The notes below the pieces were generated by a model. The model saw only the letters and a list, made by a program, of their open reading frames with translations. It was not told the DNA's origin and ran no database searches. The position numbers and the translations under genes are program-made. From positions 3,472,001-3,536,000 of the forward strand of contig JAZBRS010000077.1 in NCBI GenBank assembly GCA_037176725.1: a stretch of 64,000 nucleotides of DNA, in the 5' to 3' direction. This DNA is from Posidonia oceanica. Its lineage: Eukaryota > Streptophyta > Magnoliopsida > Alismatales > Posidoniaceae. Below are positions 1-64,000 of the stretch, piece after piece. Numbering within the stretch: the first letter of the stretch is position 1; each line of letters begins with the position of its first letter.

Positions 1-360
1 CTTTATGGTTTGACTTGCATAAATACATCGGATCCTTGTTAAACAATAAAAATATGATTTCATGAATACTTTGTTTCTTGTGATATAATTATCAAAATAA
101 TTTGAATTTTGAATTATAAATATTATGAAAAATATTGATTAGGTGTATTATTTTGATTTTACATTTGATGTATGGATTTTAAGATAAAACAATAAATTCA
201 AGATTTATAGGTTTATGTTTATTTAAAAATTTTTATCTACCTATGAACATCTGCCATTAAAATTTTGTATTCAATTGATATTTATTGTGTTGGATTTATA
301 CATAGATCATATCTTATAGTTGAAAGTTTGATGACCTTATCCATTTTTTTATATTGAGTT
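1..360. other. AT-rich flanking sequence, no gene seen
   Basis: This stretch is AT-rich and has no long open frame and no recognisable transposon motif. It differs in composition from the LTR-like sequence that follows. The change near position 360 is gradual to the eye, so the boundary is approximate. It may be the host sequence into which the left retroelement inserted, or the far (U5) end of that LTR. Confidence 0.4.
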
Positions 361-1514
361 GGCATGCATGCTCGTCAAGGTTTGATGGTTAGGAGGGTTG
401 GGATCGTTCGATTGCTTGGTTGCTTGGACTTCCCAGGTAGGGTTGAAAGAGAGAGAGCAGTCAAAAGATGTTGACATGTAAATCAGGTTTCCTTCGATGC
501 TTAAGTCAATTGTCACTCTAGGTGAGGGTGTAAATCAGATTTTAGGTGGAGTGACACAGTGAAAACATACCTTTGTATTTATAACTTATCCTTGTTGGCT
601 GGTGAGATAGGGAGCATGGATGACTTTCAAGGTGCTAAGTGGTTGTTTTTCTTTCTTTGGCGGCATCGGTCGTGGCCAGACGGACAGCGAGGTGTGGGTT
701 GCTGATGTGGGACTCGAGACCCTCCACCTTACTCAAGGAAGGTGTGGAAGAAGGGAGGAGGGACGATGGTTGCTCGAGAATTGGTTGGGTGAAAGGCTAC
801 GGTGATTGCTTGGAGATGGGTGGCTCATCGGCGGTTGGGGCTCGGGAATAGTGATAGCTCAGGTTGCAGGGAAACTGGTGTGCAAGTGAGCAAGGAAAAT
901 GGGCAGCCAGAGGAACCAGAGGAGGAGGTGAGCCACTATTTTATAGCCGCATACGTTGTATGGGCGTTGTTGGTTTAAAACAGACTCCAAATGGTTGGTT
1001 TGGATTCTAGTTAGGTGGATAAGATGGGAATTGGATTCTGGAGTGAGGGTATGATGGTCTAGATGCAAATGGGTGTATGCTCAGATCCACCGGGACTAAT
1101 GAAAAGCTAGGATTCAGTGTGCCGATGAGTGGAATGGCCAGAGTATTCTTACTGATATTTTAATTGACATAGGGCATCGCATCAGCTATGCGTGCCTGAC
1201 TAACGCGCCGCATGTCTACGTCTTGAGTAGGCGCTGGCTAGTACCGTCGTCTGTAGATGTCATCAGTTGACGCCGTCTAGAGCCGCTAAGACTATGTCAG
1301 AGGTCAGTGGTTGGATCTTAAGTCTTTCCCAGGTTGCAATGGACTACTAAAGGGCGTGGACTTGGTTTAAACTGGGTTTGGATAGGTTTTAAGGTGTTGG
1401 GTGGTTCTTGAGATGATTTGTTGGGTTTGAAATAGGGTTTTGGTCCATCACAACCGAGCCTGTTCCTTCGGAGGTGTACACCGATGAGCACCTGTAAAAA
1501 ATAGGGTGTCTACA
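361..1514 (-). mobile_element. LTR of a Tat/Ogre-like retrotransposon, minus strand
   Basis: Read on the minus strand, the sequence begins at 1514 with TGTAGACACC, the usual start of many plant Tat-type LTRs. A polypurine tract lies immediately before it. About 570 bp in is a TATAAAAT box. The U3-like part resembles the plus-strand LTRs starting at 48996 and 63552; shared features include runs like CCCAACACC and a CATCATACCC block before the TATA region. The far end of the LTR is not defined and may continue into 1-360. I infer a 3' LTR, because polypurine tract and 3' UTR lie directly upstream of it on the minus strand. Confidence 0.7.
938..945 (-). promoter_or_regulatory. TATA box of left LTR
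   Basis: Minus-strand TATAAAAT lies about 570 bp after the LTR start. The corresponding TATAAAA in the related plus-strand LTR (49500-49506) is about 505 bp after its start, so position and sequence both fit an RNA polymerase II LTR promoter. Confidence 0.5.
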
Positions 1515-1530
1515 GATGCTCCTTTTTGAG
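1515..1530 (-). other. Polypurine tract before left LTR
   Basis: The minus strand reads CTCAAAAAGGAGCATC directly before TGTAGACACC. The same GGAG/GGG-CATC ending precedes the LTRs at 48996 and 63552. This is the expected plus-strand primer site for reverse transcription and fixes the element's orientation as minus. Confidence 0.65.
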
Positions 1531-2279
1531 CGAGGTCATGGGAATCGAGACTGTTGTTTAAGGTTGACAAGACACCCCGCCCGAGTTAGAGCAGTGTAGT
1601 CGAAATGCAAATGTGGATGCGCATGCTGATGCTGATGCGAGTGTTCATATGTGCTGACCTTCGTTGGGGTATGTGTAGGTTCGTGCGATGTAGCTGTGGA
1701 TGATGCTGATGAGGTTGGCATATGCTGAGCTCTTCGTAGCTCTAAGCGACAACACCGATGCAGTTGTTATGAATGTGATACTGACCTTGTTAACGGTGCA
1801 TACAAATGCATGATGTTGTGTGTGCGTTGAGTTCTGTGCGGCTCTAAGCGATGCTAGTGCAATGCGTAAGGATGCCAACTCTGATGGGGACATTTGCAAA
1901 GGGTGATGCTATGCGTAAATGAGGATGCAGTGCGATGCTATTGATGTAATGCTATATGATGCAATTAGTGGTGTGTTGACGAATTCAATGCTGGATAGTT
2001 TGGGTTATCGGCCCAAGGAGTTGACGGACTCGCATCAAATAGTTTGGGTTATCAGCCCGCAAAGGAAAAAAGAGAGCGACACCGAGGCAGCTAAAAAAAG
2101 ATGCCCCTGGTATCGAGAAAGGGATACTAGGGGCGAGCGAAATGCACCTGGCACCGGAAAAGAGACAGACAGTATGAAGGGTGTCAGTCGAGTAGTTTGG
2201 GCTGTCAGTCCGAGCAGACATCTTGACGGCTGTCGATCGAGCAGTTGGAGCTGCTAGCCCGAAGAAAGGGGAAAAAAGG
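1531..2279 (-). other. 3' UTR of left Tat-like element
   Basis: No coding remnant is seen. Read on the minus strand it contains a block related to GGGGTGTCT-GTCAACC about 45-75 nt before the LTR, and a short GCATCAGCATCAGC-like run further upstream (about 1615-1650). Both also occur before the polypurine tracts at 48980 and 63537. Between about 1990 and 2265 there are diverged copies of a motif near AGTTTGGGTTATCAGCCCG (about 1994, 2040, 2193 and 2239). This is an older, decayed minisatellite that leads into the 79-bp array. Confidence 0.5.
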
Positions 2280-5200
2280 GTCCTTGTTCGCCCGGCACAA
2301 GGAACCAGAACAAACGGGACTTCGTCCGTCCAGTACGAAGTCGCGCAGAAGGAAAACTTGACCTTGTCCGTCCAGTACAAGGAAACAAGCAGACGGGACT
2401 CCGTCCATCAGGAGCGAAGTCCTGCAAAAGGATAGCTTGTCCTTGCCCGTCCGGTAAGAGGAAGCAAGCGAGAGGGATTCCATCCGTCTGGAGCGAAGTC
2501 GCGCAAAAGGAGGGCTTGTCCTTGTCCGTCCAGTACGAGGAAGCAAGCGAGCGGGACTCCCTTCGTCAGGAGCGAAGTCGTGCAAAAGGAGGGCTTGTCC
2601 TAGTCCGTCTGGTACGAGGAAGCCAGTGAGCGGGACTCCGTCCTTCTGGAGCGAAGCCATGCAAAAGGATAGCTAGTCCTCGTCCATCCGGTACGAGGAA
2701 GCAAGCAAGCGGGACTCTGTTCGACCGAAGCAAAGTCGTGCAAAAGGATAGCTCGTCCTCATCCATCCGGTATGAGGAAGCAAGCGAGAGGGACTCCATC
2801 CGTCTGGAGGAAAGTCGTGCAAAAGGATAGTTAGTCCTCGTCTGTCCGGTACGAGAAAGCAAGCGAGCGGCACTCCGTCCATCCGGAGCGAAGCCGTGCA
2901 AAAGGATTGCTCATCCTCGTCCGTCCGAGACGAGGAAGCAAGCGAGCAGGACTTCGTCCGTCCGGAGCGAAGCCGCACAAAAGGATAGCTCATCCTCATC
3001 CGTCCGGTATGACGAAGCAAGCGAGCGTGACTCCGTCCGTCCGGATCAAAGTCGCACAAAAGGATAGCTTGTCCTCGTCCATCCGGTACGAAGAAGCAAG
3101 CGAGCGGGACACTGTCTGTCTGAAACGAAGTCGTGCAAAAGGAGGGCTTGTCCTCGTCTATCTGGTACGAGGAAGCAAGCGAGCAGGACTCCGTCCATCC
3201 GGAGCGAAGTTGCGCAAAAGGAGGGCTTGTCCTTGACAGTCCGGTACGAGCAAGCAAGCGAGCAGCACTGCGTCTGTCCAGAGTGAAGCTGCGTAAAAGG
3301 ATAGCTCGTCGTCGTTCGTCAGGTACGAGGAAGCAATCGAGCGGGACACCGTCTATCTGGAGCGAAGTCGCGCAAGACGATAGCTCGTTCTCGTCCATCT
3401 GTTACTAGGAAGCAAGCGAGCGGGAATCCGTCCATCCGGAACGAGGAAGCAAGCGAGAGGGACTCCATCTGTCTGGAGGAAAGTCGCGCAAAAGGATAGT
3501 TAGTCCTCGTCTGTCCGGTACGAGAAAGCAAGCGAGCGGGACTCCGTCCATCCGGAGCGAAGCCGTGCAAAAGGATAGCTCATCCTCGTCCGTTTGGTAC
3601 GAGGAAGTAAGCGAGCGGGACACTGTCTGTCTGGAACGAAGTCGTGCAAAAGGAGGGCTTGTCCTCGTCTATCCGGTACGAGGAAGCAAGCGAGCGGGAC
3701 TCCATCCATCCGGAGCGAAGTCGCACAAAAGGATAGCTCGTCCTCGTCCATTTGGTACGAGGAAGTAAGCGAGTGGGACTCCGTCTGTCTGGAGTGAAGT
3801 CGAGCAAAAGGATAGCTCATCCTCGTCCGTTCGGAACGAGGAAGCAAGCAAGCGGGACTCCGACCGTCCGGAGCGAAGTCGTGCAAAAGGAGGGTTTGTC
3901 CTTGTCCGTTTGGTACGAGGAAGCAAGTGAGTGGGACTCCGTCCGTCCGGAGTGAAGTTGCGCAAAAGGAGGACTTGTCCTCGTCCGTCCGGTACGAGAA
4001 AGCAAACAAGTGGGACTCCGTCCATCCGGAGCGAAGCCGCACAAAAGGATAGCTCGTCCTCATCCATCCAGTATGAGGAAGCAAGCGAGCGTGACTGCGT
4101 CCGTCCGGAGCGAAGTCGCACAAAAGGATAGCTGGTCCTCGTCCATCCGGTACGAGGAAGTAAGCGAGTGGGACTCCGTCCGTCTGAAGTGAAGATGCGC
4201 AAAAGGAGGGCTTGCCCTCGTCCGTCCGGTACGAGAAAGCAAGCGAGCGGGACTCCGTCCGTCTGGAGAGAAGTCGCGCAAAAGGAGGGCTTGTCCTCGA
4301 CCGTTCCGTACGAGGAAGCAAGCGAGCGGCACTCCGTCCGTCTAGAGTGAAGCCGCGCAAAAGGATAGCTTGTTCTCGTTCGTCAGGTACGAGGTAGTAA
4401 GCGAGCGGGACACCGTCCGTCTGTAGCGAAGTCACGCAAGAGGATAGCTCGTCCTCGTACATCCAGTACTAGGAAGCAAGCGAGCGGGACTCCGTCCGTC
4501 CGGAGCGAAGTCGCACAAAAGGGTACCTTGTCTTCGTCCGTCCGGTACGAGGAAGCAAGGGAGCGGGACACCGTCTGTCTGGAACGAAGTCGTGCAAAAG
4601 GAGGGCTTGTTCTCGTTCGTCTGGTACGAGGAAGCAAGCGAGCGGGACTCCGTCCGTTCGGAGCGAAGTTGCGCAAAAGGATAGCTTGTCCTCGTCCGTC
4701 CGGTACGAGGAAGCAAACGAGCAGGACTCCATCTGACCAGAGCGAAGTCGCGCAAAAGGATAGCTTTTCCTTGTCCGTCCAGTACGAGGAAGCAAGCGAG
4801 CGGGACTTCGTCTGTCTGGAGCGAAGTCGTGCAAAAGGAGGGCTTGTCCTCGTCCATTCGGTACGAGGAAGTAAGCAAGCGTGATTCCGTTCGTCCGGAG
4901 CAAAGTCGCGCAAAAGGATAACTCGTCGTCGTCCGTCCGGTATGAGGAACCAAGCGAGCGGGACTCTGTCCGTCTAGAGCGAAGTCGCGCAAAAGGATAG
5001 CTTGTCCTCGTCCATCCAGTATGAGGAAGCAAGCGAGCTGGTCTCCGTCCGTTCGAAGCGAAGTCACGCAAAAGGGAAGCTTGTCCTCGTCTGTCCAATA
5101 TGAGGAAGCAAGCGAACGGGACACCGTCCGTCCAGAGTGAAGTCGCATAAAAGGAAAGCTTGTCCTCGTCCGTCCGATACGAGGAAGCAAGCAAGCGAGA

Positions 5201-8200
5201 TTCCGTCCATCTGGTGCGAAGCCGCGCAAAAGGATAGCACTTTCTCGTCCGTCCGGTTTAAGGAAGCAAGCAAGCTGGACTCCGACCGTCCCGAGCGAAG
5301 TAGCACAAAAGGATATCTCGTCCTTGTCCATCCGTACAAGGAAGCAAGCGAGCGGGACTTCGTCCGTCCGAAGCGAAGTCGCGCAAAAGGGTAGCTCGTC
5401 CTCGTCCGTCCGACACGAGGAAGCAAGCGAGCGGGACTCTGTCTGTCCGGAGCAAAGTCGCAAAAAAGGATTGCTCGTCCTCGTCCATCAGGTACGAGGA
5501 AGCAAACAAGTGGGACTCCGTCCGTCCAGAGCGAAGTCGCGCAAAAGAATAGCTTGTCCTCGTCCATCCGGTAAGAGGAAGTGATCGAGACTCCGTCCGT
5601 CAAGAGCGAAGTCGCGCAAAAGGAGGGTTTGTCCTCGTCCGTTTGGTACGATGAAGCAAGTGAGCAGGACTCCGTCCATCCGGAGCGAAGTCGCGCAAAA
5701 GGTGGACTTGTCCTCGTCCGTCCGGTATGAGGATGCAAACGAGCGGGACTCCGTCCGTCCGGAGTGAAGCCGCACAAAAGGATAGCTCGTCCTCTTCCGT
5801 CCGGTACGAGGAAGCAAGCAAGCGTGACTCCGTCCATCCGGAGCGAAGTTGCGCATAAGGATAGCTCGTCCTTGTCCATCCGTACGAGGAAGCATGCGAG
5901 CGGGATTCTTCCGTCCGAAGCGAAGTCGCGCAAAAGGAGTGCTTGTCCTCGTCCATCTAGTACAAGGAAGCAAGCGAGTGGGACTCTGTCTGTCTGAAGC
6001 GAAGTTGCGCAAAAGGAAGGCTTGTCCTAGTCCGTCCGGTACGAGGAAGCCAGCGAGCGGGACTCCATCCTTCCGAAGTGATGCCGCGCAAATGGATAGC
6101 TCGTCCTCATCCATCCCGTACGAGGAAGCAAGTGAGCGGGACTCTGTCCAACCGAAGCAAAGTCATGCAAAAGGATAGCTCGTCCTTGTCCATCCGGTAC
6201 GAGGATGCAAGCGAAAGAGACTCCGTCCGTCTGGAGTGAAGTCGCGCAAAAGGATAGTTAGTCCTCGTCCATCCGGTATGAGGATGCAAGTGAGCGGGAC
6301 TCCGTCCGTCCGGAGCGAAGCTGCACGAAAGGATAGCTCGTCCTCTTCCGTCCGGTACGAGGAAGCATGCGAGCGTGACTTCATTCGTCCGGAGCGAAGT
6401 TGCGCAAAAGGATAGCTCATCCTTGTCCATCGGGTACGAGGAAGCATGCGAGCAGGACTCCGTTCCTCCGGAGCGAAGTTGTGCAAAAGGAAAGCATGCC
6501 CTTGTCCGTCCGGTATGAGGAAGCAAGCGAGCGGGACTCTGTCCGTCTGTAGCGAAGTCACGCAAAAGGAAGGCTTGTCCTAGTCCGTCCGGTACATGGA
6601 AGCCTGCGAGCGGGACTCCGTCCCCCCAGAGCGAAGCTGTGGAAAAGGATAGCTCGTCCTCGTCCATCCGGTACGAGGAAGCAAGCGAGCGGGACCCTGT
6701 CCGACCGGAGCAAAGTCGTGCAAAAGGATAGCTCGTCCTCGTCCATCTGGTACGAGGATGCAAGCGAGAGGGACTTCGTCCGTCCGGAGCGAAGTCACGC
6801 AATAGGATAGCTCGTCCTCGTCCGTCCGGTACGTGGAAGCAAGCGAGCGGGACTCTGTCTGTCCGGAGCGAAGTTTCGCAAAAGGATAGCTCGTCCTCGT
6901 CCATCCGGTAAGAGGAAGTAAGCGAGTTGGTCTTCGTCCGTGCAGTGCGAAGTCACGCAAAAGGGAAGCATGTCCTCATCTGTCCATTATGAGGAAGCTA
7001 GCCAATGGGACACTGTCTGTCCGGAGTGAAGTCGTGTAAAAAGAATGCTTGTCCTTATCTGTCCGGTACGAGGGAGCAAGCGAGCGAGACTTCGTCCGTC
7101 CGGAGCGAAGCTGCGCAAAAGGATAGCACGACCTCGTCCGTCCGGTATAAGGAAGCAAGCGAGCTGGATTCTGACCGTCCCGAGCGAAGTAGCGCAAAAG
7201 GATATCTCGTCTTCATCCATCCAGTACGAGGAAGCAAGCGAACGGGACTTTGTCCGTCCAGAGCGAAGTCGAGCAAAAGGGTAGCTCGTCCTCATCCGTC
7301 CGGTACGAGGAAGCAAGCAAGCGGGACTCCGGTTGCCCGGAGCAAAGTCGCAAAAAAGGATTGCTCGTTCTCGTCCATCTGGTACGAGGAAGTAAGTGAG
7401 CGGGACTCTGTCCGTCCAGAGCGAAGTCATGCAAAAGGATAGCTTGTCCTCGTCCATCCGGTAAGAGGAAGCAAGCGATCGGGACTCCGTCCGTCAGGAG
7501 CGAAGTCGTGCAAAAGGAGGGCTTGTCCTCATCCTTCCGGTACAAGGAAGCACGCAAGCGGGACTCTGTCCATCTGGAGCGAAGTCGCGCAAAAGGAGGG
7601 CTTGTCCTTGACTGTCCAGTACGAGGAAGCAAGCGAGTGGCACTCCGTTCATCTAGAGTGAAGCTACTTAAAAGGATAGCTCGTCCTCATTCGTCTGGTA
7701 CGAGGAAGCAAGCGTGCGGGACACCGTCTGTCCGGAGCGAAGTCGCGCAAGAGGCTAGCTCGTTCTCGTCCATCCGGTAGTACGAAGCAAGTGAGCGGTA
7801 CTTCGTCTGCCCGAAACGAAGTCGCACAAAAGGATAGCACGTCCTCGTCCATCTGGTCTGAGGAAGCAAGCGAGCAGGACTCTATCTGTCCGGAGCGAAG
7901 CCACGCAAAGGGATAGCTCGTCCTCGTCTGTTCGGTACGAGGAAGCAAGCGATCAGGGCTCCGACCGTTCGGAGCGAAGTCGCGCAAATGGAGGGTTTGT
8001 TCTCATCCGTTCGGTACGAGGAAGCAAGTGAACGGGACTCCATCCGTCCGAAGCGAAGTTGCGCAAAGGAGGACTTGTCCTCGTCCGTCCGGTACGAGGA
8101 AGCAAGTGAGCGAGACTCCGTTCGTCCGGAGCGAAGTCACGCAAAAGGTTTGCTTTTCGTCGTCCGTCCGGTACGAGGAAGCAAGTGAGCGGGACTCCAT

Positions 8201-11200
8201 CTGTCTGTAGCGAAGTCGTGCAAAAGGAGGGCTTCTCCTCGTCCATCCGGTACGGGGAAGCAAGCGAGCAGGACTCCTTCCGTCCAGAGCGAAGTCGCAC
8301 AAAAGGATTGCTCATCCTCGTCCGTCCGGTACGTGGAAGCAAGCGAGCGGGACTCTGTCCGTCCGGAGCGAAGTCGTGCAAAAGGATAGCTCGTCCTCAT
8401 CCATCCGATATGAGGAAGCAAGCGAGCTGGTCTTCGTCCGTGCGGTGCGAAGTCACGCAAAGGAGAACCTTGTCCTCATCTGTCCATTATGAGGAAGCTA
8501 GCGAATGGGATACTGTCCGTCCAGTGTGAAGTCGCGTAAAAGGAAAGCTTGTCCTCGTCCGTCCAGTACGAGGGAGCAAGCGAGCGGGACTCTGACCGTC
8601 CCGAGCGAAGTAGCGCAAAAGGATATCTCGTCCTCGTCCATTCAGTACGAGGAAGCAAGCGAACGGGATTTCGTCCGTTTGGAGCGAAGTCACGCAAAAG
8701 GGTAGCTCGTCCTTATCCATCTGGTACGAGGAAGCAAGCGAGCGGGACTCCGTCTGTCCGGAGCAAAGTTGCGCAAAAGAATTGCTCGTCCTCGTCCATC
8801 TGGTACGAGGAAGCAAGCGAGCGGGACTATGTCCGTCCAGAGTGAAGTTGCGCAAAAGGATAGCTTGTCCTCATCCATCCGGTAAGAGGAAGCTAGCGAT
8901 CGGGACTCCGTCTGTCAGGAGCGAAGTCGTGCAAAAGGAGGGTTTGTCATCGTCCGTTCGGTACGATGAAGCAAGCGAGCGGGACTCTGTCCGTCTGGAG
9001 CAAAGTCGCGCAAAAGGTGGACTTGTCCTCATCCGTCTGGTACGAGGGTGCAAGTGAGTGGGACTCCGTCCATCCGAAGCGAAGCCGCACAAAAGGATAG
9101 CTCGTCCTCTTCCGTCCGGTATGAGGAAGCAAGCGAGCATGACTCCGTCTGTCCAAAGAGAAGTTGTGCAAAAGAATAGCTCATCCTTTTCCATCTGGTA
9201 CGAGGAAGCATGCGAGTGGGACTCCGTCCCTCCAGAGCGAAGTCACGCAAAAGGAGGGCTTGTCCTCGTCCGTTCGGTACAAGGAAGCAAGCGAGCGGGA
9301 CTTTGTCTGTTCGTAGCAAAGTCACGCAAAAGGAAGGCTTGTCCTAGTCCGTCCGATACGAGGAAGCCTGCGAGCGGGACTCCGTCCTTCTGGAGCGAAG
9401 CCGTGGAAAAGGATAGCTCGTCCTTGTCCATCCGGTACGAGGAAGCAAGCGAACGGGACCCTATCCGACTGGAGCAAAGTCGTGCAAAAGGATAGCTCGT
9501 CCTCGTCCATCCGGTACGAGGATGCAAGCGAGAGGGACTCCGTCTGTCTGGAGCGACGTCGCGCAAAAGGATAGTTAGTCCTCGTCCGTCCGGTACGAGG
9601 AAGCAAGCGAGCGGGACTCCGTCCGTCCGGAGCGATGCCGTGCAAAAGGATAGCTCGTCCTTGTCTGTTCGGTACGAGGTAGCAAGTGAGCTAGAGTCCG
9701 TCCGTCCGGAGCGAAGTCGCGCAAAAGGAGAACTTGTCCTCATCCGTCTGGTACGAGGATGCAAGCGAGCGGGACTCCATCCGTCCAGAGCGAAGCCACA
9801 CAAAAGGATAACTTGTCCTCATCCGTCCGGTACGACGAAGCATGCGAGCATGACTCCATCCATGCAGAGCGAAGTCGCGGAAAAGGGTAGCTCGTCCTTG
9901 TCCATCCAGTATGAAGAAGCAAGCGTGCAGGACACCGTTTGTCTGGAGTGAAGTCGTGCAAAAGGAGGGCATGTCCTCATCCGTCCGGTACGAGGAAGTA
10001 AGCAAGTGGGACTCTGTCCGTTAGGAGCGAAGTCGCGCAAAAGGAGGGCTTGTCCTTGACCGTCCGGTACGAGGAAGCAAGCAAGCGGCATTCCGTCCGT
10101 CCAGAGTGAAGCCGTGCAAAAGGATAGCTCGTCCTCGTTCGTCTGGTACGAGGAAGCAAGCGAACAGGACACCGTCCTTCCGGAGCGAAGTTGCGCAAGA
10201 GGATAGCTCGTTCTTGTACATCCAGTACTAGGAAGCAAGCGACCGGGACTCCATCCGTCCGGAACGAAGTCGCACAAAAGGATAGCTCGACCTCGTCTAT
10301 TCGGTACGAGGAAGCGAGCGGGACTCCGTCCGTCCAGAGCGAAGCCACACAAATGGATAGCTCGTCTTCGTCCGTTCGGTACAAGGAAGCAAGCGAGTGG
10401 GACTCCGACCGTCTGAAGCAAAGTCGCGCAAAAGGAGGTTTTGTCCTCGTCCGTTCGGTACGAGGAAGCAAGTGAGTGGGACTCCGTCCGTCTGGAGCGA
10501 AGTTGCTCAAAAGGAGGACTTGTCCTCGTTCGTCCGGTACGAGGAAGCAATTGAGCGGGACTCCGTCCATCCGGAGCGAAGCCGCACAAAAGGATAGCTC
10601 GTCCTCTTCCGTCTGGTACGAGGAAGCAAGTGAGCGTGACTGCGTCTGTCTGGAGTGAAGTCACCAAAAGAAGAGCTCGTCCTCGTCCATTCAGTACGAG
10701 GAAGCAAGCGGGCGGGACTCCATCCGTCTAGAGTGAAGTCGCGCAAAAGGAGGACTTGTCCTCGTCTGTCAGGTACAAGGAAGCAAGCGAGCGGGACTCC
10801 GTCTGTCTGGAGAGAAGTCGTGCAAAAAAGAGGGCTTGTCCTTGACTGTCCCGTACGAAGATGCAAGGGAGCGGCACTCCGTCCATCCAGAGTGAAGCCA
10901 TGCAAAAGGATAGCTCGTTCTCGTTTGTCAGGTACGAAGAAGCAAGTGAGCGGGACATCGTCCGTTCGGAGCGAAGTTGTGCAAGAGGATAGTTCGTCCT
11001 CGTCCATCCGGTACTAGGAAGTAAGCGAGCGCGACTCCGTCCGTCCGGAGCGAAGGTACGCAGAAAGGTAGCTTGTCTTCGTCCGTCCGAAACGAGGAAG
11101 CAAGGGAGCGAGACACCGTCCGTCCAGAGCAAAGTCGTGCAAGAGGATAGCTTGTCCTCGTCCGTCCGGTACGAGGAAGCAAGCGAGCAAGACTCCATCT

Positions 11201-14200
11201 GTCCATAGTGAAGTTGCGCAAAAGGATAGCTTGTCCTCGTCTGTCCGGTACGAGGAAGCAAGCAAGCAGGCCTCCGTCCGTCCGGAACGAGGTCGCACAT
11301 AAGGATAGCTTTTCCTCATCCGTCCGGTATGTGGAAGCAAGCGAGCGGGACTCCGTCTATCCAGAACGAAGTCACGCAAAAGGAGGGCTTGTCCTCGTCC
11401 ATCCAGTACGAGGAAGCAAGCGAGCGGGACTCTGTCCGTCCGGAGCGAAGTCGCGTAAAAGAATAGCTCGTCCTCGTCCATCCGGTACGAGCAAGCAAGC
11501 GAGCTGGACTATGTCCATCTTGAGCGAAGTAGCGCAAAAGGATTGCTCATCCTCATCCATCCGGTACGAGGAAGCAAGCAAGCTGGTCTCCATCTGTGCG
11601 GAGCAAAGTCACGCAAAAGGGAAGCTTGTCCTCATCCATCCAGTATGAGGAAGCAAGCGAACGGAACACCGTCCTACTAGAGTGAAGTCGCGTAAAAGGA
11701 AAGCTTTTCCTCGTCCATCCGTTACAAGGAAGCAAGCGAGCGGGTCTCCGTCCGTCTGGAGTGAAGCCACGCAAAAGGATAGCACGTCCTTGTCCGTCTG
11801 GTATAAGGAAGCAAGCGAGCTGGACTCTGACCATCTCGAGCGAAGTAGCGCAAAAGGATATCTCGTCCTCGTCCATGTGGTACGAGGAAGCATGCCAACA
11901 GGACTTCGTCCGTCCGAAGCGAAGTCGCGCAAAAGGGTAGCTCGTCCTCGTTCGTCCGGTACGAGGAAGCAAGCGAGCGGGACTTCGTCCGTTCGGAGCG
12001 AAGTCACGAAAAAGGATTGCTCATCCTCGTCCATCTGGTACAAGGAAGCAAGCGAGCGCGACTCTGTCCGTCCAGACCGAAGTCGCGCAAAAGGATAGCT
12101 TGTCCTCGTCCATCCAATAAGAGGAAGCAAGTGATCGGGACTCCGTCCGTCAGGAACGAAGTCGCGCAAAAGGAGGGTTTGTCCTCGTTCGTTCGGTACG
12201 ATGAAGCAAGCGAGCGGGACTCCGTCCGTCTAGAGCAAAGTCGCGTAAATGGAGGACTTGTCCTCGTCCGTCCGGTACGAGGATGCAAGCAAGCGGGACT
12301 TCGTCCGTCCGAAGCGAAGCCGCACAAAAGGATCGCTCATCCTCTTCCGTCCGGTACGAGGAAGCAAGCGAGCGTGACTCCGTCCGTCCGGAGCGAAGTT
12401 GCACAGAAGGATAGCTCATGCTTGTCCATCCGGTACAAGGAAGCATGCGAGCGGGACTCTTCCGTCCAAAGCAAAGACGCATAAAAGATGGGCTTGTCCT
12501 CGTCCGTCCTATACGAGGAAGCAAGCGAGTGGGACTCCATCTGTCCGGAGCGAAGCCACGCAAAAGGAAGGCTTGTCCTCGTCCGTCCGGCACAAGGAAG
12601 CAAGCGAGCGGCACTTATCCGTCCAAAGTGAAGCCGCGCAAAAGGATATCTCATCCTTGTCCGTTTGGTATGAGGATGCAAGCGAGCGGGACACCGTCCG
12701 TCCGGAGTGAAGTTGCGCTAGTGGATAGCTCGTCGTTGTCCATTCGGTACTAGGAACCACGCGAGCGGGACTCCGTCCGTCCAGAGTGAAGTCACACAAA
12801 AGGTTAGCTCGTCCTCATCCGTTTGGTATGAGGAAGCAAGCGAGTAGGACTCCGTTCGTCCAGAGCGAAGCCGTGCAAAAGGATAGCTCGTCCTCGTTCA
12901 TTCGGTACGAGGATGCAAGCGAGCGAGACTCCGACCGTCCATAGCGAAGTTGCGCAAAAGGAGGGTTTGTCCTCGTCCGTTTGGTATGAGGAAGCAAGTA
13001 AGCGGGACTCCGACCGTTCGGAGCGAAGTCACGCAAAAGGAGGACTTGTTCTCATCCGTCTGGTACGAGGAATGAAGCGAGCGGGACTCCGTCCTTCCGG
13101 AGCGAAGCCACACAAAAGGATAGCTCGTCCTCATCCGTTTGGTACAAGGAAGCAGGCGAGCGTGACTCCGTCCGTCCAGAGCGAAGTCACACAAAAGGAT
13201 AGCTCGTCCTTGTCCATCCGGTACGAGGAAGCAAGCGAGTGGGACTTCGTCCGTCCCGATCGAAGTTGCGCAAAAGGAAGGCTTGTCCTCGTCCATCTGG
13301 TACAAGGAAGGAAGCGAGCGGGACTCCGTCTGTCCGGAGTGAAGTCGCGCAAAAGGAGGGCTTGTCCTTGTCTGTCTGGTACGAGGAAGCAAGCGAACGG
13401 CACTCCGTCCATCCAGAGTGAAGCCACGCAAAAGGATAGCTCGTCCTCGTCTGTCTGGTACGAGGAAGCAAACGAGTGGGGCACCGTACGTCGGGAGCGA
13501 AGTCACGCAAGGGGATAGCTCGTCGTCGTCCATCCGGTACTAGGAAGCAAGCGAGCTGGACTCCGTTCGTCCAAAGCAAAGTCGTGCAAAAGGGTAGCCT
13601 TTCTTCATCCGTCTGGTACGAGGAAGCAAGGGAGCGGGACACCGTCCGTCCCGAGCGAAGACGTGCAAAAGGATAGCTTGTCCTCGTCCGTCCGGTACGA
13701 GGAAGCAAGCGAGTGGGACTCCATCCATCCTGAGCGAAGTCACACAAAAGGATTGCTCGCCCTCGTCCATCCAGTACGAGGAAGCAAGCAAGCTGGTCTC
13801 CGTCCGTGCGGAGCAAAGTCACGCAAAAGGGAAGCTTGTCCTCGTCTATCCAGTATGAGGAAACAAGCGAACAGAACACCGTCCGTCCAGAGCGAAGTCG
13901 CGTAAAAGGAAAGCTTGTCCTCATCCGTCAGGTACGAGGAAGCAAGCGAGCGGGACTCCGTCTATCTGGAGCGAAGCCGCACAAAAGTATGGCATGTCCT
14001 CATCTGTCCGGTATAAGGAAGCAAGCGAGCTGGACTCCGACCGTCCCGAGCGAAGTAGTGCAAAAGGATATCTCATCCTCGTCCATCCGGTATGAGGAAG
14101 CAAGCGAGCGGGACTTCGTCCCTCTGGAGCGAAGTCGCGCAAAAGGGTAACTCGTCCTCGTTTGTCCGATACGAGGAAGCAAGCAAGCGGGACTCCGTCC

Positions 14201-17200
14201 GCTCGAAGCAAAGTCGCGAAAAAGGATTGCTCGACCTCATCCTTCCGGTACGAGGAAGCAAGCGAGCGGGACATCGTCCGTCCAGAGCGAAGTCGCGCAA
14301 AAGGATAGCTTGTCCTCATCCATCCGGTAAGAGGAAGCAAGCGATCGGGACTCTGTCCGTCAGGAGCGAAGTCGTGCAAAAGGAGGGTTTGTCCTCGTTC
14401 GTTTGGTACAATGAAGCAAGCGAGCGGGACTCCGTCCGTTTGGAGTGAAGTCGCGCAAAGGGAGGACTTGTCCCCAACCGTCCGGTACGAGGATGCAAGT
14501 GAGTGGGACTCCGTTTGTCCGGAGCAAAGCCGCACAAAAGGATAGCTCGTCCTCTTCCGTCCGGTACGAGGAAGCAAGCGAGTGTGACTCCGTCCGTCCG
14601 GAGCGAAGTTGAGCAAAAGGATAGCTCGTCCTTGTCCATCCGGTACCAGGAAGCATGCGAGCGGGACTCTTCCGTCCGGAGCGAAGTCGCGTAAAAGGAG
14701 GGCTTGTCCTCATCCATCCGGTACGAGTAAGCAAGCAAGTGGGACTCCGTTCGTCTGGAGTGAAGTCGCGCAAAAGGAAGGCTTGTCCTCGTCCGTCCGG
14801 CACGAGGAAGCAAGTGAGCGGCACTCATCCGTCCAGAGCGAAGCCGCGGAAAAGGATAGCTCATCCTCGTCCGTTTGGTACGAGGAAGCAAGCGAGCAGG
14901 ACACCGTCCGTCCGGAGTGAAGTCGTGCAAGTGGATAGCTCATCCTCGTCCATCCGGTACTAGGAAGCAAGCGATCGGGACTCCGTCCGTTAGGAGCGAA
15001 GTCGTGCAAAAGGAGGGTTTGTCCTCGTTCGTTCGGTACGATGAAGCAAGCGAGCGGGACTCCGTCCGTTCGGAGTGAAGTAGCGCAAAAGGAGGACTTG
15101 TCCCCAACCGTCCTGTACGAGGATGCAAGCGAGCGGGAATCCGTTTGTCCGGAGCGAAGCCGCACAAAAGGATAGCTCATCCTCTTCCGTCCGGTACGAG
15201 GAAGCAAGTGAGCATGACTCCGTCTGTCTGGAGCGAAGTTGCGCAAAAGGATAGCTCGTCTTTGTCCATCCGGTACCAAGAAGCATGCGAGCGGGACTCT
15301 TTCGTCTGGAGCGAAGTCGCGTAAAAGGAGGGCTTGTCCTCGTCCGTCCGGTACGAGTAAGTAAGCGAGTGGGACTCCGTCCATCCAGAGCGATGTCGTG
15401 TAAAAGGAAGGCTTGTCCTCATCCGTCTGGCACGAGGAAGCAAGTGAGCGGCACTCATCCGTCTAGAGCGAAGCCGCGTAAAAGGATAGCTCGTCCTCGT
15501 CCGTTTGGTACGAGGAGGTAAGCGAGCGGGACACCGTCCATCTGGAGTGAAGTCGCGCAAGTGGATAGCTCATCCTCGTCCATCCGATACTAGGAAGCAA
15601 GTGAGCGGGACTACGTCCATCCAGAGCAAAGTCGCACAAAAGGTTAACCCGTCCTCGTCCGTTTGGTACGAGGAAGCAAGCGAGCGGGACTCCGTTCGTC
15701 CGGAGCGAAGCCATGCATAAGGATAGCTCGTCCTCGTCCGTTCAGTACAAGGATGCAAGCGAGCGGGACTCCGACCGTCCGTAGCGAAGTCACGCAAAAG
15801 GAGGGTTTGTCCTCGTCCGTTTGGTACGAGGAAGCAAGTGAGCGGGACTCCGTCCGTCCGGAGCGAAGTCGCGCAAAAGGGGGACAAGTCCTTGTCCGTC
15901 CGGTATGAGGAATGAAGTGAGCGGGACTCCGTCCTTCCGAAGCGAAGCCACACAAAAGGATAGCTCGTCCTCATCCGTCCGGTACGAGTAAGCAGGCGAG
16001 CGTGACTCCGTCCGTCCGGAGCGAAGTCACGCGAAAGGATAGCTCGTCCTTGTCCATCCGGTACGAGGAATCAAGCGAGCGGGACTTCGTCTGTCCCGAG
16101 CGAAGTCGCACAAAAGGAGGGTTTGTCCTCGTCCGTTCGGTACGAGGAAGGAAGCGTGCGGGACTCCGATCGTCTATAGTGAAGTTGCGCAAAAGGAGGG
16201 CTTGTCCTTGTCCATTCGGTACAAGGAAGCAAGCGAGCGGCACTCCGTCCGTCCAGAGTGAAGCCACGCAAAAGGATAGCTCGTCCACGTCTCTCTGGTA
16301 CGAGGAAGCAAGTGAGCGGGACACCGTACGTCGAGAGCAAAGTCGCGCAAGGGGATAGCTCGTCATCGTCCATCTGGTACTAAGAAGCATGCGAGCTAGA
16401 CTCCATCCGTCCAAAGTGAAGTCGCGCAAAAGGGCAGCTTTTCTTCATCTGTCCGGTACGAGGAAGCAGGGAAGCGGGACACCGTCCGTCCAAAGCGAAG
16501 ACGTGCAAAAGGATAGCTTGTCCTCGTTCATCCGGTATGAGGAAGCAAGCGAACGGGACTTCGTCCGTCTAGAGCAAAGTCGTGCAAAAGGATAGCTTGT
16601 CCTCGTTCGTTTGGTACGAGGAAGCAAGCGAGCTGGACTCCATCCATCCAAAGCAAAGTCGTGTAAAAGGATAGCTTCTCCAGGTCTGTCCGGTACGAGG
16701 AAGCAAGCGAGCAGGATTCCGTCTGTCCGGAGCGAAGTCGTGCGAAAGGAGGGCTTGTCCTCGTCCATCCCTTACGAGGAAGCAAGCGAGCAGCACTCCG
16801 TCCGTCCAGAGCGAAGTCGCGTAAAAGTTTAGCTCGTCCTCATCCATCCGGTATGAGGAAGCTAGCGAGCAGGACTCTGTCTGTTCGGAGCGAAGTCACG
16901 CAATAGGATAGCTCGTCCTCGTCCATCCGGTATGAGGAAGCAAGCGAGCTGGTCTACGTACGTGCGGAGCGAAGTCACACAGAAGAGTAGCTTGTCCTCG
17001 TCTGTCCAGTATGAGGAAGAAAGCGAGCGGGACACCATCCGTCCGGAGTGAAGTTGCATAAAAGGAAAGCTTGTCCTCGTCCGTCCGGTACGAGGAAGCA
17101 AGTGAGCGGGACTCCGTCTGTCCGAAGCGATGCCGCACAAAAAGATAGCACGTCCTCGTCAGTCCGGTACGAGGAAGCAAGCGTGCGGGACACTGTCCGT

Positions 17201-17354
17201 CCAGAGCGAAGTCACGCAACAGGATAGCTCGTCCTCGTCCATCCGGTACGAGAAAGCAAGTGAGCTGGTCTAAGTCCGTGCGGAGCGAAGTCACGCAAAA
17301 TAGTAGCTTGTCCTCGTCTGTCCAGTATGAGGAAGCAAGCGAGCGGGATACCGT
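2280..17354 (+). repeat. 79-bp satellite array, left segment
   Basis: About 190 head-to-tail monomers, all in one orientation. The period is 79 bp, counted directly: for example the GGAGCGAAG box at about 4501 recurs at about 4580. Each monomer has two related halves, both opening GTCCGTCCGG. One half continues through a box near GAGGAAGCAAGCGAGCGGGA (about 37 bp), the other through GCGAAGTCGCGCAAAAGGA (about 42 bp). Monomers differ by point changes such as GATAGCTCG versus GAGGGCTTG. Few monomers carry stop codons in any frame, so long spurious open frames occur on both strands. The array ends inside a monomer at the ACCGT target duplication of Element A and resumes in phase at 37938. Confidence 0.95.
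17350..17354. other. Target site duplication ACCGT, left copy
   Basis: ACCGT sits between the interrupted satellite monomer and the TGTGGATATGG end of Element A. An identical ACCGT follows the other end at 37938-37942. Removing the element and one copy gives an ordinary satellite monomer (...GCGGGATACCGTTCGTCTGG...). Confidence 0.93.
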
Positions 17355-18077
17355 TGTGGATATGGGGTTTTTTGGTTAGGAGGAGCTTGTTGTGTCTATT
17401 TAGTACTTCCTCGTTGCCCCTTTTTTGTATCCAACTCCGTCACTCCACAGGTGACAAAATTGGTGTGATCGTCACTCTCGGTTCGCTTTCACCGGCCCTC
17501 GAGACGCCTTGGGGAGATGTGATGTGATTGCGGGTTCAACTACCTTGGGACAACGCCAGCGTTGCCCAAGGGTGCCCGTACTTGATGTGTTCCTTCTTCT
17601 TCTTCTTGTCCTTGCAAAACAGATTTTAAAGATACGGATTAACAAAGTGTAGTATATAATTCAAAACAAATTGAAAATGAACATAAAATGAAAGGAGGAG
17701 TACTTACCCGAGGGGTTTTATCCCCCCGGTTGCAACTAAGTATGACTATGCCTATCTACAACAATATATGAAATGAAATGCTTCACTATACTACGAAATT
17801 AAGCATATGATGTGAAAAGAAAAGGAAAACTAAAGAAAGCCCTCTTTTGTCTATGCAAGGAATGCAAGTGGGGTCGATGTCGTGCCACTGATGACAGAGG
17901 AATCAAGCTCCCACAAAACTCTTTCTCCACCTCTTTTCTCAAGATTTGAGCTCAAAACACTTTCTACTTGCTCTCACTACTTCTTCTCAAAATTGTGTTT
18001 CTCTCTTGAAAATCACTTCTAAATCCCTCCCAGATCTCTCCAATTTCCGTACTCGATCCTAGTGGGGGTACCCCTGC

Positions 18078-18084
18078 TTTTATA
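18078..18084 (-). promoter_or_regulatory. TATA box in 3' LTR of Element A
   Basis: Minus-strand TATAAAA is enclosed by a perfect 7-bp inverted repeat, CCCCTGC on the left and GCAGGGG on the right, so the box lies in the loop of a potential hairpin. The same arrangement is kept in the 5' LTR at 37381-37387. Confidence 0.6.
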
Positions 18085-18137
18085 GAAGCAGGGGAGGAAT
18101 AAAAAGGCCAAGTCAGCAACTTTCCTGATTCAGAAGT

Positions 18138-18195
18138 GTTGGATGCCGACCGTTACAGCGTCCAACGTTGGACGCTGGCACACCCAGCGTCCCAC
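18138..18195. repeat. Twin-hairpin module 1 (3' LTR of Element A)
   Basis: Arms are GTTGGATGC, GCGTCCAAC, GTTGGACGC, GCGTCCCAC. Loops are CGACCGTTACA and TGGCACACCCA, both 11 nt. The two middle arms form an 18-bp perfect palindrome. Its LTR partner is at 37441-37498. Confidence 0.9.
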
Positions 18196-18351
18196 GACCC
18201 TCCGAGCAAAGATGCCAAGATCAAAGAATATTCCTCAATAAGTGGCTGATTAATGACCATTAAAACCCATTAAGGGCTTGACCGGTCAAAGGACACTTAA
18301 TGGAGGCAAAGCACAAAATTTGATTTCAGCCAAATATGGCAAGTTTGGGGA

Positions 18352-18356
18352 AACTG
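18352..18356. other. Target site duplication AACTG, left copy
   Basis: AACTG immediately precedes TGTAGTAATC; the second copy is at 24274-24278. The unoccupied 5' LTR has a single AACTG at 37656-37660. Confidence 0.93.
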
Positions 18357-19099
18357 TGTAGTAATCTCGGTGTTCAGATCATCCATGCACACTGCTAGAA
18401 GCTCGCGTGCACCGATCGGAATCAGGCTCACTATATGCGGCTATGTCCAAGGAGGAGGGCCCAACTCGAAAACACTTAAAACAGAGGAGAAAAGATAAGA
18501 AAAGAAGAAGATAAGACAAATCAGAGTCGCCACCGTGTCTATTATCGGGAGACAAGGAAAATCGGGGGAAATACGCGAGTTAACACGCAAAACCAAGCAA
18601 AGGGTGCAATGCAAAGCAATGCGAAGGAAAACAAATGCAAATGAATGCAAATGAGATGACTCATGCCTAGGATAAGGGCAATATGGTCATTACGGGCCAA
18701 AAGACTGGGCAAGGACTCCTGTTACATGCGGGGAAGGTGTTAGGCACCCTCGACACGCCCGAGAATCGGTCTTTCTAGGCTTATACTCGCATACGCGGGG
18801 AAATGCAGGTTTGAATGCCTAAATGCCAATGAATGCCTGAATGAATGCTCAAAGGTGTGCTCTAAGTGGTAGGAGGCAATGCAGGAAAGTAAACGTGCAG
18901 TCTAAGTGCTCAGCAACGCTATCTGTGTTCTGAACCGGTCGAAACCTGGCTCGTGAGAACTCCAAGCAGTAAGCATCACTGCCCTATATGCAAATGCAAG
19001 TGGAAAAGCAAAATGGCGGTAAAACCAAGCAATGCGGGTGACATGCAAGGAAAAACGATGTAAAACACGCGAATTGATGCGAGAAACGAAAGCGGCTCA

Positions 19100-19420
19100 T
19101 GAAACGGTGCAAGAAAACGAGATCGACACGCAAAACGGTGCAAAAGACAGAGCAGCATGCAAAACGGTGTGAAAAAGCAAAGCCAGCATGCAAAACGGTG
19201 CAAAAAATAAGACATGCATGCAAAACGGTGCGAGAAATAAAGCTAGCATGCAAAACGGTGCGAAAAAGCAAAGTGGGTACGCAAAATAGTGCCAAAAAGA
19301 AAGCAGGCACGCAAAACGGTGCCAAAACAGAGCAAGCACGCAAAAGGATGCCAAAAGCAAAGCGGGCACGTAAAACGGTGCCAAAGACAGAGCAGACACG
19401 CAAAACGGTGCCAAAGCAGG
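19100..19420. repeat. About 30-bp minisatellite in the 5.9-kb solo LTR
   Basis: About ten tandem units are centred on GCAAAACGGTGC, followed by an A-rich linker and GCATGC or GCACGC. They are imperfect and vary slightly in length. They produce a repetitive minus-strand frame rich in Cys, Phe and Ala, which I do not regard as a gene. Confidence 0.8.
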
Positions 19421-22400
19421 CGAAATAAAACATTGATAAAGCCATGCAAATGTAGATGCAAAGAGGAAGAGTAAGAGAAGCAACGGGGAGAAAACAACGC
19501 AAGTGTGAGAACGAACGCTGTTTAAGGACCACGTAATGTAGGCATGAAGACCTACAAAGGGGAAGGGAAGCAAGTGGGAGGATTACCACTGTTCTGTGAC
19601 CATTTCCCACCAAAGTGTCCCACGATAAGTCTCGCACACTGCCAAAAGCTCGCGATGCGATCGGATCGTGGAAAAGAGAGAAGAAGGTCGCGATTAGTGG
19701 TGAATCCAGGGGAAATGCGACACAAGGCACTGAGAGTACGCGAAAAGAGAAGACAGAGTTGATAGACAGGAAGAAGGAGTCCTAATCAACATGCTTGAGA
19801 AATCAGAAAGCAAAAACAATGCATGCGATGCAAATGGTATGCAAATGAATGCTGTGCAGGGGTTCAGAAGGACTTACCTTGGGAACCTAAAGCCTGATCT
19901 GAGAATTGCTTGGTCCATGTTGAAGAGCACTCCGCCGGGGTCGTCTAGGTAGCTTAGTTGAGAAGATCCGACAGTCAGATCAAAAGATATCCCAGCTTCA
20001 AAGCAGAGGGGCCAGAACAGGAGAGAAGAATGGATCTAGGTGTACAGGAGGTCCTAAGGGTGTGCAAAACAGGTTCTTCCATGTAAATGGGAGCTAAGTG
20101 TGCTTATGTGTGTGTAGGAATGCCAAATGCAAAGATGCATGAGTGCAATGCATACAAAAATGCAAGAAAGGACCTAAGAATGACATTTCAGAAAACCTGG
20201 GAACTTATGTGCAATTTTTGGAAAAGTGGGACCTAAATGCAAAGATTTTGAAAAAGTAGGGGCTTATATGCAAGATTTTTGAAAACTAGAGGGTTTGAGT
20301 GCAATTTTGCAAAATGCAGGGTTTAAAATGCAATTTTATAAGGTAAATATGCATTAGAGTAAGTTTTGAAATCATGTGGGGGTTTAACATGCAATTTTGA
20401 AACATGCAGGGGTTGAAATGCAATTTTATAAGCAGAAATGTGGTCTTAAATGGTCTGTGAATGCAAATAGAGGGCCTATGTGCAATTTTTAAATATGTAG
20501 GGTCTAAAATGCAATTTTATAAGCAAAAATATGCATTTAAATGAGTTTTATAAACATGTAGAGGACCTATATGTAATTTTGAAATATGCAGGGTCTAAAA
20601 TGCAATTTTATAAGCAAAAATGTGATTTAACATATGCTGTGCATGATATGGAGGACCTATATGCAAAAATTAAAATGCATGGGGGAAATAATGCAATGCA
20701 GTAAGAAAAAAAGAAAAATGAATGCATTGATTAACAGGTCAGAGGACTAAAATGCAAATAGAGAAAAAGACAGGGTTCACAAATGCAATTTACTAAGGTA
20801 AAATTAAAGCATTAAATCAGATTATTAATTAAAGGACTAACATGCAATAATAAAAAGCTGTAGGGCTTGAACTAAAATAAACTTAAAAGAAAAACACAGC
20901 AGAAGGACTAACATGCAATTAGACAGTTTTTTAAGTTTTTCATGCAATTTAATAAGATTTAAATTCAGAATTAAATGAATCATAAACGAAGGCAGGACCA
21001 GAATGCAATAAACTGAAAATAGAAGCTGAGAATGCAATTAATGGCAAAATTTGCATGCTAATGGAAAATAAAGCTACAGTATCATGGGGGAAAACGAGGC
21101 ACTATAGTAGAATGCTACCAGTGCCCGGAGAAGAGGAGGAAGAGTGCTGGAGAGGTGCTGAACCGCTGGGGAGCTTCATGGAGCTTGACGGAGGCCGGAG
21201 CAGCGTCGGCGAGGTGTGACGTTGCCAGGAGACGACCGGAGACGGCGACGGAGCACTACTGAACTGTCTGATGCAGATCGGACGAAAACGGCGACGAGGG
21301 ATCGATCTGAAGGCATGGTCGAGCTCCTGGGGTCCGTGCGAACCTCGGACGACGCTCAGAATGGAGTTCTACAGACCGGAGTGGCGAGTCTGATCCGGAG
21401 CTCACCGGAGAAGAAGATGCAGCGACGGCGTTGACTTCGGGCAGAAGGGAGCAGAAAGCTAGACTAATAGGTGGGGAAGCAAGAAGAGAAGAAAATTAAA
21501 CTAATGGCGTGGAGCAGTACCTGTTTCGACGTCCAGAGAGTTCCCTCGACGCGAGCTGTTTCAGTGGTTGCCGGTGAGGTTGGACCGGGTGCTGTGGACG
21601 TCGGCGGCGGCTCGTGGGCGTTGGGATCCGCTCCTGGAGATCCTCCGATGCTTCCTGAATGGGTGGAATGGGGTTCTGCATACCAGAGGGAGAATCGGCA
21701 GTTTTGGGTTCAGGAGGAGTCGCCTGAGGTGGAGGGAGATGTTCTCTACTCCCCGGATCAGTTGGAAGACGCCGGCGACTTGCTGGAGGTCTGGTGATGG
21801 ATTCTGGATGCTCAGGTTAGGTCGTGGTTAGCTGGAGAAGGAGATGGCAGCTGGGTTGATTTCTGGTTAGGAGAGATCACAGGTGTTTGAAGTGGTGGGT
21901 TTGGTTTGTGGTGAAGGTGAAGGCTAGGGCTTAGGTGGGTTGGAGAGCTGATGTTTCAAGGAGTAGGATGCTGGAGTTTGGGTGGATTTGGGGGTCAATA
22001 GTGTCGAGAATTTTTGAGGAAATGGTGATGGGTTGGTGTGGGTGTTTTCAGGTGGTTCGAGGGCGATTTCAGGGGTGGATTGGCTACGGAACGGAAGGCT
22101 GAAATGCTGGAGGTTTGGTCAAGATTGGGGGGTGAATTGGAGGTGACTTGCTGGGTGCTGGGGGTCTGGTTTCAGATGGAAAAGAAGAGGAAGAAGAGGG
22201 CTGAATTGGCTGAGGGAGAAGGAGAGGGATTCGGTGCTCTTTGCTGCTCTGGATGCTCTCTTTCTCTCGGACGGCAAAAGGCGATCCAGGAGGAGAAGGC
22301 TGGAGGCTTTATCAGGGGCTAAAGAGGAGTGAAGCGCGGGCTGTGGATTTGAATCCACCGACGCGGGCTGCAGCTGCTGGCAGAGGGAGGACGACGGAGG

Positions 22401-22429
22401 CGACGGGCATTAATGCCCCCCCGGAGATC

Positions 22430-23890
22430 CCGCAGAGAGCTGAGAGAGAAGAAGATGAGCTGGAGGCTGAGGTGATCGGGAGAGAAGAAGAAATCAAATT
22501 CAAAGAGGAGAGGAAGAGAGCTGGCGGGAAGAAGAAGGAGAACTGAGGAAGAAGAAGAAGGAGGGAGGAAGGAGGAGGCTGCGAGCGTGCGGGCCGGGCC
22601 TGGTGCGCGAAAAAGGAAATAAAAGAAAGGAAGAAAAGAAAGAAGGGGAAGAGGAACGGGCCGGACTGGGCCAGAGAAAAAAAGAAAGGAAAATAAAAAG
22701 AAAGGAAGAAAGGGAGAAAGAGAAGAGAAGAAGGGGAAGAAGAGGGAAATAAAAATAAAAATAAATAAAAATAGAGAAAGGATGGGAAAAGTTTTTAGGA
22801 TAGTTGTGTTTTAAGTTAGGACTTTGATTAAGTTTTTTAATGATTGTTTTTTATTAGTTAATTAGGATTGAAGAGTTTTAGTTTTGATTAGGGTTTTTAG
22901 GGTTTTCTTTTCTTTAAATTGTTTTTGATTTTGTTTAAATGTTTGTTAAGTTTTTTAAATTGTTTTTTAATTATGTTTTTTTGTTAAGTATTTAGGATGT
23001 TAATTAGGATTTTTTTGAAGTTTGTTTTTAAATTAATTAGGGTGAGTTTTAGATTTTTGATTTTAATCTTTTTCCTCAAGTCTTCTTTGATTTGTTTTTT
23101 AATTTTGTTTGTTAAGTTCTTTTAATATTTTTTTTTTAGTTAAGTTTTCTTGTTAAGTTTTTAATTAAATGCTTTTGGATTTCTGGTTGTTTGTTTTTTC
23201 TTTTTAATTAGGTTTTCAAATTGTTTCTTTTTAGGATTGTTAAGTTAATTTTTTTTTCTTCTTAATTACTTGCCTTAGCATTTTTTAATTGTTTTCTTTC
23301 CTTTTAAGATTTGTTTTTGGTTGTTTTTTAGTAGGGTTTTTACGTTTGCTTCTTTTGGTTACATTTTGGTTTTTTTCTTGATTTTACAGCATTTTCTTTT
23401 TGTTTGTTTTGCATTTTTTAAGTTGCATTCTTAGTTTTTAGTTTTAGTTAAGTTTAGTTAGGCTTTTGTTTTTAATTGTTTGTTTAATGTTTTTAATTAT
23501 TTCTTTTGGGATTTTAATTTGTTTTAGAGTTTTGAAGGTTTTTAAGGGTTTTTTAGGGATTTAGTAGAAGGAAGGAAAAGAAAAGAAAAAGGAAAAGGAA
23601 AAGGAAGGAGAAAAGGGAGAAATGGAGGAGTAAAGAAGAAAGAGAGGAGTTGAAAGAAAACAATTTTTAGAAAATCAAAGAAAATGCTAAAAATAAGATA
23701 AAAATACAAATAAGATTTAGAAGAGATAGATGCACAAGGGGGGCCCACAGCCAAGCAAGAAGAAGGGAGAGAAGGGGGTGAAAAGTTGGAGGATAATCAG
23801 GAGAGAGAGAGAGAGAGAGAAGAGAGAAAAGAATAATCTAGGAGAGAGAAAAGGATAATTTGATGAAATGAAGGGGTTAGGGGTTTAGAA
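22430..23890. repeat. Alternating purine-rich and T-rich low-complexity tracts
   Basis: About 22430-22780 is almost pure A/G (GAAGAAGAAG, AAAGAAAGGA). About 22800-23540 is T-rich, with repeated TTAAGTTTTT and TTAGGGTTTT words. About 23560-23890 is purine-rich again, including a GAGA run near 23805. No coding potential is seen. Such homopurine blocks are common in long LTRs and can form triplex DNA. Confidence 0.75.
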
Positions 23891-24273
23891 AAGAGATGAA
23901 AATTGGGGAGTGTGTGGCCTAGGGTCTCTAGTGTTGGACCTAGGGTTTGGGTTTGGTTTTGGGAAAGTTTTGGAAGGGTTTTGAGGTGTAGAAAAAGGGT
24001 AGTTTTACCTAGGTTTTCTAGGATTTTTTGGGAGTGGTTTTGGTTTGAAAATTTGAGGGTTCTTGGGTAGGTTTGCTAAGTTGGGAATGGTGAGTTTTCC
24101 TATGGTTTTTGGGTAGGTTTTGGGCTTGGGAAAGAGGTGTAATTCTAGGTTAAGTTTGGGCTTGTTTTGGAAAGAAGGATGAAAAGGAATGTGTAGGTTT
24201 GGACCTAGATTTGGATCCAGAAGTCACCACAGGTTTCCAATTGATTCAAGCCTGTCAAAATGGGGTGTCAACA

Positions 24274-24278
24274 AACTG
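24274..24278. other. Target site duplication AACTG, right copy
   Basis: AACTG follows the TGTCAACA end of the solo LTR and matches 18352-18356. Confidence 0.93.
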
Positions 24279-24289
24279 AAAACCAGGTT

Positions 24290-24347
24290 GTTGGACGCTC
24301 TGATTCACAGCGTCCAACGTTGGACGCTAGACGAGCCAGTGTCCAAC
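24290..24347. repeat. Twin-hairpin module 2 (3' LTR of Element A)
   Basis: Arms are GTTGGACGC, GCGTCCAAC, GTTGGACGC, GTGTCCAAC. Loops are TCTGATTCACA and TAGACGAGCCA. The partner in the 5' LTR (37672-37700) has lost exactly one 29-bp hairpin. Confidence 0.92.
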
Positions 24348-24367
24348 ACACTCAAATGGAACTTGTT

Positions 24368-24425
24368 GTTCGACGCTATGACACACAGCGTCCAACGTTG
24401 GACGCTAGACCAGCCAGCGTCCAAC
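24368..24425. repeat. Twin-hairpin module 3 (3' LTR of Element A)
   Basis: Arms are GTTCGACGC, GCGTCCAAC, GTTGGACGC, GCGTCCAAC. Loops are TATGACACACA and TAGACCAGCCA. The LTR partner is 37721-37778. Confidence 0.92.
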
Positions 24426-24584
24426 ACACTCAAATGGAAACTTGCCAATTTTGGCCTCTCGACCACATGGACAGGTGTCAATAAGTTTGATTAGAGTACT
24501 TGAGCTGGAAAAAGAGCTTCTAGAGGTAGCCTAATGTAACAGACTACACTACCATGAAGGGAGTGCCAAAATGGAGTATCTATA

Positions 24585-24602
24585 GATTGCCCCTCCTTGA
24601 AG
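24585..24602 (-). other. Polypurine tract of Element A
   Basis: The minus strand reads CTTCAAGGAGGGGCAATC directly before the 3' LTR start. Position and composition match the primer for plus-strand DNA synthesis and confirm the minus orientation. Confidence 0.75.
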
Positions 24603-24734
24603 ATAGCTTCGGCACGAAGCTATCTACAATGCGAGACGATACCCCCGTGTGGCGCTACCTGGAGATCCTAAATGAAATCCAATGCCTGCTGCCACTAGGC
24701 TTGGACGGGACACAAAGAGGGTCGGCTAAAGAAA

Positions 24735-24935
24735 CATGGCCAAGGGGATTGCCCAAGGGGAACAAACTAACGACATGCCGCGGGGATGGCCCGCGGGGGT
24801 CAAACTAAAGACACTGCCACGGGGGTTGTCTGTGAGGTCAAACTTAAAAGACATGCCACGAGGATTGCCCGCGGAGGTCAAACTAAAAGACATGCCACGG
24901 GGATTGCCCGCGGGGGTCAAACTAACAGGATGGAT
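24735..24935. repeat. 39-bp minisatellite in the 3' UTR of Element A
   Basis: About five tandem units of 39 bp are built on ACATGCCACGGGGATTGCC followed by a CGCGGGGGTCAAACTAAAAG-like part. A related GGGGATTGCCCAAGGGG phrase recurs near 26255 and 26835-26890, so the unit once covered more of this region. Confidence 0.8.
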
Positions 24936-25554
24936 AGCTAATGATTTCGACGACCACTCAATGTGAATGCAATACAATGCGAATGCAATACAATGCGCTA
25001 TGCATGGATGCGTGCTGACGGGAATGCAAAAAGGGGTCATGATATGCAATGCATGACCCTAGGTAATGAGGTTCCTCCATCATCGCCGGCTTTAATTTGT
25101 ATACTGGGTTGGCTCAGGAATTTTTCTCACCACCCAAGGCGGACTGACACATGCATGAATGCAATTTGTCATGATCAGGTGCCCTTTCCTCGAGTGTAGC
25201 CTAGACTCTCCCAGGGGACCGTCGTCTCATGATACGTGGGTTGGTGAGCGAGAGGTCCATGATGCTCCCAGGCAAAAGGGGAAATGATCTCTTTTCTGCC
25301 AACCACGTTGGCTCTATTCGTCACAATTAGGTGTCATTTCATTGAATATTGCCTACATTCTCAACAGAGACCGTCATCTCATGACCCGAAATCAATGAAC
25401 AATGAGTCCATCGATACCGTTGACGTTATTCGTTAGAATCAAGTGTCCCTTCATTGAATGTTGCCTACATTCTCGGTGGGGACCATCATCTTCTGACCCG
25501 GGAGTTAGTGAACAGTGGGTTTGCTAATACCGTTGGCTTTGCTTTGTTGACCCG

Positions 25555-26235
25555 ATTATACTCTAGGGATCTTTCTACTGATTGGTTTGCTTTGTTTGTC
25601 CGGTTGTGCTCCAGGGTACCTGCTTTTGATTGGTTTGCTTTGTTTGTCCGGTTGTGCTCTGGGGTTTGCTTTATTTATCCGGTTATGCTCCGAGGATTGC
25701 TTTATTTGTCCGATTGTGCTCCGGGGCTTACTTTGTTTGTCCGATTGTGCTCCGGGGCTTGCTTTGTTTGTCCGGTTGTGCCCTGAGGCTTGCTTTGTTT
25801 GTCCGGTTGTGCTCCGGGGATTGCTTTGTTTGTCCGGTTGTGCTTCGGGGTACCTGCTTTTGATTGGTTTGCTTTGTTTATCCGGTTATGCTCCGGGGAT
25901 TGCTTTATTTGTCCGATTGTGCTCCGGGGCTTACTTTGTTTGTCCGGTTGTGCTCCGGGGCTTGCTTTGTTTGTCTGGTTGTGCTCCGGGGCTTGCTTTG
26001 TTTGTCCGATTGTGCTCCGGGGCTTACTTTGTTTGTCCGGTTGTGCTCCGGGGCTTGCTTTGTTTGTCCGGTTGTGCTCCGGGGCTTGCTTTGTTTGTCC
26101 AGTTGTGCTCCGGGGCTTGCTTTGTTTGTCCGATTGTGCTCCGGGGTACCTACTTTTGATTGGTTTGCTTTGTATGTCCGGTTGTGCTCCGGGGATCTTT
26201 GCTTTGGTGTCTCGGTTATGCTCTGGGGTACCTTT
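25555..26235. repeat. 31-bp minisatellite in the 3' UTR of Element A
   Basis: About 20 tandem units of 31 bp are near TTGCTTTGTTTGTCCGGTTG followed by TGCTCCGGGGC. An alternative segment containing ACCTGCTTTTGATTGG interrupts the run at about 25617, 25852 and 26147. No stop codon occurs in several plus-strand frames, which gives artificial Leu/Cys-rich frames. I do not call a gene. Confidence 0.9.
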
Positions 26236-26284
26236 GCAAACTTGCTAAGGGGATTGCCCAAGGGGAAAACAAAACATTTAAAAG

Positions 26285-26755
26285 ACTTGAGCTAGATCAA
26301 ACATCCAACACTCAGAGAAAATGAGCTGGATCAGACATCCAACACTCAAGAATTGAGCTGGATCTATCCAACACTCAAGGATTGAGCTGGATTATCCAAC
26401 ACTTAAGGATTGAGCTGGATTTATCCAACGCTCAAGGTTTGAGCTGGATTATCCAACACTCAAGGATTGAGCTGGATTATCCAACACTCAAGGATTGAGC
26501 TGGATTTATCCAACACTCAAGGATTGAGCTGGATTATCCAACACTCAAGGATTGAACTGGATTTATCCAACACTCAAGGATTGAGCTGGATTATCTAACA
26601 CTCAAGGATTGAGCTGGATTTATCCAACACTCAAGGTTTGAGTTGGATTTGTCCAACACTCAAGGATTGAGCTGGATTTATCCAACACTCAAGGTTTGAG
26701 CTGGATTTATCCAACACTTAAGGTTTGAGCTGGATTTAACCAACACTCAAGGATT
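26285..26755. repeat. 28-29-bp hairpin minisatellite in the 3' UTR of Element A
   Basis: About 16 units are near GGATTGAGCTGGATTATCC followed by AACACTCAA. Each unit is an imperfect inverted repeat, TTGAG-c-TGGAT then ATCCA-aca-CTCAA. One-base length variants (TTATCC or TTTATCC) alternate. Confidence 0.88.
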
Positions 26756-27065
26756 TACCTTTAGGCGTTGGCCAAAGGACTGGAACTAAAATCTAAAAGA
26801 CTCGCTAAGGAAAAACTGAGACAAAACACGCCGAGGGGGTTGCCCAAGGGGAAACTAAGATAAAACACACCTAGGGGGTTGCCCAAGGAAACAAAAGGAT
26901 ACTTCTTTGGCTTCGCTTTGTTGACCCGGTGGTGCTCCGAGATCTTCGAAAATCATGACGGTCTCATCTCCCTGTGCATTCTAGCTTGTAGAAACCTCTA
27001 GTATTGGAAGAAAATTGATTTGGAAGCTTTCTGGCAAAATTCAGCATTTTAAGCTGTTCTAAAGT

Positions 27066-27123
27066 ATTGGACGCTAAATACTTCTGCGTCCAACATATGA
27101 CGCTAGAACGGGTTGCATCCAAC
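27066..27123. repeat. Twin-hairpin module 4
   Basis: Arms are ATTGGACGC, GCGTCCAAC, ATATGACGC, GCATCCAAC. Loops are TAAATACTTCT and TAGAACGGGTT, both 11 nt. Confidence 0.85.
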
Positions 27124-27143
27124 GTCTAACCGTCACCTTGGGT

Positions 27144-27201
27144 GTAGGACGCTGCTCCTTACTGCGTCCAATGTATGACGCAAAGGAGGATAGTGTCCAA
27201 C
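27144..27201. repeat. Twin-hairpin module 5
   Basis: Arms are GTAGGACGC, GCGTCCAAT, GTATGACGC, GTGTCCAAC. Loops are TGCTCCTTACT and AAAGGAGGATA. It lies 20 bp after module 4, just downstream (in element sense) of the antisense PMD remnant. Confidence 0.85.
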
Positions 27202-27530
27202 GCGTTAGGGTCTTTAACAGACCTCTCCGCCTTTCTTCCCCATTTTCCCGCTCACCACTTCCCTTCCTCTTCTTCTCCAGCGACGGCGACGACTCCTTCT
27301 AAACTTCCGAGTTTCTTCTGGCGTAGGGCAACTCGGACGTTGGGCGGCTTGGACGGCTGGAGCTAGGGCACGGTGGCAGCGGCAGTGCAGATTCTGGCAA
27401 CCAGAACTGCGGCTTCCAGTTCCGATGAGCCTACTTTCTTCCCCTCTTCTCCTCCTCTTCATCATTCCAGATAGTATTTTGACCTCTATTGGGTCTTTTC
27501 CAGTTTATACCGAGATTTGGTAAAGCCTAC

Positions 27531-30500
27531 ATGAGGCCCAAGAAGTTGGCACGGAGAGGGGATGCCCCATCGACGTCCGGCGAGTCTGGGCTGGCTCCGG
27601 TGAGGGTGCCGGAGGCAGTCGGGATGACGGAGGAGGTGCCGACAGTGGGTACGATGGAGGAGGCAACAGTTGAGATGCCGGAGGAGGTAGTGGCACCAGT
27701 AGATATGTCCGAGGCGGCGGCACCAGCGGACGTACCTGAGGCGACGACCAGTGTCATGGAGGCTGAGGAGATGGTGGCACCGGTAGACGTGCTCGAGGCG
27801 GCAGCCTGTGCTGTGGAGACTGAGGTGACGAGCGTCGAGGAGACCGAGGCGTCGAGCCCCTTTGGTGGCTCGGAGGATTCCGATTCTTCAGCCACTCTCG
27901 GCGAGGATTCGGAGGAGTCGGGGTCGGAGGAGGAGGTTCCCGAGGCGGTCCCCGCTGCTGCTGCCGGGATGGCTGAGGATGATGGCTGGTACGTGAGCAT
28001 CCAGGACTTTGTTCGGCGGGAGGAAGAGGGCGACGCTGGTGCTCCTCCAGACTTCACGCGGGCTCATATACCCCACGACGAGGTACAGGCTTCGGCACCA
28101 CGCAAGGATGCGGCCCAGGCCGAGTTTGCAGTAGCTGCACTGGCGGCTAGGGGACAGGTAATCACATTTCCATTCAATTTCAAATATTATTTTTGTGCAC
28201 TTTGTCTGACAATTCTTTTCTTTCTTGCAGAGTCGGGCCCCCGCCGTCGTGCACTGTCACTGGGGTCAGGTCCTCAGGTGCTAGTAGATGTTGGAGCCTT
28301 TCCAGCACGAGTGGCTTCGGTAGATGGGGTTTGGACACTTCCTGTCCATTCCTCTCTTCCAGCTTGAGTTGGGGCTTCTGGAGTCTGCAGCAGAGCGCTA
28401 CCACCCTCACACTAGCTCTTTTGTGACCCAGGTTGGTGAGTTTGTTCTTTCGCTGGAGGACATGGCCCGACTGACTGGCCTTCGAGTGACGGGACGCCCG
28501 GTGACTGGCCCAGTACACTCCGACTACACCTCTATGATGGCGAAGTTGGTGGGGAGACGAGTCGTCATGTACGGCCCGGCCTTTTTGTTACTACCTCGGC
28601 GGTTCAACGCGTCGAGGACTCCCAAGAGACAGCGACGGAGCCTAGGGAGGATGCCGATCAGTAGCTCTGCGCCTTCCTTCTAGTTCTGTTTGGGGACCTG
28701 CTATTCAGCCACGCTACTTCGCGGGTTTCAGCGGTGTTCCTACCCCTGCTTGCCAACTTAGATCAAGTAGGGGAGTATGCTTGGGGAGTTGCGAGCCTAT
28801 CATTCTTGTACACTGTGCTCTTCAAGTTCTCCGATGGTAGTTCCCGTCAGCTTGGCGGGAACCTGCCATTCTTTCAGGTATATAAACTTTATTTGCTTAT
28901 TTAAGCTTCAAATATTATTTACTCTGCATACTCGACTGATGATTTGCTTTCTTTTTACTTGCAGATGTGGGTATGGGACCACTTTACTTTCATGAGGCCC
29001 ATCCCACCTTCGGTTCTTGAGGCTGGGATCCCCTTCCCGCGTGGACTGCACTGGGGTCTGGCTGCTCATGCACCTGAGGCGGTTACTGGCCACCGCTACG
29101 TCGGGCGTCTTTTCTTTGAGATGCTGGTTCCTGCCCAGGTAATATGCCCCTACTGATATATTATTTTTCATTTGGGTTTACTGATTCACTGCATGCTTTT
29201 CAGGTGACTTGGCGTCCTTACGCCAAGGGGGAGCACGAGGATGTCCCTGAGATAGCTCGGGACCGGACAGTTTTTGACCGGGACATCTGGCTCCACTGCT
29301 GGAACCACTGCCACTTCCAGCAGATCAGCCAAGCACTTAGGCAGTTGGGGCGCCGGCAGATTCAACCTCAGGCCCACTCGTTCCGAGTTTGGCACGAGGT
29401 ACGAGGGGGAGGTGGACGTGCTCGCCACTGGGTTGACATCTACGGTCCACAGTTGCTGGACTGGGTTCGAGGCGGTTCCACCACTCTTGTTGACGCGACC
29501 GCTGAGGACGAGCTGACTTGGGCCAGGTGGATGGATGACCGGTTTAGCGAGCTCATGGTCTTCCATTGCTCTCATTTTATGGGGCAGTCGAACCTTCCCA
29601 TGGGTGACACCTCTCCAGATGTGGCAACGATGGCTGTGGGCGAGCTACAGGAGTCCGTCTGCTCTCACAGGATTCAGATGGAGATAGCGGTGAGCATTTA
29701 GCTTTATGTTTGTATTGCCTGTATTTCTTGACAGCTAACTTGCTTGGACCTTGCCCCTTGTAGTTGAGGACTACTGACGAGTATAGTCAGCACGAGCGCG
29801 ACCTGGTTAGGCACGTTGCTGAGCTAACCGAGGAGGTTGAGCGTCTGCAAGCCTCTGCTTCTCAAGTTTGCATTTATTTTTATAGCATAGTTGCCTACCT
29901 TGAAAATTGTGCTAAGTACGCCTTCTTTGCTTTTGCAGCCTTCGGCTAGTTTTGCCCCTCCACCGGGTCATGCCAAGGAGATTTCCCACCTTCAGAGTAT
30001 GGTAAGTAGCAGTATACTTTCCCTTTATATTTCTTGATTCAGTTCTGACTATGGCTTCGGCTTTTGCAGATTGACGATCTTCAGAAGGAGCTGTCTTTTC
30101 GAGCCAGTGACCAGGCTTCCCAGCTTGCTCTTCGGGATGCGCGAGTTCAGGAGCTAGAGCGGCAGGTACAGACTGCTGTTAGTGACCTAGGCTCTGCTCG
30201 TCAGCTTGCTGAGGAGAAGGCTACTGAGCTTGCCCAGCATGCTATACAGCAACAACCTCCACCAGCGACTGATTCAGCTGCAGAGATTGCCGAGTTGAGG
30301 AAGCGGTTGGAGGCAGTTGAGACGATACGACTGGCCTTGCTCTAATTTTGTTCTTTTGTTCTTGTTTGACATTTTGATTGTCCTTTCTACAGAGTCTGGT
30401 TGGTAATGCAGGCGTTGTTGCACAGCTCGAGGGTGAGGTGAGTCATTATCGGAGGCATGCTTTCGAGAATGCTGTCATTGCAGGACGGTCAGTTCCTCCT

Positions 30501-30638
30501 CGGTCGATGCTTGAGCCGAGCCACCATTCTGGTAGCCGTCGCTCTCGAGCTACCTCTAGGGCTCCTTCTGGTGCTTCCATTCGTCAGTCACCTCGGCCTC
30601 CTACAGCTCCCGAGGGCGAGGGGGAGAGTGCCTTATAG
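27531..30638 (+). pseudogene. Plant-mobile-domain and coiled-coil extra gene of Element A, eight exons, broken
   Basis: Runs antisense to Element A. Likely exons: 27531-28157, 28231-28877, 28965-29138, 29204-29689, 29764-29865, 29939-30001, 30070-30324, 30393-30638, mostly with GT-AG introns of 65-90 bp. Exon 1 (start MRPKKLARRG) encodes an acidic Glu/Val/Ala-rich region. Exons 2-4 resemble the plant mobile domain (aminotransferase-like family): GFGHFLSIPLFQLELGLLES, then LPLLANLDQVGEYAWG, then VTWRPY. Exons 5-7 encode a coiled coil, and exon 8 a Ser/Arg/Pro-rich tail. Breaks: in-frame TAG at 28282, 28285 and 28321, a frameshift near 28570-28600, a TAG at 28662 in the restored frame, and a donor changed from GT to AT at 30325. 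Tat elements are known to carry antisense extra genes here. Function is unknown. It could be a captured cellular gene, but its place inside the LTRs argues for an element gene. Confidence 0.75.
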
Positions 30639-31175
30639 TTGCTGCTTTTCTTTTCTTTTTTTTTCTTTTTTTACTTGACAGCACTTGTACTTCAGGGGTA
30701 TGCCTTGGTGACTTTGTAGAAGAACTCAAATTTATAGATGATAAAGATTTTCTACACACTTAGCAAACTTGTCAAATGCTTCTTTTTTCCTTTACCTTTC
30801 TCTAAGTTGAAAATGAACTAAGATAACCAATAGTCAGGGAAGCACCTCCAACTAATGGCTTTTAATTCAATTTAACTTGAAACAAGCTTAATTACGTGTA
30901 ATAATATGCAAATGATAGAGTTATGAAGAAAAATTTCACCTGCGAGCTTTAATTCTGAATTCCGCGGCCGTTGGCGCTTTAATAAGTTAATAACTTAATG
31001 TAAACAATAACAAGTGATTCTAGATGGCTGGAAGGTTCAAAAAATATGAAACCAACTCCCACACGTGTATTTCAACTTGTAGAAGCCTCTGGAACTGGTA
31101 GAAATTGGTTTGGCAACTTGTCCGCGGATTTGGAGGGCCATGAGCGAAGTTCAGCAACTTAAGTTGCTGAAAAAC

Positions 31176-31232
31176 GTTGGACGCAACTGCAACTACGTCT
31201 AACATAGGACGCTAGCATAGATAGCGTCCAAC
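31176..31232. repeat. Twin-hairpin module 6 (57 bp)
   Basis: Arms are GTTGGACGC, ACGTCTAAC, ATAGGACGC, GCGTCCAAC. Loops are AACTGCAACT (10 nt, one short) and TAGCATAGATA (11 nt). Confidence 0.85.
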
Positions 31233-31265
31233 AACTCTTTTTATTATTTTTTCTTTTTTTGCTGC

Positions 31266-31323
31266 GTTGAACACCAGAACAGGTGGCGTCCAATATATGA
31301 CGCAAAAATTTGTGGCGTCCAAC
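31266..31323. repeat. Twin-hairpin module 7
   Basis: Arms are GTTGAACAC (decayed), GCGTCCAAT, ATATGACGC, GCGTCCAAC. Loops are CAGAACAGGTG and AAAAATTTGTG. Its first loop resembles that of module 8, so the two look like a local duplication at about 90 bp. Confidence 0.8.
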
Positions 31324-31356
31324 ATCTCTTATTTATTTTTTCTTTTATTTTGCTGC

Positions 31357-31414
31357 GTTGAATGCCAGAAGAGGTGGCGTCCAATGTATGACGCAAGAGA
31401 CGGCTGCATCCAAC
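31357..31414. repeat. Twin-hairpin module 8
   Basis: Arms are GTTGAATGC, GCGTCCAAT, GTATGACGC, GCATCCAAC. Loops are CAGAAGAGGTG and AAGAGACGGCT. Confidence 0.8.
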
Positions 31415-31739
31415 ATATAACAGAAGTTTTCTGCAGAGAAACTTAAACAAAATCAAATTAGACCATCTAGGGTGCCCCTTGCCCTTAGTCCAAGGAAAAA
31501 AAAAGAAATAATGAATATGTACATGTATTGCTTGAAATAAACTTAGATGGAGGATAATAAATCTGGCCTCAAATTTGTTGTCTACATAGAGATGGTATCG
31601 ACTCACAAGCGAGTACCAAGTGACCGTCCTGAGTAGGAGTGGTCAAAACGTGACGCGGAGTCACTAGTGGCCTAGATTTTTTTATCATCGGCCAAATTTG
31701 TTATCAGTTTCATGAGGTGATGTTGGTTGGGTAGATTTT

Positions 31740-31995
31740 ACCCTTATCTTTTTTTGATCTTTTTGCTTATTTTTTAGATTTTTTGTTTTATAATTTTTTT
31801 TAGATTTTTGACTTTATCTTTTTTTTTTTGGATTTTTGATTTTATCATTTTTTGGATTCTTGACTTTATCATTTTTTTGGATTTTTGACTTTATCATTTT
31901 TTTGGATTATCTCTTTTCCCTTTTTTTGACTTTATTTTTTTTTTGGATTTTTTGATTTTTTTGGATTTTTGACTTTATCATTTTTCAGATTTTTG
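31740..31995. repeat. T-rich tandem low-complexity run
   Basis: Repeated words near TTTTTTGGATTTTTGACTTT with ATCA spacers give an irregular repeat of roughly 25-30 bp. On the coding strand of Element A it is A-rich. Confidence 0.75.
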
Positions 31996-33073
31996 TAGGA
32001 GATGAAGAATCTTCCAAGAAGTTGGGAAACAGGAGACCTCATGGTTGGAAAACCTTGACAGTTTGGTCCCTTGTGCAATCTCAGAGCCATGGATGCTTTA
32101 GGCTTGCTTTGGCGCCTAATAGTCCCTAGACCTAGGCTTCTGCCCCTTGCCTCTTATGTGTATGGTGCGGGATGTGGGTGGAAGGAAAGTCCATGCCCTA
32201 TCTTAAGATGTCGGCTGAAGATTTGAAGCCTAAACCCCTCCTAGTTCAAGGTTGATTCCTACTGCACTTAGTATTCCCCAGCTTTTCAGTTTTTGACTCT
32301 TGGACAGCTTCTTTGCTACCGTCTTTTCCACTCTCTTTCTTTTTCCTTGCATATGGACAGCTTCTTTACTGCCTTCTTTTCTGACATTTTTTGCTTTCTT
32401 TTCTGGGTGCTTTGGCAAGTAGTCTCACCCCTTCTGAGTGCTCGGTCAATAGATACTCGTTCTTTGACGAACCGAGACACTCTTTCATTTGGTACACTCC
32501 CCTCTTTTCTGCGCTTCTAGGTTTTGGCCTTAGATGCCTACCCAATTTGTACTAGGGTAACGTGCCTGACTCGAGGGATGTGTGTGGACTTGTTATTCAT
32601 GAACTGGGAGGGGGCTCCTTATGATTTGCCTCTATCTCAATGTTGAATCATTTCCTTTCCTCCTCCCACAAAGTGTTTGTGGGGTGAGGCTAAGGTATGA
32701 CTCCTAGGCTTTGGAAATAGTAGGTCCTCAAGCACAGGCAATCTAGTGGCTTTGTGTGCATGTCAAGGGTAGTACCTTTTGAGGTGCAGTGCACTCCAGA
32801 GATATTCAAGTTTAGTGCCATTGCCTGGATATGCCCCAACCACTAAGTATAGTTTTTCCCAATTCGGTTCTCAAGTTCCCAGGCTTGGGTGGTGAATCTT
32901 CTTCTCATTTGTTTATATTTATATTTTATGGAAGGAAATGATATTTTATTTGGGTATATTTCAGCAGAAACAACTACGGAAACAAAGAAAGAAAAGTCTA
33001 TTTACAACACTTTGGGGAAATGCCCCTAGTGTAGCCTCCATCAGTAGAGACTCTTAAGAAGCTGGCTTCAGTC

Positions 33074-34645
33074 TTAGTGGTGCTTCTGAGCCCTCTCTAT
33101 CAGTACATCCCAATTGAAGACGTCTGCATCCACCAGGTCATAAGCGATGTCTGCATCCACCAGGTCATAGACGACGTCTTTAAAGACCCAGCAGTCTTCT
33201 AAATTGTGCCCACGTCTCCTGTGGTACTGGCAATATTTGCTCCTGTCGTAGTTTGTCTCTTCAGGTCTTCGAGGCGGGAGGTCGATTGCTCGGGCCTCTA
33301 TCATTTCTGCAAACATGTCCATCAGCATGACCGGGATAGGAGGATAGCTTGTGCGCTTTGGTCTCTTGGACTGTTGTTGTGGAGCTGCATGATGATAGTT
33401 GCCCCTGGTGTTGCCTTCTTTTCCAGAGCGGCTGCCATTCTACCGGTAATCTTGAAGAGGAAAATCTTACTGCTTCGCAACTTGAAGAATGGACTCAATA
33501 TCATCCTCTATTTTCTAAAATTCATGCATATTTTCTTTTACAGAAGTAGCTACCTCATAGAGTGCAGTTACAGAAGGGCAATAAGCATTTGCCAACCCCC
33601 TTTTCATTGGACCAATAGCATTTGCAATTAATGTCTGGATAACTTGTCTTTCTGGGATGTCCAGGCCTGATTTGGTAGCCATTTCCCACCATCTATTTGC
33701 AAAAGTGACCCATTCTTTGCCTGGCATCATGGTCTCCCTGCTCAAGTTATGAAAGGTCGACTTTGACTCGATCTTGTGTTGATATTTGGTCAAGAAGCAC
33801 TCCTTGATCTTGTTGAAGCTGCTGAGGTCTTCTCCAGAGAGGGTAAGGATCCATTCCATGGGTTCGCCTTCCAATGAATAGAAGAAAAGGTGAATGATGA
33901 AGCCCAAGTCATGAAAGTACGGAGCCGACTCCATTTGAAACCGGATGATGTAGGTTTGTGGGTTGGTAGTCCCATCAAACTTTGGCGTTTTTGAATACTT
34001 GAAGCCAGGAGGAAGCTGAAATGGTGGGAATTTGCCCATGTCAAAAGTTGGGGGAGCTTGTGTTTGAACCCCTAAGGAATTTAAGACCTTCCTCATTTCT
34101 GCTAAATTGCTGAGCCTGCCATGAATTTGCGCATTTGCTACTTGATTGGCATGCGGCTGTTGATTGTCTCCTTGTATATTCATACCAGGCTGAAGAGGAA
34201 CCTGGTAATTCTCCTCTGGCTGGTTGAAGAATAATGGATCGGCTTCCTTGCCAAGTGGCTGCTGCTGTGGCTGCTCAACGAACAAAGGATTTGACCTTGT
34301 TCGGAATCCTCTTAGTGAGTCGTTTTCCTGCCCCTTATGTTGGGTATCCGACGGTGCAATTCCATGTTGTCTTTGGCACAAATTTTTAGGGACGTGGCCC
34401 GTAGCAGTCCTTCGTAATCTTTTACCAGGGAGGTGTTGACCTTGATGGAGATCCTCATCTCTTTGATTTGACGAACCAGGATGATAGTTGTCACTGTAAA
34501 GGAAGCGACACAGTACTTGATATTGGGCCAAGTCGGGATCTAGTTCTTTTCCAGTGGTTGGATCGAATAACCTCATGATGGGTTCCTCCTCGGGCATGTT
34601 ATCTGTATTTGTGTAGCTACTTTCGGATTCAGACATTTGGCTCAT
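33074..34645 (-). pseudogene. gag: gag pseudogene of Element A (Tat/Ogre-type Gag)
   Basis: One frame runs about 524 codons from an ATG at 34645 (MSQMSESESS) to 33074. Gag forms the virus-like particle and binds element RNA. The capsid region (about residues 240-375) carries KYSKTPKFDGTTNPQTYIIR, the segment with LFFYSLEGEPMEWI, and FANRWWEMATKSG, as in Ty3/gypsy retrotransposon gag domains. Near the C-terminus is a zinc-finger-like KYCQYHRRRGHNLEDCWVFK (C-x2-H, then GH-x4-C), typical of Tat/Ogre Gag. A short duplication, YDLVDADIAYDLVDAD, follows. The frame has three stops: TAG at 33517-33515, TAA at 33469-33467 and TAG at 33442-33440. Protease does not follow. The frame upstream of 34645 is open but runs through a twin-hairpin module, so I chose the internal ATG. 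Confidence 0.85.
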
Positions 34646-34682
34646 CTTCTCTGGTTTCTGCTTAAGTTCTGTTATAGCAGGT

Positions 34683-34740
34683 GTAGGACGCAGACAACCG
34701 CAACGTCCAATGTATGACGCAAGATACAGTAGCGTCCAAC
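34683..34740. repeat. Twin-hairpin module 9
   Basis: Arms are GTAGGACGC, ACGTCCAAT, GTATGACGC, GCGTCCAAC. Loops are AGACAACCGCA and AAGATACAGTA. It is the module closest to the gag start codon. Confidence 0.88.
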
Positions 34741-34902
34741 ACCCTTGTCTTCTGTTGGTTGGTTTAACCAATGCAATCAGTGCTTGATTTTGTAGAAATG
34801 ACTACCACAACTCCCTGGAACACCCTTCTTGTATTTTTAGATATAATCTTGGCAAATGGCAAGCGATTGATGCGCCGATTGGCTCTAAATTAAGATTGCA
34901 GT

Positions 34903-34960
34903 GTAGGATGCTGGAGCAGATAGCGTCCTATGTTGGACGCTTATCACAGAAGCGTCCAAC
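34903..34960. repeat. Twin-hairpin module 10
   Basis: Arms are GTAGGATGC, GCGTCCTAT, GTTGGACGC, GCGTCCAAC. Loops are TGGAGCAGATA and TTATCACAGAA. In the first hairpin GTAGGA faces TCCTAt, a change on both sides relative to GTTGGA/TCCAAC. Confidence 0.9.
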
Positions 34961-35350
34961 ACTTCAGGCTGTCTACTGAACTGTCTTTGCGCCGCCAATT
35001 GTTCCTTTGGGATATTTTTCTTAATGAACCAAAATCCCTGTGCTTTTGGGGATCACAGAGCCATACAAGGACTTTCTCTTTTCCCTTTTTTTTTCTTTTT
35101 TTCCTTTTTTTCTGATTTTTTCTAGTAAAGGGAAAAATATTACAACTCTTACACTTTGATAGACAAAAGAAAGAAAAGCAACAAGACTTACAAAAGTTCT
35201 TTATAGCCTACTACAAGTACCTAAAAAAAAGAAAAGGACTCAAGATAAAGTTTAAGTGACTTGTTTATAACCCCTGTTCAAACATTCATCCTGTAGCATT
35301 CAATAATTCCACAAAATAACCAAGCAATAACAGGAATAAACAGAGAATGT

Positions 35351-35408
35351 GTTGGACGCGCATAGTTTCTACGTCCAACGTAGGACGCAGGTAGTTGTAG
35401 CGTCCAAC
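35351..35408. repeat. Twin-hairpin module 11
   Basis: Arms are GTTGGACGC, ACGTCCAAC, GTAGGACGC, GCGTCCAAC. Loops are GCATAGTTTCT and AGGTAGTTGTA. Confidence 0.9.
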
Positions 35409-36121
35409 ACCCTGTAACAGAGAGCTGCAAAGAAACACTTTTAAAGAGCGATTAAAAGCTTTGATTTTTGGATTTCGCTTTGTTATTAGTGTTTTAAACC
35501 TGCATGACTCTCAGGGTTCCTTAAAGCTTGGGTATGGCTTGCCTTCGTGGGTTGTCTATGGATCCTCACTAATAGGACAAAATATTTCACTTCTTTGGTA
35601 CTACCCCTATCTCAACTCCTGAGAATCTTTGGGGAGCCTGAGCACACTTAGGTCCCTACCCCGTAGAGGTAGAGCCCAACGTACTCAGAATTGATCAAGT
35701 CTCTTGCATATTAACACAATAACAAACAAGATAAACAAACCACCGAAGGGGGGGAAGGAATATAAATCTAGACTTGGGATTCTAACTTACTTTCACACAG
35801 AGCAAGGGAAGGAAGAGTGCCCCTTGTGAAAGTAAGTGACAACACAAACACCTCTCTTAAGCCCTTTGCAACAGAGGTGCTCAGGATTTAAGTGGTTATT
35901 TTGTGTAATCCAAGAAGAGACACAATCAAATTAGTTCCCAATCAAGGGCCATACAAGTCACAAGGAAAACTTGATTTTTATTTGGATTTTCGAAAAGCAC
36001 CCAAGTATTAAGGTTCCGGTCCCTACGGCAAAGCCGATCACCTCACACCTTGTTCTCTGGGTCAGTTATAAAAAGAAAACAAAAAGAAGATTTAAAAACA
36101 GAATGGATCCTGCCCAGATGT

Positions 36122-36179
36122 GTAAGACGCAAACAATGGTAGCGTCTTATGTAAGACACAACAAAGAGCAGCGTCCAAC
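36122..36179. repeat. Twin-hairpin module 12, with compensating arm changes
   Basis: Arms are GTAAGACGC, GCGTCTTAT, GTAAGACAC, GCGTCCAAC. Loops are AAACAATGGTA and AACAAAGAGCA. In the first hairpin both sides changed (GTAAGA against TCTTAt), so pairing is kept at eight of nine positions although the sequence departs from GTTGGACGC. Confidence 0.88.
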
Positions 36180-36364
36180 ACACAAACAGGAGATTTCTTT
36201 TTTAGAAAACCAAAACAAGAGATTTTTTTTTTCTTACTCAAACACCCCTTTATTCTTGAGAATCAGAACAAAAGAAAGGGGTGGTTGCATACATTTTTCA
36301 ACATAAAGAAAAAAAAACCTAACAGAAGAAATTGCAAGAAAAAAACAGAAAACTGGCTAGAGGC

Positions 36365-36422
36365 GTAAGACACTGGAATAGGCTGCGTCCTATGTTGGAC
36401 GCCGCCCAGCATAGCTTTCAAC
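36365..36422. repeat. Twin-hairpin module 13
   Basis: Arms are GTAAGACAC, GCGTCCTAT, GTTGGACGC, GCTTTCAAC. Loops are TGGAATAGGCT and CGCCCAGCATA. It is the module nearest the primer-binding site. Confidence 0.85.
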
Positions 36423-36636
36423 GCACTAACAGACCAGACTTATTTAAATAAGAGGTAGAAGCATGCTTTCTAGTGCATAATTAAAGAACAAATACTAAGA
36501 AGGTCGTGGTGCCTCAAAACACTATGAGGAATTTCGCCACGACCTCGAAAAAAATCCGCAAAAGTAAAAGAAAGATTGCAAAGGGAAAGAAAGAAGAAGA
36601 AGAGAACACTCACCTAGCACGGGGGCACTTTTAACC

Positions 36637-36655
36637 GTCCCACTGTGATCGCCAA
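36637..36655 (-). other. Primer-binding site of Element A
   Basis: Just after the 5' LTR the minus strand reads TTGGCGATCACAGTGGGAC. The TGG start complements a tRNA CCA end, and the position, two to three bases after the LTR, is right for the minus-strand primer. I do not assign the tRNA species. Confidence 0.6.
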
Positions 36656-37380
36656 TCAGTGGATATGGGATTTTTTGGTTAGGAGGAGCTTGTTGTGTCT
36701 ATTTAGTGCTTCCTCGTTGCCCCTTTTTTGTATCCAACTCCGTCACTCCACAGGTGACAAAATTGGTGTGATCGTCACTCTCGGTTCACTTTCACCGGCC
36801 CTCGAGACGCCTTGGGGAGATGTGATGTGATTGTGGGTTCAACTACCTTGGGACAACGCCAGCGTTGCCCAAGGGTGCCCGTACTTGATGTGTTCCTTCT
36901 TCTTCTTCTTGTCCTTGCAAAACAGATTTTAAAGATACGGATTAACAAAGTGTAGTATATAATTCAAAACAAATTGAAAATGAACATAAAATGAAAGGAG
37001 GAGTACTTACCCGAGGGGTTTTATCCCCCCGGTTGCAACTAAGTATGACTATGCCTATCTACAACAATATATGAAATGAAATGCTTCACTATACTACGAA
37101 ATTAAGCATATGATGTGAAAAGAAAAGGAAAACTAAAGAAAGCCCCCTTTTGTCTATGCAAGGAATGCAAGTGGGGTCGATGTCGTGCCACTGATGACAG
37201 AGGAATCAAGCTCCCACAAAACTCTTTCTCCACCTCTTTTCTCAAGATTTGAGCTCAAAACACTTTCTACTTGCTCTCACTACTTCTTCTCAAAATTGTG
37301 TTTCTCTCTTGAAAATCACTTCTAAATCCCTCCCAGATCTCTCCAATTTCCGTACTCGATCCTAGTGGGGGTACCCCTGC

Positions 37381-37387
37381 TTTTATA
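37381..37387 (-). promoter_or_regulatory. TATA box of Element A 5' LTR
   Basis: Minus-strand TATAAAA lies inside a CCCCTGC/GCAGGGG inverted repeat, as in the 3' LTR. Transcription would start about 30 bp to the left and run leftward into gag. Confidence 0.6.
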
Positions 37388-37440
37388 GAAGCAGGGGAGG
37401 AATAAAAAGGCCAAGTCAGCAACTTTCCTGATTCAGAAGT

Positions 37441-37498
37441 GTTGGATGCCGACCGTTACAGCGTCCAACGTTGGACGCTGGCACACCCAGCGTCCCAC
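37441..37498. repeat. Twin-hairpin module 14 (5' LTR copy of module 1)
   Basis: Identical in arms and loops to module 1 at 18138-18195, as expected for LTR copies. Confidence 0.9.
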
Positions 37499-37671
37499 GA
37501 CCCTCCGAGGCAAAGATGCCAAGATCAAAGAATATTCCTCAATAAGTGGCTGATTAATGACCATTAAAACCCATTAAGGGCTTGACCGGTCAAAGGACAC
37601 TTAATGGAGGCAAAGCACAAAATTTGATTTCAGCCAAATATGGCAAGTTTGGGGAAACTGAAAACTAGGTT

Positions 37672-37700
37672 GTTGGACGCTCTGATTCACAGCATCCAAC
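37672..37700. repeat. Single hairpin, module 2 minus one 29-bp unit
   Basis: Arms are GTTGGACGC and GCATCCAAC with loop TCTGATTCACA. The other LTR has a complete 58-bp twin module at this place (24290-24347). The missing segment is exactly one arm-loop-arm unit of 29 bp. Confidence 0.92.
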
Positions 37701-37720
37701 ACACTCAAATGGAACTTGTT

Positions 37721-37778
37721 GTTGGACGCTATGACACACAGCATCCAACGTTGGATGCTAGACCAGCCAACGTCCAAC
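37721..37778. repeat. Twin-hairpin module 15 (5' LTR copy of module 3)
   Basis: Arms are GTTGGACGC, GCATCCAAC, GTTGGATGC, ACGTCCAAC. Loops are TATGACACACA and TAGACCAGCCA, both identical to module 3, while several arm bases differ. Confidence 0.92.
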
Positions 37779-37937
37779 ACACTCAAATGGAAACTTGCCA
37801 ATTTTGGCCTCTCGACCACAGGGACAGGTGTCAATAACTTTGATGAGAGTACTTGAGCTGGAAAAAGAGCTTCTAAAGGTGGCCTAATGCAACAGACTAC
37901 ACTACCATGAAGGGAGTGCCAAAATGGGGTATCTACA

Positions 37938-37942
37938 ACCGT
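37938..37942. other. Target site duplication ACCGT, right copy
   Basis: Matches 17350-17354; the satellite monomer continues with TCGTCTGG. Confidence 0.93.
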
Positions 37943-40900
37943 TCGTCTGGAATGAAGTCACGTAAAAGCAAAGCATGTCCTCGTCCGTCCGGTACGAGGA
38001 AGCAAGCGAGCGGGACTCCGTTAGTCTGGTGCGAAGTCGCGTAGAAGGTGGACTTGTCCTCGTCCGTCCGGTACGAGGATGCAAGCGAGCGGGACACCGT
38101 CCATCCGTAGCGAAGCTGCACAAAAGGATAGCTCATCTTCTTCCATTCGGTACGAGGAAGTAAGCGAGCGTGACTCTGTCCATCCAGAGCAAAGTTGAGT
38201 AAAAGGATAGCTCGTCCTTGTCCATCCGTTACGAGGAAGCATGCGAGCGGGACTCCATCCGTCCGGAGCGAAGTCGCGCAAACGGAGGGCTTGTCCTCGT
38301 CCGTCCTGTACGATGAAGCAAGCGAGCGGGACTCCATCCATCCGTAGCGAAGTCGCGTAAAAGGAAGGCTTGTCCTAGTCCGTCCGGTACGAGGAAGCCA
38401 GCGAGCGGGACTCCGTCCTTCTGGAGCAAAGCTATGCAAAAGGATAGCTCGTCCTCGTCCATCGGGTACGAGGAAACAAGCGAGCGGTACTCTGTCCGAC
38501 CGGAGCAAAGTCGTGCAAAACGATTGCTCGTCGTCGTCCATCCGGTACGAGGATGCAAGCGAGAGGGACTCCGTCCGTTTAGAGCAAAGTCGCGCAAAAC
38601 GATAGTTAGTCCTCGTCCGTCCGATACGAGGAAGCAAGCGAGCGGGACTCTGTCCGTCCGGAGTGAAGTCACGCAAAAGGATAGCTCGTCCTTGTCCATT
38701 CGATACAAGGAAGCAAGCGAGCTAGAGTTCGTCCGTCCGAAGCGAAGTCGCGCAAAAGGTGGACTTGCCCTCGTCCGTCCGGTACGAGGATGCAAGTGAG
38801 CGTGACTCCGTCTGTCCGGAGCGAAGCCGCACAAACGGATAACTCGTCCTCATCCGTCCGGTATGACGAAGCAAGTGAGCTTGACTCCCTCCGTCCGTAA
38901 CGTAGTCACGCAAAAGGATAGCTCATCCTTGTCCATCCGGTACGAAGAAGCAAGCGAGCGGGACACCGTCTGTCTAGAGCGAAGTCGCGCAAACGGAGGG
39001 CTTCTCCTCGTCCGTCCAGTACGAGGAAGCAAGCGAGCGGGACTCCGTTCGTCTGGAGCGAAGTCGTGCAAAAGGAGGGCTTGCCCATGACCGTCAGGTA
39101 TGAGGAAGCAAGTGAGTGGCACTCCATCCGTCCAGAGTGAAGCCGTGCAAAAGGAAGCTCGTCCTCGTTTGTCTGGTACGAGGAAGCAAGCGAGCGGAAC
39201 ACCGTCCGTTCGAAGCGAAGTCGTGCAAGAGGATAGCTTGTTCTCGTCCTTCCATTACTTGGAAGCAAGCGACCGGGACATCGTCCGTTCGAAATGATGT
39301 CGCACAAAAGGCTAGCTCGTCCTCGTCCATTCGGTACGAGGCAGCAAGCGAGCGGGACTCTGCCCGTCCGTAGCGAAGCCACGCAAAAGATAGCTCGTCC
39401 TCGTCCGTTCGGTACGAGGAAGCAAGCGAGCGGGACTTCGACCGTCCGGAGCGAAGTTGCGCGAATGGAGGGTTTGTCCTCGTCCATTCGGTATGAGGAA
39501 GCATGTGAGCGGGACTCCGTTCACCCGGAGTGAAGTTGCGCAAAAGGAGGACTTGTCCTCGTCTGTTCGGTACAAGGAAGCAATTGAGCGGGACTCCGTC
39601 CACCCAGAGCAAAGCCGCACAAAAGGATAGCTCGTCCTCATCCGTCTGGTACGAGGAAGCAAGCAAGCGTGACTGCGTCCGTCCGGAGTGAAGTCGCGTA
39701 AAAGGATAGCTCGTTCTCGTCCATCCGATACGAGGAAGCAAGCGAGTGGGACTTCGTCCGTCTGGAGCGAAGTCGTGCAAAAGGTGGGCTTGTCCTCGTT
39801 CGTTTGGTACGAGGAAGCAAGCGAGCAGGACTCCGTCTGTCCGGAGAGAAGTCGCGCAAAAAAGAAGGCTTGTCCTTGACCGTCCCGTACGAGGATGTAA
39901 GGGAGCGGCACTCCGTCCGTCCAGAGTGAAGTTGCGCAAAAGGATAGCTCGTTCTCGTTCGTCAGGTAGGAGGAAGCAAGCGAGCGGGACACCATCCATC
40001 CGGAGCGAAGTCGCGCAAGAGGATAGCTCGTCCTTGTCCATCCGGTACTAGGAAGCAAGCGAGCGGGACTCCGTCCGTCCGGAGCGAAGTCGCGTAAAAG
40101 GGTAGCTTGTCTTGGTCCGTCCAGAACGAGGAAGCAAGGGAGCGGGACACCGTTTGTCCAGAGTGAAGTCGTGCAAAAGGATAGCTTGTCCTCGTCTGTC
40201 TGGTACGAGGAAGCAAGCGAGCGAGACTCCGTCTGTCCGGAGTGAAGTTGCGCAATAGGATAGCTTGTCCTCGTCCGTCCGGTACGAGGAAGCAAGTGAG
40301 CGGGATTCCGTCCGTCTGGAGCGAAGTCGTGCAAAATGAGGGCTTGTCCTCGTCCGTTTGGTACGAGGAAAGAAGCGAGCGGGACTCCATCTGTCTGGAG
40401 AGAAGTCGCGCAAAAAAGATGGCTTGTCCTTGACCGTCCCGAACGAGGATGCAAGCGAGCGGCACTCTGTCCGTCCAGAGTGAAGCCGCGCAAAAGGATA
40501 GCTCGTTCTCGTTCGTTAGGTACGATGAAGCAAGCGAGTAGGACATGGTCCGTCCAATGCGTAGTCGGCAAGAGGATAGCTCGTCCTCGTCCATCTGGTA
40601 CTTGGAAGCAAGTGAGCGGGACTCCATCTATCCGGAGCAAAGTCACGCAAAAGGGGAGCTTGTCTTCATCCATCTGGAACGAGGAAGGAAGGGAGCGGGA
40701 CACTGTCTGTCCTTAGCGAAGTCGTGCAAAAGGATAGCTTGATCTCATTTGTCCGGTACAAGGAAGCAAGCGAGCGGAACTTCGTCTGTCCAGAGTGAAG
40801 TCACGCAAAAGGATAGCTTGTCCTCGTCCGTCCGGTATGAGGAAGCAAGCGTGCAGGACTCCGTCCGTCCAGAGCGAAGTCACGCATAAGGATAGCTTCT

Positions 40901-43900
40901 CCTCTTCCATCCGGTACATGGAAGCAAGCGAGCGGGACTCCGTTTGTCTAGAGCGAAGTCGCGTGAAAGGAGGGCTTGTCCTCGTCCATCCGGTACGAGG
41001 AAGCAAGCGAGCGGGATGCCGTCCATCCGGAGCGAAGTCGCGCAAAAGGATAGCTCGTCCTCGTCCGTCCGGTACGAGGAAGCAGGCAAGCTGGTCTCTG
41101 TCTGTGCGGAGCGAGGTCACGCAAAAGGGAAGCTTGTCCTCGTCTATCAAGTATGAGGAAGCAAGTGGACGGAACATCGTTCGTCCGTAGTGAAGTCGCA
41201 TAAAAGGAAAATTTGTCCTCGTCTGTCCGGTACGAGGAAGCAAGCGAGCGGGACTCCGACCTTCCGTAGCGAATCCGCGCAATAGGATAGCACGTCCTCG
41301 TCCATCCGGTATATGGAAGCAAGCGAGCTGGACACCGACCGTACCGAGCGAAGTCGTGCAAAAGGATATCTTGTCCTCGTCCATCTGGTACGAGGAAGCA
41401 AGCGAGCGGGACTTCGTCCCTCTGGAGTGAAGTCGCGCAAAAGGGTAGCTCGTCCTCATCCGTCTGGTACGAGGAAGCAAGCGAGTGGGACTCCGTCCGC
41501 CTGGAGCAAAGTCGTGAAAAAGGATTGCTCATCCACGTCCATCTAGTACGAGGAAGCAAGCGAGCGGGACTCCGTCCGTCTAGAGCGAAGTCGCGCAAAA
41601 GGATAGCTTGTGCTCGTCCATCCGGTAAAAGGAAGCAAGCGATCGGGACTTCGTCCCTCAGGAGCGAAGGCGCGCAAAAGGAGGATTTGTCCTCCTTCGT
41701 TCGGTACGATGAAGCAAGAGAGCGGGACTCCGTCCGTCCAGAGCGAAGTCGTGCAAAAGGAGGACTTTTCTCCGTCCATCCGGTACGATGATGCAAGCGA
41801 GCGGGACTCTGTTCGTCCTGAGCGAAGCCGCACAAAAGGATAGCTCGTCCTCTTCCATCCGATACGAGGAAGCAAGCGAGCGTGACTCCGTCTGTCTGAA
41901 GCGAAGTTGCTCAAAAGGATAGCTCGTCCTTGTCCATCCAGTACCAGGAAGCATGCTAGCGAGACTCTTCCGTCCAAAGTGAAGTCATGTAAAAGGAGGG
42001 CTTGTCCTCGTCCATCCGGTACGAGAAAGCAAGCGAGTGGGACTCCGTCCGTCCAGAGCGAAGTTGCGTAAAAGGAAGGCTCGTCCTCGTCCGTCCGGCA
42101 CGAGGAAGCAAGCGAGTGGCACTCATCCGTCCAGAGTGATGCAGTGCGAAAGGATAGCTCATCCTCGTCCGTCTGGTACGAGGAAGCAAGCGAGCGGGAC
42201 ACCGTCCATCCAGAGTGAAGTCGTGCAAGTGGATAGCTCGTCCTCGTCCATCCGGTACTAGGAAGCAAGCGAGCGGGACTCCGTCCATCTGGAGCGAAGT
42301 CACACAAAAGGATAGCTCATCCTCGTCCGTTCGGTACAAGGAAGCAAGCGAGCGGGACTCTGTTCGTCCGGAGTGAAGCCGTACAAAAGGATAGCTCGTC
42401 CTCGTCCGTTCGGTACGAGGATGCAAGCGAGCGGGACTCCGACCGTCCGGAGTGAAGTCGCGCAAAAGGAGGGTTTGTCCTCGTCTGTTCGGTACGAGGA
42501 AGCAAGTGAGCGGGACTCCGTCCGTCCGTAGCGAAGTCGCACAAAAGGAGGACTTGTCCTCGACCGTCCGGTACAAGGAATGAAGCGAGTGGGACTCCAT
42601 CCTCTTGGAGCGAAGCCACACAAAAGGTTAGCTCATCCTCATCTGTCCGGTACGAGGAAGCAGGCGAGCATGACTCTGTCCGTCCGTAGCGAAGTCACGC
42701 AAAAGGATAGCTCGTCCTTGTCCATTCGGTACGAGGAATCAAGCGAGCAGGACTCCGTCTGTCCCGAACGAAGTCGCACAAAAGGAGGGCTTGTCCTCGT
42801 CTGTCCGGTACGAGGACGGAAGCGTGTGGGACTCCGTTCGTCCGTAGTGAAGTTGTGCAAAAGGAGGGCTTGTCCATGTCCGTCCGGTACAAGGAAGCAA
42901 GCGAGCGGCACTCCGTCCATCCAGATTGAAGCCATGCAAAAGGATAGCTCGTCCTCGTTTGTCTGGTACGAGGAAGCAAGTGAGCGAGACACCGTACGTT
43001 GGGTGCGAAGTCGCGCAAGGGGATAGCTCGTCGTTGTCCATCCGGTACTAAGAAGCAAGTGAGCTGGACTCCATCCGTCTAGAGCGAAATCGCGCAAAAG
43101 GGTAGCTTTTCTTCGTCCGTCCGATACGAGGAAGCAAGGAAACGGGACACCGTCCGTCCAGAGCGAAGACGCGCAAAAGGATAGCTTGTCCTTGTCTGTC
43201 CGGTACGAGGAAGCAAGCAAGTGGGACTCCGTCCGTCCGGAGCGAAGTCATGCAAAAGGATAGCTTGTCCTCGTTCGTGTGGTACGAGGAAGCAAGCAAG
43301 CTGGACTCCGTCCAACGAAGCAAAGTCGCGCAAAAGGATTGTTTGTCCTGGTCCGTCCGGTACGAGGAAGCAAGCGAGCAGGTCTCCGTCTGTCTGGAGC
43401 GAAGTCACGCAAAAGGAGCACTTGTCCTCGTCCATCCGATACGAGGAAGCAAGCGAGCAGGACTCCGTCCGTCTAGAGCGAAGTCGCGTAAACGGATAGC
43501 TCGTCCTCGTCCGTCCAGTATGAGGCAGCAAGCGAGTGGGACTCGGTTCGTCCGGAGCGAAGTCATGCAATAGGATAGCTCGTCGTTGTCCATCCGGTAC
43601 GAGGAAGCAAGCGAGCTAGTGTATGTCCGTGCGGAGCGAAGTCACGCAAACGAGTAGCTTGTCCTCATCTGTCCAATATGAGGAAGCAAGCGAGTGAGAT
43701 ACCGTCCGTCCGGTGTGAAGTCGCGTAAAAGGAAAGCTTGTCCTCGTCCATCTGGTACGAGGAAGCAAGCGAGTGGGACTCCGTCTGTCTGTTGTGAAGC
43801 CGCGTAAAAGGATAGCACATCCTCGTCCGTATGGTTTGAGGAAGCATGCAAGCTAGACTCCGACCGTCCCGAGCGAAGTAGTGGAAAAGGATATCTCGTC

Positions 43901-46900
43901 CTCGTCCATCCTATACGAGGAAGCAAGCGAGCGGGACTCCATCCGTCCGGAGCGAAGTCGTACAAAAGGGCAGCTCGTCCTCATCAGTTCGGTACGAGGA
44001 AGTAAGTGAGCAAGACTCCGTCCGTCTAGAGCAAAGTCTCGCAAAAGGATTGCTCATCCTCGTCCATCCAGTACGAGGAAGCAAGCGAGTGGGACTCCGT
44101 CCGTCTAGAGCAAAGTCACACAAAAGGATAGCCTGTCCTCGTCCGTCCGGTAAGAAGAAGCAAGTGAGCGGGACTCCGTCCGTCCGAAGCGAAGTCGCGC
44201 ATAAGGTGGGCTTGTCCTCGTCCGTCCGATACGAGGAAGCAAGTGAGCGGGACTCCATTCATCCAGAGCGAAGTCACGCATAATGAGGGCTTGTCCTCGT
44301 CTGTCTGGTACGAGGAAGCAAGCGAGCGGGACTCCGTCCGTCCTGAGCGAAGTCGTGCAAAAGGAGGTTTGTCCTCATTTGTTCGGTACGAGAAAGCAAG
44401 CGAGCGGGACTCCGTCCGTCCGTAGGGAAGCTGCATAAAAGGGTTGCTCGTCCTCGTCCGTCCGATACAAGGAAGCAAGCTAGCGGGACTCCGTCCGTCT
44501 AGAGCGAAGATGAGCAAGAGGAGGGCTAGTCCTTTTCCGTCCGGTACAAGGAAGCAAGCAAGCAGGACTCCGTCCGTCCGGAGCGAAGTCACTCAAAATG
44601 ATAGCTCATACTCATCTGTCCGATTCGAGGAAGCAAGCAAGCTGGACTCCGTCTGTTCAGAGCGAAGTCGCGTAAAGGAGGGCTTGTCCTCGTCCGTTCA
44701 GTACGAGGAAGCAAGTGAGCGGGACTCCGTCCGTCCGGAGTGAAGTCGCACAAGAGGAGGGCTTGTCCTCATCTGTCCGGTACAAGGAAGGAAGCGAGTG
44801 GGTCTCCGTCTGTCCAGAGTGAAGCCACGCAATTGGATAGCTCGTCCTCGTCCGTCCGGTTCAAGGAAGCAAGCGAGCTGGACTCCGTCCGTCCGAAGCA
44901 AAGTCGCGCAAAAGGATATCTCGTCGTCGTCCATACGGTATGAGGAAGCTAGCGAGCGGGACTCCGTCGTTTCGGAGAAAAGCCCCGCAGAAGGAGGGCT
45001 AGTCCTCGTCTGTCCTGTACGAGGAAGCAAGCGAGCGGGACTCTGTCCATCTGTAGCGAAGTCGTGCAATAGGAGGGCTTGTCCTTGTCTGTCCGGTAAT
45101 AGGAAGCAAGCGAGTGGCACTCCGTCCATTCGGAGCGAGGCCGCGCAAAAGGATAGCTCGTCCTCGTTCGTCCGGTACGAAGAAGGAAGTTAGCGGGACT
45201 CCGTCCGTCCGTAGCGAAGTAGCGCAAAAGGATAGCTCGTCCTTGTCCATCCATTACTAGGAAGAAAGTGAGCGGGTCTCCATCCGTCTGGAGCGAAGTC
45301 GCGCTAAGGGGTAGCTTGTCCTCGTCCGTCCATTACGAGGAAGGTAGGGAGCAAGACAACGTCCGTCCGGAGCGAAGTCGAGCAAAAGGATAGCTTGTCC
45401 TCATTCGTCTGGTACGAGGAAGCTTGTGAGCAGGACTCCGCCAGTCCGGAGCGAAGTCACGCAAAAGGATAGCTCATCCTCGTCTGTCCGGTATGAGGAA
45501 GCTTGCGAGCTGGACTCCGTCTGTCTGGAGCGAAGTCACGGAAAAGGATATCTCGACCTCGTCCATCCGGTACGAGGTAGCAAGAGAGCGGGACTCCGTC
45601 TGTCCGGAGCAAAGTCGCAGAAATGGGTAGCTCGTCCTCGTCCATCCAGAACGAGGAAGCAAGCGAGCGGGACTCTGTCTGTCCGGAATGAAGTCGCCCA
45701 AAAGGGTAGCAAGTCCTCGTCCATCCGGTACGAGGAAGGTAGCGAGCGGGACTTCGTCCGTTCGTAGCAAATCGCGTAAAGGGATAACATGTCCTCGTCC
45801 GTCTAGTAAGAGGAAGCAAGCAAGCGAGACTCCGTCCGTCTAAAGCGAAGTCGCGTTAAAGGAGGGCTTGTCCTCGTCCGTCTGGTACGAGGAAGCAAGC
45901 GAGCAGGACGCCGTCCGTCCAGAGCGAAGTTGTGCAAAAGGTGGCTTGTCCTTGTCCATCCGGTACGTGGAAACAAGCGAGTGGGACTCCGTCCGTCCGT
46001 AGCGAAGCTGTGCAAAAGGATAGCTCATCCTCGTCCGTTCGATACGAGGAAGTAAGCGAGCGGGACTCCGTCCGTCCGGAGCGAAGTCATGCAAAAGGAT
46101 AGCTCGACCTCGTCCATTCGGTACGAGGAAGCAAACGAGCGGGACTCCATCCGTCCGGAGCGAAGTTGCGCAAAAAGGTTGCTTGTCCTTGTCCGTCCGG
46201 TAAGAGGAAGCAAGCGAGCGGGACTTCGTCTGTTCGGGGCGAATCCGCGCAAAAGGATAGCTCATCCTCGTCCGTCCAGTACAAGGAAGCAAGCAAGTTG
46301 GACTGCGTCCGTCCAGAGCGAAGTCATGCAAAAGGATATCTCGCCCTCGTCCATCCGGTACGAGGAAGCAAGTGAGCGGGACTCCGTCCGTTTGTAGCGA
46401 AGTCGCGAAAAAGGGTAGCTCGTCCTTATCCGTCCGGTATGAGGAAGCAAGCAAGCAAGACTCCGTCCATCCGTAGCGAAGTCGCGCAAAAGGATAGCTT
46501 GTCCTCTTCCATCCGGTACGAGGAAGCAAGCGAGCAGGAGTCCGTCCTTCTAGAGAGAAGTCGCGCAAAAGGATAGCTTGTCCTCGTCCATCCGGTAAGA
46601 GGATGCAAGCGAGTGGGACTCCGTCTGTCCGAAGCGAAGTCGCGCAAAAGGAGGACTTGTCCTCGTACATCCGGTACGAGGAAGCAAGCATGCGGGACTC
46701 CGTCCGTCCGATGCAAAGTCGCCCAAAATGAGGGCTTGTCCTCGTCCGTTCGGTACGAGGAAGCTATCGAGCAGGACTCCGTCCGTCTAAAGCAAAGTTG
46801 TGCAAAAAGAGGCTAGTCCACATCCATCCGTTACGGGGAAGCAAGCGAGTGTGACTCCGTCCGTCCGTAGTGAAGCCACGCAAAAGGATAGCTCGTCCTC

Positions 46901-48690
46901 GTCAGTCTGATACGAGGAAGGAAGCGAGAGGGACTTCGTCCGTCCGGAGCGAAGTCGCGCAAAAGTATAGCTCGGCCTTGTCCATCCAGTACGTGGAAGC
47001 AAGTGAGTGGGACTCCCTCTGTCCGGAGCGAAGTCGTGCAAAAGGGTTGCTTGTCCACGTCCATCCGGTACGAGGAAGCAAGCGAGCAGGACTCCGTCCA
47101 TCCGAAGCGAAGTCGCGCAAAAGGAGGGCTTGTCCTCGTCCGTCCGGTATGAGGAAGCATGCGAGTGGGGCACCGTCCATCTGTAGCAAAGTCATGCAAA
47201 AGGATAGCACGTCCTCGTCCGTCCGGTATGAGGAAGCATGCAAGCAGGACTCCGTCCGTCCGGAGTGAAGCCGCGTAAAAGGATAGCTCGTCCTTGTTTG
47301 TCCGTTACGAGGAAGCTAGCGAGCTGGACTCCGTCTGTTCGGAGCGAAGTCGCGGAGAAGGATATCTCGATCTCATCCATCCGATTTGAGGTAGCGAGAG
47401 AGCAGGACTTCGTCCGTCCGGAGTGAAGTCGCAGAAATGGGTAGCTCATCCTCGTCCGTTCGGAACGAGGAAGCATGCGAGCGGGACTCTGTCCGTCTGT
47501 AGTGAAGTCGTGCAAAAGGATAGCTCGTCCTCGTCCATTTGGTACGAGGAAGCAAGCGAGCGGGACTTCGTCCGTTCGAAGCGAAATCGTGCAAAGGGAT
47601 AACTTGTCCTCGTCCGTCCGGTAAGAGGAAGCAAGCGAGCGGGACTCCGTCCATTCGAAATGAAGTCGCGCAAAAGCCGAGCTTGTCCTCATTTGTACGG
47701 TACGAGGAAGAAAGCGAGCAGGACCACGTCTGTTCGGAGCGAAGTCATGCAGAATGAGGGTATGTCCTCATCCGTCAGGTATGAGGAAGCAAGCAAGCTG
47801 GACTCCGTCCGTCTGGAGCGAAGTCGCACAAAAGGATATCTCGCCCTCGTCCATCCAGTACGAGGAAGCAAGCGAGCGGGACTCCGTCCGTCAGGAGCAA
47901 AGTCACGCAAAAGGGTAGCTCGTCCTCGTCTGTCCGTTACAAGGAAGCAAGTGAGCGGGACTCCATCCGTTCGTAGTGAAGTCACACAAAAGGATAGCAT
48001 GTCCTCGTCCATCCGGTACGAAGAAGCAAGCGAGCGAGAGTCCGTCCGTCCAGAGAGAAGTCGTGCAAAAGGATAGCTTATCCTCGTTCGTCCGGTAAGA
48101 GGATGCAAGCGAGCGTGACTTCGTATGTCCGAAGTGAAGTCACGCAAAAGGAGAGCTTGTCCTCGTATGTTCGGTACGAGGAAGCAAGCAAGCGGGACTC
48201 CGTCCGTCCAGTGCGTAGTCACGCAAAATGAGGGCTTGTCCTCGTCCGTTCTGTACAAGGAAGCTAGCAAGCGGGACTCCGTCCATCTGGAGCGAAGTCG
48301 TGCAAAAAGAGGCTAGTCCACGTTCGTCCAGTACGGGGAAGCAAGCGAGCAGGACTCCATCAGTCCGGAGCAAGGAAGGAAGCTCGTCGTCGTCTGTCCG
48401 ATACGAGGAAGGAAGCGAGTGGGACTCCGTCCGTCTGGAGCGAAGTCGTGCAAAAGTATAACTCGACCTTGTCCATCCAGTACGTGGAAGCAAGCGAGCG
48501 GGACTCCCTCTGTTCGGAGCGAAGTCGTGCAAAAGGGTTGCTTGTCCACGTCCATCCGATACGAGGAAGCAAGCGAGCGGGACTCCGTCCATCCGAAGCG
48601 AAGTCGCGCAAAAGGAGGACTTGTCCTCGTTGGTCCGAAGCGAAGTCGCACAAAAGGAGGGCTTGTCCTACGTCCGTCCGTCGGTCTGAA
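37938..48690 (+). repeat. 79-bp satellite array, right segment
   Basis: About 136 monomers of the same 79-bp unit, in the same orientation and monomer phase as 2280-17354. It is therefore the continuation of that array beyond Element A. The same diagnostic variants occur in both halves: for example the GCTGGTCT-GTGCGGAGCGAAG variant near 41091 and 43617, and a GTCCCGAGCGAAG-like variant about 245 bp later. The last units (48570-48690) become irregular. The longest apparent open frame, 463 codons on the minus strand at 39312-40703, reflects only the stop-poor monomer. Confidence 0.95.
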
Positions 48691-48979
48691 GCATCGCATC
48701 ACCGTCACTTAGAGCCACCCAAAGCTCAACGCATTCCAGCATCACCCGCATCACTTGTAGCAGCATGGCACAAACCCGCATGCATACCCCTAGCGAAGTT
48801 CAGCGCACATGAGCACCTGCACCAGCACCAGCATTCGCATCAGCATTGCGGCAATGAGTCATGACTTCTACTGCATCCACCGGATAAGCGAATCACGTCA
48901 ACAACAAACTTTCCTCCCACCGACTTCAGGCGGGGTGTCTGGTCAACCCTAAGCAACGGCCTTGGTTCCCTCAACCTCA
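48691..48979 (+). other. 3' UTR of right Tat-like element
   Basis: The unique sequence between the satellite and the polypurine tract contains a CAGCATTCGCATCAGCATT run (about 48830) and the GGGGTGTCTGGTCAACCCT block (about 48935). Both are shared with the left flank (inverted) and with 63340-63520. No coding potential is seen. Confidence 0.6.
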
Positions 48980-48995
48980 CACAAGGAAGGGCATC
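48980..48995 (+). other. Polypurine tract before right LTR
   Basis: CACAAGGAAGGGCATC lies directly before TGTAGACACC and resembles the tracts at 1515-1530 (minus) and 63537-63551. Confidence 0.65.
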
Positions 48996-51430
48996 TGTAG
49001 ACACCTCATTTTCTGTAGTCATTTGTAGACTGTTTTCACTAGAAGAATGTGCTCGGTCAAGGCGGACCTAACCACTCACTAACCCAACCTAATACCCCAA
49101 AAACCTAGCCAAACACCACAAACACACCCCAATCAATCCAAACACCATAAGACCACAAGCTCAAGCCCACTGGTGGCCCAGGAACTCTAGGAGCAGGTTC
49201 AAAATTCAAGCTAGCAGACTTTGCATGTCTACACCCGCGTGAAGCTGTCGCGGATGTGTCTCGTGTGTAGCCACTACGATTGCCCAGGGTCAGTGGAATG
49301 ATTAAGTGGTCCATTCACTTTTGGACCACAGATTCCTTGCTTCCCATTGGCTCAAATGGATCTAAATTTGCACCATCATATTCCTGGACCATTAGCCCCT
49401 TGATGCCAAAACTATTTCCCATCAAATCCCTATCCTAAATCCCATCCATTCCTTTTGAATCCAGATCTGGATCCAACAGCTTGCATGTTTTTCCCATCCT
49501 ATAAAACAGGCCTTCTTCTCCGACGAGGCTCCTCTTGGCATTCTGTTGGCACTCCCTTAGCATCCTCTGAGCTTTCCTGAATCCCCAACACCCTCAGAAC
49601 TCCAGCACCTAGAATTCTAGAGCCCAATCATCGTCTTCTCTGGCCACCTTCCATTTCCACATCCATTCTCGAGAGCCACCTCCAAGAGCCTACCATTTTC
49701 AGCACCTGAGCCCATCCTAGAGCCCAAGTGAGTGAGAGTTTGCAGTCTAGAGCATTCCTCGGACCTCTGCCACCTCCGTCGTCGACCGAGCGCCGCTCCC
49801 CACGAGAGCACAGCTGCCGGACAGGGAGACACTACCAGACGTCTTTCACAGGTAGCCACTTCATCCCTTAGCCTAGATTGGTTCCCTCTAGCAGTGGTTG
49901 TTTGTATGTAGTGTGAATTGCCTATTTTTATTCCATTCATTTACCTGTTTGCTGGATTTTTTCCCTTTCCGATAATGGGTCGTCGGCCCACGCGAGGACA
50001 TTGGCCGTTGAGCGTAGAGTCTAACCCATCCCAAGTCATCTAGCTTCCTTTCATTTCCCTTCGCATTCTCCCACCTTCCTTCCACCCACCGACGTGTCCT
50101 AGTGGAGTTCCTCGAGTTCCCCGACCTCTACCGTGGCTGGTGGGACTTGGGAATTCTGGCGCAACACAGCCGAGATGGGGGAAGCTCTGGTGGTCGATAC
50201 CAATCTGCATTGCATTCCCATCCCTTCCTTATCATCTCCTTGCGCTCCACGATGCCCCAGAGGTGCTGTTTCGAGTCCACTGCCTCACCAGTGGTCGGTC
50301 GGGCTCGAATGCACCGGTGCCGAGCAAGGAGGATGGGGGAGCAACTGCTTACTTTCGTATGTGTGCATAGCATTCCTTCTCTTCCTCACTCCCTCCCGAA
50401 CGTCACTGATGCTTCAGAAGGATGATACCGTGTTCGCAGCCTCCCCTGTGGTCGACCGAAGACGGTCTATCCAGCACACATCCGTGAGGTCGGGGGTGAG
50501 AGGCTTTCCTTGATTTTAATCCCTGCATTGCTCCACCCTCTCTCCTTCTCTTCCTTTTAACTCCCCATGAGCCATGGAGATGTTCCAAAGGTCACCAACC
50601 CTTGCAATGGCCGGCCGACCTCCCGAACTCCGGCAGTGACATGATGGAGGTGGGGAGGACGAGTTGAGGGTCCCCTGCCTTGATTTATTGTACATCCTTG
50701 TTCCTGGATGATCCCTCTTGGTCAATCGATAGCTTCCATATCGATTTGAATCGATTCGGACATCCAATTTAGTGATGAAAGTCCACCATCTGAAACAAAC
50801 CTGTACCACGTGTTGATCTCGCGTGATGGTCTCGTGGATGGGTACCGCAATTTTACAGAGTCCTGACCAATGGAAAGAGCATTGATTTGATTCCTATTTT
50901 GCTTAATTCTTAGCTTCCTTGTTACTGATATGTTTCCAAAGCATGTTTTATTAGTCTATCATGATTCCATGGCATCCATCATACACATGTCCAATTGCAT
51001 GTGTCATTTGCATTGCATAATTCATCTTGCCTATTGCCGTATATCATTTGGCATCCCATTTGCCTACATAAGCCACACATTTGAGCAGAATGGCCTAGAA
51101 AGACCGACTCACTCAAGCACATTAGGGGTGCCTAACCCCTTCCCCATGCGTAACAGGAGTCCTTATCCTTTCTTTAGACCGCGATGACCTTGTGTCGCGT
51201 CTATTCGGGACGGATTTGCTTGTTTGCATCCTTTTTACACATTTTCCACATCCGATTTCCTCGTCTTCCGATTTTTAAATAGACTAGGTGGCGACTCCAT
51301 TTCTTTTATTTTCCCTTCGATTTTGCCCTTTTCGGTGTTTCCTTGAGTTGAGTCTTCCTTGGATGCACCACCTCGCTGTGATCAAACATTCCGTCTAGGC
51401 CCCGTGGCCGGCCGCAACGCTTGGTCACAG
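48996..51430 (+). mobile_element. 3' LTR of right Tat/Ogre-like element
   Basis: Starts TGTAGACACC after the polypurine tract. It holds a TATA box at 49500-49506, then an expressed-looking U5/R region. LTR core blocks GGGGTGCCTAACCCC (about 51125) and AGGTGGCGACTCC (about 51285) are the reverse complements of blocks in the solo LTRs at 18357 and 55479, so the three LTR families are related. The 3' end is at or near TTGGTCACA (51429), where a truncated copia LTR is joined. About 2.43 kb in total. No open frame here is a convincing gene. Confidence 0.72.
49500..49506 (+). promoter_or_regulatory. TATA box of right LTR
   Basis: TATAAAA lies about 505 bp into the LTR, comparable to the box in the left LTR. 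Confidence 0.5.
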
Positions 51431-51573
51431 TATGCTTTTAGTTTAAGTTTCAACTTCTTTACTCTATTCAATTTAACTTATTATTGCTTGTATTTCTTAA
51501 ACAAGTTTTTAATTCTGCTATTATCTTTAAATTCTCTATTCACCCCCTCTAGAGAAGCCTATAGATCCTTACA
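51431..51573 (+). mobile_element. Truncated 5' LTR of copia derivative
   Basis: 143 bp from TATGCTTTTAGTTTAAG to ATCCTTACA, matching 55050-55194 with a few differences. Only the last eighth of the LTR remains. Confidence 0.85.
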
Positions 51574-51574
51574 A

Positions 51575-51589
51575 TTGATATTAGAGCCT
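51575..51589 (+). other. Primer-binding site of copia derivative
   Basis: TTGATATTAGAGCC resembles the common copia site TGGTATCAGAGC, complementary to initiator methionine tRNA, with two or three mutations. It follows the LTR end by one or two bases. Confidence 0.7.
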
Positions 51590-51625
51590 TGTTTATCTAG
51601 GTTTAGATTTAATCATCTTCTAGAT

Positions 51626-53124
51626 ATGGCTTCATCTTCATCAAACTTTAGTAGTGTAAAGGGTCAAAGCATATATAGACCACCATTATTTGATGGAAAC
51701 AATTATAACTATTGGAAATGTAGAATGGTAATATATCTAAAATCTATCAATCTTGATCTATGGAATGTAGTTGTAAAAGGATTTACTCCTAGTAAGAAGA
51801 ATTATAAGGAATGGATTGAAAATGAGAAGAATTTAGCAACATTAGATGCTAAGGAGTTAAATATTTTGTTTTGTGCTATAAATGATGAATAATTTAATCA
51901 TATTTATAATTGTAGCACATCTCATGAAGCTTGGCATGTTTTAGAAGTCACTCATGAAGGAATAAGTCAAGTCAAAGAGACTAAAATCAATATGCTTGTT
52001 CATAAGTATGAAATGTTTAAAATGAAACCATATGAATCTATTGGTGATATGTTTACAAGATTCAATGAGATTACAAACAATTTGCAATCTCTTGGTAAAT
52101 GTAACTCTCAAGGCGCTTTAGTTAGAAAGGTTCTTAGATCTCTTACTCCAGACTGGGATAAGAAGACCACAGCAATTGAATAAGCAAAAGATCTCTCAAC
52201 ATATTCTCTAGAAAGTCTCATAGGAAACCTTACTTTGTATGAAGTTCAAATGAAGGAGAAGGAACTTGAAGATGCTCCAAAGAAGAAGAGTATTGCTTTT
52301 AAAGCCTCTATCGAGTCGGATGATTCAAAGGTAGAGGAAGATCTTGCTCTCATTACTCACAAGTTCAAGAATTTTTTAAAGGAAGGAAGATCTCAAAAGA
52401 AGTGGCATACGAGCTCAAACAAGAAGGACAAAAGAGAAATCAAGAAAAAGAAGGCACTTCAAGCAACATGAGATGATAGTAACTCTTCAACCGATGAAGA
52501 AATCTCATCCAATGCGAAAGTAGCTCACATGTGCTTTTTGGCAAAATCTAGTGAGATATCATCTTTAGATAACGTTGATGATTTTTCTATGGATGAACTA
52601 CGTATGCTTTTAATGATCTTTATGTGAAATATAAATCTTTAAATGTTAAATGCAAAAGCTTAAACAAAAGTTTTATTGATGTATCTTTTGAAAAAGAAAA
52701 TATTTCAAATGAAAATGATGAATTGAGAAGTAAGAATAAATCACTTGAAATAGAAAATGATATTTTGAAAAATGAATTGAACATCATGAAATGCAAAATT
52801 GATGTTTTAGAAAATGACATTGCATCATTGAAAATCAAAAGCCAAAGTTTGCTTAGTGATGTTGGTATGTTTACAATTAAAAAGAAAACTCTTGATATGA
52901 GGAAGTATATAAGTGAAAATATGCATAAAAAGGTTGTTCCATATGAAAATGATTTTTTTAGAGCTAAAAATAATGGAAAATATGAATTTATCATTAAGAA
53001 AGTAGAAAATAGAAGATGGATCCCAAAAGTTAAAAATGATTGGATTTCTAAGACTAACACATTGGGACCCAAGATAAAGTGGGTACCAAAATCTTTACTT
53101 GTTCGAAGTGGTTTAGGTGTTTGA
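51626..53124 (+). pseudogene. gag: copia gag pseudogene
   Basis: Starts MASSSSNFSSVKG. The N-terminal part (IYRPPLFDGNNYNYWKCRM) is the DUF4219-type Gag start. The middle is a UBN2/retrotran_gag_2-like capsid domain (LVHKYEMFKMKPYESIGDMF, then LRSLTPDWDKK). Stops lie at 51890 (TAA), at the end of TTAIE (52181-52183), and at 52469-52471 (TGA). A one-base deletion near 52600 shifts the frame. The last part is a Lys/Glu/Asn-rich coiled coil ending with GPKIKWVPK, the usual copia Gag C-terminal phrase. The CCHC zinc knuckle expected before KKKKALQAT is missing, so RNA binding would be lost even without the stops. Protease does not follow. Confidence 0.82.
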
Positions 53125-54056
53125 GGACACCTAGGAAGGAGAAGGATCATGGGACTATAATTCATTGACAAATGTCGGTAATCTTATTACCCTTTATATT
53201 GAAAAAGGTGCGTTTTATTTGCTTTAAGTCAAACATGATTCTTTAAAAGTTTTTCATTGAAAATTGAATGCTTAATGAAATTATTTGGATAGAATATCAC
53301 TCAATTCAGTTATCATGATTTTACATGATTTTTTTTTTATTTTTCCCATTTTATCTCAATTTTTCTTAAAATTATGTGTTTATGTTCTTACACAGAATTT
53401 GGTCTACCAAATTGCTTGCAATTGAAATTTTTATGATGTTAAGTTTCTTTATAGATCTTAAACTTGAAGCAAAATTCTTTATATCCTTTTCATCCATGGC
53501 TTGTGCTTATATTGATTATCTTATACCTTGTTCAAATTTTTAAATCTATGCATGATGAAGTGAGGGGGAGCTTTACTGAGTAATTCTTTGTAATCGATCT
53601 TTATTGATCTTTACAATGCACTTGCTTATATTGAATAATTCTCTTTACCCATGCTTGAAATGAGAGGGAGTTTATTGAATATCTTCTATTTCTATCATAT
53701 GTTATATGATTCATTGACTACCTTATGAAAGTTGATTTTTAATGATACTTATTAATATCCTTTATCTTTTGATAATGCTCTTGCTTCTGTTGCCTTATTC
53801 TTTGGATTTACGCCTTCTATTCTTTTTACTTATGACAAAGGAGGGAGATAAGGAATTGGGAGGTATTCCAAAGCTATTTTTTGAGCTTATCATGTTATTT
53901 TGAGTTAAGTAAATGGTTGCGTCATACTTGAGCATATTTGTGTTTTAACATGAATTATATCTTTTTTATATATTTTTTGTACTCATATAGTTAGGGGGAG
54001 CCATTTCCATAGCTTTGAAATATTTATAGTTTTGTCATCATCAAAAAGGGGGAGAT
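53125..54056 (+). other. Non-coding remainder of copia derivative and polypurine tract
   Basis: AT-rich with no pol motifs. Contains several GAGGGGGAG-like short purine runs (about 53562, 53990) and ends with AAAAAGGGGGAGAT (54043-54056), the polypurine tract before the 3' LTR. Pol appears to have been deleted rather than mutated. Confidence 0.65.
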
Positions 54057-54404
54057 TGTTGGCTAAATTAGCTTCATCTCGATTTTGATGATAACAAAAC
54101 ATATTTGTATGCTAACTCTTCTTAATAGGTTAAGGAAGAGTTCTTATGAACCTTGGAAAAATAAGAAGGCAAAATTGGCTAAAAGGAATAAATGTGGCAA
54201 ATTCAAGACGACTTAAGTCATCCTTAATTCAAATCATTTGAAGACTGGAGATCAAGTTCTTATTGTAATTCCTGTAAATGTAATTTTTTGTATTCTAAGA
54301 ACTTGTAATAATCTCCCAAATACCCCATTTGTACATTTGGAAAATAGCCAAAGCCCTAAAGTAAACCATTCATTGATTACACCTTTTTATAGGACTTTAC
54401 AAAG

Positions 54405-54575
54405 CATTTCGGCAAACCGAAAAATTTCGGTATACCGAAATATGGGCTTACAGAGGTTCACAACCGAGAACCAATTCGACATACCGAATTATTTTTGGTC
54501 TACCGAATTGCTCGACTATTGTAAACAATTGTGAGTCATTCGGTAGACTGAACCATTTTCGGCATACCGAATGAC
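54405..54575. repeat. Cluster of TTCGG-CCGAA inverted repeats in copia U3
   Basis: Five or six related elements: TTTCGGCAAACCGAAA, the perfect 16-bp palindrome TTTCGGTATACCGAAA (54425-54440), AATTCGACATACCGAATT, a TTTTGGTCTACCGAATT form, ATTCGGTAGACTGAA and TTTCGGCATACCGAAT. They sit 60-220 bp upstream of the TATA box, where U3 enhancers are expected. Confidence 0.8.
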
Positions 54576-54629
54576 TATCCGTTGGGGCACAAATTAACTG
54601 TTGGACATACACTTCCCATTCAATTTTCC

Positions 54630-54638
54630 TATATATAT
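54630..54638 (+). promoter_or_regulatory. TATA box of copia LTR
   Basis: TATATATAT is the strongest TATA match in the LTR, downstream of the palindrome cluster. Confidence 0.5.
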
Positions 54639-55194
54639 GGACCCCCTCTTAACACAAAAGAGAACCCTTCTCTAGAACTTCAAGAGCTATCTAATGATAG
54701 TTGTTTTCAAGCCTTTCCCATCATATTTCTTCAAGTTTAGCAAGAGAATCCCAATTCCATTCCCATCCTAATCTTGCTCAATTGTGTATTTGAGAGAGAT
54801 AAAAAGAGTTAGAGTTGTAATCTTCTTTTTCTTCTAGTATAAAAGCTTCTCCAGTTGTGAGAAAGAAAGACCGCGGTTTTTGCGGAGTCTTGGCGAGGGT
54901 TTCGTCAAGAGGCATAGAGGCGAGATCTTGGCTCAGAATCAAGATCGGACAAGAAAATTCTCGAGGTGTTCTCGAGAAGTAAACTAAGCCAGGGAAGTCG
55001 AACCACTATAAGTATATTGTGTTTTCAATTTCTCTCATCTCCTTCTTTGTATGCTTTTAGTTTAAGTTTTAACTTCTTTACTCTATTCAATTTAACTTAT
55101 TATTTCTTGTATGTCTTAAACAAGTTTTCAATTCCACTATTATCTTTAAATTCTCTATTCACCCCCTCTCTGGAAAAGCCTATAGATCCTTACA

Positions 55195-55478
55195 ACGTCC
55201 ATTTTAAAATGATATATTGTTATTTTAGATTAAAAAAACATGATTTTAAGTAAGTTATCACATTTTTAAATGTTATAGATATATTTAATTCAAAATAATA
55301 TTTAAAAATGAAGATAATCTAGAAATATTTGAGTAGTTAAGAATTTAGACTAAGTCAAAAGTATCCATAAAACTATTTAACTTCTCCCACGAAATTATAG
55401 AAGATATTAATTTTAAATATAAGTTAATAAGTAAGCTTGTGTTTAAATTTAAAATTCCTATAAATATATTTTCGTTAT
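55195..55478. other. AT-rich sequence between copia LTR and solo LTR
   Basis: No gene or repeat recognised. It continues at 58636 after the solo LTR, judging from the near-matching target duplication GTTAT/GTTAC. It may be host DNA or part of the 5' LTR of Element C. Confidence 0.5.
55474..55478. other. Probable target site duplication GTTAT
   Basis: GTTAT before TGTAGTAATCC pairs with GTTAC at 58631-58635, four of five bases identical. Confidence 0.6.
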
Positions 55479-56314
55479 TGTAGTAATCCTGAAATACGGA
55501 TCGTCCATGCACGATGCCAAAGCTCGCGTGCACCGATCGGAAATAGGTTCACTATATGCGGTTGGATCCAAGGAAGGAAACTCTACTCAGAAACGCTGGC
55601 AAAAGAGGAAAAAGAATGATAAGACAAATCAAAGTCGCCACCGTGTCTATTAAATTGGGAGACAAGGAAAACCAGGGAAATGCATGGAAACCATGCGAAA
55701 AGATGCAAAAAGGGATGCGATGCTATGCAATGCAATGCTATGCTATGCTATGACTCGTGCCTAGGATGAGGGCATAATGGTCATTACGGGCCAAGAGAAA
55801 GGGCAAGGACTTCTGTTATGCACGGGGAAGGTGTTAGGCACCCTCGATACGTCCGAGAATCGGTCTTTCTTAGGCTATTCTTGCTCGCATATGCAGGAAT
55901 TTCAGCAAGGATTGCCTTTAACTGTACGCCCGAGAGCGATAGATGCTATGCATGCCTAATGCTTTAAATGTCTAAATGCCTGAATGCTATGCATGGGAAA
56001 TTAAACGTGCAGCCTATGTACTCAGCAGCGCTGCTAGTGTTCCGAACGGGCAAGCCCTGGTTCGTAAGAACTCCTAGGCAGTAAACATCATCACCCTAAA
56101 TGCAAATGCAAGCGATAAAACAAAACAGCGATGAAAACCTTGCAATGCGAAGCGACGCGCAAAGGAAAGCAAGTCCAAGGCGGGGCGTAAAGCCAAAAAC
56201 GAGGGTCCGACAACATGCATGGGTGTCAAGGTATGCATCGGAGGTGATAAAATGTAGAAAGTGACAAGCGAAACCAAATCGGCGCTTTAAAACAAAGTTC
56301 AACCAACTGCAAGT

Positions 56315-56372
56315 GTTGGACGTAGCAATGACATGCGTCCAATGTTGGACGCAGGGACAGAGGGCGTCCAAC
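56315..56372. repeat. Twin-hairpin module 16
   Basis: Arms are GTTGGACGT, GCGTCCAAT, GTTGGACGC, GCGTCCAAC. Loops are AGCAATGACAT and AGGGACAGAGG. Confidence 0.9.
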
Positions 56373-56562
56373 ACTTACTGGAGGCAAACAGCACAGAATA
56401 CATGCAATTTTGGAAATCGATGCGTTCTAGATGCATGAATGCTATGCAAGTGCAACATGGCAATGGCAGATATGCAAATCATGCTAGGCAAGCAAGATAA
56501 ATAATCAGAAAAGGTTTAGGAGCAAGAGGCAAGCATAAACAGGACTTAAAATGCTGCAGAGT

Positions 56563-56620
56563 GTTGGATGCTAGTACACTCAGCGTCCAACATAGGACGC
56601 CAGAGCATTCTGTGTCCAAC
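56563..56620. repeat. Twin-hairpin module 17
   Basis: Arms are GTTGGATGC, GCGTCCAAC, ATAGGACGC, GTGTCCAAC. Loops are TAGTACACTCA and CAGAGCATTCT. Confidence 0.9.
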
Positions 56621-56772
56621 ACTTAGCCAACTGAAACATGCAAACTGCAACATGCAAGATGGTAAAAATGCGATGCAAACCTACAAGCAACTGAAATAAA
56701 ACCCATGGAATAGCATGCACACACATGGGCTAGCCAAACATCCCTAAATAATGCAAGCAGATGAACTGGGGA

Positions 56773-56830
56773 GTAAGACGCGAGCTCCAGTAGCATCCAA
56801 CATAGGACGTTGGGAACTCTAGCGTCCTAC
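56773..56830. repeat. Twin-hairpin module 18
   Basis: Arms are GTAAGACGC, GCATCCAAC, ATAGGACGT, GCGTCCTAC. Loops are GAGCTCCAGTA and TGGGAACTCTA. In the second hairpin TAGGAC faces GTCCTA, a paired change from TTGGAC/GTCCAA. Confidence 0.88.
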
Positions 56831-57012
56831 ACCCAGGTTCATCAAACTGAGCCAAGGAAATGAGAAACAGACCCAGATCAAAGCAAGATTAAAGGCATAG
56901 CATGTGAATAACATAAATGGAAGCATGCAAGATGATCCACGCAGATATAGCATTCAAACTAGAAAAGTAAAGCATCATGCAAACATCAAAGCAAAGGCTG
57001 CCATGCATATGG

Positions 57013-57070
57013 ATAGGATGCGGCTACCAACTGCATTCAACATTGAACGCAGCTAACAACAGCATCCAAC
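57013..57070. repeat. Twin-hairpin module 19
   Basis: Arms are ATAGGATGC, GCATTCAAC, ATTGAACGC, GCATCCAAC. Loops are GGCTACCAACT and AGCTAACAACA. In the first hairpin GATGC faces GCAT-, keeping those pairs. Confidence 0.85.
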
Positions 57071-57244
57071 ACAGGCAAGAGGCAGGCACGCCAAACTGCA
57101 GAAAGAACTAGCCCAAAAAACCACTTAAGCATACATACAAGCTACTGAAACTAGGCTAAACCAAGGCATGTATACATGGATCAAGTAAGCATCTTAAATA
57201 CATGTAATATTTGAGCATTTAAACAGGTGCAAGCAAGCAGAAGC

Positions 57245-57302
57245 ATAGGACGCTGGATACACCAGCGTCCAACGTAGGACGCGATGCATTCCAGTGTCCT
57301 AC
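57245..57302. repeat. Twin-hairpin module 20
   Basis: Arms are ATAGGACGC, GCGTCCAAC, GTAGGACGC, GTGTCCTAC. Loops are TGGATACACCA and GATGCATTCCA. The second hairpin pairs GTAGGAC with GTCCTAC. Confidence 0.9.
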
Positions 57303-57494
57303 ACAGGGAAGCAGCAAGGCAAAACATATGCATGCAACAATGGATCCAAACTAAGATCAAAGCCCTATATTAGACATGGCATGGCACCTAGGGGCATGCA
57401 AGAAAGCTAGTGACAATAATCCACAGATAAAAACATTTAGACTACAGCAATATAGGAGCAAAGCAAGAAAATAAACAAGCTGGCATGCAGGGGT

Positions 57495-57551
57495 GTTGGA
57501 CGCCACTTCATGGCGCATCCAACATTGGACGCACCAGGCAGTGCGTCCAAC
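57495..57551. repeat. Twin-hairpin module 21 (57 bp)
   Basis: Arms are GTTGGACGC, GCATCCAAC, ATTGGACGC, GCGTCCAAC. Loops are CACTTCATGGC (11 nt) and ACCAGGCAGT (10 nt). Confidence 0.9.
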
Positions 57552-58382
57552 AGGTCGGGAAGGTTCCCGGCCAAGATTGGTGGCCAAGGCGGCCAAAAAT
57601 CGCCAACCAACTTGCTAGGAAGCAAGAGGGAGTGACGACGAGCATGTCCATATGCTTGGCGCCAGAAATGGGTGGGTGGATTGCTCCACCCACCCCCTCC
57701 TCCTCGTGGCCGACGGCCGAGGCTTTTCCAACCAACTAAGGAGGCGTGTGTGCATGCAAGCCAGTCTAACATACTACTACGTGTACAAGCTAGCTAGGGG
57801 TGAAGAAAAATGCACCTGAACACGGCCGGAAAGCGCTGTTTGCAGTCGACCGGTCGGCGCAGAAGGAGGCGGCAGTGGCTACTCCGGTGAGCTCCTGGGA
57901 CGCAAGGGAGGCACGGGAGAGGTTGCTGGAAGCTTGGGTGCACTTGTGGTAGCTCACTCAAGGTTCGGGAGGCTGCAAATTTTCTTGCAAGTGCGTGTGG
58001 TGAGCTGCAAAAGGCAGTGAAGTTCTGGTTTTGTTGGGTTTGGGTGGAAAGATGGCAGCGGCGTTGCAGAGGTGGCAGAGGCGTTGGCAGGTCATGGTGT
58101 GAGTGGAGAGGCCACTAGGCATGTCAGGGGAGTTAGTGCGGCTTGTCCGGAGGCGGGCAAAGTCGCGGTGGTGGCAGGAAGCAAGCGGCGGTGGCAGTGG
58201 GTGCCGTGAGAGCGGAAGACCCGCCAGCAGAGGAATGGACGCTGTGGTAGGGAGTTACTTGGCTTGGCGGCTAGCGAGTGGCTGTAGTGAGGTGAGGGGA
58301 TGGTTAGTAAGTGCGGCATGGGCGGTGGGACGGACAGAGGTGGTGAGCCAGAGGTGGCAGTGGCCGCTGCAACTCCCGACTT

Positions 58383-58440
58383 GTTGGACGCTGGCACAAG
58401 GCACGTCCAACGTTGGACGCTGCTCATGCCTGCGTCCAAC
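58383..58440. repeat. Twin-hairpin module 22
   Basis: Arms are GTTGGACGC, ACGTCCAAC, GTTGGACGC, GCGTCCAAC. Loops are TGGCACAAGGC and TGCTCATGCCT. It lies near the element-sense start of the LTR, as modules 1-3 do in Element A's LTR. Confidence 0.92.
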
Positions 58441-58630
58441 GAGCCTGAGAGGAAAAAGGCCTAAGTTGGGCTTTGCTTTGGCTTTTGGGCTTTGGTTAAG
58501 TGGGCTAAGGCTTAGGTGGGAGTTTGGTGATGGTTTTGGGGGTTTTTTAGGTGAGATTGGCTATCCCAGGGTTCAAGGAGCTTGCAGGAGAAACCACCAT
58601 CTTCCAAGCTGTCGAAATGGGGTGTCTACA

Positions 58631-58635
58631 GTTAC
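58631..58635. other. Probable target site duplication GTTAC
   Basis: Right partner of GTTAT at 55474-55478, one mismatch. Confidence 0.6.
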
Positions 58636-59469
58636 GGAGAAAATTTAAAAATGTAGACTAAGTCTTAGACGATTGTTGGGTTCATAACAAATTAGTTTGG
58701 GATTTAAATTTTAAATAATTTGAATTTTAATGCTCGATGCTTATTGTAGCGGCAACTAAGTTAAATAGATTATTTTATTGCCTTTTAGTTGATTTCCCGT
58801 GCTGGCGAAAATAAAATATTGGTTGTAGTCGTGCTACATGCGACGACGACTTAAAATATCTGATTTAAAATTTTAAAATTTTAAGTTTGGATTTAAATTT
58901 AAATCTAAATAATATCTACTCGTTTTCCAATGAAATGACATCGAAAAAATGTTATATAAAGCCCTTAGATCTAGAGTTGAGGAGGAGGCTTTTTAGAAAA
59001 TCTGAGAATAGGCTTTTTAGAAAATCTAAAAGGAGGCTTTTGAGAAGAAGGAGAGTGGTTTTTGTTTGGAGAAGGAAAAAAGGAGAAATCTAGGTTTTGA
59101 GAGAGTGCCTTGTGAAAGCCACCAAGAGGAGAGATCCCTAGCCTAACTCTGTCAAATCCTTATGTGGAAACCATAATCCAAAGAGATCACTTCCACTCTA
59201 AGTGAGACACATGTCCGGAACTCTGTCCGCACTTCCGCTTCCTCAGTCCCGCGTCACGTAGCACAAGGGTGAAGGGAGTATTTGTTCTAATCTCTACTTT
59301 CTTTTAACATTACAACATTTCCTTAGATTGGACATTGCATTTACATGTAGGGAACCACTCCTGGTAAGTATTATTTTAGTTTATTTATGTCGTTTAGCAT
59401 TTTTGTTACATTATTTACTACATGCCCGGGCTAACCTAGATCTGTTTTATCTGTTTTGAAGGGAAGGAA
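58636..59469 (+). other. Probable 5' LTR remnant and leader of Element C
   Basis: An AT-rich upstream part leads to a TATATAAA box (58953-58960). It is followed by GAGG-rich sequence with an imperfect duplication around GGCTTTTTAGAAAATCT (about 58990 and 59010). A CTG-GTAAGT donor at about 59362 and a TTTTGAAG acceptor ending at about 59460 suggest a leader intron just before the ATG at 59470. I cannot compare this with the 3' LTR, because only 449 bp of that LTR lie in the window. No primer-binding site is recognised. Confidence 0.45.
58953..58960 (+). promoter_or_regulatory. TATA-like box upstream of Element C leader
   Basis: TATATAAA in a TGTTATATAAAGCCC context, the best promoter candidate before the gag remnant. 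Confidence 0.4.
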
Positions 59470-60000
59470 TATGTCACGTAACACGAGGACATCGTTGGAT
59501 GACATCCTACTGTCGATCTAGTGAACTAAGGACCCACTACATCAACAACCGCATCTCCCCAAAGGTACCTTGTCAGCCGACACTGCAAATCGACAAGTGG
59601 CGATCACAAGTGTCATCGACGAACGTAGAAGCACCGACGTCATCATCAACACACCCTGAATCTACACATTCCATAGCCTCAACCTGTCGAGGTGCTCAGG
59701 ACCAAAGATCGCAACAGAGGTCCCTACGTCAACCACAAGATTACACTCCCTTAGAGGAATCCCTAAATACGATCCTTCCTTTGGTCCAACTCCTATTGAA
59801 GGAGCTGACCTTGCGTCTGTTGCCAAACCTACTCCCTAGGTGGTATGACCCTACTGTTTATTGTAATTTTCATCATGTCGTGGGACATGCAACAGACCAG
59901 TGCTGACCCTGAAGGATGCTATCTAGAACTTGATTGACAATAGGGTCAATATCGTCAATGCTTATGGTCGACTTTCACTTGAATGATGCGTCTAGGGTCA
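59470..60000 (+). pseudogene. gag: Internally deleted Tat-type gag remnant of Element C
   Basis: An ATG at 59470 opens MSRNTRTSLDDILLSI and meets TAG and TGA at once (59518-59523). The next recognisable part is the Gag C-terminus: a YTPLEESLNTILPL segment, then WYDPTVYCNFHHVVGHATDQ with its final Cys, a C-x2-H...GH-x4-C zinc-finger-like motif of the kind seen in Tat/Retand/Ogre Gag. After the Cys one extra base shifts the frame. The LKDAI and NLIDNRVN phrases then follow, with a TAG between them. The capsid core expected between these parts is missing. Pol does not follow. The call to Tat rests on the finger and its neighbours; the N-terminal assignment is weak. Confidence 0.7.
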
Positions 60001-62265
60001 AACCCGATCATTTTGATTCTCCCTTAGAGCCTCCTTCTGACCAAACCTTTCATGTAACTTCAACTCATCCTTCTGTCCCACCTTTCCAAACCCCCTTTTC
60101 TCTGTGCCAGTCAGAACAGCTTCTCAAGGATGAGAGAATGCATGACCAAAGCCACCAGGGCAACGCCAGCAGATCAGGAGCTGGCTGAGCACCTCAATCC
60201 CGTGGTTGCTGAGAGGTAATTCCACTTTACTTGTACATAGCCCTTTTGATTTTTAGTTGTACATAGCCCATTTGATTTTTAGTTCTCTTTGCTAAGAGAG
60301 TTTTCCACTTGTTTTCGTGCTTTCTTGCCTTATATGAAAATTCATAAAGAATATAAAATCCCGAAATACCAAAATATACCTTTGTTTCTAGTTACATGTT
60401 CACCAATATCTCCCACTTCCAAAAACAAAAACAAAAACAAAAAAATTCAAATATAACAAAAACATGTTCTTCCCTTTTGCTTGTTTTCGATTTTCATGTC
60501 TTCTATTAGCAAAATCCATAAAAATCACAAAACCCACAAAAATCCAAAAATATGCTTGCTTCTTGTGTACATGATTCAGCACTACTAAAAATCCAAAAAC
60601 CAAGAAAAAAGCAAAATCTAAAAAACTGAGCTTTGGACAACAAGCAACATTGAAAGGATGCCAAGCATCTATGGTTCAAAGGCAAAGCACCTACCCGAGG
60701 AATACTATCTCTTTGCATGGCCAAATCAACGCGAACACAATCAAATTAGAAAATCCCATGGAATGTGATGCACGACACGAGAGCAAATTCAACCAAATCA
60801 AGAGAGTCCACTAGATATGGAGAGGACCAAGGTCAAGCAAAACATAGCCAAAGATGTCCCCTACACAAAGCAAAAGTTGAGGGTGCATGTCGAAGAGCCA
60901 AGCTTTTAACTCCCCATCGGGATCGCTACCCCTAGAAGGTGAAGAAAAATGCATATCCAAAAGAAATGACATGATATGCATCTTGGGCAGAAAAGAAATA
61001 TGAAGGCAGAAGTCAAAGAAATAAGGTGCCCATGAGAGGAGTTACCTAGAGAAGCATCGAAGTCACCTTAACCTCCAACTGAAGCACAAGATTCCCTCAT
61101 CTACATGAGATGCACCACCTAGAGGGCCTTGTCCCACCCTCAAAGCAAAGCAGCACGCTCAAACACTCCATGCAAGCAACAACTCTACTTCCTTGGCAAG
61201 GTCAAGTGCAAATCCAGTCACTCATGAGGGGAAAAGAAATATCATTCAGAGAGCATGAAAAGCAGTAGTTGGTCCTCTAGGTGTTAAGGTGGAGGCTAGA
61301 AAGCTACGCACAATTGATGCTTCTACATTTACATGTAGCCAAAGGCTATGCTCTGTGAAACCAAAGTCTCATCTGTAGCCACCTAAAAGAGTGAGAACGA
61401 GAACCAACAACCACAACTTGACATGGCGTTGCTCGAGGATTAAGAGGCTCCTAGATCAGGAAAGCTGAGACATCCTCTCACCAACCAACTCCTTAATGTC
61501 TAGAGCCACAAAAACACAATAACATTGTTTATCATGAAAACATTAAAAATCATTACAAAGCCCTTGCTCAAAGGCCCCACACTTTTATCTTTTTTTTTCG
61601 GGCCCACTTCATGGGTGGTCTATGATGATATGCATGTTTACAACTTGCCTCACCTTGGCAAAATGTCACATGCCCGTGCTAAGACCATCACACACCTATG
61701 AAGCGTGCCAACAACTCTACACCACTAATTGGTTTCTGAACCATCTACTCTCTTGTGTAGAATAAATCATCGGCCACCTAGCAAGCTCATCAACTTGTCA
61801 CGACGTCGAGGGTATACCAGCAACCTCTTGGTGTCATTTCCTTTCCGATACCAAGGGAATGTCAACTGCCTTTCGGTATCATCTAATCTATCTTCCTACT
61901 TCCCTTAGTCATCTTTCATCTTTCTAGTACCAGGGGCATGCAGCTGCCTTTTGGGTACAATTCGACCATCCCCTTGAACTACTTCTAATGCCTTTCATGC
62001 CAGTTGCCTATTGGTTTCCCATTTGAGCTTTGTCCTCTCAGGACATATCAACTTGCTCATTTCTTTGATCTAGGCAAATATGGCAATCCTATGTTTGAGA
62101 CTTCAACTTTTGTGGGGTTGAGATGGGCTACAAAATCCATACCTGAGCTGTCTCATTTTCCCTCCCCTACATTGTAACTTGGCTTTTCAATGCTTAGCAC
62201 TCGCACCTAGTTCGGGATACTGTGTTTTGCACAAGCACAGAATCCCAACCTATCCCATCACTGGT
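60001..62265 (+). other. Long non-coding region of Element C
   Basis: No pol domain is seen. The A-rich region around 60410-60620 contains AAAAATCCAAAAAC-like words. Further on, 61840-61990 carries ATACCAAGGG and GTACCAGGGGCATG phrases that resemble, inverted, the TGCCCCTGGTATCGAGA phrase near 2105 in the left flank. This again links the 3' UTRs of these elements. Otherwise I see nothing. Confidence 0.55.
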
Positions 62266-63240
62266 CGATAGGTCCGTTAACTTGTCATATCTATCTCCTT
62301 ACAGTCGACAAGTCCATCTGAAACTTGTCATATCTCTCTTCCGGTTGACAAATCCATCTGAAACTTGTCATATCTCTCTTCTGGTCGACAAGTTCGTCTA
62401 ATACTTGTTATATCTCCATCTAGTCGACAAATCCATTTGAAATTTGTCGTATCTCTTCCAGTCGACAAGTCTGTCTGAAACTTATCATGTCTCCCTTGCG
62501 GTCGACAAGTCCATCTGAAATTTGTCATATCTTCCTTTTGGTCAACAAGTTCATCTAAAACTTGTCATATCTCCTTGCAGCCAACAAGTCCATCTGAAAC
62601 TTGTCATTTCGCCTTGCGGTCGGCAAGTCCGTCTGAAACTTATCATATGTCCCTTCCAGTGGACAAGTCCATTTGAAACTTGTCATATCTCTTCCAGTTG
62701 ACAAGTCCGTTTGAAACTTGTCATATCTCCCTTTCGATAGACAAGTCTATCTGAAACTTGTCATATCTCCTTGCTATCGACAAGTCTGTCTGAAACTTGT
62801 TATATCTCCTCGTGATCGACAAGTTTGTCTAAAACTTGTCATATTTCCTTTCAATCGACAAGTCCATCTATAACTTGTCATATCTCTCTTCCAGTCAACA
62901 AATCCGTCAAACTTGTCATATCTCCTCACGGTCGACATGTCCGTCTGAAACTTGTCATACCTCCTTGCAGTTGAGAAGTCCATTTGAAACTTGTTATATC
63001 TCCCTTTCGGTCGACAAATCCATCTGAAACTTGTCATATCTCCCTTCTAGTTGACAAGTCCGTCTGAAACTTGTCATACCTCCTTGCAGTCAACAAGTCC
63101 ATCTGAAACTAGTCATATATCTCTTCTAGTCAATAAGCCTGCAAGAAAGTTGTCATATCTCCCTTTCGGTCGACAAGTCTTCCAGGATCTTGTCACATCC
63201 CTCTCTTGGTCGACAAGTCTAAAACTTGTCTAATCTCTCT
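62265..63240. repeat. 40-bp hairpin minisatellite in the 3' UTR of Element C
   Basis: About 24 tandem units of 38-41 bp, with words GGTCGACAAGTCCATCTGAA and ACTTGTCATATCTCC. Each unit holds GACAAGT, a 9-nt spacer, then ACTTGTC, a perfect 7-bp stem. At about 62424 both sides changed to GACAAAT and ATTTGTC, so the stem is kept. The array ends about 300 bp before the polypurine tract. Confidence 0.9.
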
Positions 63241-63536
63241 CTTGGGTTGACCACCATCTAACTATCAAGCTAACATCCTCAACTGTCATGGGATCTTCTC
63301 CAAACCTCTGCCATACCTTCGAGATTGGTATTCCTACTGCCTTAGCATCATACATCAACACCAGCATCAGCATCATACATCAGCATCAGCATTAGCATCT
63401 GCATAGGCAACAGGTCATGATTGTTGGTGAATCCTCCAAATAAATGACTCAAATCGAACAACAAAGCATCCTCAACGAGCTCCAGGCAGGGTGTCTCTTC
63501 AACCCTGAGCATCGATCTCACTTCCGTCGACCTCAC
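63241..63536 (+). other. Terminal 3' UTR of Element C
   Basis: Contains an (ATCAGC)-like run (about 63355-63405) and CAGGCAGGGTGTCTCTTCAA (about 63483). These are the same two blocks, in the same order and at similar distances from the LTR, as in the right and left elements. Confidence 0.6.
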
Positions 63537-63551
63537 TTAGGGAGGGGCATC
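63537..63551 (+). other. Polypurine tract of Element C
   Basis: TTAGGGAGGGGCATC lies immediately before the 3' LTR. Confidence 0.7.
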
Positions 63552-64000
63552 TATAGACACCCTGATTTTGCGATCATCTGCCAACGAACTCCTAAAGAAT
63601 ATTTTATCTGACTACTCTAGGAAACTCTCCCATGCCTCCAATCACCCAATCCACTCACAATCACCCAACTCAACCCTTATTCCAAAGAGTGAAACTTTAG
63701 CCAAACATCTGTAGAAGCAAACCTCATACTAGATCAGGTGTAGTGAACTAGCGTAGGTCACAGGTGTGTGTCTCAGGCGCACATTCCCAATGCATATCAC
63801 TAGCACAAAGTCACAAGCGTAGTTTGCCCATATGGTGCCCTTGACCTAGTTTCACTACAAGGGACAAACTTATCATACCACTTGTTGACGTGAATTTCAA
63901 GGCTCATTTTTGGCTTTTACGGATCTAAGGTTGTTATTTGATGTGTTTGGAGCATCATACCCCCTTCCATACACAAAACCCAATCCAATCCCTTAATACC
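63552..64000 (+). mobile_element. Start of the 3' LTR of Element C, cut by window end
   Basis: Starts TATAGACACCC, a one-base variant of TGTAGACACC. The first 449 bp resemble the U3 of the LTRs at 48996 and, inverted, 1514: early CCAATCACCCAA and CACTCACAATCACCC words and, near 63950, GCATCATACCCCC. Confidence 0.7.

Follow-up and report, generated by a model that had tools for sequence, protein, structure and literature searches.

The window, a stretch of 64,000 nucleotides of the Posidonia oceanica genome (contig JAZBRS010000077.1), contains a 58-bp palindromic module that is repeated in two LTR families. Judged by its sequence, this module is fairly likely to be a composite cis-regulatory box recognised as double-stranded DNA, and as such a predicted docking site for a sequence-specific protein. 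All statistics given below refer to this one window, with two LTR families and approximately 20 non-identical modules.

Anatomy of the module

Each module is built of a half-site, 11 bp, a full palindrome, another 11 bp and a half-site, and carries four half-sites with the consensus RTWGGACGC. Of 23 positions read directly, 22 carry a full module and one (37672) a half module. A covariance model of a 62-bp unit, made with 21 modules as input and applied to the entire window without filters, recovered 22 modules on the plus strand with E values of 2.5e-15 or better (21 of them by construction) and the half copy with an E value of 2e-6; no further match in the whole window was better than E 0.67. 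Both approaches confirmed the count made in a preliminary description of this DNA. The near-constant 9-11-9-9-11-9 geometry reported there, with two 10-nt exceptions, was also recovered: 42 of the 44 spacers are 11 nt long, and the two of 10 nt belong to modules 31176 and 57495.

With at most one mismatch, 28 left-type and 38 right-type arms were found in the window, against 1–8 and 5–12 in five dinucleotide shuffles; for exact arms the counts were 15 and 17, against 0–1 in five shuffles. Among the distances below 48 bp from the start of a left arm to that of a right arm (n = 23), 22 were 20 bp and one was 19 bp. Inverted repeats outside the modules (9-nt arms, at most one mismatch; 24300–37900 and 55479–58629) showed no preference for an 11-nt gap (5/85).

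The LTR copies 37441 and 37721 and the half copy were left out of the arm, spacer-alignment, loop, identity and flank-repeat counts. Loop tests were additionally done without modules 24290 and 31266, which are duplicates, and without the two 10-nt loops, and modules 31176 and 57495 were dropped whole from the identity/Mantel and spacer-pairing tests. The covariation shuffle test used 21 modules (without 37441 and the half copy), while the folding and pairing-probability predictions used all 22.

Identity across 16 modules was 81% in the arms, 32% in the spacers and 28% in the flanks. The T at position 2 and the A at position 6 of the half-site were invariant in 80 of 80 arms (20 modules). CpG letters were changed to TpG or CpA in 33 of 200 cases and otherwise in one, against changes in 51 of the 520 other arm letters, and part of the arm variation is therefore CpG decay. 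A constant spacer length (42/44) despite drifting letters is what spaced DNA half-sites typically show, which argues for recognition of the module as DNA.

Distribution in Element A and LTR B

The first family is represented by Element A, which lies on the minus strand at approximately 17355–37937 inside a 79-bp satellite, with the target-site duplication ACCGT at both ends. The satellite array that hosts it is long (1–17348 and 37939–48637, array rows from 2315). The second family is represented by a solo LTR, LTR B, in the same orientation as Element A according to its end sequences. The features of both are collected in Table 1.

Table 1. Features of Element A and LTR B in the window. All modules, including the half module, were read directly and recovered by the covariance model.
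Feature	Positions	Strand	Remarks
Element A 3' LTR, first piece (TATA side, R-U5)	17355..18356	-	blastn 99.4%, 17356-18356 vs 36659-37660
Module, U3 of 3' LTR	18138..18195		
Nested 5.9-kb solo LTR	18357-24273		splits 3' LTR; duplication AACTG
Element A 3' LTR, second piece (U3 start)	24274..24582	-	blastn to 37655-37935
Module, U3	24290..24347		
Module, U3	24368..24425		78-bp tandem duplicate of 24290
Module	27066..27123		upstream of antisense PMD gene region
Module	27144..27201		upstream of antisense PMD gene region
Antisense plant-mobile-domain (PMD) gene region, putative	27489..30638	+	PF10536
Module	31176..31232		downstream of gag (-) and PMD region (+); first spacer 10 nt
Module	31266..31323		downstream of gag
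Module	31357..31414		downstream of gag; 91-bp tandem duplicate of 31266
gag region, from presumed ATG 34645	33074..34645	-	open stretches 33515-34801, 33074-33439
Module, leader	34683..34740		ends ~37 nt upstream of presumed gag ATG
Module, leader	34903..34960		
Module, leader	35351..35408		
Module, leader	36122..36179		
Module, leader	36365..36422		
Element A 5' LTR	36659..37937	-	TATA box near 37387 on - strand
Module, U3	37441..37498		ends ~53 bp upstream of TATA box
Half module	37672..37700		
Module, U3	37721..37778		
Solo LTR B	55479..58630	- (from end sequences)	imperfect 5-bp duplication GTTAT/GTTAC
Module, LTR B	56315..56372		
Module, LTR B	56563..56620		
Module, LTR B	56773..56830		
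Module, LTR B	57013..57070		
Module, LTR B	57245..57302		
Module, LTR B	57495..57551		second spacer 10 nt
Module, LTR B	58383..58440		nearest U3 end

With both LTRs included, Element A carries 15 full modules plus a half module. Ten of the 15 are located between the LTRs, within the genomic transcript (five in the leader, three after gag and two before the PMD region). None of the 15 falls in an assumed coding stretch (rough P 0.007, LTR copies not being independent). The modules were found in the places claimed for them earlier, among them the LTRs, the leader and solo LTR B, and outside the presumed coding stretches of gag and PMD. Avoidance of the assumed coding stretches in Element A favours a control box, as does the position of modules upstream of the TATA box (~53 bp), the presumed gag ATG (~37 nt) and the PMD region. 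The ten modules inside the genomic transcript weaken it, since a promoter box is not needed there.

The Pfam scans of Element A covered selected open stretches. Both open stretches of the gag region share a common frame with stops between them, and as the frame stays open upstream through module 34683, a start of gag further upstream is possible. The sole Pfam match of this region, Retrotrans_gag (PF03732), was sub-threshold (17 bits, cut-off 24.1); no copia gag model of Pfam was matched, and a zinc-knuckle-like stretch seen by eye matches no Pfam family. PF10536 was detected in the open stretches 28324–28683 and 28665–28904 (E 1.7e-12 and 1.8e-11), and a third stretch of the PMD region, 29120–29701, scored below the curated cut-off; the first long frame of the region begins at 27489. 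Protein searches returned one relative of gag and seven of a PMD stretch, all of them ENA records from short contigs. Like Element A, Ogre elements are LTR retrotransposons with the plant mobile domain in an extra ORF, in 57% of them according to an excerpt of PMC6317226, which makes an Ogre-like affiliation of Element A likely. Element A belongs probably to a PMD-bearing gypsy-type lineage.

Differences between the LTRs of Element A are unevenly distributed: 13 of 281 positions differ between 24273–24582 and 37655–37935, against 5 of 995 elsewhere (Fisher P 6.6e-6). This points to gene conversion or exchange affecting this stretch after insertion. The 3' region of Element A also contains a 31-bp tandem array (25635–26146). 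A further tandem array, at 26288–26755, has a unit of 28–29 bp (ATCCAACACTCAAGGATTGAGCTGGAT) that also forms an imperfect palindrome. The CCAACACTCAA within this unit is similar to the arm plus flank of the LTR modules, and parts of the array obtained weak scores with the module model (6.7–8 bits, E 0.67–1.7). Near the window end, a 40/79-bp tandem array was observed at 62251–63259.

LTR B contains seven modules. No TATAWAW was found in it on either strand, which weakens the reading of the modules as control boxes. Six of its modules (56315–57495) follow each other at near-regular distances of 210–250 bp without an obvious repeat unit, and the covariance model revealed no additional degenerate modules filling these gaps. 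Compared with each other as possible decayed tandem repeats, the inter-module stretches gave P < 0.05 in 4 of 10 pairs (mononucleotide shuffles, uncorrected), perhaps reflecting shared composition. LTR B (55479–56149) and the solo LTR nested in Element A (18357–19036) are 72% identical over approximately 700 bp in their 3' portion, and the U3 portion is not common to both. The modules occur in LTR B alone, all outside the shared portion; the covariance model found no module in the nested 5.9-kb LTR, from which the modules had indeed been described as absent.

Spacer drift, duplication and mobility

Pairwise, the spacers are near random, as was claimed before with the statement that the loops share almost nothing. 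This does not hold for the loops as a set, which display a weak but significant pattern. The positional information of 34 loops amounted to 3.0 bits, against 1.04 ± 0.17 in within-loop shuffles, none of 2000 reaching that value. A purine is present at position 2 in 32 of 34 loops, a pyrimidine at position 10 in 29 and A or T at position 11 in 30. Loops of LTR B scored above background under the profile of the Element A loops (P 0.0002), and those of Element A did so under the LTR B profile (0/5000 draws as high). The weak symmetric edges of the spacers look as if the half-site ran on into the spacer, and together with the profiles that carry across both families they favour recognition as DNA. 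A mild asymmetry was observed in loop orientation, 28 of 34 loops scoring better in forward direction (leave-one-out) and 9 of 13 and 14 of 21 across families. It weakens the case for a DNA site, as a symmetric one would not need it.

The LTR copies of Element A differ in none of 55 compared spacer letters. Module 18138 is identical to its LTR counterpart 37441; the other LTR stretch has 13 substitutions, none of them in the 33 comparable spacer letters and four or five in arms, depending on the alignment of a 29-bp gap. The loops are thus not hypermutable: they have drifted slowly, over the long term, while arms and spacing were conserved.

Two neighbouring pairs of modules, 24290/24368 and 31266/31357, are tandem duplicates of 78 and 91 bp with alignable loops. 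Simple copying therefore does happen and preserves the loops at first, as the preliminary description expected of copying. The same description named alignable loops or chance spacing as evidence against its reading: the loops of some copies can be aligned, and the spacing is far from chance. The half copy 37672, compared with 24290, corresponds to a 29-bp loss between direct arm repeats. Arm likeness as a predictor of loop likeness, expected from recent common copying, was rejected (r -0.13, Mantel P 0.90, 16 modules).

The module had been proposed to be an autonomous small structural unit. A unit of fixed geometry outside the coding parts of the elements is supported; autonomous mobility was not borne out, as target-site duplications were not found. 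That a small mobile unit, such as a mini transposon or mobile double hairpin, inserted into these elements is highly improbable, even though the flanks of the modules are unlike (28% identity), two LTR families carry the module and the related nested LTR does not. A copied unit would bring its loops along, and those copies with common loops are tandem duplicates lying next to each other. In 20 modules, the flanks contained no perfect direct repeat of 4, 5, 6, 8 or 9 bp at offsets 0 or 2; over 14 tests of flanking repeats the lowest P values were 0.044 and 0.052, uncorrected. Viral and prokaryotic contigs, each searched with one exact pattern, gave no hit; as non-plant collections they provide weak evidence. 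Double-hairpin elements of fungal mitochondria are tandem hairpin pairs in non-coding organellar DNA and are thought to be mobile. The modules resemble them in having two tandem hairpins scattered in non-coding DNA, and differ in that no sign of mobility was detected here.

RNA hairpin or DNA site

The arms can pair with each other, with standard pairs in 86.2% of the cells against 20–45% when slid by 1–3 columns, although the structure was derived from the same consensus. An RNA structural element, acting through hairpins of the genomic RNA as a packaging, dimerisation or translation signal, was considered. Packaging signals usually lie in the leader close to gag, where modules cluster. Compensatory changes occur at the third pair of each helix (3/21 and 2/21), and the mild orientation bias of the loops is also in line with an RNA element. 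Arm complementarity, however, did not exceed that obtained after exchanging partners among modules (four pairings in 20 modules, Watson-Crick P 0.13–0.82), and this speaks for a DNA site. Covariation remained within the range of shuffles, the score being reached in 81 of 500 and the percentage of pairs in 41 of 500. The low power of this test, which had about 20 sequences sharing one consensus, and the compensations at position 3 weaken the argument for a DNA site. The invariant T2 and A6 speak against an RNA stem, since a stem would tolerate swapped pairs, and favour a DNA site for the same reason. Finally, a hairpin does not need loops of exactly 11 nt, and no Rfam family was found at gathering score in 17300–60000.

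Folding predictions were made for both strands. On the minus strand, taken as the transcribed one, the twin fold was preferred in none of 22 modules with 80-nt flanks, in two with 30-nt flanks and in seven without flanks, the corresponding numbers for outer-arm pairing being 13, 16 and 14. On the plus strand, the twin fold was favoured in 5, 7 and 8 of 22 modules with 80, 30 and 0 nt of flanks, and the five modules that prefer it with 80-nt flanks weaken the DNA interpretation. Mean twin pairing probabilities were above those of random positions on both strands. Taken together, an RNA structural element is unlikely, and the proposed packaging or dimerisation signal found no backing either in covariation above control or in the fold favoured on the strand taken as transcribed.

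Two further structures were rejected. An outer stem or three-way junction, suggested by GT...AC flanks, was discarded with flank complementarity at the level of chance (lowest P 0.126), and a rod fold with paired spacers showed no excess pairing.

Comparison with known systems

By analogy, the closest known system is that of the repeated-motif (RM) boxes of Sireviruses, which are a similar kind of thing. In an excerpt of PMC2829016, these boxes are described as repeated palindromes upstream of the LTR TATA box and of the ENV gene; they are simple palindromes of 10–20 bp in Ty1/copia elements, have a CGG-CCG core in 12 of 13 tabulated motifs and define CpG islands. The modules share with them the palindromic nature, at least eight copies per element (here 15 full and one half in Element A; the seven of LTR B are counted apart, as its element is not present in the window) and, in the LTRs of Element A, the location upstream of the TATA box near 37387. 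Modules 27066 and 27144 are located upstream of the PMD region instead of ENV. This similar layout favours a role as control box. In contrast to the RM boxes described there, the half-site consensus GTTGGACGC contains neither CGG nor CCG, the module combines four half-sites and fixed 11-bp spacers in one 58-bp composite, and boxes are also present in the leader. Sireviruses are Ty1/copia elements, whereas the only gag match in Element A is the sub-threshold Retrotrans_gag. The CpG trait, measured in LTR B in 250-bp steps, is mixed: four modules lie at CpG ratios of 0.26–0.43, one at 0.82 (GC 0.45), and modules 57495 and 58383 at 0.65–0.71 (GC 0.60–0.61). The module was thus not classed as a Sirevirus RM box, given its different core and composite geometry, a probably different element lineage and the mixed CpG trait.

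Analogous palindrome clusters in the LTRs of maize Sireviruses attract small RNAs in excess (Bousios 2016, according to an excerpt of PMC10760457). The palindromes of the module could accordingly act mainly in host silencing, giving rise to small RNAs or being targeted by them, and the CpG decay (33/200) is consistent with methylation. Such a role would be a cost to the element and leaves the conserved half-sites and spacing unexplained. Stems of 9 bp are, moreover, short for Dicer-like enzymes, and this explanation is quite improbable.

VANDAL elements are Mutator-like DNA transposons. Their arrays of VANC-binding motifs consist of YAGTATTAY in the same orientation, and VANC is a shown anti-silencing protein (PMC5735166, excerpt). 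As in these arrays, the motifs described here are concentrated in non-coding parts and have gained copies by tandem duplication (two module pairs). They differ by being palindromic and of another sequence, YAGTATTAY being absent from Element A and LTR B, and a comparable role of the PMD protein is hypothetical. A DNA motif has also been linked to plant mobile domain proteins in the case of the DOWN motif of MAIN/MAIL1-dependent genes (PMC7156037 and PMC9899485, excerpts), and here too a candidate DNA motif is found alongside a plant mobile domain protein gene. The MORC1 copy of the DOWN motif (CATGCAGTTT), the single copy compared, was rejected as a candidate, being absent from both strands of Element A and LTR B. 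Literature searches with four arm strings gave no title on plant transposons among the matches listed, and those on palindromes in LTR, gypsy, Ogre or PMD elements gave no title describing the module among the matches listed.

Proposed function and significance

As a control box recognised as DNA, the module would offer four half-sites, probably bound by two dimers or a tetramer of one protein, which may be made by the host or by the element. Arrays of boxes in the U3 promoter, in the leader and around the antisense PMD gene would switch on or de-repress transcription of the element. Selection would keep half-sites and spacing while the spacers drift, and copies would be gained by local tandem duplication and lost via slippage between arms. 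It is conceivable, but rather unlikely, that a tetramer of the PMD protein of the element, or of another protein from this LTR lineage, occupies the boxes and relieves silencing or activates the LTR, the leader and its own promoter. If true, this would represent a retrotransposon counterpart of the VANC system and would give a function to retrotransposon-borne PMD genes.

If the interpretation as a control box is right, arrays of palindromic control boxes extend beyond Sireviruses and would have arisen also in a lineage that bears PMD genes and is probably of gypsy type, where the composite grammar is stricter. The module would then serve as a defined DNA probe to find the protein by which these retrotransposon promoters are recognised, and the role of the PMD genes of such elements could be addressed.
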